From contig JADNRX010000047.1 of NCBI GenBank assembly GCA_015501595.1, forward strand, positions 124,001-188,000: a DNA stretch of 64,000 nt. Reading direction: 5' to 3'. Position 1 is the stretch's first letter, and each line of letters opens with the position of its first letter. The stretch is from Hymenopellis radicata (taxonomy: Eukaryota > Basidiomycota > Agaricomycetes > Agaricales > Physalacriaceae). This document shows positions 1-64,000 of this stretch, piece after piece. The position numbers and the translations under genes were made by a program. The notes below the pieces were generated by a model that was not told the DNA's origin, searched no databases, and worked only from the letters and a program-made list of their open reading frames with translations.

Positions 1-84
1 TGATGTTGGGCGAAACGGGCAAACATATACTTATGATGACCGAGAATATGACATTCACAACGACCAGTAGAGACAGTAGGGCGC

Positions 85-700
85 GGGGCCTAATCCAGCC
101 TCTTGAAGCCCGTCGCCGTCTTCTCGAAGCGTTGCTGCTCCGTCCTGGAGGCTTACGCGACGTCGCTCGGCGGGAGAGCAGAATGTAACAAAGTCGTCCC
201 CACGGCTGCCGGAAGCCGTTCTCGCGTGTTATCGATCCAAAAGGAAAGAAGACGAAGAAAAGCATCCAGAGAGGACTCAGCAAACCGAGACACTGATATG
301 AGATTTGTCGTTGGAGAGGGTGTCATTGTGGTCCGTGCAGCCTTGCGGGTTGACGCGTCTCGTTGCCGCGAGAGCCGCAGCGTCAAGTCCTGAGTCGTCG
401 TACGCTGCCTCGCCGGGGCTTACGCGTCAATTAAAAGGAAAAAAGTAAGAAGAAATACGCACAGATTGAGGCTGGATGCGTCCGCGACGCCTTGCAGCCC
501 GAAATCCGACTCATTGCCTCGTTGGAGGCACCAACATGACGGCGCGGGGGCTAATCCAGCCTCTTGAAGCCCGTCATCATTTTCCTGAAGCGCTGCTGCT
601 CCGTCCCGGAGGCTTACGCGACGGCGTCGCTCACTGGAAGAGCAGAACGCAAGCTAGTGCTGCCGAGAGCCGTTCTCGCATATCAAACATCGCCGCTTCG
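85..700. repeat. Internal diverged tandem repeat of the inverted-repeat element
   Basis: The stretch near 85-250 and the stretch near 540-690 share a long, imperfect match that begins with a GCGCGGGGSCTAATCCAGCC-type block and continues through the GGCTTACGCGACG motif. A third, weaker relative starts near 800-870. Mirror copies occur in the right arm near 52770-53385. No protein family is recognised here; short reading frames through both copies resemble each other only because the DNA repeats. Confidence 0.7.
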
Positions 701-3039
701 GGTCAAGGCCAATGGCAGGAATGGACGACGAGAGCCTAGTATACATAAATGAGAATTAATTCAAAGAGAAAATAAATCAAACAATACACACCTTTGGCGC
801 TGGACGCGTCCGCGGCGCTGTCCAGCTTACCCACTCGTTGGAGACATGGAGGTCCCGGAGGCTTACGCGTTCGCGAATGGTGAAGAGTCATCCTCGACGG
901 CCGTGCAAACGAGAGAGAAGGGTCCGGAGAGAGGGCCAGATGGCAGCACCTGCATTGAGGTGGTCGTGGTGAGAGAGAGAAATGATGATCGAGTGCAGAT
1001 CAGTACTCCCTCCTTGCTCCTACCTGCAACGGCTCTAGGACAACCTGCTCTCCGCTACATTCATTTCGTGTCTTGCTATCATTAAAGAGTTTGATGCTTC
1101 GCTTAGTTTTGCTTAAGTCACCGTGGTCTTGGAATCTGCTGCGAGTCCTTCCTGATTTCGCGATTGCGCTGTTGGCAACGTTCTCGTGCTCCTCTTCGCT
1201 AAGGCGACCTTTCGACGACACTGCGCTGTGAACGTGGATGCAGCAGGCCCTCGGATTGAGCCAGATATGTTGCTGGTGCGTGTGGTAGGTTTGTACTGTG
1301 TCTATTTTGCTCCCTATATGGGGAACTCCCCATGTAACACAGCTTGCCTCCAGTTGTGGGCCTACCTCTAGGACCTCTATGGAAGGCCCGCGCTATCCTC
1401 TGGGCTCCACATTGTGTTGTCCTCGATAGGCAGCGAGCGGATTCGGACACAGACCACGACCACGACTTTGACGAATTCGAGAGCATCTCTTCGTCGCATT
1501 CCGGTCACAAACGTAAACGACGAAAGGTGAGTACAAACTTCGTATTACTCCAGTCTAATCTAACACCGTTCACAGCACTTGCGTCGAACTACCGACAGCT
1601 TTTCATGCGATTTGGTACCGCTCTTTTTCTATTCGGTAACCTCATCGATCAAGATTCATGTCTTGCTCTTCCTGGCGAGCCAGAATCCCCAATTTCATAC
1701 TGGCTTGCGGCACTCGACGTCGAAATGTGTTGCGGCCTTCTGTGCTGATGAACAGCCGTGGCTCGTCATTGTGCTTCGCCGTCCAGCATCACTCGGCGTA
1801 TGCTTCTCTCTAAAGCGACGCCCAACAATCTCATGGTGCAGTTCTCTCGCGGTATCTTCCACATGCCCACCCGCAGCATGCCCAGCATCCTCATTCCTCT
1901 GTGGTCGTGACCATGAAAGCATCCACATCTTCGTTCGTGGCCTTCAGCCGTCCTAAAGAGGTGTACACTATCGAGGTGACAATCCTTACATACCATGTAG
2001 GAAGACCAGTGACATTTTTGACAGCCGACTTTGAGTAGGGCCTTCGGCTGTCAGACTACCCTCCAGCATTATTTTTTATTTGCGAGTGGATTTAGAAAAT
2101 CCGTTCAAGTCCTTTTGCCTGGCAGGTGGCCGAAATGATCACGTGTATGTTGGCTTACATTCGATCGCAGTTTCAAAGTCCGATCACGCGCTCTCTTCCT
2201 CTTCCCCCCAACTTCCCCCACGACAGCACGACACGAGCGAGCAGCCATAGCGGTAAGTACTAAGTCTTTCCTCGTATATTCACAACCTCCTGATATTTTA
2301 CAACGACTCGTGAGGCCGCTGACAGGCGCTGGCAGGTGTGTCTGTGACCGGTATCTGCCCTTTACTGACCGCACTTAGGATACGAGACGACGGACACTAA
2401 ACTCTCTTACGCTTACTCCCTGCATCGCCTTGTGGACGCCGCGTAAGCCCTAGTCAAGAAGGCAGCATATTGTTGATTTAACCGTACTGTTAACCTGAGA
2501 TAGATCAACGTCAAGCGCTCCGCGGCGACATGGAGAAAAGTTTTACAAGAGCGATGGCTGGAGGAATGTAGGCTGCACCGTCTGCAGGCGGGCAGCACTA
2601 CGTGGTGTGTTCTCATTTCCGCTTCAATTCCTCTAACATTAAATAACCGTATCAGATTTTTTCGGTGCTACCACGACCACGCCATGATACCCAAGCGTGG
2701 GCCCATGGAGAGCCAGGCCGACCTTGAGCAGGGCTTTGTGGGCCCATTGCTTGGGAGATGGCGTCGTCACAGGTTGAACTGCAACCCTTGGGACAGCCCC
2801 AGCCTTCTGCACCGCCATCATTTCTATCACCACGATATCTTCGCCCCAACTTAACCCATTGCCAAACTCCGCCGTGCCACGTAGATGTTACGTTGTTGGG
2901 TTCCTATTTGATTGGACTGACCCTCGCCCTCGACCTCAACTACGACTTGACGACAGCGACTACAACCTCGACAACAGCGACCATGATTTGACAGAAGTGC
3001 TGTGATTCTATGCGACGGTCACTCGAGAAGGATGACCAG

Positions 3040-3440
3040 ACACAACAGCAACGACCACGACCGCGAACTGGACTACGACTACGACCGGACCCAACAACAA
3101 CCACGACGCAGCCCCGACTCAACGACCACAACCTCGACCACGACTGCGAACTCGAACTGGACTATGACTACGACCACGACTGCAACCCCAACTATGACTA
3201 TGACTGCGACTACGACTGCGACCTCGACTACTACCACGACCTCGACTACGACCTCGACTACGACCTCGACTCGACCTCGACTACAACCTCGACTCGACCT
3301 CGACTACGACCGCGCGATCCTCGACTACGACTGTGCAATGGACTACGACTATGACTGCGACCTTGAGTACAACCACAACCATGACCTAAACTACAACCAC
3401 AACCTCAGTCATGATCTGCCGACAACGACGAGGACCCAAC
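3040..3440 (+). repeat. GACTAC/GACCTC degenerate hexamer minisatellite
   Basis: About 400 bases are built from variants of the hexamers GACTAC, GACCTC and GACCAC. Because the unit is a multiple of three, long frames without stops appear that read as Thr/Ser-rich or Asp/Tyr-rich peptides; I regard these as by-products. The same array is present in reverse complement at 44555-44982 in the right arm. The Copia insertion point lies just beside it. Confidence 0.9.
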
Positions 3441-3927
3441 AATGACCACGAGGATCCCAATGACATCAACGAGGCATTGACAATAAGAACAAGTACCTGA
3501 TGACCACGAGAACCCATAGAGCATATATAGTCTTCTGTATGCAAGTTGAGATTCGTACCTCTGTGTAAATGTATTGGTGCTGCATATTCAATCAATTGGT
3601 TTATGATATTTTCTTGCTGAGATGATAGGACTGTATTTGGTTTCACAACTGCTTGATTGCTTTAGGCTGCTTAATATGTTAGTTTGATAACTACAGTTGA
3701 TTTAAAGGTGACTTAGGATAATTGAAGCTAACTTCATGGTGATCTAGGTTGACTTGTAGTTATCAAAAGTTGATCAGAGTTGACTTGAAGTTAACTTAGG
3801 AATGCAAGCAGGTGTAGACTGTGTCCTGAGTTAATTTGGCTGAATTGAAGACTTCTACGCTCTAGGTTAACCAGATTCCCTCTGGTTAACCATAGTGAAC
3901 CTAGGCCCAAGACCCATATTCCTGAAG

Positions 3928-4384
3928 GTCGCCTACACTACACCCTATTCCGCTGAGCAAGGATACTTATTTAAAACAACCAGTTTACAGTCAAAGTCAG
4001 TATAAGAGCTTAATGTCTATACCTGCGCTTACAAACGCCTCAAACATAGCCGCGTGCTCCAGCCGTTCGACTTCACTTGCCTTCTCGTTCATCTGTACTC
4101 GAAGGTCAACTTTTGAAAGGCGCGCAATGCTGTCCGACTGAGCAGAACGCGATTGGACAAACTGTTGCACCCTTTTCAATTGCTTTGGAAGCACCGCGAG
4201 CGTAAGGACCTTCAGCGCCGGGACTGGACGATCCAATGCACCCTCGGGTATTGTGGACAGAAAGTCGAGGATGGACATCGAAAGGGGCCCATGCCCAACA
4301 AGGTCAAAGACGTTTAGCTGCATGACGCTGAGATCCTTTTGTAACGAAAGGAGTTCCATGAGGAGTGTGTCGTCAATTTTGAGG
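3928..4384 (-). pseudogene. Duplicated 3' fragment of the F-box gene
   Basis: These 457 bases match 6656-7112 with a constant offset of 2728 and no indel. They contain the last ~128 codons, the stop and the downstream flank of the intact F-box gene at 6725-8380. The copy has no F-box and no promoter. It is joined on the left directly to the broken inverted-repeat arm (3927/3928) and on the right directly to a Mediator 13 exon (4384/4385). The near identity implies a recent event. The orientation is the same as in the parent gene, so this is a direct duplication flanking the Med13 remnant. Confidence 0.93.
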
Positions 4385-6394
4385 CTGTTATTGAGTTGGT
4401 GCCTCCAGCCTTGAATTTTTGGGATAAGCTGGGCCTTGGCCCTCGGAGTGGCAAGAAGGACATTCAAGCGTTCTTTACGTTTGACGTGTCACAGGAAGAC
4501 ATTTCACATATCGCGAGAGATTGGCTGTCGGCGCTGCATACGGCTTATGAGGTTGGTGTCCTTGTTAGATTCACGGGGAAATGCTCATGTTCTTTCTAGG
4601 CAAAGCATTTCGGCAAAGTCTCTCCAGGGAGAAGCGACTTCTGCGATGACGGGATCGTGAAAATGCGGTACGATTCGGCGCTGCGGAAAAGCTTCGGTGA
4701 GTGTCTCTGTATTTACCATTTTACCGTGTTAAATTGTGTGTAGATGCTTTTGTCACCGGCATTCCCGAACCTCCTCCGAGAACGAACATAGTTGTCTTCA
4801 TTCTGACGCCCATCACCACGATGCATGTTCAGTCGCCTGTGATGCGACAGCTTTTCTCTGTCGTCCGGAAAGCATCCAAGGCTTCCGACTCTCACATTCT
4901 CTTTCAGTTCATTCCCGAACAGATACTACTGTATACTTTAATTCAATTCGTCAGGCCATGTGACGTGTGACTGGCCTGACGAAAATTTGAATTCGTCAGA
5001 TTACTATATGCGGTAATAGCCGCCGCGGCGGAGCGGCGGCGGGAGGACGGCGGGGGCCCCGCCGGGCCAGTTTTCGCGAAATTTTGAGTGACAAGTGTGA
5101 CATTTCGTCAAATCCAGGTCGCCTGTGACCTGTGACTGACGAATTGATTAAAAGTCTACAGTACGATCGGAGTATAGCAGTCACCTTGACAGTCTATGCT
5201 TGTCTTTGTACGACCGTATCCTCGTCCCCGTCATCCGCTCCATGTCACGGAAATTGTTCCAGATCGGGGAGGTGAAGAAGCACCTGGAGGATCCTGCTTT
5301 TGTTCTTGCCCGAACGCCCCAACAGTCGAAAGTCATTTATAGCCCGCTCAAGACAGAGTCGCCTTCTGTGAGCCTCGATGTGATGGAGAAGGGAACGTTC
5401 CTCCATGTCGGGTATGCGATAAGCGATTGTGGTAAATGGCTCTTTGCTTCATGTGTTGATCAGCGTGGTGAAGGGCATGACCTGGGAGTGTGGTTGACTG
5501 TGAAGGGCGGAGGAGGTGATCCGGATACTGAGGTGGATGAGATGACATTCCTCGTTTCGAAAGTGTGGGACTTCACTTCGCGGTTTGCCAAGCGTGCAAA
5601 TATTGAGTGGAGGATTGTCATTGCCAAGCTGGGGTCGATGGAGGAACCTGAGTTGGATGGTATGTTACTTCCCCTTTGTTTTGTCGAGCTGAAACTGACG
5701 GTTCACGTTAGCTTGGACTTCCCATCTCGAGAACGGCGCTTATGAGCCCACGGAAATGGGACCCGTTCATGTTTCTATAGTGTCGGTTGACCCATCCACG
5801 CCGTGGATGTTCACTTCGCGGCCAGACTTTGATTCCTCTCCCCCACACTCAAAACCTGTTGGCCGATCCGTTTCGATGTCGAGCTCGAAACCTTCCAAGA
5901 GCACGTCCAACCCCGTCTTCATGGACGTCTCGGCTACCACCTACGCATTATTCCAACACTCGCCATTGCCCGTGTCTGTCCCGCCGACGTCTGCAGACAT
6001 GGGCCTAGACAGCAGACACATACCCGATCCCTCGCCGGCCCATGGGGGTGACTCCGATAGCGCGTCCATGGAACTCGGACACGAGGAATACCCGCATACC
6101 CTCCCTCTCGTCCCCCACGCCAGCTCTACCCTCATCCGCGTTCCGTCCTCCGGCTCGTCGACGATGCTGCACGTGCATCTCCTGCACAAGATCCGCTCCG
6201 TGGGGTGTGCGTACCCCGCTGCAGACTACCAGCAGCTCCTGCGCGACATCACGCATTCCTACTTTGCGCTCTCCGTGCTCTCTGCTGCGAAGCGAAGCAG
6301 TATTCGTCGTGGGACGATAAATCCTATTTTGCCGTGTCACCTTGCTGCGGTGGAGGCTATGAAGGCTGTGGCGGTCATTGATGCTGTTGAATAG
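4385..6394 (+). pseudogene. Mediator complex subunit 13 (Med13/Ssn2-like), C-terminal remnant
   Basis: The translated exons match the C-terminal half of Med13, a subunit of the CDK8 kinase module that regulates RNA polymerase II. Signs are FWDKLGLGPRSGKKDI (near 4415), the block around NIVVFILTPI, SLYDRILVPV, and a long stretch ending HVGY-CGKWLFAS-RGEGHDLGVWLTV followed by FAKRANIEWRIVI and FMDVSATTYAL. Apparent introns are 4552-4599, 4697-4743 and about 5660-5711. The N-terminal majority of the protein is absent: upstream of 4385 the sequence is the duplicated F-box fragment. A 222-bp MITE (4934-5155) sits in a coding exon and the frame does not match across it. It is therefore very probably non-functional unless another full copy exists elsewhere. 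The identification rests on remembered family motifs, not a search. Confidence 0.82.
4934..5155. mobile_element. MITE inserted in a Med13 exon
   Basis: The two ends form an imperfect ~20-bp terminal inverted repeat (ACTTTAATTCAATTCGTCAG at the left against ACTTTTAATCAATTCGTCAG from the right). The flanks CTACTGTA (4926-4933) and CTACAGTA (5156-5163) look like an 8-bp target duplication with one mismatch, which would suit a hAT-type element. The interior is a GC-rich palindromic core (about 5020-5070) and short GTCAGGCC/GGCCTGAC hairpins. It has no coding capacity. It interrupts the Med13 reading frame. Confidence 0.72.
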
Positions 6395-6724
6395 CCAGCC
6401 AGCCAGCCCCCCCTTTTTTTTCATGTTTGCTATCTTGCATTCTTTGTGTTGTAATGTTCACGCTTGTTTTTTGCTTGCATTTGATGACAGTATTGCATGT
6501 ATCATTAGCATTTATCCATTATATGATGTCGGGACGCTTTTCTGTCTTCCGCGGACCCAAATTGGGCCAGGTGACCGCGTTCATGAGTGCCGAAAATCGT
6601 TGATGAGCCTTTCAAGTGACTTAGCAGATGGACATTGTACCTACGTGGCGCCAATGTCGCCTACACTACACCCTATTCCGCTGAGCAAGGATACTTATTT
6701 AAAACAACCAGTTTACAGTCAAAG

Positions 6725-8380
6725 TCAGTATAAGAGCTTAATGTCTATACCTGCGCTTACAAACGCCTCAAACATAGCCGCGTGCTCCAGCCGTTCGACT
6801 TCACTTGCCTTCTCGTTCATCTGTACTCGAAGGTCAACTTTTGAAAGGCGCGCAATGCTGTCCGACTGAGCAGAACGCGATTGGACAAACTGTTGCACCC
6901 TTTTCAATTGCTTTGGAAGCACCGCGAGCGTAAGGACCTTCAGCGCCGGGACTGGACGATCCAATGCACCCTCGGGTATTGTGGACAGAAAGTCGAGGAT
7001 GGACATCGAAAGGGGCCCATGCCCAACAAGGTCAAAGACGTTTAGCTGCATGACGCTGAGATCCTTTTGTAACGAAAGGAGTTCCATGAGGAGTGTGTCG
7101 TCAATTTTGAGGAGACGGAGAGCAACCTCTGTCAGCATGCAGCCAGAGCGCCGCAGAAAGGTAATATTGCTTGGCCGAGGCCATTGATTCGTGTGCTCTC
7201 TCGTGGATAGAGACAGAGAACGGAGGGCGGGCAATGTAAGATGCTCGAAGATAGCATCGTTTTCCTGTGTAGTCACGCTGAGATGGAAGGTCGAGAGACA
7301 GGCATGGGTTACGACGCGACAGTTTTCAGTACTGGGCGCGTTGATGCTGCAGACCTCGAGGGTCTCGAGGAGTGGCGCACGATCTAAAAGAGCAAGGAGG
7401 TCGACAAGAGGTATGGAACCACTGCGGGGTACTCGCAAGGTGCGCAAACAACGTCCTGAATTTGGAAGATGAAGAAGACGCACTTCGGTCTGGAAGTTGG
7501 TGCTTATCTCTAGGTGTTCAACATTGGGTATGGCAGACAGAAGTTTACGAAGAATCGCTTCTTCTAGGCAGAATACTCGGGCAGTATGAACGTGGGTGGC
7601 CAGTGGGAGCTCTGCCCCATCAATCGTTGAAGCGAGCCCGGGAATAGCAATGGGCAGCTCGCGTAAAGAGAAGCAAGCACTAATGGTATCCGCCCTTGGG
7701 AGCAACCGAAGGAACGTCTGGAAGGTGGACATTGCGTAGGTGGGAGTGCTGTAGTTACTGTATGGAACCAAGTAGAAGAGAAGGTTGAGAGGAAGGGTAG
7801 AAGTGGCCTCTATTCGTCTTTCAAGGGCCTGCCAATATGCAGTCTGCTGCTCAGGAGATCCTGACATCAAAGGGTGAGTGTAATTCCCCATGCCGTCGTC
7901 AGAAACAGGCAAAGGAATGGTGGTCCACAGCCGTGGATCAGCCAGAGCAGTCGTTCGCCATCGACGACAGACTAGGAGAATAGGGGTGTGGACGCGGTGG
8001 ATTGCAACGATGTCGTCAAAAATAGTATATGTCGCAAGCTGGGAGATTGCGACATAATAGAGGAAGATTTCGCTCAAGATCTCGCCTGGGAGAGAGCGCA
8101 TGGGAGAAGGCGCAAGTAGGGAGGTATGTATGGCAATAGACGAGCGCAGACGCGTCTGCTCGTTGGCCTTGTCGACGATGAGCTGCTCAAGAGTCGCCGT
8201 CTCGGCCTTGAGCTGTTGTAGACGAGCCTCAAGAGCAGGAATCTCTTCATCCAATGCCGATAACGCCGTCTCATCTGCTAGCTTCGACTGGGCAACTTCG
8301 GACAGCGTCTGGCTGTCACAGAGGAAGTTGGCGGGCACAACGTCCGTGATGCGATTGACAGTGTTGGAGGCAGGATCCAT
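6725..8380 (-). CDS. F-box domain protein, agaricomycete type
   Basis: A single uninterrupted frame of 551 residues starts at the ATG at 8378-8380. Residues ~38-75 form a predicted coiled coil (ALEARLQQLKAETATLEQL). Residues ~91-150 carry the F-box pattern SPMRSLPGEILSEIFLYYV followed about 25 residues later by PILLVCRRWR and DPRLWTTIPL. The rest is leucine-rich with weak LRR-like spacing. Such proteins are substrate adaptors of SCF ubiquitin ligases and form large paralogous families in mushrooms; the target cannot be read from sequence. The gene converges on the Med13 remnant (stops 330 bp apart). Its 3' end was the source of the 457-bp copy at 3928-4384. Confidence 0.9.
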   Translation of the reverse strand: MDPASNTVNRITDVVPANFLCDSQTLSEVAQSKLADETALSALDEEIPALEARLQQLKAETATLEQLIVDKANEQTRLRSSIAIHTSLLAPSPMRSLPGEILSEIFLYYVAISQLATYTIFDDIVAIHRVHTPILLVCRRWRTTALADPRLWTTIPLPVSDDGMGNYTHPLMSGSPEQQTAYWQALERRIEATSTLPLNLLFYLVPYSNYSTPTYAMSTFQTFLRLLPRADTISACFSLRELPIAIPGLASTIDGAELPLATHVHTARVFCLEEAILRKLLSAIPNVEHLEISTNFQTEVRLLHLPNSGRCLRTLRVPRSGSIPLVDLLALLDRAPLLETLEVCSINAPSTENCRVVTHACLSTFHLSVTTQENDAIFEHLTLPALRSLSLSTREHTNQWPRPSNITFLRRSGCMLTEVALRLLKIDDTLLMELLSLQKDLSVMQLNVFDLVGHGPLSMSILDFLSTIPEGALDRPVPALKVLTLAVLPKQLKRVQQFVQSRSAQSDSIARLSKVDLRVQMNEKASEVERLEHAAMFEAFVSAGIDIKLLY

Positions 8381-8969
8381 TGCGATATCCTTATCTGCGT
8401 TTAGTGTACAGAGAAAAAGATGAAAATATTGACTTACCGATGTGGGTGGCTGTTGTGGAAGTGAAAGCCAAGGGATAGTTGAACGCGCCGATTACGGTCA
8501 CCTGTTCGGCTTGATCGATGAGTCATCTTTGCCGTGCTTCCTTCCTCCACGTCTGGACAGGATTGTAAGTACACTCCCCTCCCCTCTGGAAAGTCCGCGA
8601 CCAGACGTGATTTCCGTTGGGACTGATGCAATTTGAGCCGACATTGATTTTACAGCTCTACAGCTAACCCAATCCTGCGGCTCATTCGGAAGTGTCCTAA
8701 CGTGCCTTTGTAGTTATCGACAGTACTATTCCTTTCGCTCTGATGCCCTGCAAACTTGGTGCTCAAATGCCTATCTTGTACGGACAGCCTTCAATAGAGG
8801 CCGCATGATTTTATCCACTTCGGGTCTGGTACTCTGCCTTCTCGGAACTCGCTAACAGCTCTGGGATTTTGACTATTTTTGGAACGGCGTGTTCTCGCCT
8901 GCATGTCGTAATTTTGGTACTGGACTGCAGAGGCTGTTAACTTCAACAGCTGTAGCATCGACCCAATGA
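8381..8969. other. Intergenic, upstream of the F-box gene
   Basis: This holds the presumed promoter and 5' leader of the F-box gene and the left flank of the KDZ-type element. A near-perfect palindrome, GCTGTTAACTTCAACAGC, lies near 8931-8950. No gene was recognised on either strand. Confidence 0.5.
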
Positions 8970-9004
8970 CAGCTAATTGCAAATCGATAGGCCACTCCTG
9001 CTCA
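8970..9004 (+). repeat. Left terminal inverted repeat of the KDZ-type element
   Basis: It begins CAGCTAATTGCAAATCGATA and matches the reverse complement of 35608-35642 at 34 of 35 positions (A against G at 8994). Sequence similarity stops abruptly outside it on both sides, which is why the boundary is placed here. Confidence 0.8.
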
Positions 9005-9096
9005 AGACGTCGTTGGAGCGGAGTCTGAATTAGCTCATCAGCCGATCGTGCCGCCATAGCCAATTCAAAGTCCGCTCCAACGACGTGTTGAGCAGG
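8997..9096. repeat. Hairpin with ~39-bp arms at the left KDZ end
   Basis: 8997-9035 pairs with the reverse complement of 9058-9096 at about 35 of 39 positions (core GTCGTTGGAGCGGA), with a ~22-base loop. The right end of the element has no such hairpin at the same place, so it is either a small MITE inserted into the left terminal repeat or an asymmetric end structure. Confidence 0.75.
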
Positions 9097-9104
9097 CAGA
9101 ATGC

Positions 9105-9940
9105 AGCTGCTACAGCATGCCGGCTGGCAGTCGACTGTCAGTCGACTGCCAGCCGACTGCCACTGAATGGCCCTTCAGGCTTGTTGGAATACCCCTTCAG
9201 GCTCGTTGGAATCCCTCTTCACGCTCATTGGAATCCCTCTTCACGATCGTTGGAAGACAGGTTCACGACCTCTCCAAAGCACCTTCACCAGTACAGAATC
9301 ACCGTACAGTCTAACTGCAATACACCCTCATAACTGTTACAGTTATATTCATAGTGTTGCTGTCTCCATACTAGCCTCTAATCGTTGAATATCACTTCAC
9401 AACCACTCGAATGAGCGTTTATGAAGCTTCCACCTCCCGTTCACGGTATTTCCAGTTTACAGGTATCCCAGCTTTTCCGCTCCTCCTGTAGTGATGTTCC
9501 ACCTACCCTTCATGGCTCTTCCAGTATACCTTTAGGCACTTTCATTCTGATTTTCTTCAGCTCTCTTGTAGTACTTCTCGAATACCCTTACAGGACTCTT
9601 TGAATGCTCCTGTATCAGTATTCCTACCCAGCTATTCAGCAACTCCTGTAAGCCTTTTGGAATCAGCCTTCACTGATGCTTGATGCTCCTATAGGTATCT
9701 TCGTCATTACACCTTCACGTAGCTTCCAATTCTCCTGTAGTACTATTCAGCGACTCCTGTAAGCCTTTTACAAGCAGCCTTCAGTAACGCTTAATGCTCC
9801 TATAGGTATATTCACCATTACACCTTTACGTAGCTTCCAATTCTCCTATAGTACTTTTCAGCAATACTCTTTCATGTCTGTCTACGTACGTCAATGATAT
9901 GACTCATTGCTTACAAACTTTATTTTCCCACTCTCTCCTC
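9105..9940. repeat. Left subterminal repeat region, with two 111-bp tandem units
   Basis: CAGTCGACTG-type palindromes occur near 9126-9163, followed by repeated words of the form CTTCAnnn-TTGGAA (9170-9270). Two diverged tandem copies of 111 bp lie at 9637-9747 and 9748-9858, each beginning CAGC(A/G)ACTCCTGTAAGCC and containing TAGCTTCCAATTCTCCT. The region is AT-rich and non-coding, and probably holds transposase binding sites and the transposase promoter. Confidence 0.75.
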
Positions 9941-9948
9941 TTACCACT

Positions 9949-12189
9949 ATGCCTATTTCTATTCATGAATTCGCCTCAGCACTTGGAGATCAGCCATGCG
10001 ATATCCAGACTGCATCTCTCATGCTTTGTTTGCTCAAGCGAATCTGGAATCATCTACAAGCACAAAGCATAACAGATTCAGAATCTCTTCCTGACAACAT
10101 CATCGATTTCCTTCAACATTCTCTCAAACTAGAGCATTCACATACTATACAAACCCTTTGGATATCCCTTCGTCATTTGGTTCCTCAATGGGATATTTCA
10201 CCCTCATTCAATCAGGAGGTTGATGATTGTTTTCGACAATATGGAACACCATCAAATCTTGGTTCGTTCTTGACTTTCCTCATTCAACAGTACTCAGACT
10301 AATATTTACACCTTTTCAGCTGCTCATATGCTTTATCCTCCCTACACCCATTGTCAAAATGATCAGTGTAACAATCGAAAACTTGGAAAGCCGTCGCTCA
10401 GTGAAGCTCGCTTATATACACTTCATCGTGGTGTTCTTCCTATCTATAACGTCTCATATTACTGTCAAAGTAACTGCTTTTTGATTCTCTCTTGTTTATC
10501 ATTCTAACTTCATATATTCAGAGTGCTTTACACGCTATCATCCTACATATAGCGTCACCAATGCTTCCAAATCTAAAGAAGCTATACGTCATTTCTATCC
10601 CCAACAAGGTCCCTTCATTCATGTAAACAAGACGGTCTTTGTAGAAGATAGTTTGTGTCAGTTTTTTGAACAACAGATTTGTCATTCCCAGTGCGTCTTT
10701 CTCTATTGATTTTTATTCGCATTTTTTGATCAGGATCTGTAGCTCTTCTTCAACGATTCTTGCTCGTGTCTATAACCTCACTCAAGGCCGTATGGCCACT
10801 CCATTATCATCCAAGCTATCCCCTGAAATTACTCAGGATATTGTTCTTGAGGCCTTCTTTCTTCATGCTCTTCTTCGCCGTTGTCAGTACGATAATATCT
10901 TACTCTCTGTCCCTCATTGCGGTGATTAAGCCCATCGACTGGATGCAGCATTAGATGTAGCTAATCGACGTATGGCTGCCACTGGACAACCACAGTATGG
11001 TCATGCTTGTAATCACTGTATGAAGGTTGTTAAAGATGAGAACGGCAATCCTAAGGGTAAGTAGGATTAATTGAGCTATTCTCGTTCTTATCGCTTTTCA
11101 GGATTCATTCATGGTGGCGTGACCGATGGCGTAACACTTGGACATACATGCTGTCATGCACCATATTGTCAGAACGAACTTTCATCTGTTATCGATATTG
11201 CGAAACCCATCGAGCACTGGAGTCACAATGTATCATTTCTGGATGTTACGAACCCTGCGAGTCTCCCAATCTCACTTGTTCCACTCCTGAACATCGTCAA
11301 CAGGAGCACGACAAACGGTATCAACAGATCGAGAAATCTAAACGCAAAGATGAAGAGGACAGGCGACTTCAAAAAGATAACGTATCTACATCATCAGCTG
11401 GCAACAAGAAGAACAGAAAGAAGAGAGGGAAGGGCAAAAAGCATCAATCTGGCGATGGGGACTCTAATGACGATTCTCATCCTTTGGAAAATGCCAAGAT
11501 CAAGATCACTCGCAATTATACGCACAACGAGCAGCTCTTTATTTATTGCTGTGGTATGATTGTTTCACGAGCAACCTTCTATGTTGCAGAAGCCATTACT
11601 GCAGTTGGAGTACATTCTCTTCTTCTAACTTGTGCTTTTTCTAATCGATCTTCAGCAATTTATACAGCAAACATTTCCCCATCCTGCAGTTATTCCCAGT
11701 CACATCTTCTACGACAATGCATGCAATTTGCTCAAACATCTTCGTCGTCACCATAATCGCCATTTTGCCAACTGCAATCTTATCGTAGACGTGTTCCATT
11801 CTCACATTCATACCGATACGGACACATTCTGTCAACAAAACTGCATTCCCAAGCTTTTCCCTGAGCTGAAGACTGCAGATGGCAAATGGATCTTTAATAC
11901 CTCGGTGGCGGAACAAACAAACGTCTGGTTTGGCGCCTTTCAGCCAATGACACGTGAGATGTCTCTTGTTCGGTTAGGATCTTTTCTGTCCTATAACATG
12001 TACTCATTTTTGTTCAGTTACAACTTTTTTCTTGACGAAATGATTCGGCTCCGCAATGAATGGATGGTGCAGGAGCTTCAGACCAAGAACGCTCATCCAT
12101 GGATTCGTGATATTAATCGTATTATTGCGGACTATGATGAAGAGCACAACTCTCAGCAAGCAGAGAACGATATGGAGGTTGATATATAG
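9949..12189 (+). pseudogene. KDZ-family transposase with CxC5/CxC6 cysteine clusters
   Basis: Start is the ATG at 9949 (MPISIHEFASALG). Spliced exons give, in order, a helical N-terminus; a CxC5-like cluster (PPYTHCQNDQC ... YYCQ/KCFTRYH, then FIHVNKTVFVEDSL); a helical linker (LARVYNLTQGRMA); a CxC6-like cluster (HACNHCMKVV, HTCCHAPYCQ, YCETH, CIISGC, LTC); and the RNase H-fold catalytic region with YCCGMIVSRA, IFYDNACNLLKHL, VDVFHS and FNTSVAEQTNVWFG. Introns include 10262-10319, 10470-10521 and 11611-11655. Two lesions are visible: an in-frame TAA at 10927-10929, where a Gln codon is expected, and a one-base frameshift near 11185-11200 inside CxC6. I therefore call it a pseudogene, though the catalytic exon is intact. 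Its stop lies 10 bases from that of the TET/JBP gene facing it. Confidence 0.85.
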
Positions 12190-12199
12190 TCAAGTGTAC

Positions 12200-13889
12200 T
12201 TAGTATATAGGAAAGGCAGAAAGATTACGCTTCAAAAAAGCCTCTCGACCATATTCCTTCACTGTTGCCCCACCATTACGCATGCCATTCTCCACATAGC
12301 GAAACAAGCCACCAGCTGAATATAAAACAAAAGCAGCACGGATAACGTTATTCTGGATAATTGAAAGGTTACCATGGATAACCAAGGCGGATGGTAGGAG
12401 AATCAGGTTGCCTGGAGGGAACTCGATAATGTATCCCAAGTCCCAGAGGATCAAATGGCCTCCTTGTGTAGGGTCGTAGTCCCCTAACGCCCATACTGCA
12501 CAAAGTCCACGAGTGAGGTTCATACTATCTAGATGAAAGCGTGTCCAGCTGAATGGTGGAAAGTTGATATGACATGCGGCAAAGCAGCAATCATCGTAGA
12601 GGCGTGTAAGTGTTGGATCGTTCTCAATCACCGCATTGAGAGCGTTGTCGTATTCGGCCCATGTAGCAGGGAAGAAACGTTTCAGAGAGTCTAAGAACGG
12701 TTAACCTTGCAGCTCTATCATCCATAGATGGCGTACCTGAAGCAAATCGAGCCATTCCATGAAATATCTCCGTATCTAAGAGCTCTCGCAGTAATTCCTC
12801 TTCTCTTGGTGTATTCGAGAGCATTCCTGGTGCTCTACGACCAGTGCCTTGAGAAATTCCCATCCCTCTAGTCAAGTACATCCCTCTACGATTGATGCCA
12901 TCCCCAGAAATGAGCTCCAGCTCTTCTCTCACCACCGTCATATCATCAAGAATCTGAACTGATAGCTTGTCCCACTCCGGCTGCTTAGGTGCGCCGACCA
13001 GTACGGAACATAAGTGTTGATACTCGTCTACGATTCCCAATGTATCTTGCCTGTCGTACTAGTATTAGCGTCTGTCTGCATAGATATCCACGTCATGCTT
13101 ACCGTCCTTTCCACGAGACTAGCCTCATACCATTCGACTTGAACTGGGGAAGATCAAATATGGTGTAGGTTCGATCCTCCGGGGGGTACTGAGGACCCGT
13201 CCAAGTCAAAGGAGCTGGGAATCTTGTCGATTCAACTATTCCTTTTAACACTAATAGCACTCGTACCGTTTCTCCTGGATGTCGTGGCATGCTGAGGCAA
13301 GGACTTTGACTTCATGCTGCTTCCCAAGTTGGACGTACTCCAAAGCAGTACTTCACGCTCTATGCCAGTCAAGGATTCTATGCATTCCCAATAAGACACA
13401 GTTTGTATTCGTTTCCAGAACAACACACCTGATTCCCTCATCTCAACATCTTCCTTAGCCTTGCTCTGCGGATCCACATCCATATTATTTGCGTCCAGAT
13501 CCTGTGTTGGCTCTGGTTGCAGCCACATCGATCCAAGTATGGGAGAATCTGGCGGCGTGAACAAAGGAGATGGCGTTGGCGTAAATAGTGGTGAAAGTGG
13601 CTTTGGCAGCGGCGGCGGCATGTCCTTTAACTTTAAAGATTCCACACGTACGCTTCGACGCTTTGGCATCTGTGATCCTCGTACAGACAGAGAGAAGGAT
13701 CCTGTGGGGTTTGACAGAACAGTCGGAATGTTCAGAACTGCATCTCGTCGACGGTTGGATGATAGGAGAGCCTCTAGATTGGCGTTGCTTTGTAGAATCT
13801 TCATGGCTACACCAGTCATCAGTAAAATCATCCCGTAGAGAGCCAACAATTGCCTCACCAGTCCTTGAAGTCGCCTCTCAGATGACGGC
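12200..13889 (-). CDS. TET/JBP-type 2OG-Fe(II) oxygenase
   Basis: The last exon (12200-12690) carries the signature of the agaricomycete TET/JBP domain: FHLDSMNL (the iron-binding HxD), CAVWALGDYDP-GGHLILWDL, EFPPGNLILLPSALVIHGN (distal His) and VIRAAFVLYSAGGLFRYV (Arg for 2-oxoglutarate). These enzymes oxidise 5-methylcytosine. Introns 12691-12736 and 13051-13102 splice in frame to exons reading ...HGMARFAS and ...MRLVSWKGR. Farther upstream is a Ser/Pro-rich stretch (PPPLPKPLSPLFTPTPSPL). The exon junction near 13240-13330 is unclear and may be a frameshift. No ATG opens the longest frame; the first ATGs are near 13830-13855, so the start is uncertain. The gene is tail-to-tail with the transposase. 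Confidence 0.83.
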
Positions 13890-13899
13890 AAGCGATAAG

Positions 13900-15390
13900 G
13901 TTTACTAAGTCTTGATTTCCCCGCACACGGGGTGATCTGCGTGACCCACTGTCACCGTGGCTCACTCAGATCAACCACTACTACACGACGCGACACGCAT
14001 CAATTTTCTGCATCTCTTTTCCATTTCTTTCCTTTCTGTGCATGGACCAGGCCGCGTAAGCCCGCAGGAGCGGCTGCAAGACAACTCTGACACGGCTCTG
14101 GTGCTGCCTCCTCATCCGTGTCCGCCTCCAGTTGCCGCAACTTTCCTCAGCTTTGGGGCGATAGGGACATCTCCGAAAACATAGGAAAATATACCATAAG
14201 GACTTGGATCTTGGGCTTCAACGAGTGAGTAATTTTGCGTGACAAGCTTTGTTTCTCTGACCACTCTCGAATGTAGATCCAACGAGTCTGGACAATCCAA
14301 CATGCCACCTGATCACGCCGTAGACCAGTACACAGGGTGCCAGCGCCAGTACTAGTTCACGGCCCAAGGCAGTACCATCGTTGACGCGGACATCGACGAT
14401 GTATGGCACGTCCCAGGCACGTCCTGATCAACTTCTCATCCTATCCCGACTGGAATCTGTTCGTCCGGTGAGGAAAATCGATGCATATCCATCCTGGCAT
14501 ACTCGAACTCATTTAGCATATCATGAAGATCCCAGATAGTGACAAAACACATTCTACATCGCACTCGAGGACCAAACGCCCCAATCCAACCTCGGGCTCC
14601 TCAATCAACACCCAAATTCCTCCCCTCCCCGCTCCCATCAATGCCTCGACGGCCGTGAACCTCCTCCCACGTTTGAAAACATCCACCACCTCGACCTCCA
14701 GAATTACAGGATAGCCAGGGGATTGCCGGGCCCCGGACAGTATCACAGTATCATTGACCGGGACAGTTTGTTGACGACGACGGGAAGATCAAGACGTTTT
14801 AAGAGTCAAGGGAGATTTATATTGGTTTTTTGGCTTCCACCGTCGGGGCGTTACTCGGGAATCAGTAGAACGAGGCGTTTGGTGATTGCAAATTACAATA
14901 GGTTACAATGTAGGCTAGCAGTAGTAGAATGTAACGGTCATCGACTACAAGGGAGTAAGCACCCTGCACAAAGTTTGTGTTGTTAGCCCAGGACCTCAAA
15001 CAAGACGACGAGGACAGGACACAAGAACTAGAAGACTTACTGAGGGTGAGAGGCCTAGAGGCCATACAAACACATAAGTAGCGTCAAGTCGAAGGCACGT
15101 TAGACTATAGACAGGGTTTTCATTCAACAAGGAATTTGAACCAAGAAAACGAACGTACCGTGACCTGAGGCATCTCGCCTGTCATCCCGCCAGTCATCCA
15201 CAGGGAGCGCGCCGCCAAATGCGCCAAGTCAAACACGCGGCCGTCAACGGTGGTCGTGGTCTAGGGATCTTCGCAGTGATCTAGCTCAAAAGAAACCGCG
15301 TAGAGTCGTTGTCTGGGGTGCTCGTCAACCGACGCTCATCATTGGGGAACCTAACCCTATGGCATTCTCGCGCGAATGTCCTAGGGTTAG
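13900..15390. other. Unresolved stretch with possible gene fragments
   Basis: A possible spliced exon pair on the plus strand (14150-14340, with GTGAGT...GTAG between) and open frames on the minus strand (14270-14409 and 14513-14746) suggest remnants of a gene that I could not identify. A GCGTAAGCC hairpin motif lies at 14054-14075, similar to those in the inverted-repeat element, so part of this stretch may be a nested insertion. Nothing else is supported. Confidence 0.4.
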
Positions 15391-15401
15391 GGGCGAACAC
15401 A

Positions 15402-15960
15402 CCATTAAGGCACACACGTCCGCGACGTCGTGTAAGCCTGATAGTCCAACCCACGACGTTTTAGACGTCTCCCATTCCGACAAGTCCTCCATGTGGCGTG
15501 GCCTCTGTTGAGAGGGCTTGCGCGTTGTTGCATCCTCTGATCGCTTTGAGGTAGACGGTGGTCGCCCGCCCAGCGATGGCGGGCCACAGCGCTCCGAGTC
15601 CATTTATCTCGAATACCGCGCCAATCTTAGTGGCTGTCTGGATGAGGTATCGGGTCAATGCAGAATGTCGAGGTGTCGGACGGCGAGCGTGAGCATGTCT
15701 GTCGTTCATGTACAGCTGGAGTGTCTTATTCAGCAGAAAAAAAAGGATGCAATACATGCGCACCATTTAGGATGCACACGTCCACGACGTCGTGTCAGCC
15801 TCATGTTCCAACCCACGACGTTTGAGACGCCTCTGATGTCCAACCAGTCCCGATGTAGCGCCGCCTCTGTTGAAAGGGCTTACGCGGTCGGTTGCCAAGG
15901 CAACATCTCGTCCATCGGAGAGAGCGGGCGGGCCACAGAGCTACGAGCAGATGGTGGGAG
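15402..15960. repeat. Diverged direct repeat pair, ~200 bp each
   Basis: 15402-15610 and 15769-15960 share an ordered set of words: ACACACGTCC(G/A)CGACGTCGTGT, CCAACCCACGACGTTT, CCTCTGTTGA(G/A)AGGGCTT(G/A)CGCG and GGCGGGCCACAG-like. The second copy includes the exact GGCTTACGC motif (15877-15885). No coding potential is evident. They appear to be fragments of the same repeat family as the arms at 1-3927. Confidence 0.65.
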
Positions 15961-16128
15961 GAGACAAGAAGGTAAGAGCGTGGGACTATGACGCACTTCA
16001 ATGTCCGATCTGCAGAAATCGGACATCGAAGTGCGTCATCGCTCTCATCCTCGCACTACCACCTCTGACCATCTCGTCTCGCCTGGTTCTTGCGCGTTCC
16101 TGCGCCGAATCCCTCCACTCTTCGACGG

Positions 16129-18026
16129 CTGCCCTCTCCTGGACTCTGAGAGGGCAGCCTGGCCGTACGTCGTCGAGTCCCGCCGTCTGCGCCGCCGTCG
16201 CGCCCGCAACATCATACCATCCCATCCTCCTACCCACAACGACTTGTCCTCGCCCGTGTCTGGCTGGGATTTCCTCGTTCCTAGATTGATGCTCTCTCTG
16301 CATTGAGGAGAGGCCATTTCCGCCGTCGCCCATGACCCCGCGCATGTCGGCGCCGCCCTCGCGCCCGCCACCCAGCACCATCCCTCCAACACACTTGCTA
16401 TCGCCCATTTCGGGCTCAATCGTCCTCATTCTTTGAGTTCTGCCCTCTCCTACACTTGGAGAGGGCAGTCTCGCCCCCGTCTGAGCCCTCCCGGCCTTCA
16501 GCGCGGACGTCGCGCCTACTACCCCACCACTATTCCACCCTATCCTCAAAAGGACTCTTTCTCCTTCGCTTTTCAGCGCATTTCTGTGGTTCTTGGACTA
16601 CTGCCCTCTGCTAGACTTAGAGAGGGCAGTTCCGCCGTCGTTGAGCGCGTCGCGCACGTCTACGCCGACGTCGCTGCCACCACCACAGGCCCATCCCACC
16701 CTGTCCTCCCAGGGACTCGTTCTCAGCCGGTTCTCAACCGATTTCCTTCGGGTTTGGATGGCTGCCCTCTCCTACATCAAGAGAGGGCAGCCCCACTGCG
16801 TTTTGGAATTTTCGGCCATCAGAGCCGCCGTCGCGCTCGCCACCCCTCACGATCCCCCGCCCATTCTCCAAGTCTTAACGGTACGCTGCCATCTACCCCT
16901 CATATTCCGAACTTACTGATTTTATTGTCCATAGGCTCACACGACGTAGGACCACAGGTAAGTCATATCATCCTCATTGTCTCCATACTTATCAAGGTTT
17001 GCCAGTCCTGCCGCCGTCGTCCTCTTGCCGTCCGTACGACGACATTCCGGCGATTATTTCCTTTAGCGCTGTTATCCCACCCGGCACAAGCATCGACAAC
17101 TCGAAGAGATCATTGACTTTGTGCCGGTGAACACCAGTTTGGCTCTGCGCCGACTGATTCGGGGCATCTATGCGACGACGCGTGCTGGAAGATTATGTGG
17201 GACTTCCTTATGACATGGGTATGTCTGTGCACGTCTTCTTGTCTTCTCGAGGCTTAGCGCTTAGCTTTTGCCTGTAGACTTGAATTTAATTTTGTTGAAT
17301 TCGAACATGGTACCGGTACGCCATTAGATGATGTTTGTTCGATGTTGCTAACTGAGGGATTCGAAGGCTTGGCTTTATCGATGTTGTCTGTGGGGGGTGT
17401 TCGCTCCTTCTCTAAGACGATGTTGAAGAGAACTTCAATCACGATTCCCGCGACAAGTTGAATGTGCCAGTGACGACTTTCTTCTCTCATTTGTGTAAGT
17501 GTTGTCGTCGTTCTCCCTGACTTGATGATGGATTTTTCAAGCAGGTTAGACTTACAGAGGGCAGTGCCACTGTCAGTGAGCGTGTCGCGCGTGTCTACGC
17601 CGACGTCGCTGCCACCCTATCCTCCCAAGGACTCGTTGTCAGCCGGTTCTCAACCGATTGCCTTCGGGTTTGGATGGCTGCCCTCTCCTACATCAAGAGA
17701 CGGCAGCCCCACTGCGTTTTGGAATTGCCGGCGATCAGAGCCGCCGTCGCGCTCGCCACCCCTCACGATCGCCCACCCATTCTCCAAACGACTGTTTCTG
17801 CTCGTTTCTTGGCGGATTTCTCTGTTTCCTGGATCAAGGCCCTCTCCTACAGCTGGAGAGCGCAGCCCCACCACTGTTTGAACCGTCCCGACCTTCAGCC
17901 CGGACATCGCGCCCATCACCCCATCACTATTCCACCCTCTCCTCAAAAGCAGTCTTGCTCCTTCGTTTTTCAGCGGATTTTCTTCGTGTTGGGATGCCTG
18001 CCCTCTTCTCCATCAGGACAGTGCAG
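16129..18026. repeat. Array of CTGCCCTCT...AGAGGGCAG hairpins
   Basis: Perfect 9-bp arms with an 11-base loop occur at 16129-16157, 16440-16468, 16601-16629 and 16762-16790. Imperfect versions follow at 17678-17706, 17837-17865 and 17998-18026, and a half-site at 17546-17564. Three of the spacings are ~160 bp (16440, 16601, 16762, then again 17678, 17837, 17998). The sequence between hairpins is also repeated: for example TCAACCGATT and TTCGGGTTTGGATGGC precede copies at 16762 and 17678. It is therefore a diverged ~160-bp tandem repeat whose hairpin is the best kept part. Confidence 0.85.
17046..17480 (+). pseudogene. Unidentified gene fragment between repeat blocks
   Basis: Within the hairpin array there is a non-repeated stretch with open frames on the plus strand, reading EEIIDFVPVNTSLALRRLIRG near 17105 and, after an intron-like GTATGT...CTGTAG, LEFNFVEFEHGTGTPLDDVC near 17280. 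The low-repeat, codon-like composition suggests remnants of a protein gene. I do not recognise the family, and frames cannot be joined with certainty. Confidence 0.3.
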
Positions 18027-18311
18027 CTCCATTGTGTTTCTCCCGTTTGAAGTTTCCGCCTTGACTAAGTCAACGAGCGTTTAGAGCCTGTAGATACAGT
18101 AGAATAGTCATACTATTCTTTGCACAGCGGCGGATATATCCCGACCTCCGGGTTACTCCCGACAAAGTCGATGAGCGCAAGTTCTTTTTCCAGGGTACAG
18201 CCTGTAGCTTTTACAGTAGAATCATGTAGTAACGCAAGTGAATAATGATTTAGATGCTGTGACCCCTGTCTTCCCCCGCATCTTACCTTCTCCCCCATCT
18301 CATCCATCATC

Positions 18312-21300
18312 ATGCTGTCCCCCGCTGCGCCGCCTGCTCCCCTGGAAGGCGAGAACATCTTCAAGCACCACACAAATCGTGACACATACCTGCCCAAGTT
18401 CGTCGTGCGAGAGTGGCACCCTCTTCTGGTAGACGAGCTCAAACCATACCTCAAAAACGTATACGTCTATCGTGTGGATACATCCAAGATGTCGATGCGT
18501 GCATTTCGAGAATACGTCGTTAAGAATGTCAAAATTCCGCAGGGACCAGACTCAGAGATGCACGAGCTTGGTGTGTCTGCTGTCTCATATAGGTTACCAT
18601 TTGCTGATGCATGACAGGCCTGCTTGAACTAGTACCTGGGGATGTCGTGTTCGCTCGCGATATCAGGACTAATGACCCGCTCAAGGATGTTCTCCAGGTC
18701 GTAGTATCTGATTCGTACGTCATGAACTCACCTGGCTGGCCCCAACTGACGCCTGCGGGTAGTACTTTTGCGTTTCCGCCGGATGTTCTCGCCAAGCTGC
18801 AAAAACTCAAGGACGACATTTTGGGGTCTCGGGAGTCTCGGCATGATGGAAGTACCGCCTTCGAGAAGGCTGGCCGGGCGAATCCTGTTAGTGGCAAAGG
18901 ACGCTGCTACAGCTTGGGCATACAGACCCAGCGTACCCGAAATCTAGTCAATCCCGCCGCTGATGGCAAGTTTACTCAGAGAGTCGATCCCGCCCTCCAA
19001 ATGCGTGGTGAAATTGTCAAGGTACCTCTATCACTGCCCCTTTATTCTGAAGCGTTAATACTGGGCACCAGTTCTTTATTGAGGTCGGAGTGCGGGTCAT
19101 GCAGAAATACGCACCGCAGATCTTTGAACAGCTCAAGGCCAATCACGAACTCCACAATCTTCCAATGATCGGCCACTCCTTGAACTATTGTTTTGCTGGA
19201 GTACAGCTTAACATGGCTAATGCCGTCAGCTGGGAATCCCATATGTATCATGGTCTACTCACGATTAGTAGCTGATTGTTCTTCTTTAGGAGAAGGGCTT
19301 GGTCGGGAAATGCACTTCTTTGGGGGAGAGCATACTGATAAGAATGATTTTGACGCTGGTTTGAGTGGCATCTTCGCATCGCCAGATATCCCAAGCGATT
19401 ATGAAGGAGGTCGATTTCATTTCCTGGAACTCGGATGTTATATTCGTCTCTCCGGTACCGTCTGTGCTCTCTTCTCTGGGCTCCGCCATCATGGAGGCAC
19501 GCCTCCTCGAGCGCCGCGTGGTCAGCCCGTCGAGAAGTGGGCTCGTCGTCTTGTCATTGTGCTGTACCCTCCAGCGAGTCATGGTGAAGGTGCAGGAATA
19601 TACAATCTCTGCGCCGGAGGTAAACAGAATCCGGTACGTTTTACTCCAGAGTATGCGGACCCAGAGTACGTACTTTGAACATCCAGTTGTGATTGTTACT
19701 GAGATGTTTCGCAGGTTGGAGTCGCATGCTAAGCGATTATGGTCGACAGAAATGACATTCGCTGAGGATGGCCCGTTTATTATGCCCCAAGAGGCTCTCG
19801 TTCGATTCATGGGAAGAGCGACGCTTCAGATGGCTCTGTCATACTTCCGCCAACTTCCGCTGGGTTGGAAGGTGAACATCAACACCACCAAGTATCTCGA
19901 ATCCATCTCCTATGCTATAGAGGGTTCGCCTTCAGGCTCTCGGGCTACTCTTGAGCCTTGGCCACTAGCACCTTCTGTTCAAGGTCAGACACCTTCAGAG
20001 ACTCGTGATATTGGTACGCTCATCCTTATGCGTGGACACACCTGCTAATTAGATTCAGATACCGTATTACTACCTCCGCGTCTTCAAGTGTTGCGTGCCT
20101 TTGAGGAGTTTCGCTCCAATCAGTCTCGCTTCATTCCGTATGTCGTTGACAAGTCCTCCGATAATGTAAACATGGTCGATTCTCCAGGACTCTTAGGAGG
20201 TCGTCCAAAAAGTCAGTTACCTTTGTACATCTGCTGCACAGGAACTAATCTATGCTACGGTAGAGTATACCAGTACTACAACGAAGAAGCCACCTCGAGT
20301 CACATCCATAGGCTCAATTGGAATGCGACGAAGGCGATACTATGGTACTGTTGGTATGTAAACCTTATCAGCTTGCACGGTCTTTGATTGATGTGAGTAC
20401 ATAGTTCATGGGAAGGGTACTGTTCGAGCTTTGTTTAATATGTGGAATGTATGGCAAAAGCAAGAGCGTGGTAAGGCCCGGGAGCGTAAGCGTGCTGCAA
20501 AGAAGGCTACAATATTGGAGGAGGTGGAAGCTATCGTAGATCATTGTTTTGATCAAGAGGTATGTAACTGGAGTACTTTTCTTACCTGCTCAGCTAAAGG
20601 CTTACAGGGACGTATCACATATTATGTGCATTGGGCTGGTTATGACGAGGATGAAAACACTTGGGAACCTTTAGCTCATGTGTAGGTATTCCTTCTGATT
20701 CCTATCAGGAACTAACAGACCTTTTCAGTCTTGATGGGGCACGGACAACGCTAGAAGAATATCATGCTTCCGTATCTCTAATGCTCATCAATGATACGAC
20801 CGTCATTCCTATAGCAAACGAGACTTCATCAATGGAAGGCGCTGGTGATGCCGCTGCAGGTGATGATGCTGATACTATGATGCGACTTGAAGCTGACACT
20901 ACAAAAGGTTCTGCAGATCACGAGGCTATGATGGAAGGTGAAGATGCGAGGATGGGAGACAACAATGCAGGGATGGGAGGCGAGGACACAGGAATGGGAG
21001 GCGAGGATACGGGGATGGGAGGCCACCATGCAGGGATGGGAGAGGACGACGCAGAGATGGCAGGTGATGCAGAGATGGAAGGCGAAGACACCAGAATGAG
21101 AGGTGAAGACACTGTGATGAGAGGCCACAACGCCGCTATGGAGGGCGAGGACATCGGGATGGAAGGCGAGGATGTAGGGATGGAAGGTGATAGCGCTCCG
21201 ATGGGAGGTGAGAACGCTCCGATGGGAAGTGATGATGTCCCGATGGGTGATGATGCCATGATGGGAGGTACAGATGATGATACCAGCAGGGCAGCGGGAA

Positions 21301-23412
21301 GTGAGGATGCCAATGCAAGGCCTTCACGGCGTAGAAATCCACCCAGAGGAAGGCAGATAGAGGCGGAGGAGATGACTGATAAGGAGGATGATGTAGCGGA
21401 AGACGAGAATCAGAGGCATGATGTTGATGAGGAGGCACAGAAAGAAGGCGAGGATGAGGATGAGGCCCAGGAGGAGCATGAAGGCGAGGAAGATGAAGAG
21501 GAAGAGAACGAGGATGATGATGTGCTTGTTAAAGAAAGTCATTTCTCAACAGGTATAGTTATTTCATTTCATACAAGCATACTCTAACTAAATCCTAGGT
21601 TATGGGTTTATTGATGCTATAACACGTCCTGCGGTGATGCGCATTGCTCAAGACTTCATGGAGGCTGCTAAGGGATGGCAGTCCATAGGAGCGGAATATC
21701 AGTCTGCTCAGGTTTTGCAGACTCTAGCACGCTTCCATCAGGATTTGGCGAAACATCCGGGTGCCTTGTCGACTCTCCAGGGCATTCGACGAACTTGGAA
21801 GGATCTTCAAATCATCGATAACGATTCTGCCGTTCACCAGGCACTCGTCTATGTTACTCGTCAGATGCATTTGCAGACACGCTTATGCTTGTCGGTATGG
21901 ATAGAGGAGTGTCTCCTTCAACCAGGGATGAGTCCTTCCTGGCTTGGAAAACTCATTAGCGATATCCAGAATGCCTTGGCACCGCATACCACCTTATCTC
22001 CTACTTTCGACTCTGCGGTGTATCTGCCAGACCTACTCCCCTCCCATACCTATACGCATACACTCAGTCGACGCCAGTACAAAGCCTTGACGGTCGAGGA
22101 GTGCATTCCCATTGTTGTAGGCGCGATTCAGACTTGGTTGGAGTTTCCTACGGATGACACATCCACTACTCAAGATTTCATGCTTCGACTTATACATAAG
22201 CATGTACCCTTGGAGCTGGTGCCTACCCTATTCCTCCTCCCTTCCACTTGGGCTGCTTTCAAGAATCCCAAACTCGCTGTTATCCATAGCGAAGTCACCT
22301 CTAAATGACGCATTCGCAAGCAAGATTGGCAAGGATTCCAAGATGCATTGGTAGACACTTTCTCATCCTCATCCTCTCCTGCCACACGACTCTCCCCTTT
22401 GTCCGCACTATCTCAGCTGCAGAACGTCGCTCACGACTTCGTACAATGTCTACAACGGCCAGCAAATCACATACAGACGACTTCTCCAGACTTTACGGTT
22501 GCTTCTTCAACTGTTCTTATGGATCCTATCGTGACCTTTTTGGAGGAACTACTACCTCTTCTAGATGAGGAGGAGTCCGACGAGGACTCAAACACTGCTG
22601 AGACTGGGCGTACAGAGTTACAGCAATTTGTTATGGAGGACGAGGACTACTTCTTACCCTTTCGCGAATGTGCTCCTTCTCGCGCTCGACTTCGAGATAC
22701 CTTGAGAACAGGTCCAGTGGAGCCGCAGGATGTTTTAACTGTTATACGCAGTTTGCTGATTTTCAGAGGTATCACTTTCAATACCTCTGCAGCGGCTAAT
22801 CACGATGGATGGTTTGAGACGAAAGAGCAGTGGTATGAGTATCGTGGTAGTGGAGGTGCCGCCGATGAGGCAAACTTCGTCAATCCAAAGGCCTATGGAC
22901 CAACAGACGGTAGAATGACGGAGAACTTCGAGACATTTTGGCAGGCGGCTGTTGGGCTTCAGTCATTCTTGCAGAACAAGGATAAGGATCAATCCTTCAC
23001 AAAGGTGTGGGACTACATCGTGCGTAATCGTAAGCTCCCTACCTTTGGGCCTTTATCGTCATTCCTGCTTGTGGAGGATCTGGTTTATGCTGGTCTAGTG
23101 GCGCAACCAACACTAGAGGAGTTTGCTGCTTGTGTTGGTCAGTTAAAAAAGGGAGCCAAGAGTACGCTGGAGATGATGATACCAGGATGTCCTACTCTCT
23201 CAGCAGATCAGGCAGCCAAGGCATTCATTTACGTCTTTAAGTAAGTTTATTCTTTCAATCGATGCTGATGCTAATCGCGTAATAGATATCTAGAAGAGAG
23301 GTTTGAGGAGAGTGATCGTGTACGTATGATGTTTGACATGTTTATGGTGGAGCATGGTTTGTGTAAGCTAGGACGGACAAAGCGTAAACATCGACTGCTT
23401 AATCGTAAATAA
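18312..23412 (+). pseudogene. 2OG-Fe(II)-oxygenase-like protein fused to a chromodomain and acidic repeats
   Basis: Start is the ATG at 18312. At least ten short introns can be placed with frame kept. In order: an N-terminal unknown region; an oxygenase-like core with GGEHTDKND (HxD), RFHFLELGCYIRLSG, FSGLRHHGGTPP (distal His) and ARRLVIVLYPP (19300-19590); a linker with a basic patch (MRRRRYYG); a chromodomain (EVEAIVDHC ... YYVHWAGYDEDENTWEPL, 20520-20760) split by introns; Met-Gly-Glu-Asp repeats and an acidic tail (20830-21540); and a long helical C-terminal region of unknown fold (21600-23412). An in-frame TGA at 22306-22308 splits the last part, which continues in the same frame; CGA to TGA would explain it. 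A chromodomain binds methylated histone tails, so the enzyme may be targeted to marked chromatin. Substrate unknown. Confidence 0.72.
20930..21270 (+). repeat. Coding minisatellite, Met-Gly-Gly-Glu-Asp repeats
   Basis: Degenerate units of about 24 bp (ATGGGAGGCGAGGACAC and variants) encode tandem GMGGEDT-like octapeptides within the chromodomain gene. The region is strongly acidic and probably disordered. Unit number is likely to vary between strains. Confidence 0.85.
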
Positions 23413-24329
23413 AAGTAGCAATTTAACATCTCCAGATTGGGCGTGACTCGTATATACATCAGAGGAGTTCAAGTATAGGTGAGATGGGTATTGGGGGAAG
23501 GCGCACAATATGACAAAGTCGTATGCTGAGATCGTTGCCGGAGAGTACCTCCAAGCCATGTTTTCATGCCCGTTGGCAGCCCCTAAGCAATTGCATGGGG
23601 GCTACCAGCATGCATGAGACTAGAGGAGTGCGACGTCGGGGAAGTTGGTGAGGAAGGTACTTATATAAGTATCTGCATATTTGATGCATGATTCGTGCTC
23701 ATCGCCGACCCCCGAGCAATTGCGCGGGGGCTGGCAGACGTGCACGATACATATGCGACAGGGTGGAGGAGAGCGGGCAGGAGGACATGGTGAGAGGAGA
23801 TGGTAATGATGATGAATGGAAGGGAAATAATAAAAGGGAAACGAATACGCACTGTTTGGGGCTGGACGCGTCTGCCACGCCATCCAGCTCACAAAACCGT
23901 CACAAGTCAGCACCTCCGCCGCTGCCATCCTCATCCTGAGTCGTCGTCTAAATGATATACTGTCCGAGCGCGAATACGGTAAGGGTCATCCGGCGGCTGG
24001 ACACCTGCACATGCTGTCCACCATCACCGTCGCAGATGAGCGTGGTACAGCCGTCGTTGTCACTGTCCTAAGCATCGTTGTCGTCCTAAGTGTGTTATTG
24101 CTGCGAAGACGAACACCAGAATGTGCCCCGGAATGTATCGGAGGGCGCAGCAGCCAGTGCAAAGTCAAACCCCACCAGGAAAGCAAGCAAGCAAGCATAA
24201 AGAAAGTAAATTAAGCCCCAGAAGAAGTTCTGAGGCCGACGAGCATGACATCGCCGTCATGCTGTGGTGGAAAGAGCGAAGAGATAAGATCGGGATGCAG
24301 GGATCACTTACTCCGAACCTTCATGAGTC
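23413..24329. other. Intergenic with paired GCAATTGC hairpins
   Basis: Two related hairpins share the plan CCCC-n-GCAATTGC-n-GGGGG (23578-23603 and 23709-23730), followed by similar ACCAGCATGCATGA / GGCAGACGTGCACGA tails. At 23862-23890 lies GGCTGGACGCGTCTGCCACGCC, a relative of blocks at 470-495 and 797-820 in the left arm. A small open frame (24011-24214) with one hydrophobic stretch is possible but unsupported. Confidence 0.55.
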
Positions 24330-25317
24330 ATGGCTCTAGTCCTTGAACTTGACGAACTGGACATCGACATCCCAAGAGATGTTGTGAAAAACGAACCGTC
24401 AAGAGGTCAGAATATATCTTTGGGCCAGAGAAGTGCTGCGACTTCCAATAACATGGTCAGATCTCTGTTTTATAGGGAACATAACATATTGAACGATAAC
24501 TAGGGTGGAGAAGCTTCCAACACGGGTCTTCTAGATCTATCGGAGTTCATTACACCCGATGAATCATCTACACAGGTCGTGATATCCTCGACAAGTGTAA
24601 TAGCGCCACACGACCTATCGCAGGTAAGTAAACCTGGAAGGAGGAGCTATCAAGTCTAATCTGAGATACAGAGCGATGAGCTTCTAGATCTAACTGATTA
24701 TATTATCGCTACACCACCGTTGGCTGCATTACGCTCATTGGATCCTCCTACAATAGGCAAGGAAGATCGTGTCCTGGAAGAGTTTGTATGTGTATATTGC
24801 TTGGAAAAGATTACTGTGGCACCTGTGGTTCTTTGGTGCGTTTAACTAGAATTGCATAACGATCTACTGCTAATATCTGACTAGTCTTCAATGTACTGCG
24901 ATGAGCTGTGCCTTAGAGGTCGTAGAGGCTTTAAAGTTTCACGTCGCCAATACACCTTATCCCCAATATCGACAGGACGCCTCCTTACCGTGTCCAAAAT
25001 GTCGAAGTCCATGTGACGTCAAGCATTGGCAGGTCTCACCGTCTATGAGCAATATTTTAGAAGTTTTCTATCCAGATTACTCAAGGCAAGAGGAGGGCGT
25101 ACTCAGACGTGCCTTAGGAGAGGCTATTCAACAATTCGTGAACTTCTATGCGGACGTAGGAAATCAGGAGCATGATGCCTATGGTGATCGATATGAATAC
25201 GAGGAACCTTATGGATATACAGACCCAGAGGGATACGGAGAGCCTTCTGAGCAGGAGCCATATATATTACACGGAGGAGCATATGAGCAAGATACTGATT
25301 ATATACCGCCCAATTGA
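24330..25317 (+). CDS. RING-like finger protein of the KDZ-type element
   Basis: Start is the ATG at 24330 (MALVLELDELDIDIPRDV). Three or four short introns (for example GTCAGA...ACTAG near 24453-24503, GTAAGT...TACAG near 24625-24671, and GTGCGT...ACTAG near 24836-24885) join exons rich in LLDLSE/LLDLTDY motifs. The C-terminal half has CVYCLEK-(10)-CLQC-(4)-C ... LPCPKCRSPC, a cysteine spacing consistent with a degenerate RING or related zinc finger, hence possibly an E3 ubiquitin or SUMO ligase. It ends in an acidic, Tyr/Glu-rich tail (YEYEEPYGYTDPEGYGEP). The stop is 29 bases from that of the coiled-coil gene facing it. Other zinc-binding folds cannot be excluded. Confidence 0.6.
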
Positions 25318-25346
25318 TGTCGTAAGCATTATAGACTTTATATATG

Positions 25347-27958
25347 CTACTTAGGATCCGCTACATATAGGTCCTCTAGTTTTTTCCTTAACGTCTTGAC
25401 TCCCAAGGGAACTTTGGCTTCCAGCTCCTCTATGAAATGTCCATCATCTTGTATCGCCTTGATACCTCCCGCATCTTTGATAATCTCGCCACATCGAACA
25501 AGATGACCAATCCATTCCGCTTTACAGTTAATCATAGTAGCCCATGTAGCATAGGTGAACGTCTTAAGCTTGCTAGCTAGGAGTTTTATAAGCATGAGTT
25601 GAATAGCTGATCAATAACGAACCTCCAGTAGCATAAGCAGGACGTTCTGTTTCACGAATAGCCTGTTCGAGGAATACCGCATAGGAAAGCAAATTATCGA
25701 TGGGAAGGCCTTTGGTGCCATACTTGGCTTTGATTTCACCAAGTTCAAGATAGATATCGTTGGTGGCGTATTTCTGGCGAATAATCTCTGGACCGGTGGT
25801 ATGAGCTTGAGCAGCCTGCTTGCGAAGGGGTACCGTATCTCGAGAATGCTTCACTCGAGCTGTTCTTGTAGGATTAGCAGGAGGAGGGTCCGAGGCTACT
25901 TGAGAGGAGTGAATAATGTGTCGCTGAAGAAGAAATCGTCCTATAAAGGATGGCGTTCCTTCCACATTGTCGGCCACTCGATGAAACTGAAAAGACGGAG
26001 AGGTATTAGATATCCACCATTTCGTATCAGACACCTATGTATATCCTGGTTGTCCGCAATATTTAACGCCACATTGATCGCCACATTGTTGAAGAAGAGC
26101 AGGAAGTGTAGCGTAAACCGTAGGTTCCACGGTACGGTTTGCTTCCACATTGGCGTGAATGGCAAAAGGCGAGTGAGCTAAGAAGGATTGAATGGTAAAT
26201 ATTACACGAAATGAGGATACATACTTGTTTCTGAGAAACGTTCACTGACGCTCTTATCCCAAATCTTGATAAAGCCCATTGGACGAATGGGTAGTACTTG
26301 AGAGTCGAAAGGTAGATTACTTGGCCAAGCCATACGTGTAGCAAATGACGAGTCTTCCGATAATGAATACTGAGTTTCGACATCTCGAAAGGTGATTTTA
26401 ACGGTGCCTAAAAGTTTGTTCGTCATATCAACAGATAGATAGTACTGTGCACGTACAGTATAAGATTGCTTGTGTATCTGAAACACCTCCAGATTGTTGA
26501 TCTAAGCGATTCTCAGCAGCTCTTGCCTGTTGCTCTCTTGCTTTCACACGTTCTTCCTCCGCTGCCTGAGCTGCGTGCTGAGCCTCCTGGATACGTTGGG
26601 CTTCCATGCGTCTGGCTTCCTCCGCTGCCTGGACTGCACGCTGAGCCTCCTCGATACGCTGGGCTTCGTGCTGAGCCTCCTGGATACGTTGGGCTTCCAT
26701 GCGTCTGGCTTCCTCCGCTGCCTGAGCTGCACGCTGAGCCTCCTCCATACGCTGGGCTTCAATGCGTCGGGCTTCCTCTACTGCCTCAGCCTCCTCCGCC
26801 GCCTTGGCTGCGTGCTGAGCCTCCTGGATACGCTGGGCTTCCATGCGTCTGGCTTCCTCCGCTGCCTGAGCTGCACGCTGAGCCTCCTCGATACGCTGGG
26901 CTTCAATGCGTCGGGCTTCCTCTACTGCCTCAGCCTCCTCCGCCGCCTTGGCTGCGTGCTGAGCCTCCTGGATACGTTGGGCTTCCATGTGTCTGGCTTC
27001 CTCCGCTGCCTGGACTGCACGCTGAGCCTCCTCGATACGCTGGGCTTCCATGCGTCTGGCTTCCTCCGCTGCCTGGACTGCACGCTGAGCCTCCTCGATA
27101 CGCTGGGCTTCAATGCGTCGGGCTTCCTCTACTGCCTCAGCCTCCTCCGCCGCCTTGGCTGCGTGCTGAGCCTCCTGGATACGCTGGGCTTCCATGCGTC
27201 TGGCTTCCTCCGCTGCTTGAGCTGCGTGCTGAGCCTCCTGGATACGTTGGGCTTCCATGCGTCTGGCTTCCTCCGCTGCCTGAGCTGCACGCTGAGCCTC
27301 CTCGATACGCTGGGCTTCAATGCGTCGGGCTTCCTCTACTGCCTCAGCTTCCTCCGCCGCCTTGGCTGCATGCTGACCCTCCTCAATATGTTGGGCTTCC
27401 ATGCATCTAGCTTCCTCCGCCGCCTCAGCTTCCTCCACCGCTTTGGCTGCACGCTGGGTCTCCACAAGCTGGGCCTCCCCCATGTGCTGGGCTTCAATAT
27501 GTCTGACTTCCTCTGCTGCCTTCGCTGTACGCTCATGAGCCTCACTGCCTTTTGCTGCCTCTGCTGCCTCTGCTACTGGCTGAGCAGCCTGTTCGTTAAA
27601 TATCTAATAAAATTTAATATGATTGATTGATGAAATTTTAAAATAACGTACAGGAAGGTATCCTCTGGTATATAAATCATACAGCACTTGCTCACCCAAG
27701 CTGAGTACGCGCCAAAATTGGCCCAATGTTGCATTGCGAATCTTGTTGGAATCGCACTCAAGAAGAGTGTCTACAGATAAAGATGGAGTAGAGGTCGTGC
27801 GAGTGGAACATCTTCCAGTAACGCTCTCTGGTGGGACGGCAAGTTCCAGAAGTTCACCTCGTCGCTGTAGCGGAATTTCTCCTCTATAAAATGATAAGGA
27901 CGAATGAAATAGCTAAATTGAAGACGTACAATTGAATGGCTGTAAGCTTGAACCGCAT
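25347..27958 (-). CDS. Long Ala/Glu/Arg coiled-coil protein of the KDZ-type element
   Basis: The probable start is the ATG at 27956-27958 (MRFKLTAIQL, followed by an intron). A second exon reads CSTRTTSTPSLSVDTLLEC ... GEQVLYDLYTRGYLP. The central exon (about 26530-27600) is some 350 residues of tandem EAQRIEEAQRAAQAAEEARR-type repeats, predicted to form a long alpha-helical coiled coil. Downstream exons are non-repetitive (SVDMTNKLLGTVKITFRD, MGFIKIWDKSVSERF, PTVYATLPALLQQCGDQCG, KYGTKGLPIDNLLSYAVFLEQ) and end in a TAG at 25347. The family is not recognised. Such proteins can act in DNA or chromatin complexes, but nothing here proves it. The opposite strand also stays open through the repeats, which I treat as a shadow. 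Confidence 0.6.
26560..27590 (-). repeat. Minisatellite coding for the coiled coil
   Basis: Units of 42-69 bp alternate two modules, EAQRIQEAQHAA(K/Q)AAEE and EAVEEARRIEAQRIEEAQ. Some blocks of over 150 bp are nearly identical (for example around 26740-26880, 26860-26990 and 27080-27210), which indicates recent unequal exchange. Copy number is expected to vary. Confidence 0.88.
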
Positions 27959-28280
27959 ACTGAGAAAACTGGAACGTGATGGTATGAAGTTGATGTAGAG
28001 TGGCGATTGGAAATTTTGTGTAGCACGAAATTTATCATCGGCCGAATGGAAGAATATACAAGAATTAAAATTATAACGACTACTTAGAACGTGATTTATG
28101 CTGTTTAACGATGGGAGCCCACTTGCCCTCAGGATTTTTTCCAGCGGCGATTGCGTTGGAAACTAATATAGCAAAGTTCTCATCGTCGTTACGATATGCC
28201 CATGCCCGCTGCATCACGAAACAGCCTCTGGCCTCAGGATGACTCAAGTTCAAGGTCACAGGTATACCAAACTGGAGGCT

Positions 28281-31200
28281 CCTGAGCTAACTCCGAGTGC
28301 TCTGGGTCATGCTGAGTGGCCATGAGAAGCAAGCCGTGATGAATTCAACCTGAAGTAACTCTTAGTTAACTTGAAAGGACTTGGGATGCTGTGCTGGTGA
28401 GCAACATGCATCAAGTTTCGCGAGACTGCTTTGAGTGTGGCCATATCCAACCTGATGTCTTCAGCCAATCTAGAGCACCCTGAGAATTACAAGGAAGATA
28501 ACATAATTCACCAAGAGTCAATACAAACATCGCATCAGATTTTTCACTAAGGCGACACAATATGCAACAGTATATCAGTCATAGTGTACAGTGAGCCGAA
28601 AGATTTGACAACAGCTTTGAGGACGACAACAGGCAGTATATACAACCCAGGCATCGCACATCAAGGGTCCTGATACGAAGCCGTGAACAAGGATAAATCT
28701 ACGTGAGCGATAAAGTACTCGATATAGACCAAAATGATTCACTTAGTATCCCGCCGAGCTCGCTGTCAAGTCGTGAGAGAACCGAGCGTCTCGCCCTCCG
28801 AGTATAATGCTCTAGAACCGCCAGTTGCATCCTCGTCAAGTTCTTGAGTACCTCAACGACTGAAATAATGCTATACGTCAATCTGATGCTCCAACACGTG
28901 GAATCGCCACAATACCTTTGGCGGCATCGCAGCCAAACCCTTTCGCTGCTTTTTCGATGGCTTTCTGATCTGGTTCGGGATCGTACGTAGGCTCGAAAGT
29001 GCGAACAGCCTCGACTCCTGGCGAAAAGCGCTTAAGTACTGCACGATTGGTGGGATCGTTGTTGTACCAGAGCCTGTGGGAAACCTGACGTGTAGGTTGG
29101 GCTCTATTTGCAATATTAATTCAAGGAGCTAATGGCGCATATATAGACTTACATAGGCCGTTTGTGGCGCTGTAGGTGCAGTGGCCATAGGAGGCTGAGA
29201 CAAACACGTCAGAGAATGCCAGAAACTGGAATCACCTAACGTTTTCCTTCCAAAGGAGATGATTACGCGACAGCGGAGCGTACTAGGAATGATAAGATGT
29301 ACAAAATGACCAGCCGATGGGCCGACTGATGGAATAGGGAAGGCAGGCTGCGGCACGCCACCTTCAGAGTTCGAATACCCTCGGCCACTTACAACGAGCA
29401 GACGGAGAGCGCGGTGATCCCACGTCTTCCACGGGAATTTCCTTTCGAGCCAGAGAAAGGCGTCGTTACGCGACGGTCAGGTATCGCGGCGCAGCGACGT
29501 CGCGCCCACCATGACCGCCATGTTGGCCATCCTGTCGTCAAAGTGGGCATAGGACAGGTCCTCAGGGATCATGGTGGGCTCGATGAGCACCAGCGCAGCA
29601 TATGGGAGCTCAGAGAGCAGTATACCACGCGTGGTAAGCATCCTGTGCGTGCACACTTTAAATGACAGATGCGCAGAGACGAGGAAGAAACGCACATGGC
29701 CCCAGCGCCTGCTGAGTGGCCTAACGGAACGATGTGATGGCCCGCCATTTGTGGAGAGCGAACAAAAGCGGATACGGCTAGAGCCCAATCATAAATCGCT
29801 GTGTGGAATTAGATTTAGACGCGGTTAGAGCAAGGTTAGAGACGCACAAACACCTTCAGGTCTGTCAGACAGAGCAGACTAATTGAGGACATTCGTTCCA
29901 GTGTTGGCTCCCATTGTTCCTTGTCTGGAGAACGGCTGTTAGAGATCATGTTCGAGCTCCGGAGAGAGTACTGACGAGATCCAATGCAATGTGCGAGCAA
30001 GAAGGTGATACCGCAGACATTATTGCCCTGCGACGCGCCATAGGTATATCGTTTCGCGATCATCTTGAGACTGCCTTTCGACAATATGCCCTGTCGACAA
30101 TATGCCCTTGTGACTATCGAAGACGAAGGGAACACAGTGAAGGCGCATGGCGGGAAATGTGATGCTTGTCATCCAAGGACGCGAGTCTATATGTATAAGT
30201 GTGAAAGCCAGAGAACGGTTAACGGGAACTTGAAGGTTATAAACAGTCAAAGCCGTTCGTCCCCTTGACTCCACCCACTTCGGAAGCGGTACACATCAAC
30301 GTCTTCCTTTTGAATAGGCGCGTCCGGCAATAGCTGGGCTCGTCCAGCGGGGCCGCCGGGGCTTTTCAAGCCCGCGAATCCAGAATAAGCCAAGAAATGG
30401 AGTCAAAGTAAAGAATAATAATGCCTGGAATGATCTGCGTCCAAAAATCCAGTCATCGGGGCCAGGTGTCGAGAGATAATGGTGGTTGTGTGTGAATATC
30501 TACCACTAAAAGACGTCTCGATCACGGTTCGGATGACCGGTCCGAGTGGTTTTGGACCACTTGCACGGCGTCCAGCGTCGCGACGAAAGCGATTTGAACC
30601 TTCGTACATTGCGGAATTGATTCCTATGATCTTCTAGAGTATTTTATTTTTTGGGTTTTTTTTCGCTAGTGTGAAGATGATACTCGCTTCTTTTGGTGGG
30701 ACGCGGTATGTTGTATGTTGGACGGTAAGTCGGTCGGCTTCCTTTTCATCTCATATATTCAAGTACACTGCATACTACTACTGGGCATGTTTTAAGGTCT
30801 CTGCATCTCTCTGTTCATCGTCCATGGTGTATTGAACGACAACCGGATACCAGGGCCCGGCGATCCGAACAGTGATCAAGCACTGTTCGGAGTCGTCATC
30901 CTTACTCTTCAACCACCATCATCTGTTGTCTCGTCACCGCCATTCTCCCTAATATCGCCGTCTCTTGTCTGCTGGCTCGTCAGTCGGCCGCGTAAGCCCT
31001 GTCAAGACAGGCAGCAAAACCTTTACCGGCGTCGTCGTCGTGGGCAGTCCGCGTCACGAGCCCGCTAAAATCTGGATTGACAGGGCAAGGCCTAGGAGGG
31101 TGAATGCTATTTCGTCTGCGGTCGGGCAGCATTGCACGGTGCGTGCTCATTTTTGCTCATTGTCTTGGTGTTGAACAACGACGGTAGTCCCATGAGATTC

Positions 31201-32511
31201 TATGCGCCCACGACTACGACACGACACCCGAGCATAGGCTCACGTAACGCCAGGCCGACTTTGAGCAGGGCCCATGCTTCGGAGGTCATACCCCGTTGCG
31301 AGGTCTTCCCCGCTCGTACTCGTCTGGACAATTTACCGCCGCAAGCCCATATTCACCACCTCACCCGGCTAGAAATCTCTCCAGTCCAGCATACTGCCCT
31401 TAGCAAATGGTGCCACGTAGACATCACGTGTATGTTGGGTTTTGTTTCGTGTCCCCCATTATTCGGACTTGTTTTCTTACCATTACGACTCTTCTCATCC
31501 GTACTCCGAGCAACAGCGAGTCCGCCGCCGCGTAAGCCCTTCCAAGACAGGCAGCATTATTAATGCCGTCGCTGACGAGGTAGTCGACGTCAAGTTGAGC
31601 GTCCCCGAATGCGTTCTGCGAGAGCAGAAGCCGGAGGCATTGCTCTGCCGGCAGACGACATCGCATAGTGCGTTCTCACTTTTCAGTCTTATTCGTCACT
31701 GATGTGGTCTCAGCTACTCTGCAGTGTTGACAACGACTCTTTTCTCCCCGATATTCATCTTCAAGGTATGAAGTTGCCGCCACCATCTCACCTGCGCAGA
31801 GAATGCATCCACATAACCATAATTCTAGAACAACTGCGATGGAACTGAGCACTTGCTCCCAACACAAATCCTACCAGGACAACAACTACGACGGACAATG
31901 GCAATCGACCACGACGGCAAGGATTACACGTCAGCAAGAGCAGTCATCAACGACAGCATTGCTAACAACCGTGAAGTCGCTTACCAACAACAGCGCGGAC
32001 GACACTTATCAACGAGGATGACACCTATGACGAGCATTTGGGCGTTTCGCCCATGAAACGACGACGATGCCAACTGAACCACGCTTACTGGACAAGGAGG
32101 TCAGCCAAACACGAACGAATATAAATATGCCACTGATGAATAGTACTAGCACGCTCTCGTTGAACACCCCAATGTTCACGAAGACTCGCTTACATGTCTG
32201 TCAGTCGGAGATACTGCGGTACACTAATTTATGTATTGTTTTACTGTACCGAGGTTCTGTCTGTATATCGTGTTCTCGACAATTTATGTGATCCCTTTTC
32301 CCAATGTGTGCATCGAGAGATGCAATTGACCATATCTTGGAGTGGCATGAGTCAACTTAGACCTAGAATGAATGGACATTGGGACAGGTAGAGCTAACTT
32401 AAAGAGCTGTTGAGATGGCCTCAGTGTACTTGAAGCAAACTTGAGAGGGAGGTTCCCGCCGAACCTTCTCCAAAGTTGACTTTGCAACCTTCACCCCTCC
32501 AGTTACTCAGG
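28281..32511. mobile_element. 4.2-kb element inserted in the zinc-finger gene, related to the inverted-repeat arms
   Basis: The ends read CCTGAGCTAACTC (28281, plus strand) and CCTGAGTAACT (from 32511, minus strand), a short inverted repeat. Its right part (about 30960-32510) is a diverged copy of the family at 1-3927: shared words include GCCGCGTAAGCCCT, GCCAGGCCGAC(C/T)TTGAGCAGGG and GTGCCACGTAGA, and the tail is rich in GTTGACTT/AGTTAACT. The left part contains fragments of a host alpha/beta-hydrolase gene. No transposase was seen, so it is likely non-autonomous. A target duplication could not be defined. Confidence 0.72.
28870..30300 (-). pseudogene. Captured alpha/beta-hydrolase gene fragments
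   Basis: On the minus strand, exons separated by intron-like gaps read MIAKRYTYGASQGNNVCGITFLLAHCIG, then KEQWEPTLERM, then IYDWALAVSAFVRSPQ-GHHIVPLGHSAGAGAM (the GHSxG nucleophile elbow, near 29720-29760). Next come SELPYAALVLIEPTMIPED, a block around RRDTW and FPWKTWDHRALRLLV, and a C-terminal exon near 28880-29100. The order and spacing fit a fungal alpha/beta-hydrolase-fold protein of the peroxisomal lipase-like type. Introns are still present, so capture was at the DNA level. A 14-base repeat (GGGCATATTGTCGA, 30080-30115) shifts the frame near the start. I consider it a pseudogene inside the 4.2-kb element. Confidence 0.6.
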
Positions 32512-34699
32512 ACAGCCAGAGGTCTCAGAGTCAGCTTCAGCTACCTTAAGGCTTGGAACCAGTTTCCTGATGTGATGTTCAGATACTGTCTGCTTCTTAT
32601 ACTCGACACCCTTCATTACCTTAGAGAATGCCTTGCTTAACACCTGACCTGCGTCAAGGTGGGGCTGCATTTTCATGAAGTACTGCTGCATTTCACATGC
32701 GTAAGTATATGGAAATATCCTATATTTATATAAGATCAATGAAGTAGAATCCAAGAAGAAGAGACTTACGATTTGGAACGAGAGGATGTACGAGAATTAT
32801 TGGACGATGTTTTATGTGGCGTATTTTTTGGGAAAGGAATATTAGAGCTAATAAGAAACTATAAGCAACAGACGTAGATTTACAACTGGAAATACCTGAT
32901 AATTTGAATCTCATCATCAAAGACATCAGCCGATGCTGCAGTCGTCGACATAGAATCATCAAGTTTTCTACAATCTAAGTAAGTCAACGGTTGACTTCAG
33001 ATTAGTGATAGACTAACTCTTTTTTGATAGGTCGATTGTTGCCGAAAATCGGTTGAGTAAATTGTCTAAAATGCACGATGAGCAATGATAAGATAGATTA
33101 GCTAGGTATGTACTCTTTTTTAATAGGAGTAGAGTGCTGTTCGTCCTCAGAACCATCAGTAATCTCAAGGATAGATTCCATAGATCTAGAATAATGATCA
33201 GAAATGAGAACTGAAGACAATTGAGAGGAATATAAACTTACCGACTACGCTTTCTGGGCGATGATGTTGACGATGAAGCAGTTGGAAGTGCACTACTGGG
33301 GCTAGCGGCGGAGGGACATGAAGTACCTAAGAGGGATGCTGCACCTAAGACAACTGTTTGACCGTTCTTGACATTTTCGATTGGAGTGTCCTGCAGTACC
33401 CAACGATTGTCTTCGCCAACAGTGCAGAAGTGTTTGAGAATGGATAGCTTGAGAGAGGCAAGAAGAATATCTGCGTCTAAGGGTTGAAAACGAGGAAGAG
33501 TGTCGACCGTTGTCTTGAGACGATTGGGAGGTGTATCGTTCGTCTATTAAGAGAATAAGCGTAATTTTACTAGACTGAAGAAGGATAGAACTGACGTTAA
33601 ACCATAGTATGTTAACAATATGCTGAGCGGCACGAGCAAGCTTCTGACGAGAACTTTTTTCTGCAAGAGGAGAAGAGGGAGCAGAAAACGAATTGAGATG
33701 CTCCGCATAATACTTGCTGAGGTGCTTGAATGGCTGAGCTTGTGGAGTATTACGAGTAGATGAGGAGGGAGTAGATGGCGAAGCTCTGCTGGGTGTGCTA
33801 CTTTGAGAGGGTATTGAAGGTGAAGAGTCTGAACTTTGGCTAGAGCTGCCAGCTTTGAGTACTAAAATAAAATAGTAAGTAATAGTTATAATGAGACGAT
33901 ATAACTCACATTTATCACGATGTTGCTCAAGAGCAGTACGATGGTCAGGAATGCAGCATAGTGGTTGTTCCGTCAGCGCCACTTTATCGACACAACATCG
34001 TTGACATGCCCCATATGTGCATCCCATACGTGAAGTGCGCTTCTGACAATGTGGACATTTGCTGGTAGTAGCAGTTGGCAATGAGTGAGGGGTGGGGTTG
34101 GAAGTAGCGGAGGAGGAGGGATGAGCGGAGGAGGAGGGATGAGCGAAGGAGGGTGGAGTCCAACACTAAGAATAATGTGAGATAAAATCAAAATGAATAA
34201 GGCGAAGAGTACATTTGGGGAAGCCCATGAAGCCCAATGTGAGCGTGCCCAGTGCTGAGCATTACCACGCATTATGAAGCGCTCATCTTCAAGCCACCAG
34301 TACCCATTACATTTTTCTTGATTGCTTCGTGCATGAGGAGCATCAAAGCTAGGATTGGCATTGTTAGTGCACTACAGAGTGATGAGCGGCGGTTCGCATA
34401 TAAGAGATACAGATAGCTTGCCTTGACAAAGCACCCGCCGGCGTTTAGAGGATTTCGACCATTGCCGACACAGTGCTGCTTGTCGATGATAAAGCCAGAG
34501 GAACAATGAGGGCACGGTTGACCAGGTATAACAGCAGAGATGATGGGTGCAGGCGGCGTGGGTGACGCAGACATAAATCCCCCGTTGAGCGTCGCAGTCG
34601 TGATGAAAAGACAACTGGTGGAAGGAGTGACATTTCAGCCACACTTACAGAACTATACAGTTGCAACATGTGTGACAGGTTTTGGCTCTGAAGGTGCAT

Positions 34700-35607
34700 T
34701 TGAATGACTGTGTAGGCGACTTCTCCTTCATGATCAAACGAAGTACCATTCCCAACGTGGAAGATACATGATCGAGTAAACTACAAGTGGAACACACCCA
34801 AAGGAGCAATCAGATATGTCTGAAGGGGTACTCTAATGAATCTGTACGAGTAGTGGCTGAGTCTCCTAAAGGAGAGTTCTAACACACTGAAAGGACTAGT
34901 CTAAGGCCTATGAAGGAGTCGTGGAATAGACTTACAGCAGTGTTGGAAAGGGCGCATAAGTGTAGTAGAAATTGAGCGGTGAGCAGCCATGAAGGAGCAA
35001 TGGATTACACGTAAAGGGTTATACAAGACGCGTGAAGGAGTACTGGTGGGCACCTACATGAAAAATGAGTTTGAATATACATGCAGGAGTGATTGAATGA
35101 ATGGTAGGCTGGGATTGATCCTGAAGGTGCTATTGAATATCCTTGTAGGAGTGTTCGAGAACTCCTGTAGGGAAAGTGGTCAGTAAATAGCAGCCGCTTG
35201 TGAGGGGGTGATGGAACGCACCTAGAGGATCATTGGAATAGCCCTTTAAGAGTAGTCCAATAACGCTTCACGTACATTCCGGGAGATGTCGGCGGCAGTC
35301 GCAGGCTGGCTCTAAAGGATCATTGGAACACCCCTTTAAGAGTAGTCCAATAACCCTTCACGTACATTCCGGGAGATGTCGGCGGCAGTCGCAGGCTGGC
35401 TCTAAAGGATCATTGGAACACCCCTTTAAGAGTAGTCCAATAACCCTTCACGTACATTCCGGGACATGTCGGCCGCAGTCGCAGCCTGGCCCAGGGCCCA
35501 GCTGGCAGTCGTTCTGCAGCTGCAGTCGAACAGTACTGCAGGTGCAGTCGGCGGCAGTCGACTGGCAGTCGACTGGCAGTCGACGATGCAGTAACGCCGG
35601 CGTTCTC
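34700..35607. repeat. Right subterminal repeat region, with three 90-bp tandem units
   Basis: Repeated words TGAAGGAG-TGGAAT and CTACAGGAG-like mirror those at 9170-9860 on the opposite strand. Three tandem units of exactly 90 bp begin at 35221, 35311 and 35401, each containing AGGATCATTGGAA, AGTAGTCCAATAAC and TTCACGTACATTCCGGGA. CAGTCGACTG palindromes occupy 35550-35585. The region is non-coding. Confidence 0.8.
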
Positions 35608-35642
35608 TGAGCAGGAGCGGCCTATCGATTTGCAATTAGCTG
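35608..35642 (-). repeat. Right terminal inverted repeat of the KDZ-type element
   Basis: This is the reverse complement of 8970-9004 with one mismatch. Similarity ends immediately outside, before GAAAGCCCTTTC. Confidence 0.8.
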
Positions 35643-35940
35643 GAAAGCCCTTTCTGCTGTCTTGTCCCTGCTTGAGCAAGAAATGCTTTGGTGACTATGG
35701 CTCTTCACCTGACTCGGCGCAATGGTCATTTGTGTGCCTACCATTCAGGATCAAACCATTGACCTCAGCGTGCCCCTGAATACGGAGAGGAAAGGACAGG
35801 AAGACGCACGGCACCTTTCACGGAGTTCACTCTTTGCCCATTTTCGATGTACAGCCTCAGGTTCGCTTCCTTCTCCTGGTATGGCCTACTTATAAGTTGG
35901 CACACAGCGTTGTAGATCAAGTCGCTGCTCCGCCCACTGT

Positions 35941-36728
35941 CATGAGCCTCTATCTTCCTCGGCTGGCCATAGCTCCAGCATCTTATCATAGCTCTCATGA
36001 CGGGCGATCTGCGCACCACTCACATACTGGAGGCTCACGACACTCATCGGTTCGCGTGCCACATCGAACGTATAGTGTTCATCACCCAGTCAGTCATCAC
36101 GGTGGAGTTGTAGTTGTCCCCGCTTCTGTATCATTGAGTGGAAGTGGGGCGCGCCGCGGATCCATCGCGTCAAATCAAGGATCTGGAGTGCGCGGCGTGA
36201 TTCCACCCATTTATCCTAGCGACAGCATCTCTCAGCGCGGTTCCTCAGTGGGCAGCCCGCCATCTCATGTCTACGGTCCGGTTGCTCACAACGCGTTGAC
36301 GTGCTATCGTGGAAACCCATCGCCCGCTGCTACATACCCGTACGGTCCTATGGTGCGGGCCAACGACTACGTATACAACCCACGGCCTACACAGCTCGCA
36401 CTTTCCCCTCCCCAGAACTACTATTCCCCGACGTCAGCACCACGAAGCTCAGTTACAGTACATGTCCTCCCTCCTCCTCCTCCTCCTCCTCCGCCGCCAA
36501 CCACTTGTCATGTATGCGGCACTGGCATGGGGTTTGGACAGTACCCGACAGCACCGAGGGTGGTTGCGGTTCCTGTGATGATGATCAATTGTCCTTGCAC
36601 CCTCGCTGGTACGTTGTATTCTCCGATCTTCCAAGTGCTGTACAGCTGACATCGTGTCTGTAGCTACTGGCGCGTATGTACACGGGGCGTACTATAAGGC
36701 AGATGACTACTTCCGCGGCGCAAATTAG
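35941..36728 (+). CDS. Ser/His/Pro-rich hypothetical protein
   Basis: I chose the ATG at 35941 (MSLYLPRLAIAPASYHSSHD) rather than an upstream in-frame ATG at 35834, because the earlier stretch is of a different composition. The protein is low-complexity: Ser/His/Gly-rich N-terminal half (HHSHTGGSRHSS, SGSGARRGSIAS), Tyr/Pro-rich middle, a run of ten prolines, then a small Cys-containing segment (TCHVCGTGMGFG, NCPCTLA). An intron at about 36609-36663 leads to a last exon ATGAYVHGAYYKADDYFRGAN and the stop at 36726-36728. No domain is recognised. Its presumed promoter abuts the right end of the KDZ-type element, which may affect expression. Confidence 0.65.
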
Positions 36729-37901
36729 TATACGAAACTATTGTTCTGAAGTTCCTTTGTTTCCTGCACAAAATGATATGTATTGTATTGTGTGAATGGT
36801 CGTTTGAGCTGGCACAGGATGAGGATACGCGTTCGAACAGGGCGCCATCTAAATGGATTAACAGCTCGGAGGACCTGTAGTCCTAGGTACTGACTCCCCA
36901 TGGAGTCGCTGTGATGTGTAAGCTTCATCATGATCGGACACTGTCTTTCCATAGAAATCAACATGGGAGAAGCGCCGAAAGCGCGCCACAGCCTGAGTAC
37001 TCGGAACACAAGTCGAAAGTTGAGAGCGGTCCGTAGGATCATGACGACGGATGATGGGAGTTCAATACATTAATATCTTGCGAGTCATTTGCAACGATGT
37101 CGGCTGAACGGTACTAAGCATTGCGGTGAACCATGTATTTGTTTGGGGGAGGGGCCCGGAGGGCGCTTCCAGCTGGAGATACGGCTGAGGAGCCAGCGCA
37201 ATAGGAGGGAGCAAACTCGGGCTCTCTCAAGTTGCCGGCGTTTAAAATTTGAAGGTCCGCCGGCTTGAGCCGAGTGCTAATTATTCGGCACGGACTCAAG
37301 TACTCACGGTTCACCTTCTCCTTCGTACGCTCACCACGGTATGCCTCAGCTCTTGCGGACGCGCCTGAAACGGTCCGCAGGTCGGGCTTGTGTCTTTCCA
37401 ACACTCACTTCGGCTAAAAGGCTTGCTTCAGACGAGATTGAATGTGAATGACTGCCAATCAAAGATTCGACGTTGCTACAACCTTCCAGCACAAACGGCG
37501 ACGCGAACTCTGCACCAGTCTCTCACGCTCCGGCTGATGATCTTCTGAATTCTAAAATCTCGCTTCGTTTCCCGCCCCAGTACTTTGGTGCTTCGGCGCT
37601 CTAGTCTCATATGTCCTGAGTAAGTCTTTTCGCCACATGCTACCTTCCTAGGGTATCGGCGTCGTCCATCCTTCTTATTGTATATAGACCCTATGTTAGC
37701 GCTGGGGATCTGTAGTGCTCATCAGTCAAACTGGGACTGTATGAGCGTGTCACTACAGTGCCGTCAGGTTTGATTAAAACGTATGTATCTTCCATCGATC
37801 CGTTCCGAAGCTATAAAACCGACTTGTATGTTCAGACAGTCAGGCTGCATCTTCTTTCTTTCTTATCTCTCGCCTCAGATACCGGCGTCCACGTCGGAAA
37901 C
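36729..37901. other. Intergenic, no gene recognised
   Basis: Short frames on the minus strand (36725-37042, 37114-37404) have no recognisable features. A near-palindrome around 37226-37265 (GCCGGCG...CCGCCGGC) is the only structure noted. The right part should contain the promoter of the membrane-protein gene at 37902. Confidence 0.4.
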
Positions 37902-39403
37902 ATGGTGCCACTCGTTATACTGTTCGTCTAGTCTCCTCTGGAACAATTCATTTGGGCTAATCCTGAGCACACAGGGTCTGGCTACCAGTGGCATTTTCCA
38001 TTCACATTTTGGTGCCATCCAACACTACTGTGGACGTTTCGACAAGTGTCACGGTCATTTTCGAGAATTCAGACAATGCAACGGACATCTTTCTGAAGGA
38101 ATTCGATGTCGATGACAATGAGTTCAACGAATCTGTGCTATTCCCTGTCGCTTTCTCAACCTCCACCGTCTTGGTAAACATGACGTTCCCAACGGTACAG
38201 TAAGCGCGACATTTGTGTCCATCTAACATCAAACTGAGTTCACGTTGCTAGAAATTATGTTGTCGTTGCTGTCACCGATCCTCAGTGAGTGCCTTCTTGA
38301 CACCGCTCTGTCTATCTCAATCTCTAGGTGACCAGATATTGGACTCTCACGGACGCTCTTGCCAGAAGTCTAGAAATTCAAGTCTTAGACGATGATGACC
38401 AGGACGGCTGGGGTAGCCACGGGAGACATCGCGGTGACCACGGCTTTACAGACGGTCTTACAAGCTCAATCCCGCAAGCTTCTGCCTCCGCGACGGCGTA
38501 AGCAGTCTCGGTGACTGTATAGCATTTGTTTCACCTCATTTCTAGGTCGCTTGATATGGGGGATGGTAATAATGACTCTGACCACCGAGGTAGCAGAAGG
38601 TCAGCGTTCATGTATACTTGTTGCTCCGCCATCTCAACGAATGTCCCTCCAGCTCAAATCATCTAAACACCGCTGTAATTGTCGGTTTGATTTTTGGCGT
38701 CTCAGCATTCTGGGTTCTCCTCGGCCTACTGGTGTATTGTTTGATTCGTCGAAGGGATGCGAGTCACTGTAAGCTATTTCTTCTCGAATATGTTCGCTTG
38801 CTAACGAGATTTATAATAGCCACCGAACGACAGCGCGATGACAAGAATATAACACCGTTTGATCTGCGAACATCACACCCCTTTAACGACAACATCACCA
38901 ATCTTGATCAAGAGGCTCTCCTTTCGCGAGGGAAGCGAACATGGAGAGAGGTAAAATCCATACCCTATGACCCCCTTCCGATTCTCAAGGCAAAGTACAG
39001 GCAATGGCGTTGGGAAGACACCCATATCGGTCCCCGAGTAATGGGACGACACGCACCATCTACGCCGACTCGGGGAGTCGATTCTTTGTTGGCCAGCCCA
39101 ATCGTTTACCGGCAGAGAACACGCCACATTCTCATACTTCTCATGGCTCATCCGCACAGGTAATGCGTGCTGGGGCCACTATAGCAGCTGATCGGGCTTA
39201 TCTCTTGACAGATGCGCTCGCCCCAGACTGAGATCAGTCATCGAGATTCTTGCTGTGATGCCACACCCGCCATCGAAGTCGTCCAGTTGCCGATGCATGT
39301 TCACCACCCATTTCGCTTTGCGGATCCCTACCCGCCTGATTACGTCTCCGTACAGACTGTTGAGCGTGACGAAATTGACGTGCGTGCCATGTCGAGTCGG
39401 TAG
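37902..39403 (+). CDS. Single-pass membrane protein, paralog 1
   Basis: The likely start is the ATG at 37902 (MVPLVILF, a short hydrophobic leader before an intron ending at 37978). The extracellular part begins VWLPVAFSIHILVPSNTTVDV and continues with FENSDNATDIFLKEFDVDDNEFNESVLFPVAFSTS, with several N-glycosylation sites, then NYVVVAVTDPQ after an intron. A Ser-rich spacer leads to one transmembrane segment (NTAVIVGLIFGVSAFWVLLG) and RRRDASH on the cytosolic side, then a ~200-residue tail ending at 39403. The layout is that of type I plasma-membrane or cell-wall-sensing proteins common in agaricomycetes; the function is unknown. Exact splice sites at the first intron are uncertain. Confidence 0.55.
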
Positions 39404-40478
39404 GTAGGTAGAGACGGCACACTTTGTAAGGACGTCTGCATCGAAGGTCTCGTTAGGACAGATTTTTACTGAATAAAGACTATTTTCGCTTTATCTGTTC
39501 TCTTGTTACGAGCACGCAAGCCGCCTGGATCAAGCACACGGGGGAACTTCTGCACCGGTACCTTCTCAATCTTTTGTTGCATTTCATCATACTTACTAAA
39601 TCACAGATTCATGAAAGAATGTGACAGGAAACCATAGAGTCTGGAGCCATCACACCGCACTTCAACGATGATGCAACTCGTCCGTGATGTTGAAGCCTCG
39701 CCGCAGTGGATGCCTCCTCGTTGACGCATCACGATGATAACAGGATACACTTTTCCAGTTATCTTGGGTGTTACGCTCGCTCTTCTCAACCCGAAATTCT
39801 ACCTCGAAACGACTTTTCGCACACATTCAGTGCGCACACGATCATCACTTACGCGTCAAGTAAGAGTTCGCGACAATGGCAGATTGGTCGCATGTGCATC
39901 TTGACAATGATATCGATGGATCTCGATTGAGGCTTAACTGGCCGCTGCTAGTGAGGCTTGTTGTTCTTGCTCGTACCATCCTGCCTTGGGGAACCACTTT
40001 GTTAGGGATGGGACTCGGCTTTGCTCCTCATTACAACGGTGTGTCTGAATTATCTGGTGCTGGACATGATTTGATGCAGATATAGTAGTCGGAGGTTCGA
40101 GGAAGTTGCCACAACCGCCATTGTAATGAACCTGATCTCCATCTCAAAGCTGTAGTATCTCAAGACCGGGACAGTGCGAGTCGACGCGGGAGGATGATCA
40201 GAGTTTTCCTGTGGTTCTCTCCCAACATATGTTGTCATGCGCGTGAGTTGATGTTTGCATGGCCGTGCGGCAAGCTTCTCGTTTCAATGGTGCCGGATAC
40301 ACCCAACTCTTTAGGATGTTCGCTCCCTGTTGCCGGCATGAGAACAATGATCGTTGCCTCTCACAGACATCTTGTTGGTGAAGAATCCAAGAACGAAACA
40401 GGAGGTGACGCGATATCTCTTCTGCCCATCCTTTCTTTCGTGTTCTTCAATTTCGTTTCCTGAATCCTCAGGCTGGCT
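39404..40478. other. Intergenic between membrane-protein paralogs 1 and 2
   Basis: An open frame at 39876-40085 (MADWSHVHLDNDIDGSRLR) may be a small exon but has no recognisable domain. The last ~120 bases (containing GACGCGATATCTCT) resemble the upstream region of paralog 3 at 42315, so they are likely promoter sequence carried in the duplication. Confidence 0.4.
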
Positions 40479-43080
40479 ATGATTATTCTTGGTTTATTCG
40501 CACTTTTGTACGTCGGCCACTGAATTACGACCTAAGGCTACAGCCTCTCACGACAGCTCGACTGCAGGGTCTGGCTACCATCATCGTCTTGTGTGCAAAT
40601 CCACGCGCCCAATACTACAACGCAGGGGGCCGACACGAATGTTACGCTTATCTATGAGCCTGGCGATCCCGAACAATTGTTTTTCCAGAAATACAAGCTG
40701 GATGCGGGGGAGTTTGCCCAAGCCGTCTTCCCAGTGGATTCCTTCAATGCAAATACCTCGATATTCATAGTTTTTTTCTTTTCCCCCATGTCAGTCACTA
40801 TACTAGCTTCCTCGCGTGCTTATTGACCATTCTCCTAGGCGATACCAAGTTGTGGCGGTTGACGACACCAAGTATATTTCCCTCAATTTGTCAGAGTGGC
40901 GCGATTTCTGACGAACGGCTTAGCAATCCAACACTGGAGAATGCGCTTGCGAGAAGCAACGTGATCCAAGTCGGGAAGAACACGACCTTCTCTGGCAATG
41001 ATGATGATGATGATTCAAGTCTTCATGGTAGTGGTGCCACTGCCAGTGACGATAACGGTGGTTCTCCAATTCAGACGTCTGGGACCACTTCGACGTCGCG
41101 GACCACTTCTGGGTGTGTTTTCATCCGTGCACTAGCGATGTGATGTCTGATATCACGAAAAGAATTAACACACTCATAGCTGGGATCATTATTTTGGGTC
41201 TAGCCACAGTGTCCCTCGCTGGCGTGCTCATCTATATATTCGTCCGCCGCCGCCTCCACCAGAACGCTGCTCGCGTAGCGTGTCAAGCTGTTCCTCAAAA
41301 CATAGATGAACGTTCTTCTGGCCATATGCCAAATTTTCGACCTGAATTGTCTGCATCGCAGATGAGTCACGATCTGCCACTGAGCCCAGTAAGTAGTCCC
41401 ACAATGTCATCAACGATATAACGACCATGTTATCTCCAGGGAAGTTCGGTCCATGGGTCAACAGAGCCCCCAGTTGTCGAGATCACGAGGAATCGTTATC
41501 GTTCGGGCTCACTTTACTCAAACAACACTTCCCTCCCAGAGTATGCAAGTGTATGGAGTCGTAGAGGGGTTGCTCAACCCTCACGAACAGAGTTATCGGA
41601 GCCTTTCATCGAGATGATCACAAGGGAGCACGCGCCTTCGCTTCATTCGAACAATAACAGGTTGCCACCTCCGGAATATGCAACTGCATCTCAGGAGTCT
41701 GAGAGGGTTCAGGCAGAGGCTGCTTATGAACTCGGAGCTTCAAACAACGTATCTACGAGCGCAGACTTGATCAGTCTAACTCGGAAGACGGCGATAAGGA
41801 TAGGGACAAGCGGAATGACGACGACGACGTAGATAGTGAGGACAAGGACAAGGACAAAAGACTATCTCTTCGTGGACCATATATTGAAGGAGAATACGTT
41901 ACAACATCTCGACAGCTGACTTCGGATCCGTGCAGCGACAGGGCTATGCATCGGTTGCTTTCCCGTTGTCTCCGTGTGAGACCAGGGCAAAATGGTACCC
42001 ACAACTGCTGTAATCTCTTGGGTTCATGCGTTGATCTCGTCACCCGCCAACAAAATTGTATAGTTTCAAGACGTATCCGTGAGGAGAAGAGCGCTTTGAC
42101 AGGACACGCGATCGCTACCGCATTTCTGCATCATCCGAGAACACTGCATCCACGAATATGGCTGTATACATCAGCTTGGCGGGTGAGGTGAGATCTCCAT
42201 CCCGCCATTTTAGCGGCGTTTATGATGTGAGCTGTCAGTTGCCGGTGTTTCACTGATAGTTGCATCTTACCTCCACCTTCAATCAGTGTCAATGGCAGAT
42301 CTAAAGACTAAACGGGAGACGACGCGATATCTCTCCTTCCCACCCTGCTCCTTTCTCTCCTCCACGGTCTTTTTTTCTTCGTTTCCTGAATCCTCAGGCT
42401 GGCTATGATTGTTCTGGGTGGTTTATTCGCACTTTTGTACGTCGGCCACTGAATTACGACGTACGGCCTCTCACGATAGCTCGGCTTACAGGGTCTGGCT
42501 ACCATGGTCGACTTGTTTGCAGATTGTTGTGGCCAATACAACAACGCAGGGGGCCGACACGAATGTTACGCTTATTCATGAGCCTGGCGATCCCGGACAA
42601 TTGTTTCTCAAGAAATACCAGCTGGATGCGGGGGAGTTTGCCCAGCCCGTCTTCCCAGTGGATTCCTTCAATGCAAATACCTCGACATTCATAGTTTTCT
42701 TTTTCCCCATGTCAGTCACTAGATTAGCTTCTCCTCGCGTGCTTATTGACCATTCTCCTAGGCGATACCAAGTTGTGGCGGTTGACAACACCAAGTATAT
42801 TTTCCTCAATTTGTCAGAGTGGCGCGATTTCTGACGAACGGCTTAGCAATCCAACACTGGAGAATGCGCTTGCGAGAAGCAACGTGATCCAAGTCGGGAA
42901 AAACTCGACCTTCTCTGGCAAGGATAACAATGATGGAGGAGGAGGAGGAGGAAGTGGTGGTGGCAATAAAGGCAACAATAATGGCCATCACCAGAAGGAC
43001 GATGACCATTCCGGCACTACTTCACTCGCGACTTCTGGGTATGTTCTCTGCGCATTAGCGATGTGATGTCTGATACAGCA
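40380..43080 (+). repeat. Tandem segmental duplication covering paralogs 2 and 3
   Basis: The segments near 40415-41150 and 42310-43080 align along promoter, leader exon, first intron, ectodomain and second intron with only scattered substitutions and small indels. Similarity falls away in the spacer before the transmembrane segment. The offset is about 1.92 kb. The conservation of introns as well as exons points to a recent direct duplication. Confidence 0.8.
40479..41832 (+). CDS. Single-pass membrane protein, paralog 2
   Basis: The ATG at 40479 gives a hydrophobic leader MIILGLFALL, then an intron (GTACGTC...CTGCAG), then VWLPSSSCVQIHAPNTTTQG. The ectodomain has TNVTLIYEPGDPEQLFFQK, LDAGEFAQAVFPVDSFNANTS and, after an intron, RYQVVAVDDTKYISLNLS. 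An Asp/Ser/Thr-rich spacer (FSGNDDDDDSS) precedes one transmembrane segment (LIAGIIILGLATVSLAGVL) and RRRLHQN. The cytosolic tail is Ser/Pro-rich with two PPEYAT/LPEYAS-type motifs and ends at 41832. It is a near-duplicate of paralog 3 over the ectodomain, but the tails differ completely. Confidence 0.65.
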
Positions 43081-43684
43081 AAAAAGGAATAACACCGGAA
43101 CCATAATCGGGATCGTGTTTGGTGTTCTAACCTTCCTTTCGATCGTTGGCATCCTTGGCTATGTCTCCATCCGCCGCCGGCGCAGACGCGCCTTCCGGCC
43201 GCAGCGCATGGTGCGAGACTCGTATTCGCCGTCCTCCTTCAGGCAGTACATGACGGAAAAGTACATGGGCTCGCCGCCCATGACCGTCCACACGCCATCC
43301 ATCATCTCGGCGGATCCTTATGGATACCTGAAACGACCAAGCCCGCCACCGCCCACATACCCTTCCATCTACGATACCCACACGGCGGCGGATACCATAC
43401 GCCGGTCCATCATCGCCCCGTCTACAATCACGAGTCTGAACGTCTCGCCATTCACGGATCGGCAGATGCAGATTCATCAGCGGTTGTACGAGCTCCAGCA
43501 AGAGCTCCTTAGACTGGAGAAGAAGGGCAATCTGTCGGCTGCGGATACGCTGGGGACCGTCAACGATGAGGTGGAGGTCATGTATGCAAAGACCAAGATC
43601 GGGACGTTGCGGGACTTTCTAGACTCACCATGGGCCAAGCACCAGACTGATGAGCTACCGCCAGAGTTGAAATTGTGTTTCTGA
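42405..43684 (+). CDS. Single-pass membrane protein, paralog 3
   Basis: The ATG at 42405 gives the leader MIVLGGLFALL, an intron, then VWLPWSTCLQIVVANTTTQG. The ectodomain is nearly the same as in paralog 2 (TNVTLIHEPGDPGQLFLKK, RYQVVAVDNTKYIFLNLS). The spacer is different: a Gly/Asn/His-rich run (GGGGGGSGGGNKGNNNGHH). A transmembrane segment (TIIGIVFGVLTFLSIVGILG) is followed by RRRRRRAFRPQR and a ~170-residue tail with PPPPTYPSIYDTH and a predicted coiled coil (QIHQRLYELQQELLRLEKK). The stop is at 43682-43684. The role is unknown; the tail suggests interaction with cytosolic partners. Confidence 0.68.
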
Positions 43685-43994
43685 GGGCGTGGATCTGTCT
43701 GTAAGTAAGCCATTATTTTGTGGTGCCAGTGGCTGTTTAATTGTCGTCTCGCCGGAAGTGACGAGTCGTAGTAGTGGAAGTGATTCGGAAGACCGCCTAT
43801 ATTCATTATGTATTCATTTAACCAGTTAATAAGTTGGAGAGGCTTCTGGGGGGCTGAGAAGAAAAAAATTGTTTCGGACCGAAAAAATACGCCACATGCT
43901 CATGTGGGCGGGTGTATTAACGTTACGAAATTCTAGGCGTTGATAACATTAAACACAGCCCAAAATAAGGTCATATTGTTCGCCTCAGGCAAGA
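43685..43994. other. Intergenic, left flank of the second repeat element
   Basis: This holds the 3' flank of paralog 3 and a short palindromic piece (CCACATGCTCATGTGG, 43893-43908). No gene was seen. Confidence 0.4.
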
Positions 43995-44554
43995 TACTGT
44001 AGTGTTTCAACCATAACTTCACAGCCTGTGACCCATTATGGTCTGAAGTTACAGCGAACAGCTTCATCTTCAGGAATATGGGTCTTGGGCCTAGGTTCAC
44101 TATGGTTAACCAGAGGGAATCTGGTTAACCTAGAGCGTAGAAGTCTTCAATTCAGCCAAATTAACTCAGGACACAGTCTACACCTGCTTGCATTCCTAAG
44201 TTAACTTCAAGTCAACTCTGATCAACTTTTGATAACTACAAGTCAACCTAGATCACCATGAAGTTAGCTTCAATTATCCTAAGTCACCTTTAAATCAACT
44301 GTAGTTATCAAACTAACATATTAAGCAGCCTAAAGCAATCAAGCAGTTGTGAAACCAAATACAGTCCTATCATCTCAGCAAGAAAATATCATAAACCAAT
44401 TGATTGAATATGCAGCACCAATACATTTACACAGAGGTACGAATCTCAACTTGCATACAGAAGACTATATATGCTCTATGGGTTCTCGTGGTCATCAGGT
44501 ACTTGTTCTTATTGTCAATGCCTCGTTGATGTCATTGGGATCCTCGTGGTCATT

Positions 44555-44982
44555 GTTGGGTCCTCGTCGTTGTCGGCAGATCATGACTGAGGTTGTGGTT
44601 GTAGTTTAGGTCATGGTTGTGGTTGTACTCAAGGTCGCAGTCATAGTCGTAGTCCATTGCACAGTCGTAGTCGAGGATCGCGCGGTCGTAGTCGAGGTCG
44701 AGTCGAGGTTGTAGTCGAGGTCGAGTCGAGGTCGTAGTCGAGGTCGTAGTCGAGGTCGTGGTAGTAGTCGAGGTCGCAGTCGTAGTCGCAGTCATAGTCA
44801 TAGTTGGGGTTGCAGTCGTGGTCGTAGTCATAGTCCAGTTCGAGTTCGCAGTCGTGGTCGAGGTTGTGGTCGTTGAGTCGGGGCTGCGTCGTGGTTGTTG
44901 TTGGGTCCGGTCGTAGTCGTAGTCCAGTTCGCGGTCGTGGTCGTTGCTGTTGTGTCTGGTCATCCTTCTCGAGTGACCGTCG
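44555..44982 (-). repeat. GACTAC-type minisatellite, right-arm copy
   Basis: Reverse complement of the array at 3040-3440. It lies immediately left of the Copia insertion site. Confidence 0.9.
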
Positions 44983-44998
44983 CATAGAATCACAGCAC

Positions 44999-45235
44999 TG
45001 TTAGAACCTAGACGATACGGACTGTCAATACACGCCCTTAGTCGTAGTGGAAAAGACTATTATTGTACCTAGACGATACGAACTGTCAATACACGCCTGT
45101 GCTATCTATCAGCCTGATATCGCCGGTACATAATGATGCGGATGCTTACCCTTAGTCGTAGTGGAAAAGACTAAGGGAAAGCATCCGATCGATCCCGCCT
45201 TGTAGGCTGGCGGATCACGTGGTCGACAACCAACA
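44999..45235 (-). repeat. Copia 3' LTR
   Basis: 237 bp, identical to the partner LTR except at 45081. It contains an internal duplication of the block CCTAGACGATACG(G/A)ACTGTCAATACACGCC (about 45007 and 45067) and two copies of CTTAGTCGTAGTGGAAAAGA. Confidence 0.95.
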
Positions 45236-45245
45236 CTCCTCCTCG
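45236..45245 (-). other. Copia polypurine tract
   Basis: On the coding strand CGAGGAGGAG directly abuts the 3' LTR, the expected place for the plus-strand primer. Confidence 0.8.
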
Positions 45246-45289
45246 AGCCAAAGTGCATCCGAAAGCCACACTCCTCCTCGCCCGAGACA

Positions 45290-48200
45290 CTATACCACTC
45301 CAAGCATATCTCTGAATGTCGTGAACTTCTGCCGTGCTAGCGCTTTCGTGAAGATATCCGCGACGTTGTCCACGGTCGCGACACGGTTGACAGTGACATC
45401 GCCTTCGAAGACGCGTTCCCGGACGTAGTGATAGCGGATGTCGAGATGTTTGACGCGGGCATGGAAAGCGGGATCGTATGCGAGGCACGTAGCGCCATTG
45501 TTGTCGCAGAGAAGTGGTGTCGCCTCCTTCTTCTTCAACATCTCTAGTTCTCCAAATAACTGTCGAAGCCATACTGCTTCCTTGCATGCTTCGCTCGTCG
45601 CGATATATTCTGATTCGGTTGTTGAGGTTACCACCACTTTCTGCTTGCGCGATGCCCAGGAGACAGCGCCACTTCCCAGATTGAATGTGTATCCCATCGT
45701 TGAGCGCAGTGTGTCCAAACAGTCGGCGTATGATGAGTCGGTAAAGCCGATTAGGGAGTTCTGGGTGCCACCAAGTCGCAGACGGAGGGTTCGCGTCCCC
45801 TTCAGGTACCTCACCACGTCGAGTGCCGCCCGCCAGTGCTCGCTGCGATAACAGTCGAGGAATCCTGCGAGTTTGGATACTGCGAAAGAGATGTCGGGTC
45901 GTGTGCCGATCGCGACATACATCAGGCCGCCGACTAGGTTACGGTATGGGCAGTCCTCGGCATCTGGAGTGGATAGTTTCGATGGGCGTCTCAGCTTGAG
46001 GTCGGGATCCATAGGGATGAGTTTTGGGTTTGCGTCGGGTGATAGGTAACGATGGAGGATTTTGTCGATGAGTGCGGTCTGGGACAAGTACACGAGTCGC
46101 TGTGCGCGGTCACGTTCGATAGCGATGCCGACTATGAATCTCGCGTCCTCAACAGACAGTTGCCAACGTGTGCGGAGTTCGGCTAGGAAGCGGTCGTTCT
46201 CCTCCCTGGAAGACGCGATGGATAGGAAGTCATCCACGTGCACGGCACAGATAACGATCCCCGTTTCCGTCTTCCTGTAATAGACGCACCACTCGCTGTG
46301 TAATCGCTTGAACCCCCATCCTACCATCGCTTCGTTCAACGTCTTGTTCCAGATCCTCCCTCCTTGCTTCAGCCCGTAAAGTCCCTTCTGTAACTCCCAC
46401 ACCCAGTCCTCTTTTCCTTCCACCGCGAAACCCTCTGGTTGCTCGATCCACTGAGTCTCCTCCTCATTAAGAAGTCCGTGCAGGTAGGCTTGCTTGACGT
46501 CGAACTGTTGCATATCCCAGTCGTGATAGCCAGCGAGATGGGCGAGGATACGGAAAGACTCTGTGCGTGCTGTTGGTGAGGCGGTGCGTTCGTAGTCGCG
46601 TCCGAAGACCTGTTCGAAACCTCTGACCACAAGTCTAGCCTTCCATCTGTTGATTTCGCCGAGCTCGTTCCGCTTCCTGAGGAGTACCCATTTCGAGCGC
46701 AGGACTTTTCGACCAGCTGGTATGTTGCTGCGCGGGACGAGTTTGTATACACCCATATCGGCAAGACCCTTCAGCTCCTCCTGGATCGCAGTTACCCATT
46801 TGTCTGCGTCCTCGGAATCTAGCGCTGCTTTCAGGTTGGGTGGTTCGTCCATCGCGCGGTCCTCCTGTTCTGACGCCATGAGTAAATCATCAATCAGCTC
46901 GTCAAACGGGTCGTCGTCATCAAGGAAATCAACATCCAACCCTTCGTCCTGTAACGCTGCTCGCAACTCTATCCTCGTCTGTCGTCTGTCCTTCGCCGCC
47001 TGCTTCCGTTCCTTCTTCGCCTCTATTGACTCCCTAACCTCCTGCAATAGCCGTGGGGACCTTCGTGGTAATCTATCCGAGGTCTCCGGATTCTTCAATG
47101 ACGGTGTTTCCGGGGCCTCTTCTACTGGGGAGCTCGGATTCTTCGATGACGGTGTTTCCGGCTCCTCCTCTATTCTACCGTCGGTACCCAGATTCTTCAA
47201 TGACGGTGTTTCTGGGCCCGCGTCTATCGTACTGTCAGGTATGTTCGTGTTTGATGAGGGATGTAAGGACGTTGTTGGGATTCTTGAGATATCTGATGGT
47301 GAGGATGGTGGGGGTGTTGTAGATGGTTCGGGGATTGGTGGGATTTCGGGGTCGCCGACACTGGGAGATTCGATGGTGGTGTTCGGTTTGAAAGCTCGAT
47401 GTACGTCTTGATGTGATTCGACGAATTTGACGTGGAAGGATTCAATGACTTTGTGAGTCGCTCGGTGGTAGCATCGGTACGCTTTCGCTCTCTGTGAATA
47501 TCCGATAAGTACACACTCGATGGACCTCTGGTAGATTTTTGGATTTCTTGAAGGGATGAGGACAAACGCGCGGCATCCAATCTCGCGAAGATGTGCGAGG
47601 TCCGGCTTCCGTCCGTACCATGCTTCGAATGGTGTCTTGAATTTCGCACCGACTGCTGGTGTCCGTGCTGTGAGGTACGCCGCTGTAACACAGAACTCGT
47701 CCCATCTATTTGGAGGTAGGTCCGCCGCGATGCGCATTGTGCGTGCCTTGTTCATGACTGTCCGATGGGTACGTTCACATTGTCCGTTGTGTGCACTGGT
47801 GTAAGGAGCTGTGAATTCGAAGTCGATCCCTCTGGATTCGCACCACTGGGTCATAGCGTCTGAGCGTAGTTCGCCATTGTCGAATCGATACTTCTTCGGA
47901 CGTTGGCCAGTCTGCTGTTCCACTCGTAGTTCCCACACACGTAGACGTTCAAAAGCGCTTGATTTGGATGGCAATGGTACAGCCCATGGGAAACATGTGG
48001 CTTCGTCGACGATGGACATTAGGTATTTGTTGCCAGAGGCGGACACAACATCTTCTGGACCGGTCAGGTCAACCGCCACCACCTCCAATCTCTCCGTCGC
48101 TCTGGGGCCCTCCCGTACCTTCGGTACTGATGACTGCGGCTGTTTCCCAAGGATGCATGATGAGCAAACGGGGGGCAGCGTAGAGAGATTGATGGGCATA

Positions 48201-50119
48201 CCAGACGCGGAAGCGTGGCGCGCCATGTGGAGGATGGCTGGGACATTGGGGTGACCAAGGCGGCGATGCCAGACACCTATATCAGCAGTTGGGGTAACGG
48301 ACACGAGAGCGGAATCAATAGCAGGAGCGAGCTTGGTGCATTCGAGTTTGTAGAGCTTTCGAGAAGGGATGCGAGTGCCTGTAGCGAGTACGCGGCCGCG
48401 GCCGCGATTAGCGATAATGGTAATAGACGTTGATGAGAAGCGGCTCTCGCACTGGAGGTCGTCGGATATCGTTGCAATGGAGACAAGACGGACAGCAGAT
48501 TCAGGGATCCAGAGGACATTGTTGAGCGTGAGTTCGGTACCTGTGCGATCCAGCTTCACGACGACACTCCCGATACCGCGCGCCTCGATGGAAGTCCCTC
48601 CGACGCCGCGAACCTTCCTTGGCGTAATCAGCGGGCGTAGGTGTTGGAAGTCTGTCTTATCCATAGTGACGTGAACAGAGGCGCCGGAGTCAGCTAGCCA
48701 GGGAGATGCAGAGAGAGGGATTGGGTTGAGGGAGCCATCCAATGCAACACTGTACGCGTCGTCGCCAAGAGCTCTACAGTTGGTTTTCCAGTCTACCGTC
48801 GCTCTGGGCTCTTCCACAATCCCCAGCATGAAGAGTTCGTCGAAATCTCCAGGAACCATGGTGTCGCGTACTCCGTCGGTGTAAATATCCTGTAGTATGT
48901 CCGTCGACAGGCCACAGAAATCGGTGTTCGAATCCACGACGTTCGTGTCTGCAACGTTGGCCGTGCTGTCCTTCTTCTTCTCGCTCTTCTTGTCGTGCTT
49001 CTCGCTACTCTTGGACTTGTTGCCCTCCTTCTCGCGGCGCCATGCGGCTTTCGCTTCACGCGCCTCGGCAATGGTCTTCCCTTCCATGCCTCCACCCTTC
49101 CTCACGCACCAGCGTTTTCCGTGCCCCAACCCGCCACAGTTGCCGCACGTCTCACGTGTCTGTGTGGAGGTAATCATGGCTGTGTCGAGAGCGTCGTCCT
49201 TCTTGACGGCTGCCTCGAGTTCGAAGAGTTTTCGTATGTCCGCCGACGTGTACGGTGCCTCCGCCGTAGCCCGTGCAAGGTTCTCCATAACGCGAGATCG
49301 GAGGATCGGATAGTGAGTGCCCATGGCTCGGATTAGCGCGACACAGAGAAAGTCGTCCTCCGTGGGTTTGCCCATCTCCCACAGTCTCTTGTTCACCTCT
49401 GCCATCTCGTGGATTTTTGTGGAGAGATCGTCGTCCGGCGCGAGGTTGTAAGAAAGAAGTTGCCGAATTAGCGTAATCTGTGCCACGACACCACGTTGGA
49501 GGTGACGCGCGGTAATCGCGGCCCACAGTGACTTGGCGGTCGTGATATCCTTGTAGACTGCCTCCTCCTCCGGCACCATCTGAAGTTTGATGAAAGCGAC
49601 AACCGCGGCGTCATTCTGGACCCAATTTCCGTACGCGCGGGGCTCCAGAATAGCATCAGGTTCGTCGTATATGCCCTTGGTGTCGGGTTCGATGTGGTAT
49701 ATGAGTGGTTGGGAGACGGTGAGAACATTGCGTAAGGTATCGGACCAGCGCGTGAAATTGGACTCGGCGAGGTCGAGCGCGGGTTTGCCTGCGGGCCATG
49801 ATGAAACGGCGATTGACACTTGCTTGATGCGGGGATGTGTGCGGTCATAGCGGGTCGCTTCAAGGGACGGTGAAGGAGGGGTTGATGGTCGGGGCGATGG
49901 GTTACGTCCCGAGAGAACCTTCTCGAACAGGTCCATCATCCGGGCCTCGTTTTCCATCATCCGTGCCTGCTGCTCCAGCAGCCTCTCTTCGAATGACGTT
50001 CCACCAGTGGCAGGAGGCGTGGCTTCATCGTCCATGTCGATGAGCGACGTGCTCGGCGCGACAGAGGGTCTGAGAGGTCGGGTGGAGGGTTCCGGGGCGG
50101 GCTTCGTTTTGGCAGGCAT
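45290..50119 (-). CDS. Copia Gag-Pol polyprotein
   Basis: One open frame of 1609 residues from the ATG at 50117-50119. Order of parts: Gag (about 90-310); zinc knuckle C325-C328-H333-C338; aspartic protease with DSG at 477-479; integrase zinc-binding H618, H623, C652, C655 and catalytic D684, D747, E782 (the 35-residue spacing of D,D35E); a Pro/Ser linker with three ETPS-KN repeats (about 965-1015); reverse transcriptase with FDVKQAYLHG (D1207) and HVDD (D1296-1297); and RNase H with DSSYAD (1461-1466), TESEY (1501-1505) and D1539. Protease before integrase before reverse transcriptase is the Copia order. No stop or frameshift is seen and all catalytic residues noted are present, so the protein could be active. 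Confidence 0.97.
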   Translation of the reverse strand: MPAKTKPAPEPSTRPLRPSVAPSTSLIDMDDEATPPATGGTSFEERLLEQQARMMENEARMMDLFEKVLSGRNPSPRPSTPPSPSLEATRYDRTHPRIKQVSIAVSSWPAGKPALDLAESNFTRWSDTLRNVLTVSQPLIYHIEPDTKGIYDEPDAILEPRAYGNWVQNDAAVVAFIKLQMVPEEEAVYKDITTAKSLWAAITARHLQRGVVAQITLIRQLLSYNLAPDDDLSTKIHEMAEVNKRLWEMGKPTEDDFLCVALIRAMGTHYPILRSRVMENLARATAEAPYTSADIRKLFELEAAVKKDDALDTAMITSTQTRETCGNCGGLGHGKRWCVRKGGGMEGKTIAEAREAKAAWRREKEGNKSKSSEKHDKKSEKKKDSTANVADTNVVDSNTDFCGLSTDILQDIYTDGVRDTMVPGDFDELFMLGIVEEPRATVDWKTNCRALGDDAYSVALDGSLNPIPLSASPWLADSGASVHVTMDKTDFQHLRPLITPRKVRGVGGTSIEARGIGSVVVKLDRTGTELTLNNVLWIPESAVRLVSIATISDDLQCESRFSSTSITIIANRGRGRVLATGTRIPSRKLYKLECTKLAPAIDSALVSVTPTADIGVWHRRLGHPNVPAILHMARHASASGMPINLSTLPPVCSSCILGKQPQSSVPKVREGPRATERLEVVAVDLTGPEDVVSASGNKYLMSIVDEATCFPWAVPLPSKSSAFERLRVWELRVEQQTGQRPKKYRFDNGELRSDAMTQWCESRGIDFEFTAPYTSAHNGQCERTHRTVMNKARTMRIAADLPPNRWDEFCVTAAYLTARTPAVGAKFKTPFEAWYGRKPDLAHLREIGCRAFVLIPSRNPKIYQRSIECVLIGYSQRAKAYRCYHRATHKVIESFHVKFVESHQDVHRAFKPNTTIESPSVGDPEIPPIPEPSTTPPPSSPSDISRIPTTSLHPSSNTNIPDSTIDAGPETPSLKNLGTDGRIEEEPETPSSKNPSSPVEEAPETPSLKNPETSDRLPRRSPRLLQEVRESIEAKKERKQAAKDRRQTRIELRAALQDEGLDVDFLDDDDPFDELIDDLLMASEQEDRAMDEPPNLKAALDSEDADKWVTAIQEELKGLADMGVYKLVPRSNIPAGRKVLRSKWVLLRKRNELGEINRWKARLVVRGFEQVFGRDYERTASPTARTESFRILAHLAGYHDWDMQQFDVKQAYLHGLLNEEETQWIEQPEGFAVEGKEDWVWELQKGLYGLKQGGRIWNKTLNEAMVGWGFKRLHSEWCVYYRKTETGIVICAVHVDDFLSIASSREENDRFLAELRTRWQLSVEDARFIVGIAIERDRAQRLVYLSQTALIDKILHRYLSPDANPKLIPMDPDLKLRRPSKLSTPDAEDCPYRNLVGGLMYVAIGTRPDISFAVSKLAGFLDCYRSEHWRAALDVVRYLKGTRTLRLRLGGTQNSLIGFTDSSYADCLDTLRSTMGYTFNLGSGAVSWASRKQKVVVTSTTESEYIATSEACKEAVWLRQLFGELEMLKKKEATPLLCDNNGATCLAYDPAFHARVKHLDIRYHYVRERVFEGDVTVNRVATVDNVADIFTKALARQKFTTFRDMLGVV

Positions 50120-50226
50120 TGCAGGGTTGAAAAGACGCGTGTATGCGTGAAAATATGTTAGGCGGGACGGTAAAAACGTCCGAAAATGGCGTGTTCGAGG
50201 TCTCGTAACGTCAGGAAGGGTTCAAA

Positions 50227-50237
50227 GGCCCATAACC
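50227..50237 (-). other. Copia primer binding site
   Basis: On the coding strand GGTTATGGGCC follows the 5' LTR directly. It is complementary to the CCCATAACC part of the anticodon stem-loop of initiator tRNA-Met, as in Drosophila copia, where a cleaved half-tRNA primes synthesis. It is not complementary to a tRNA 3' end. Confidence 0.75.
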
Positions 50238-50474
50238 TGTTAGAACCTAGACGATACGGACTGTCAATACACGCCCTTAGTCGTAGTGGAAAAGACTATT
50301 ATTGTACCTAGACGATACGGACTGTCAATACACGCCTGTGCTATCTATCAGCCTGATATCGCCGGTACATAATGATGCGGATGCTTACCCTTAGTCGTAG
50401 TGGAAAAGACTAAGGGAAAGCATCCGATCGATCCCGCCTTGTAGGCTGGCGGATCACGTGGTCGACAACCAACA
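50238..50474 (-). repeat. Copia 5' LTR
   Basis: 237 bp, one difference from the partner. It should hold the promoter for the minus-strand transcript. Confidence 0.95.
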
Positions 50475-53468
50475 AGCACTTCTGTCAAATCATGGTCGCT
50501 GTTGTCGAGGTTGTAGTCGCTGTCGTCAAGTCGTAGTTGAGGTCGAGGGCGAGGGTCAGTCCAATCAAATAGGAACCCAACAACGTAACATCTACGTGGC
50601 ACGGCGGAGTTTGGCAATGGGTTAAGTTGGGGCGAAGATATCGTGGTGATAGAAATGATGGCGGTGCAGAAGGCTGGGGCTGTCCCAAGGGTTGCAGTTC
50701 AACCTGTGACGACGCCATCTCCCAAGCAATGGGCCCACAAAGCCCTGCTCAAGGTCGGCCTGGCTCTCCATGGGCCCACGCTTGGGTATCATGGCGTGGT
50801 CGTGGTAGCACCGAAAAAATCTGATACGGTTATTTAATGTTAGAGGAATTGAAGCGGAAATGAGAACACACCACGTAGTGCTGCCCGCCTGCAGACGGTG
50901 CAGCCTACATTCCTCCAGCCATCGCTCTTGTAAAACTTTTCTCCATGTCGCCGCGGAGCGCTTGACGTTGATCTATCTCAGGTTAACAGTACGGTTAAAT
51001 CAACAATATGCTGCCTTCTTGACTAGGGCTTACGCGGCGTCCACAAGGCGATGCAGGGAGTAAGCGTAAGAGAGTTTAGTGTCCGTCGTCTCGTATCCTA
51101 AGTGCGGTCAGTAAAGGGCAGATACCGGTCACAGACACACCTGCCAGCGCCTGTCAGCGGCCTCACGAGTCGTTGTAAAATATCAGGAGGTTGTGAATAT
51201 ACGAGGAAAGACTTACCGCTATGGCTGCTCGCTCGTGTCGTGCTGTCGTGGGGGAAGTTGGGGGGAAGAGGAAGAGAGCGCGTGATCGGACTTTGAAACT
51301 GCGATCGAATGTAAGCCAACATACACGTGATCATTTCGGCCACCTGCCAGGCAAAAGGACTTGAACGGATTTTCTAAATCCACTCGCAAATAAAAAATAA
51401 TGCTGGAGGGTAGTCTGACAGCCGAAGGCCCTACTCAAAGTCGGCTGTCAAAAATGTCACTGGTCTTCCTACATGGTATGTAAGGATTGTCACCTCGATA
51501 GTGTACACCTCTTTAGGACGGCTGAAGGCCACGAACGAAGATGTGGATGCTTTCATGGTCACGACCACAGAGGAATGAGGATGCTGGGCATGCTGCGGGT
51601 GGGCATGTGGAAGATACCGCGAGAGAACTGCACCATGAGATTGTTGGGCGTCGCTTTAGAGAGAAGCATACGCCGAGTGATGCTGGACGGCGAAGCACAA
51701 TGACGAGCCACGGCTGTTCATCAGCACAGAAGGCCGCAACACATTTCGACGTCGAGTGCCGCAAGCCAGTATGAAATTGGGGATTCTGGCTCGCCAGGAA
51801 GAGCAAGACATGAATCTTGATCGATGAGGTTACCGAATAGAAAAAGAGCGGTACCAAATCGCATGAAAAGCTGTCGGTAGTTCGACGCAAGTGCTGTGAA
51901 CGGTGTTAGATTAGACTGGAGTAATACGAAGTTTGTACTCACCTTTCGTCGTTTACGTTTGTGACCGGAATGCGACGAAGAGATGCTCTCGAATTCGTCA
52001 AAGTCGTGGTCGTGGTCTGTGTCCGAATCCGCTCGCTGCCTATCGAGGACAACACAATGTGGAGCCCAGAGGATAGCGCGGGCCTTCCATAGAGGTCCTA
52101 GAGGTAGGCCCACAACTGGAGGCAAGCTGTGTTACATGGGGAGTTCCCCATATAGGGAGCAAAATAGACACAGTACAAACCTACCACACGCACCAGCAAC
52201 ATATCTGGCTCAATCCGAGGGCCTGCTGCATCCACGTTCACAGCGCAGTGTCGTCGAAAGGTCGCCTTAGCGAAGAGGAGCACGAGAACGTTGCCAACAG
52301 CGCAATCGCGAAATCAGGAAGGACTCGCAGCAGATTCCAAGACCACGGTGACTTAAGCAAAACTAAGCGAAGCATCAAACTCTTTAATGATAGCAAGACA
52401 CGAAATGAATGTAGCGGAGAGCAGGTTGTCCTAGAGCCGTTGCAGGTAGGAGCAAGGAGGGAGTACTGATCTGCACTCGATCATCATTTCTCTCTCTCAC
52501 CACGACCACCTCAATGCAGGTGCTGCCATCTGGCCCTCTCTCCGGACCCTTCTCTCTCGTTTGCACGGCCGTCGAGGATGACTCTTCACCATTCGCGAAC
52601 GCGTAAGCCTCCGGGACCTCCATGTCTCCAACGAGTGGGTAAGCTGGACAGCGCCGCGGACGCGTCCAGCGCCAAAGGTGTGTATTGTTTGATTTATTTT
52701 CTCTTTGAATTAATTCTCATTTATGTATACTAGGCTCTCGTCGTCCATTCCTGCCATTGGCCTTGACCCGAAGCGGCGATGTTTGATATGCGAGAACGGC
52801 TCTCGGCAGCACTAGCTTGCGTTCTGCTCTTCCAGTGAGCGACGCCGTCGCGTAAGCCTCCGGGACGGAGCAGCAGCGCTTCAGGAAAATGATGACGGGC
52901 TTCAAGAGGCTGGATTAGCCCCCGCGCCGTCATGTTGGTGCCTCCAACGAGGCAATGAGTCGGATTTCGGGCTGCAAGGCGTCGCGGACGCATCCAGCCT
53001 CAATCTGTGCGTATTTCTTCTTACTTTTTTCCTTTTAATTGACGCGTAAGCCCCGGCGAGGCAGCGTACGACGACTCAGGACTTGACGCTGCGGCTCTCG
53101 CGGCAACGAGACGCGTCAACCCGCAAGGCTGCACGGACCACAATGACACCCTCTCCAACGACAAATCTCATATCAGTGTCTCGGTTTGCTGAGTCCTCTC
53201 TGGATGCTTTTCTTCGTCTTCTTTCCTTTTGGATCGATAACACGCGAGAACGGCTTCCGGCAGCCGTGGGGACGACTTTGTTACATTCTGCTCTCCCGCC
53301 GAGCGACGTCGCGTAAGCCTCCAGGACGGAGCAGCAACGCTTCGAGAAGACGGCGACGGGCTTCAAGAGGCTGGATTAGGCCCCGCGCCCTACTGTCTCT
53401 ACTGGTCGTTGTGAATGTCATATTCTCGGTCATCATAAGTATATGTTTGCCCGTTTCGCCCAACATCA

Positions 53469-54140
53469 CGAGATGATATGTCGCGATGTTGTGATTTCGT
53501 CAGCTACAAGTTGGTGGACTATCCAATTCTTGTGAGTGTTATTCATTTCATGCTGCTCAAGGTGCTGACGCTGATTTGGCATTCAGCGAAGGCGGGCAGT
53601 ACGAGTGCGCGATCAAAAGCTTCGGGCTCGATGCGTTCACGCAGGAGGACGACTGTGAAACTCGCTGAGGATGAAGACGATTACGAGCACCCAGAATCGA
53701 GGAAGACAGCGACGATGACCTGGTAGCGCACGGAGCTAAACGCAGAGGTCGAACGAACTCCTTCAAATCGGCAGATCCACGTCCACAAACCAACTACGGA
53801 AACTCATAATCCACGACGAGGCAGAGCCTCCCTGTCGCCGAGAAATCAGAACACGACAACTCACCTTCACTGAACTTACGATAGTCCGTAATAGTTCCGC
53901 GTCCGTATGTCTTTCTTTATCAACTTGTGCACCAGTAGCTGATGTAGAAAATCACAGCCGGGAAAAGCCGCTCTGTGTCTATCCTATGTGTTCAACACAC
54001 TCCCACGAACACGATGAATCTGTGCATCATGAAGAGGTAGTCCGTGATGATCCATCTCTACAAGAGCCGGCATCGGAATCAGAGCCCGAAATTATATCCC
54101 GGAAACCGAAGCGCGAAAGCAGATACCTCCCTTATCCAAT
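53469..54140. other. Interior of the repeat element outside the shared arm
   Basis: This part of the element has no partner in the window because the left arm is cut by the window edge. An open stretch at 53584-53726 reads as a basic, Ser/Arg-rich then acidic peptide; no family is recognised. Confidence 0.4.
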
Positions 54141-54147
54141 GTCGAGG

Positions 54148-54570
54148 CGATGTGGACGAATTTACCGCCGAGGAAGGACGGCGTGCGCGCCCAGCTCGAG
54201 GTGCTCGACCAGAAGAGCTGGAAGGACCTCACCATTGACGAGAAGAAAGCTGGTTCGTGTCGCACTCATTCCCCAGCCGCAGCCGTACTGACAACGAGCA
54301 GCATACTACGTCTCATCTGGTCCTCATGGCGCGCGCACACCTGTAAGCAAGACCAGCGACGGCCTTAAGGTCCTTGGCGGCGTGCTCGTCAGCCTCTCTG
54401 ATAGTGCTGCCCTCTTCTTCAGTATCCGTGCTGTAGGCTCCTCTGCTCTTCCCAGACCGCTACTGACCGTACGACAGCCCCGGAAGCACCTCGTACTTAA
54501 CAAGGAGTGGCAGGAGGCATTGAACCAGCAGCATGCCTTCGACCAAAAGTTGAACCTGTATACCTTTTGA
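54148..54570 (+). pseudogene. Captured cytochrome c oxidase subunit IV (COX4/COX5-like) fragment
   Basis: Frames on the plus strand read LPPRKDGVRAQLEVLDQKSW and DLTIDEKKA. After an intron-like gap (GTTCGT...ACGAG) comes AYYVSSGPHGARTP, then KVLGGVLVSLSDSAALFFSI and NKEWQEALNQQHAFDQKLN. The order matches the nuclear-encoded inner-membrane subunit of complex IV, whose conserved core includes K-W-L-EEKKAxYxxxFGPHGPR and KEWQEA. The fragment lacks the N-terminal import sequence and part of the membrane region, and is displaced in frame, so it is a decayed copy carried by the element rather than a working gene. Confidence 0.68.
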
Positions 54571-54599
54571 CTATTGATTAGAAGAAGCGGGCCTCCGGC

Positions 54600-55158
54600 A
54601 GCTTAGCTCGTCGTACATCATTACTATATGTATCTAAAGTACTTAACTCTATATTGCTGAATTGAAGTAGTTTGAAGCTGAAATATGATGACTGGAGTTC
54701 AACTGTGTATTACATCAATGCATGAAGTTGATTGGAGCTATTTCAAATTTTCAATGATATGGCACATACTCAAGTTACCTCTTGAGAACTTGCAGCAACT
54801 TCAGTAGAAGGGTGATGCCTGAGTTAACTCTTGAGGACTTACAGCAACTTTTGCAGAAGGCTGATCTTTAAGTTGCTTAAAGTTATCCCGAGTTGTCCCT
54901 GGCAACTTAGGCTCCTTGGGTCAACCAGAACATAGGGATCTAAACTTAAGTCAACCAGACGCCAAAGTGCTTTTCCTGATGATAGACCCTTAAATTGCCT
55001 TATTTGGACAGTCCCACCTATGGCGGGACCTGAAATTTCCTTACTTGGAGGCTCGTGCCTGGCCAAAGTGGTCCGTGACCCATTATGGTGTATATATAGC
55101 TTCACTTCAAAGACCTCCGTGACCCGTTATGTGAATTTGCGGTCGAAACACTACAGTA
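54600..55158. repeat. GTTAAC/AGTTGA-rich subterminal tract
   Basis: Many short repeats such as GAGTTAACTCTTGAGGACTTACAGCAACTT (two copies near 54775 and 54820) resemble the tracts at 3660-3900, 28330-28380 and 32380-32500. CCGTGACCC(A/G)TTATG occurs twice (55071, 55107) before the putative terminus GAAACACTACAGTA. Confidence 0.7.
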
Positions 55159-55220
55159 CTGCGCGTCAGCTACAGCTAGCGCAACCTTAGTAAAATATTT
55201 AAAATTGACTTCGGTCTTCT

Positions 55221-55973
55221 TAGGGTGGTGAAGTAAACCCTTGGTTTTGATACACCTCGGGTTTACTGCGGTTACTAACGGTATCGATACGGTATTGAAA
55301 CTGTCGGGGGTCGGGAGGTAGGTTTCGATACCGGCACGTGATCACTTCACGTGACGGCGCGCTGGCGCTAAGAGAAGCTGAGAGTGGCGGGACAAGGGCG
55401 GGATGAGGGCGGCGAGCCACTGCGCCACATCACGTGCTCAAAACACGTGCCGGTATCGAAACCGTTATAGGGTAGTGGAAACAACCTAGGTTAGAGTACC
55501 AAGAGGTTGTTTCCCGGTAAATTACCAGTTATTTACCAGTTTGTAACCTAAAGCTGTTGGAGGTAGGTTATTTACCTGCACGTGACATATCCACGTGATG
55601 TGTGGCGCACGGAAAAAGGTAGTCCGCATTATATTCAGAGGCAAGAAAATTTACTATTCTTGCCTTTAAAATCTATCTGACTCTGATGGGTCCAAAGAAG
55701 TGGCATCCGGAGGGGAAAGACTGAAAACACTTGACGGTTGCTGCCGCCGCGGCGAGGTCACGTGAAAATATCACGTGCAGGTAAATAACCGTTTTTAACC
55801 GGTAAATAACCTGGACCTCTGGGAGGGTAGGTAAATAACGGTTATTTACCACCTCCCGAGGTTATTTCCACGACCCTAAACCGTTACTAACGGTTTCAAA
55901 ACCAGGGCCTGCCGGGGGGGGTCGGTATCAATACCGTTACTAACACCCCCCGGAGGTTTACTGCGCCACCCTA
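55221..55973. mobile_element. Outer hAT-type MITE
   Basis: It begins TAGGGTGGTGAAGTAAAC and ends in the near complement GTTTACTGCGCCACCCTA. An exact 8-bp target duplication GGTCTTCT lies at 55213-55220 and 55974-55981. Without the nested insertion it is 334 bp. It contains CACGTG motifs and no coding sequence. Confidence 0.92.
55468..55878. mobile_element. Inner hAT-type MITE nested in the outer one
   Basis: It begins TAGGGTAGTGGAAACAACC and ends GGTTATTTCCACGACCCTA. An exact 8-bp target duplication AACCGTTA lies at 55460-55467 and 55879-55886. Length is 411 bp. The TAGGGT ends, CACGTG motifs and GGTAAATAACC repeats suggest mobilisation by a transposase related to that used by the outer element. 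Confidence 0.92.
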
Positions 55974-56025
55974 GGTCTTCTGCTGCCTGCACAATTTGAA
56001 TTTTGCATTTTACACTTCAAAAAGT

Positions 56026-56119
56026 TCCGATACGGGGAATCGAACCCCGAGCTGCCGCGGATTCCTTCCATTCAATGGGCTGTGAAAGGCGGCAATGTTA
56101 GCCGTTACACCATATCGGA
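56026..56119 (-). tRNA. tRNA-Glu (UUC) with a 23-nt intron
   Basis: On the minus strand the acceptor arms TCCGATA and TATCGGA pair. The T arm CGGGG-TTCGATT-CCCCG is perfect and the D loop reads GTGTAACGGC. The anticodon stem GCCGC/GCGGC encloses CTTTCA, giving anticodon TTC. A 23-base intron sits after position 37, the canonical site, leaving C38. Size without intron is about 71 nt. The gene seems intact. Confidence 0.95.
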
Positions 56120-56319
56120 TAGTTCCTGTGCGCCTTTGTCTTTCCTCACCCCATCAGCGACACCTTCACACATTGGCTGAACGTTTAACACTCGTCGGCA
56201 AGGTTGACATAAAGCAAACATCAATTTATAAGAATATGGAGACTCAACGTCATCTCTCCTTGAGCATATCACTCTTGGCGCACGCCGCCTAAGCAATACA
56301 GATAGGATGTATGTACCTT

Positions 56320-57991
56320 TCAAAAGTCAATCTTCTTCACCACTTCACCACCCATCGCCCGAACATCGTCCAAACTCTGATACCCAATCAACCCTAACGT
56401 CACATCCAGATCCGCCATCGTCTGTCTCAGCACCTGCTCCACTCCCTCCTGTCCCGCAATGATGGAGCCCCAGAGGTACGCACGTCCCACTGCATAAATA
56501 AATATGTGTCAGTGCTAGAGGTAGGCAAGATGGATGTAGCGACTAACAGAAAACACCCTGCGCCCCTAGGGCGAGTGCTTTAATAATATCACTCCCCGTT
56601 CGTACGCCCGAGTCGAGGAGGACGGACAAAGTCCCCGCTTTTTGAGCCGCTACGACTTTCGGCGATTGCATGATGTCGACTAGAGCGTACAGCGACGGGA
56701 TGGCACCGTCGACTTGACGCCCTCCTGCACATTGTCAGGTTACACGCAGATGTACGCGTTTGGAGACGCGTACCGTGATTAGACACGACGATCCCATCAA
56801 TCCCATACTCCAGCGCCTTCTCCGCATCCTACACATCAATCAGCCCTCTGACACCGACATCAATATAAAGGCTTACACTAGCTTTCAAAATGCCCTTCAA
56901 AACAATCGGCCCCGTCCAATTGTCTCTCAAAAGCCTCAACGCGTCCCAGGACCGGTAGTGCCCCGAGCACACCTCCGCCACCCAGCCCATACCAACCTTC
57001 GCCTCGTGCGCCTGGTGGGCGTCGCCCTGCTGCAGCAGCGCGTCTAGTTTCTTGTACTCGTACGGAAACGAGGGACGATGGTTCGTCACTGGTTTTAGTC
57101 CAAGCTTTGCCATGAACACAGGATCGGAGCGTCCGACTTCGTTCCCGTATCCGTGGAGCGGGGGTGCGAACGCTATGATCATCGTCGTCATAAGGCAATG
57201 ATATGCGTAGAAAGAGACAGCCACATACTTGCGTTAATATCATGCGTACGCCATCCAATCGAGAAGTTGTCTAGTGTGACCACAAGCGCACTGTATCCGT
57301 TGTCCTTCGCTCTCTTGAGCAGAGACAACGTGATATCGTCTGATTTAGGCCTGTAACGTCATCAACAAGGAAACCCTTAGACAGCTCGACATCATACCAA
57401 TAAAGCTGAAAAAACCTATGCCCATTCCCATTCGCCTCCGCAACATCCTCGATACTCCTCGAAGCCACACTGCTAAGCACAAACGGCACACCAAGGACCC
57501 TACCCGCTCTCGCCGGGGCGAGCTCACCTTCCTCCGTAAACAGCGCCTGCGTTCCGATGGGACCTATGACGAGCGGCGTCGGATAACGAACACCAAGGAT
57601 AGTCGCCTGTCACGCGGTAATCAATCTTTGATTCTCAAGATCAAATGGAAACCGCCAACCTCAAGATTGCGGTGGGTGGTATCGACCATCATACGCGGTA
57701 TGATCCTGTACCGCTGAAACGCCTTGATATTCGCGTCGAATGTAGACTCTGAGCCAGCATTCCCTCGGGCGTACTCGAAGCAGTCTGAGGGTACGAGGTC
57801 ATCAGGGTACGCCGAGTAAGCATATACCAACACCCACCGGGATGGTCTTTGAGTTTCTCTTTAGCTTTCCTTTCGAGGTCCGATATCAAGACAGTTCCAA
57901 GTGGCTGCGGCGGCTTTCTCGTCTTGTAAAGAGAGGGAACGAAGTCCTTCCACTGGATCTTGGGTATTGCACTATCAGTATCCTGCAGCAT
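56320..57991 (-). CDS. FMN-dependent alpha-hydroxyacid dehydrogenase (lactate 2-monooxygenase-like)
   Basis: Start is the ATG at 57991 (MLQDTDSAIPKIQWKDF). Short introns join exons with PPQPLGTVLISDLERKAKEK, GNAGSESTFDANIKAFQRYR, IIPRMM, PLVIGPIGTQALF, FFQLYWYD, ALVVTLDN-GWR and SDPVFMAKLG. These are followed by GPIVLKGIL (FMN-contacting Lys), DGIVVSNHGGRQVDGA (catalytic His and Arg), LDSGVRTGSDIIKALALGAQ (FMN phosphate) and VGRAYLWG. The protein oxidises a 2-hydroxy acid such as lactate, with FMN as cofactor; the exact substrate and whether oxygen is the acceptor cannot be told. All key residues noted are present, and the gene ends at 56320. It lies next to the tRNA-Glu and head-to-tail with the aminopeptidase gene. 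Confidence 0.88.
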
Positions 57992-58273
57992 GATAGTTAG
58001 TGCTTAAGCCGGGTGACAGAAGATGATCAGAATGCGTTGACAGTCCAAGTCCCATGCTCACGGCCGGGCCCAAGCAGATGCCGGCCCGAAATACGAGCAA
58101 TATTGGGCCCGATTATTAGCACGAGTACGCATGGCTTCACTCAACAGAGGGTCAAGACAATTATGAACAACGCGACGCGAGTCACATTAATGCTGTATTA
58201 CCAACGATGCGTCAGACTAGTACGGCTCCAGTCCCAACAAGCCTTGACAGGCTCCTTCAACATCAGCAATCTA

Positions 58274-60305
58274 TCAACCGAAAATCAGCGAAAGATCGCG
58301 CGCGCCAGGAAGGACACCTACCTCTTTCGGCGCCGCCACGGACAACACCGTTGGACCGGTCTTCCCAATCACCACTTCGTCCTGATCATACAAGTCACTG
58401 ACTGATCGAGTTAACAAAAAGTCGGGCGACTAACCTCAATGCGTATGCCCATATTGTGGAAATGCTTGGGGAATTGAGGTGACGGAGGGACGTAAATGCC
58501 AGGTTCGATGGTGATAACCATACCTTCTTGCAATCTATGCGCAAAACAATTCAAACAAACAGAAAAAAGCGACAGAACAACGTACTTTGTGTTCCGATTA
58601 ATCGTAAACGACTCATGTAGGTCTGAGGACAACGTCAATAAACGACGTTTCAGTTTAAGGGATGCCTCACCAATTCCGATAGGATGGCTAAGTGAGTGTG
58701 GGTACAGCTCTTTTGAGAGTGTCTCTGTACTGACATTGAGACCAATCTGAGCCAACTCGCTTCGCAATAAACGGCATGAGGCCGAATGTAGTGATAGCAT
58801 GGTGCCAGCCTCTCCTTCGTGACACATAGCTACTAGAGCCTTTTGTGCAGATAGGACAGCTGAGTACAGATCGCGTTGCGCAGATGTAAATGTTCCGTTA
58901 GCAGGATAAGTTCGTGCTAATAGAACCTTATTAGTGAAATGCCGCTTACTTTGAGTGGGGAATTCGTACTGATATCTGACGCATAGCCACTGCAGGCAAG
59001 TAAACTGTAAGCATCTTTCAAGACCATGAAGGAAGACATGTCTCACTTGTACTCGCAACCTGCATCGATAAGCAAGAGATCTCCGTTGTCAATAATCATA
59101 TTATTATATGTATAATGTATCATGAGTGCGTTGGCACTGAAAACTATCAGTATAGAGGACCAAGGTATAGGCAAAGACGAACCCAGAAGCAACGACGGGC
59201 ACATAGGCTGGCCGCTGGGCGCCGTCTAAAGCGCATATATACTCGAAATGAGCTGCGATTGCCGACTCGTTCATGCCTGGACGTGTAAATCGCATAGTCT
59301 GCAAAATGAGGTTACAACCATAAAGTTGGCGGTGAGTATACACACCTTGGCATGTGCGCGCCCACTAATGTCTGCAGCAGCACGCATGACGCGTAACTCG
59401 ACCTCGCTCTTGATTGCTCTTAAGGGCGCGATCTTCGGGCGCAGGGGTCTCCGTCGCGAGCTTGAAATGAGCGACATCGTAGCCTCATGATCATAGGACC
59501 GTCTCGTTAATGGATTGGAAAGCTTCTTGAGAAGTTTCTTGAATCCATCAGTGTCCTTCTGAGCAGGCAAGTCCGTGAATATGTGAGAATAGGATGAGGC
59601 TTTGGAGCCTAAGATAGAGGGAAACTCTTTGATAGGATGGGCATTGTCTGCGCGAAAGATTTCACCGGCAGCTCGAACGCCTGTTCTTGGACCAGACCAC
59701 TTTTCTTCAAGGGGATCTTTCTCGTTGACAAACAAAGTCATAGAGTATCCACGTCGAGAAGAGTCCTTCTCTACTTGATGTCAGAACTCAGTACTTAAGC
59801 CGATGGAAGGACCACGCACCAAGGACGACGGCAGACTCGGGTTCCTCGCAACCAGTCAGATACCAGAAATCTGAATCCTGACGAAATTTGTAGCTTACAA
59901 ACGTCATGAACGTCCAATAAATGTCGGGGCTATACTTACAATATTTCTGCGTAAAAATGAGATACATTTTGGCGGAATAACGCGTTTGGCTTACCTCCGC
60001 TCATGTAGGTTGTAGGCGCGGCAGTGAGCACAACCAAGCTGCTCTCCGGCAGGCTCTCCATCAACGCCAGTCTCCGATTCTCATATTCCTCATAGGGTAT
60101 TCCCGCATTGAGGTCGTTAGGTCGGACTGTACTCTGTTTCGTTTTTAATACTTCAACCCAAGTCAGTCCTCTCACCTAAATGTGGATGGGAAGGGTGTAA
60201 TGGCTGGCCATAGGGAGACGGCTTCAGCGACGCGCGTCCTGCTGAGCTACCAGTAATAACGGAGCTGCCTATGGCCTGTGCATGGCGCCTGAGAGTAGCG
60301 TACAT
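58274..60305 (-). CDS. Icp55-type mitochondrial Xaa-Pro aminopeptidase (M24B)
   Basis: The ATG at 60305 gives MYATLRRHAQAIGSSVITGS, an Arg-rich amphipathic start typical of mitochondrial import. After an intron ending in ACAG near 60136, the frame reads VRPNDLNAGIPYEEYENRR-ALMESLP, the family's N-terminal block. The catalytic part has IDAGCEYK and SDISRTYPANG (two metal-binding Asp), HSLSHPIG (His), MVITIEPGIY (Glu) and EDEVV-like (Glu) near the end; all five ligands of the pita-bread fold are present. Icp55 trims one N-terminal residue from imported precursors after the processing peptidase. The stop is a TGA at 58274-58276. Intron positions at 58400-58670 and 59760-60000 are read from splice motifs. 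Confidence 0.86.
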
Positions 60306-62415
60306 GCACCAAGTAAGGTCGAGGTAAAGAGGAAAGAACAGTGCCGACTTGTGACATCAGCGGCCGCGTTGCTCCGAGCCGATAAACGCGCACGTGAGCC
60401 ATTCATCCTTCATGGATTGCAAGTCTTAGTCTACAGGTAAATTACAGCAAAGCAGACACGAAATCCAGTTCGTTTAGTTGTCCTTCACCTCCCTTTTTCT
60501 ATCCCGACTTCCACCAACAATCCCAAATCCAACTTGAAGCTTCGGGCCCATCATGAGTTATACAACCGTCAATCACAAAGGTCTGTGGAACACTCTGTGT
60601 GCCGTAGTCGGGATATGCAGAAGCATCGACATATTCAGCCACGAATCACTACAGGACGCGTCTCCCCCTCCGTAATAATCATAGTCAATTGAATACACCA
60701 TACGCCTGAAATGCCGACTACGGCTCGGTTGCTGGACATGGACAATGTCAATGAACAAAATGAGTTTCCATTATTGCTTGCCATAGTCATGCCACTTACT
60801 GGTGGCTTTCCGACCACAACGCAGCGGTGCGCCCATGAATTGTTAACTCTTGGCAGTACTGAGCACTGCTGCACGTTAACGGAGAAATCGGCAGGGGGCA
60901 ACGCACACCGGAAACACTCGCTGAGTATGTCGACTCACTGCATTGATGCGCACTATTGCGCGACATCCCGGTCCCGACAAGGTAAGTGATCGATTGTTCA
61001 TTCATGTAGGTAAACATAATTGTTGAAGTTCGCAGTTTCCGAATGACTGTTACCTTACTGATCTGGCGCAGAACGTTAACCGAATCAAAGATGGCCTCAA
61101 CTTGTGGGTGTGTAGCGAAGTCGTGTCCATAAGCGATGCGGTTTATAGCACAAGAATTCGGTTGGTGTACCTGGTGCTGAAGTCGAGCTGCATTGAAGTG
61201 AAAGTCCGTTTGTCGTGATAAGGGCAAGAATGAAAACCGCGTGAACCAGTCGAGAAATGACTTCTACTGTGTACGTGAAGCTTCTTGAACTTGGCGAAAA
61301 GTGTCTCCTTGTAAGCTTGACAGCATGATGTGACATTGCCAAGAGGGAAACGAGGTAGGAGTGCAGTTGAACAGCGTGGAATGTCGGTGAGAAAGGAGCG
61401 TAGGGGAGCCAAAAGCGTAGGGACATGGGAGTAGAGAATGAAGGAGTCGTCGATACCCGCCCATTATATACCCTCGCGGTGTTTGCCGCTGTGTATGCGC
61501 ACGCGCACCATAACAGGAAGTACCGGCTCAATTACGCCACATCAGATGCGCTTCTATGACGCGCTCTGGTCGCCGATGACGTTCATCGCTCGACGATGAT
61601 GCTAGAGTCCCATCACGACACATATGAAGAAGGCGAAGTGGCTGCCGTCTTTGGAGCGGCGAAACGTTGTCGTTGTGGGTTGAAGACAGCGATGATTACC
61701 GCGACAGGTTTTCACGGAGGCGTTTGTTGATAATCGTTCGGAGGAGCGGGGAAAGTTCAGGAAGTTGGAGCTGACGCGAGCAAGTTGATGGGCAAAGATA
61801 CCCTGAAGAAGTTGAGGAAGCTGAAGAAAGCCGTGAATATCACACACCTTGAGGAATTCTCGTAATGATCTGATTACTTGTATGTATGCTTGACATTTTG
61901 TGCGCTCTGTTGTATTTAGTTCTTCAATGTCTTTTGTCATCGCATTGTGATTGACGAGGCAGATTCGACAGAACTGAGCACCCTTGGGAGTTCTTATGCA
62001 ATCTTGTGAATCCTAGCTCTATTCGGCGTTTATCCAACTCCACGCGAAGGTTACGGAAGTGAAAGAGCGTGTGGTAGTGGCGGTGGCGTGAAATGACATG
62101 TGAGCCGTGACACCAGGCGCAGTAACGGTCACATGGAATCCAAAGTCGAACGGCCATCATAGATTTGTGCCCGTATTTGCGTTCTTTCAACGCGACATTC
62201 TATCGGGACGGGTATACGGCTTGGGACGGGGGTCGTCCATCGTTTCTGCTTTAGGGTTTTCCCATTACGGGAGAAGACTCGGTCCCAATGTCAAGATTCA
62301 ATAACTCACGGGGAACGTGAGTTCGTAAACACTGACGTCTGTCTCCAGTACCGATATAAACGATGGGTGTTGTCCTCGAGGATAACCATTGTGCCCTTCT
62401 ACCACCACCACCATC
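60306..62415. other. Divergent intergenic region, no gene assigned with confidence
   Basis: The region lies between the leftward aminopeptidase and the rightward sulfite oxidase genes, so it contains both promoters. Frames on the minus strand at 61602-62199 could be exons of a small gene: a Cys/His-containing stretch RLWIPCDRYCAWCHGSH is followed by TERTKCQAYIQVIRSLREFL in an overlapping frame. A leader-like MSYTTVNHKG at 60553 could start another gene. Neither is convincing. Confidence 0.35.
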
Positions 62416-64000
62416 ATGAGCGTACGCGGCGACATCTCGACGAGTTCTCTCCCTTCTCCCAGTCTGGACTCTTCGCGCTTCAGGTCGCCCTCTATCTCGT
62501 TCGACGTCTCAAAGTTGTTTCCCGAGGAAAAGCTCGGTTGGAGTGGGTAAGTTTAACCGACTCTGGCTCGTCTTTGCTCCTGAATCGCATCTAGATACGT
62601 CGAATGGGAAAAATACCCCGACCGCAAGACGATGGCACGTCAAATTCTGAATGCACACAAAGAAGAGTTCACGCCCATACCAGGTGACGGCGCTTCTCTG
62701 ATCTCTTGAGCCTCATGTCTGACAACGAGGCTTGCCTTGCCCAGAGTTTCAATTCGTTCCTCTGCCCGATACGAACCCCATTTTGATAGGATACCGATGG
62801 AAAGAGTACCACGAACTCCTCGGCCTCAAGAACATTGTCGACTTCAGCTGGGAGACGGTCCAGAAGGAGAAACCGGACTTGATCCATCTGCTTGATTTTC
62901 CGTATAATGGGGAAACGACGAGCGAGCAGCTTTTGCAAGGCAAGATCACGGACAATATGTTTCATTTGTGGGTGATAAATACGAAGTAGACGTGCTCGGT
63001 GCTGAGATATTCTTAGCGTTCGCAATCATGGCGGTGTACCTGACATTGAAGAGGATGTGTTCGAGTTGGAGATTGGCGGTCTTGTGACCACGCCCGCCAA
63101 ACTCTCCCTCAAGGATTTGAAGGATCCTGATAAGTTTCCGTGGGTTGTCTCATGGTCGTCGCCGTTAAAGCATAGCTGACGTTGATATGCATTCAGCCAA
63201 GTCGAAGTTACTGTCACATTGCAGTGCAGTGGCACGGTATGGCGATGTTCTTCTCTGTCGCTGTTTTCTGTCTAATGTACTTTGACCTTCAGCGTCGTAT
63301 TGAACAGATTCGAGAATATCCAGGAGACGGCGACGAGCTCATTAACGCCCCGTGGGGTACGGCTTCTTTCACGTCTGATTGCAATTGAGATCTGACATCG
63401 TCCCCAGGTGAAGGTGCCATGTAGGTGACGTTCGTATTGCATCCCTTGAGCGCTATCCGATGTTCTTTCGAGTGGCACAGCCGTGTACCGTGGTGTACCC
63501 CTCAAGAAAGTACTTAAGCACGCATGCGGCGGAGTGCTTCCCGAATGTAAACATCTCGAGTTCATCGGTGCCGACACTTACTTTAAGTGCGCCACTCACA
63601 TCCTCTTCGCACTCAGTGCTCATCCCATGACAGGAAGAACAATGTCTTCAACTACGCCGTGTCAGTTCCGTGGCGTAAAGTTCGACATAATGAAGAAGTC
63701 ATACTAGCTTGGGAGATGAATGGCGAGCCCCTTCCGAAGATACATGGTTACCCACTTAGGATGATCGTCACCGGGTACATTGGGGCGAGGAGCTGTAAAT
63801 GGGTGTACCGTATCAATGCCCTCGCTGAGCCGAGTATGGGACCTGTGCAAGCTCAGGAGTATCTCTACTACACATCGCAGGTCAGCTGCATAAATGGCTA
63901 CTTGAACAACATCGCTGACGGCTTCCCAGATTGGCAAACAGAACGCCAAGTACTCGAATGGGTTTTCGATTCAGCAGATGCCGGTCTCGTAAGTTGGCAG
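62416..64000 (+). CDS. Sulfite oxidase-type molybdenum cofactor enzyme (5' part)
   Basis: The ATG at 62416 gives MSVRGDISTSSLPSPSLDSS. After introns the frame reads VEWEKYPDRKTMA, PLPDTNPILIGYRWKEY and VRNHGGVPDIEEDVFELEIG. Next are GLVTTPAKLSLKDL, VEVTVTLQCSGTRR (the Cys that binds molybdenum), INAPWG, GTAVYRGVPLKKVLKHACGG, FIGADTY, WRKVRHNEEVILAWEMNGEP and GYPLRMIVTGYIGARSCKWV. This is the molybdopterin-binding domain followed by the start of the dimerisation domain. The enzyme oxidises sulfite to sulfate. No cytochrome b5 domain is seen upstream, as in plant-type or fungal non-heme forms. The gene runs off the right edge of the window at 64000. Confidence 0.88.

Follow-up and report, generated by a model that had tools for sequence, protein, structure and literature searches.

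The window analysed here, a 64-kb stretch of a Hymenopellis radicata contig, contains six genes in the order transposase>, <TET, chromodomain protein>, RING-like>, <coiled-coil, <GRF-like. The first is a CxC5/CxC6 transposase gene (9949..12189, plus strand), which was modelled with six exons and, in the window copy, is broken by a single in-frame stop and a single frameshift. It is followed by a gene for a TET/JBP-like oxygenase (12200..13831, minus strand; 5′ exons uncertain) and by a gene model for a chromodomain protein that also has an HxD...H part resembling 2OG oxygenases (18312..23244, plus strand). The RING-like gene (24330..25317, plus strand) was delineated from its cysteine pattern and joins placed by eye, from reading frames and from relatives at the equivalent place, and the coiled-coil gene (25347..27900, minus strand; 5′ end uncertain), which has a repetitive middle, from a gene model and from relatives of its C-terminal part. 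Last comes a GRF-like or zinc-binding gene (33098..34574, minus strand), whose model is uncertain and for which relatives were found. Scans of the 64-kb window for tRNAs and Rfam families gave 0 matches.

An earlier, sequence-only reading of this DNA took a pair of 35-bp inverted repeats (8970-9004 and 35608-35642) as the ends of an element carrying these genes. The repeats that it listed are all present: the 35-bp arms pair at 34 of 35 bases (97%), two matches to their first 24 bases lie in the window, against none in 100 shuffles, a palindrome lies at 8997-9035/9058-9096, and the subterminal repeats are mirrored. However, the 35-bp repeats are the ends of a family of short MITEs that are flanked by 2-bp duplications; one member of this family served as a target. 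When the genome was searched with the first 22 bases, 24 places were found, of which 12 pair up into six units of about 290-350 bases; units of this size are too short for six genes, so the repeat occurs elsewhere in the genome without them, an outcome that the earlier reading had itself named as refuting. Flanks read by eye for these six MITEs have TA on both sides in five cases and GA in one, and the MITE in the window is flanked by GA at 8968..8969 and 35643..35644. Its left piece (8970..9096, plus strand), comprising the left arm and the start of the right arm, and its right end (35608..35642, minus strand) run through the junction when joined, aligning to an intact MITE at L032:774-1083. 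That the element is nonetheless 8970-35642, with the 35-bp repeats as its terminal inverted repeats, could draw on their close pairing, on the outer GA and on a contig (C807) where two 35-bp-type ends lie 19.5 kb apart, but it is hardly conceivable given the six short units with the same flanks, the position of an 8-bp repeat inside the MITE ends, and copies of the large element that have other sequence beyond the bases equivalent to 9097 and 35607.

The transposon proper runs from 9097 to 35607 (26,511 bp in the window), as determined from the change of flank at these bases in copies whose junctions were read and from searches with the ends. The junctions read in other copies, nine left and five right, switch sequence at the equivalents of 9097 and 35607, and the gene set is one mobile unit bounded by these positions rather than by the 35-bp repeats. 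An 8-bp target site duplication, TGAGCAGG, occupies 9089..9096 and recurs identically at 35608..35615. Such duplications are perfect in five of the six copies for which both ends were read; the copy on C1002 has an imperfect one (6/8). Subterminal repeats of the GCAGTCGACTG type followed by 22-bp units are seen on the left (9121..9267), and 90-bp tandem repeats (35222..35490) and further GCAGTCGACTG repeats (35544..35584) on the right. Mushroom DNA transposons with a TET/JBP gene have been described as TET+ Kyakuja and Zisupton of Agaricomycetes (Kojima 2025, PMC12730594). In the available text of that account, Zisupton shares 8-bp duplications with the window element and has terminal inverted repeats, to which the window element offers a weak, possible counterpart: its left terminal sequence (9097..9124, plus strand) matches the inverted right one (35580..35607, minus strand) at 16 of 28 bases, a score reached by 4 in 20,000 random pairs drawn from within the element. 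TET+ Kyakuja is described there with 7-bp duplications, CA..TG ends and no terminal inverted repeat, unlike the 8 bp and the CAGAATG..GTTCTC ends seen here.

The 26.7 kb first proposed as a single unit does not hold together in full, because 4.36 kb inside it is a later arrival. This nested insert (28212..32572; 4,361 bp), with CATCA..TGATG ends and a 2-bp duplication TG, is missing from a second copy of the element, and an empty site (L054) was found. It is a later insertion with Plavaka-type ends, outside the original element: PlavakaB is described with CATCA..TGATG ends and a 2-3-bp duplication in the accessible part of PMC12730594, and both features are present, the TG duplication by comparison with the empty site. 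Without the insert, the element measures approximately 22.15 kb.

The second copy is nearly identical and lies at a different, unrelated site with its own 8-bp duplication, GATTGAAT; a base-by-base comparison covering 9.2 kb gives 99.8% identity to the window copy. It is split over two contigs (C476 and C1104), whose joining rests on the common 8-bp duplication and on sequence, with 3.2 kb unseen and five of six genes seen. Window positions 23650-26805, which hold the RING-like gene and part of the coiled-coil gene, were not seen in this copy in a search that scored 39 of 564 candidates, nor in coiled-coil and RING-like searches with all candidates scored. There is a CpG-transition bias between the copies, which suggests that they have carried 5mC. 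A 9.7-kb insert considered as LTR-like was rejected as such, as its ends show terminal inverted repeats.

For the TET-like protein, Pfam Tet_JBP matches the window sequence weakly (E 0.03, below the Pfam cut-off). Eighteen homologs were found; Tet_JBP matched in 7 of 17, and the H, D and H of the HxD...H motif are invariant in 17/17. The gene product is predicted to have a TET/JBP oxygenase fold, a prediction made on the structure modelled for homolog P0001 rather than for the window protein, for which the 11 best rows are all TET and the fold is like those of CcTET, NgTET and TET2. Sequence comparison of the protein and of the TET alignment with solved structures gave nothing useful, and an E 0.21 match to a bacterial B chain was put down to chance. 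In PE-type TET, as covered in the available text of PMC12730594, HxE replaces HxD; the window frame has HLD, and HxD is present in 17/17 homologs. For the AG type, the same text gives Gly/Ser at CcTET position 331 and Asp at position 337; by an ungapped count from HxD, rather than a structure-based alignment, the window frame would have Asn and Cys instead.

The chromodomain protein matches Pfam Chromo at 1.2e-13, and is annotated in the second copy as P0019 with a different C-terminus. Its designation as an oxygenase-chromodomain protein stands for the chromodomain, while the oxygenase part consists of the HxD...H motif, with HxD, GG and H falling in register in a profile comparison with the TET alignment at a non-significant E of 0.44. 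For this protein, a search of 5.8 billion sequences, with scores computed for the 8,000 best candidates, matched nothing but the annotated copy. For the RING-like, coiled-coil and GRF-like proteins no Pfam family reached the cut-off, and an NCBIfam search with five proteins gave no match. Of the six genes named in the sequence-only reading, three can be backed by the transposase CxC5/CxC6 cluster, by Chromo and, through a homolog, by the TET fold; the other three names are descriptions by eye.

Two further contigs carry the complete six-gene order and another two carry part of it (C506, C191, C841 and C813 in all), with orientation also kept, at protein identities of 26-73% per match. Together with the second copy at another site, this bears out the proposal that the whole set travels as one unit. 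The left ends on C506 and C191 are identical over 250/250 bases with different flanks; a pattern made from their left 8-bp flanks, used to look for the right ends, gave 18 matches against 23 for the control, none of them on C506 or C191. The five extra genes might instead be neutral passengers of an old capture, of no benefit to the element, and parts of the coding sequence are indeed of low complexity. Neutral passengers would be expected to decay, however, whereas order and orientation are kept across these diverged contigs, and we regard this alternative as very unlikely. Transposase matches were found on 24 contigs, and on six of these a TET match lies no more than 1 kb away. For the other 18, no match to another cargo gene was listed, which indicates that the kit is confined to one branch.

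The transposase gene, labelled as KDZ in the earlier reading, matches Pfam CxC5 (1.8e-25) and CxC6 (6.4e-17), a KDZ-associated cysteine cluster. The Pfam KDZ core gave no match with the whole protein to E 0.5 or with core pieces to E 10, in searches whose HMMER filters lose weak matches. Iyer et al. (2014) reportedly described KDZ transposases and fungal TET/JBP expansions, with CxC clusters and a TET/JBP association; these two traits are common to the window element, but its KDZ core is unmatched. In sporeless Pleurotus ostreatus, a 6,792-bp CxC5/CxC6 insert in MSH4, whose movement was ascribed to Copia, is likewise multi-copy inserted DNA with a CxC5/CxC6 ORF (739 aa), and a similar ORF of 660 aa lies beside MSH4; unlike for the window element, no terminal repeats, target duplications or dioxygenase are described in the part of the report available (PMC7641404).

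These Pleurotus ORFs have no KDZ transposase nearby in that part of the report, where help from Copia is proposed. This, the unmatched core and the fact that the gene is broken in both copies could mean that the role of the CxC5/CxC6 protein is limited to accessory DNA binding and that the element is moved by a transposase, KDZ or other, encoded outside it. We consider this quite unlikely. The protein contains the motifs VTDG, YDNACN / DVFHSHIH and AEQTN (D..D..E-like), which recur in C813, and no other transposase candidate was recognised among the six genes. Moreover, although no intact transposase is encoded in the window copy, the lesions are not common to both copies: the second copy is broken by inserts and has neither the in-frame stop nor the frameshift of the first. 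The CxC5/CxC6 protein is thus most likely the transposase, probably acting by cut and paste.

Further comparison can be made with KDZ1-KDZ3 of Cryptococcus neoformans which, in the text available (PMC12810828), are also large, with 8-bp (KDZ1) or 4-8-bp (KDZ2, KDZ3) duplications. They are elements with terminal inverted repeats that were seen to move; at approximately 9-11 kb, with 139-241-bp terminal inverted repeats and CxC1 plus a KDZ core, they differ from it. For the TET+ elements, the available text of PMC12730594 mentions neither a CxC5/CxC6 transposase nor cargo of the chromodomain, RING or GRF kind, unlike the window element. No description of the six-gene set was found in the PMC full-text literature to the extent accessible, and Iyer et al. 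2014 lies outside its reach. We read the element as a new form of TET-bearing DNA transposon with a conserved gene kit.

Overall, it is likely that a large DNA transposon, 9097-35607, went into a MITE, that its cargo has long been inherited with it, and that it moved itself and used this cargo against silencing. Insertion generated the 8-bp target duplication, and the TET-like, chromodomain, RING-like, coiled-coil and GRF-like proteins all belong to the element. The most likely roles are oxidation of the element's 5-methylcytosine for the TET enzyme and, for the chromodomain protein, recruitment to silenced chromatin; the element could then escape methylation-based silencing for as long as transcription and movement require. 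The kit as a whole probably has this anti-silencing role, in which the RING-like, coiled-coil and GRF-like genes may have functions of their own. Chromodomain proteins also steer the integration of some elements, and the kit might accordingly serve another use, such as targeting methylated heterochromatin or altering host gene control. This appears fairly unlikely, as the CpG-transition bias would fit past methylation of the copies and as TET-bearing transposons have been interpreted as anti-silencing by Kojima, in the text available (PMC12730594).

It is quite possible, if somewhat doubtful, that CxC5/CxC6 proteins are the transposases of a separate DNA-transposon lineage, to which the movable CxC5/CxC6 DNA of other mushrooms, with the MSH4 insert among it, also belongs, and that one branch of this lineage has co-evolved with the six-gene chromatin kit. 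The kit would here comprise a DNA oxygenase, a second oxygenase tied to a chromodomain reader, and a RING-like and two further factors, which together would let the element stay open within silenced chromatin. Transposons bearing a single TET gene are already known; a TET enzyme, a chromodomain protein that may be another oxygenase, and three more factors, kept in the same order across diverged elements, would, if true, amount to a self-contained answer to silencing. The element also provides ends and an 8-bp duplication for CxC5/CxC6 DNA, whose route of movement in the oyster mushroom was left open in the part of the report available (PMC7641404).

The 35-bp inverted repeats at the two ends of window 8970-35642 do exist, pairing at 34 of 35 bases, and the first 24 bases of the repeat match twice in the window and never in 100 shuffles. 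However, they are not the ends of a six-gene element, as the sequence-only reading had it: the same repeats bound short MITEs, and the element (9097-35607) sits inside one. The proposed search for the repeat elsewhere was run in the same genome (75.5 Mb, 1,405 contigs; window = C818:124001-188000) with its first 22 bases and up to three mismatches, giving 24 places, two of them the window's own. Twelve form six pairs spaced only about 290-350 bases apart, and the remaining ten showed no short-distance pairing in this search. When read out, the six short units were MITEs with an identical two bases on both sides (by eye, TA for five units and GA for the sixth). The intact MITE nearest to the window's is at L032:774-1083, an excerpt of C1073 where a pair of MITEs belonging to two different subfamilies is separated by 7 bases (L032:458-1083). 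On C807, two MITE-type ends face each other 19.5 kb apart (36946-56483; excerpts L021 and L022), and long ORFs were seen by eye between them.

The window's MITE has an internal deletion. Its left piece (8970-9096) comprises the left arm and the start of the right arm, and its right end is at 35608-35642. The 8-bp duplication TGAGCAGG is present at both junctions (9089-9096 and 35608-35615), and the flanks joined without 9097-35607 align through the junction to the intact MITE. Together, these features place the large transposon at 9097-35607.

A second copy is split between two contigs, running from C476 92467 to the contig end and then from C1104 25213 down to 11043. It matches the window at 9097-10603, 10602-11083, 11082-18400, 18200-23649, 26806-28211 (95%), 32573-33963 (100%) and 33959-35607, with 22 differences and 8 gaps in 9,202 bases aligned base by base. 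Window 23650-26805 was not found in copy 2 by DNA search (39 of 564 candidates scored), nor by the RING-like and coiled-coil protein searches (all candidates scored); as this stretch falls between the two contig ends, the RING-like gene of copy 2 is unseen. When blastn was run on the flanks of copy 2 (1,500 bases per side), nothing in the window matched. That two copies lie at unrelated sites, each with an 8-bp duplication, shows that the gene set travels as one unit, as had been suggested. Each copy carries separate lesions, so the damage is later than their separation: the window transposase gene is broken by a single in-frame stop and a single frameshift, neither of them shared by copy 2, while in copy 2 inserts of 1.07 kb and 9.4 kb interrupt the transposase gene and, by gene model, one of 9.7 kb the GRF-like gene.

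Querying the genome with 324 bases from the transposon's left end and 408 from its right end returned at least 15 and at least 10 matches, respectively, several being parts of one copy. Because these queries stop at the proposed ends, proof of the boundaries rests on the flanks. Outside sequence is unlike the window's in 9 left and 5 right junctions of other copies; flanks are alike between C609 and C479, and between C1002 and C402. The 8-bp duplication is perfect in five of the six copies with both ends read, namely the window copy, copy 2 (GATTGAAT), copies of about 2.05 kb on C713 (TCTAAGTA) and C873 (GGTTGAGT), and a 62-base copy on C402 (CAGAATCG); in the 62-base C1002 copy, 6 of 8 bases agree. 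These two mini copies (C402:10315-10376 and C1002:7260-7321) are scarcely more than the transposon's two ends. Between the two termini, 16 of 28 bases pair, a level equalled in 4 of 20,000 random pairs drawn from the element.

In the mechanism we propose, the CxC5/CxC6 protein would perform cutting and joining, the TET protein would oxidise 5mC carried by the copies, and methylated histone would attract the chromodomain protein, such that the latter two might jointly counteract silencing. CpG transitions (CpG in either copy) make up 13 of the 22 differences between copies, counted over window 9097-16650 and 33959-35607, against a background in which 9.8% of the window's bases lie in CpG (binomial p 1.7e-8, with sites assumed independent). 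This excess is as expected if the copies carried 5mC, and lends support to the proposed mechanism; we take it as a sign of past methylation. Between the TET and chromodomain genes, window 16129-17708 contains dispersed inverted repeats (GGCTGCCCTCTCC), and DNA related to that of this intergenic stretch occurs on several contigs.

Protein searches of the same genome (95 of 100 TET and 41 of 61 chromodomain candidates scored, and all candidates for the other genes) bore out the expectation that the gene order recurs at other loci. All six genes are in order on C506 (transposase 74545-76712 +, TET 76745-76951 -, chromodomain protein 84624-87600 +, RING-like 89847-90176 +, coiled-coil 90504-90818 -, GRF-like 93298-93582 -) and, reversed, on C191 (57634-55467, 54138-55434, 42143-38816, 36937-36608, 35966-36280 and 33129-33323, respectively). 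From the left end GAGAACGCC, these two loci share 250 of 250 bases and their flanks differ; a pattern search for their right ends was without success. C841 has the first four genes; its coiled-coil gene was not found, though C506 spacing places it before the contig end at 38572. C813 holds every kit gene except the chromodomain protein inside 8.2 kb, C176 the chromodomain protein and RING-like genes, and C504 the TET and chromodomain genes. Single protein matches on C506, C191, C841 and C813 have 26-73% identity, those to the coiled-coil gene being weak on C506 and C191 (E 1.4e-4). Transposase matches occur on 24 contigs, and on six of these a listed TET match lies no more than 1 kb away; the other 18 show no further cargo gene among the matches listed, so the kit would characterise a single branch. 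C501 and C517 each have a transposase match with a TET match more than 10 kb away.

Eleven lineages of TET-bearing transposons are described, in mushrooms including Kyakuja, with 7-bp duplications, and Zisupton (Kojima 2025, PMC12730594); the available portion of that paper makes no mention of the six-gene kit. Cryptococcus KDZ1 makes 8-bp duplications (PMC12810828), as does the large transposon. In a sporeless oyster mushroom (Pleurotus ostreatus), CxC5/CxC6 DNA is inserted in MSH4, with no KDZ transposase nearby and Copia help suggested (PMC7641404). This insert may belong to the same transposon lineage, and the ends and 8-bp duplications found here offer a candidate explanation alternative to Copia help.

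The copies themselves contain inserts. Window 28212-32572, absent from copy 2, has CATCA..TGATG ends and a duplicated TG by comparison with the empty site L054, agreeing in end type and duplication length with PlavakaB (CATCA..TGATG, 2-3 bp; PMC12730594). Ends of this type also bound the 9.4-kb insert of copy 2. The 9.7-kb insert (C1104:12731-22458; excerpts L026, L027 and L068) has the TIR CTGTA(G/A)CGTTTCGACCGT, a TA duplication, an ORF near DDE_1 (1.8e-4, just short of Pfam's cut-off) and a TET match at 21726-22085. It is possibly a TET-bearing pogo-like element, a type missing from Kojima's 11 lineages (PMC12730594). The genome shows a large TET expansion, with 65 TET-like matches listed across many contigs.
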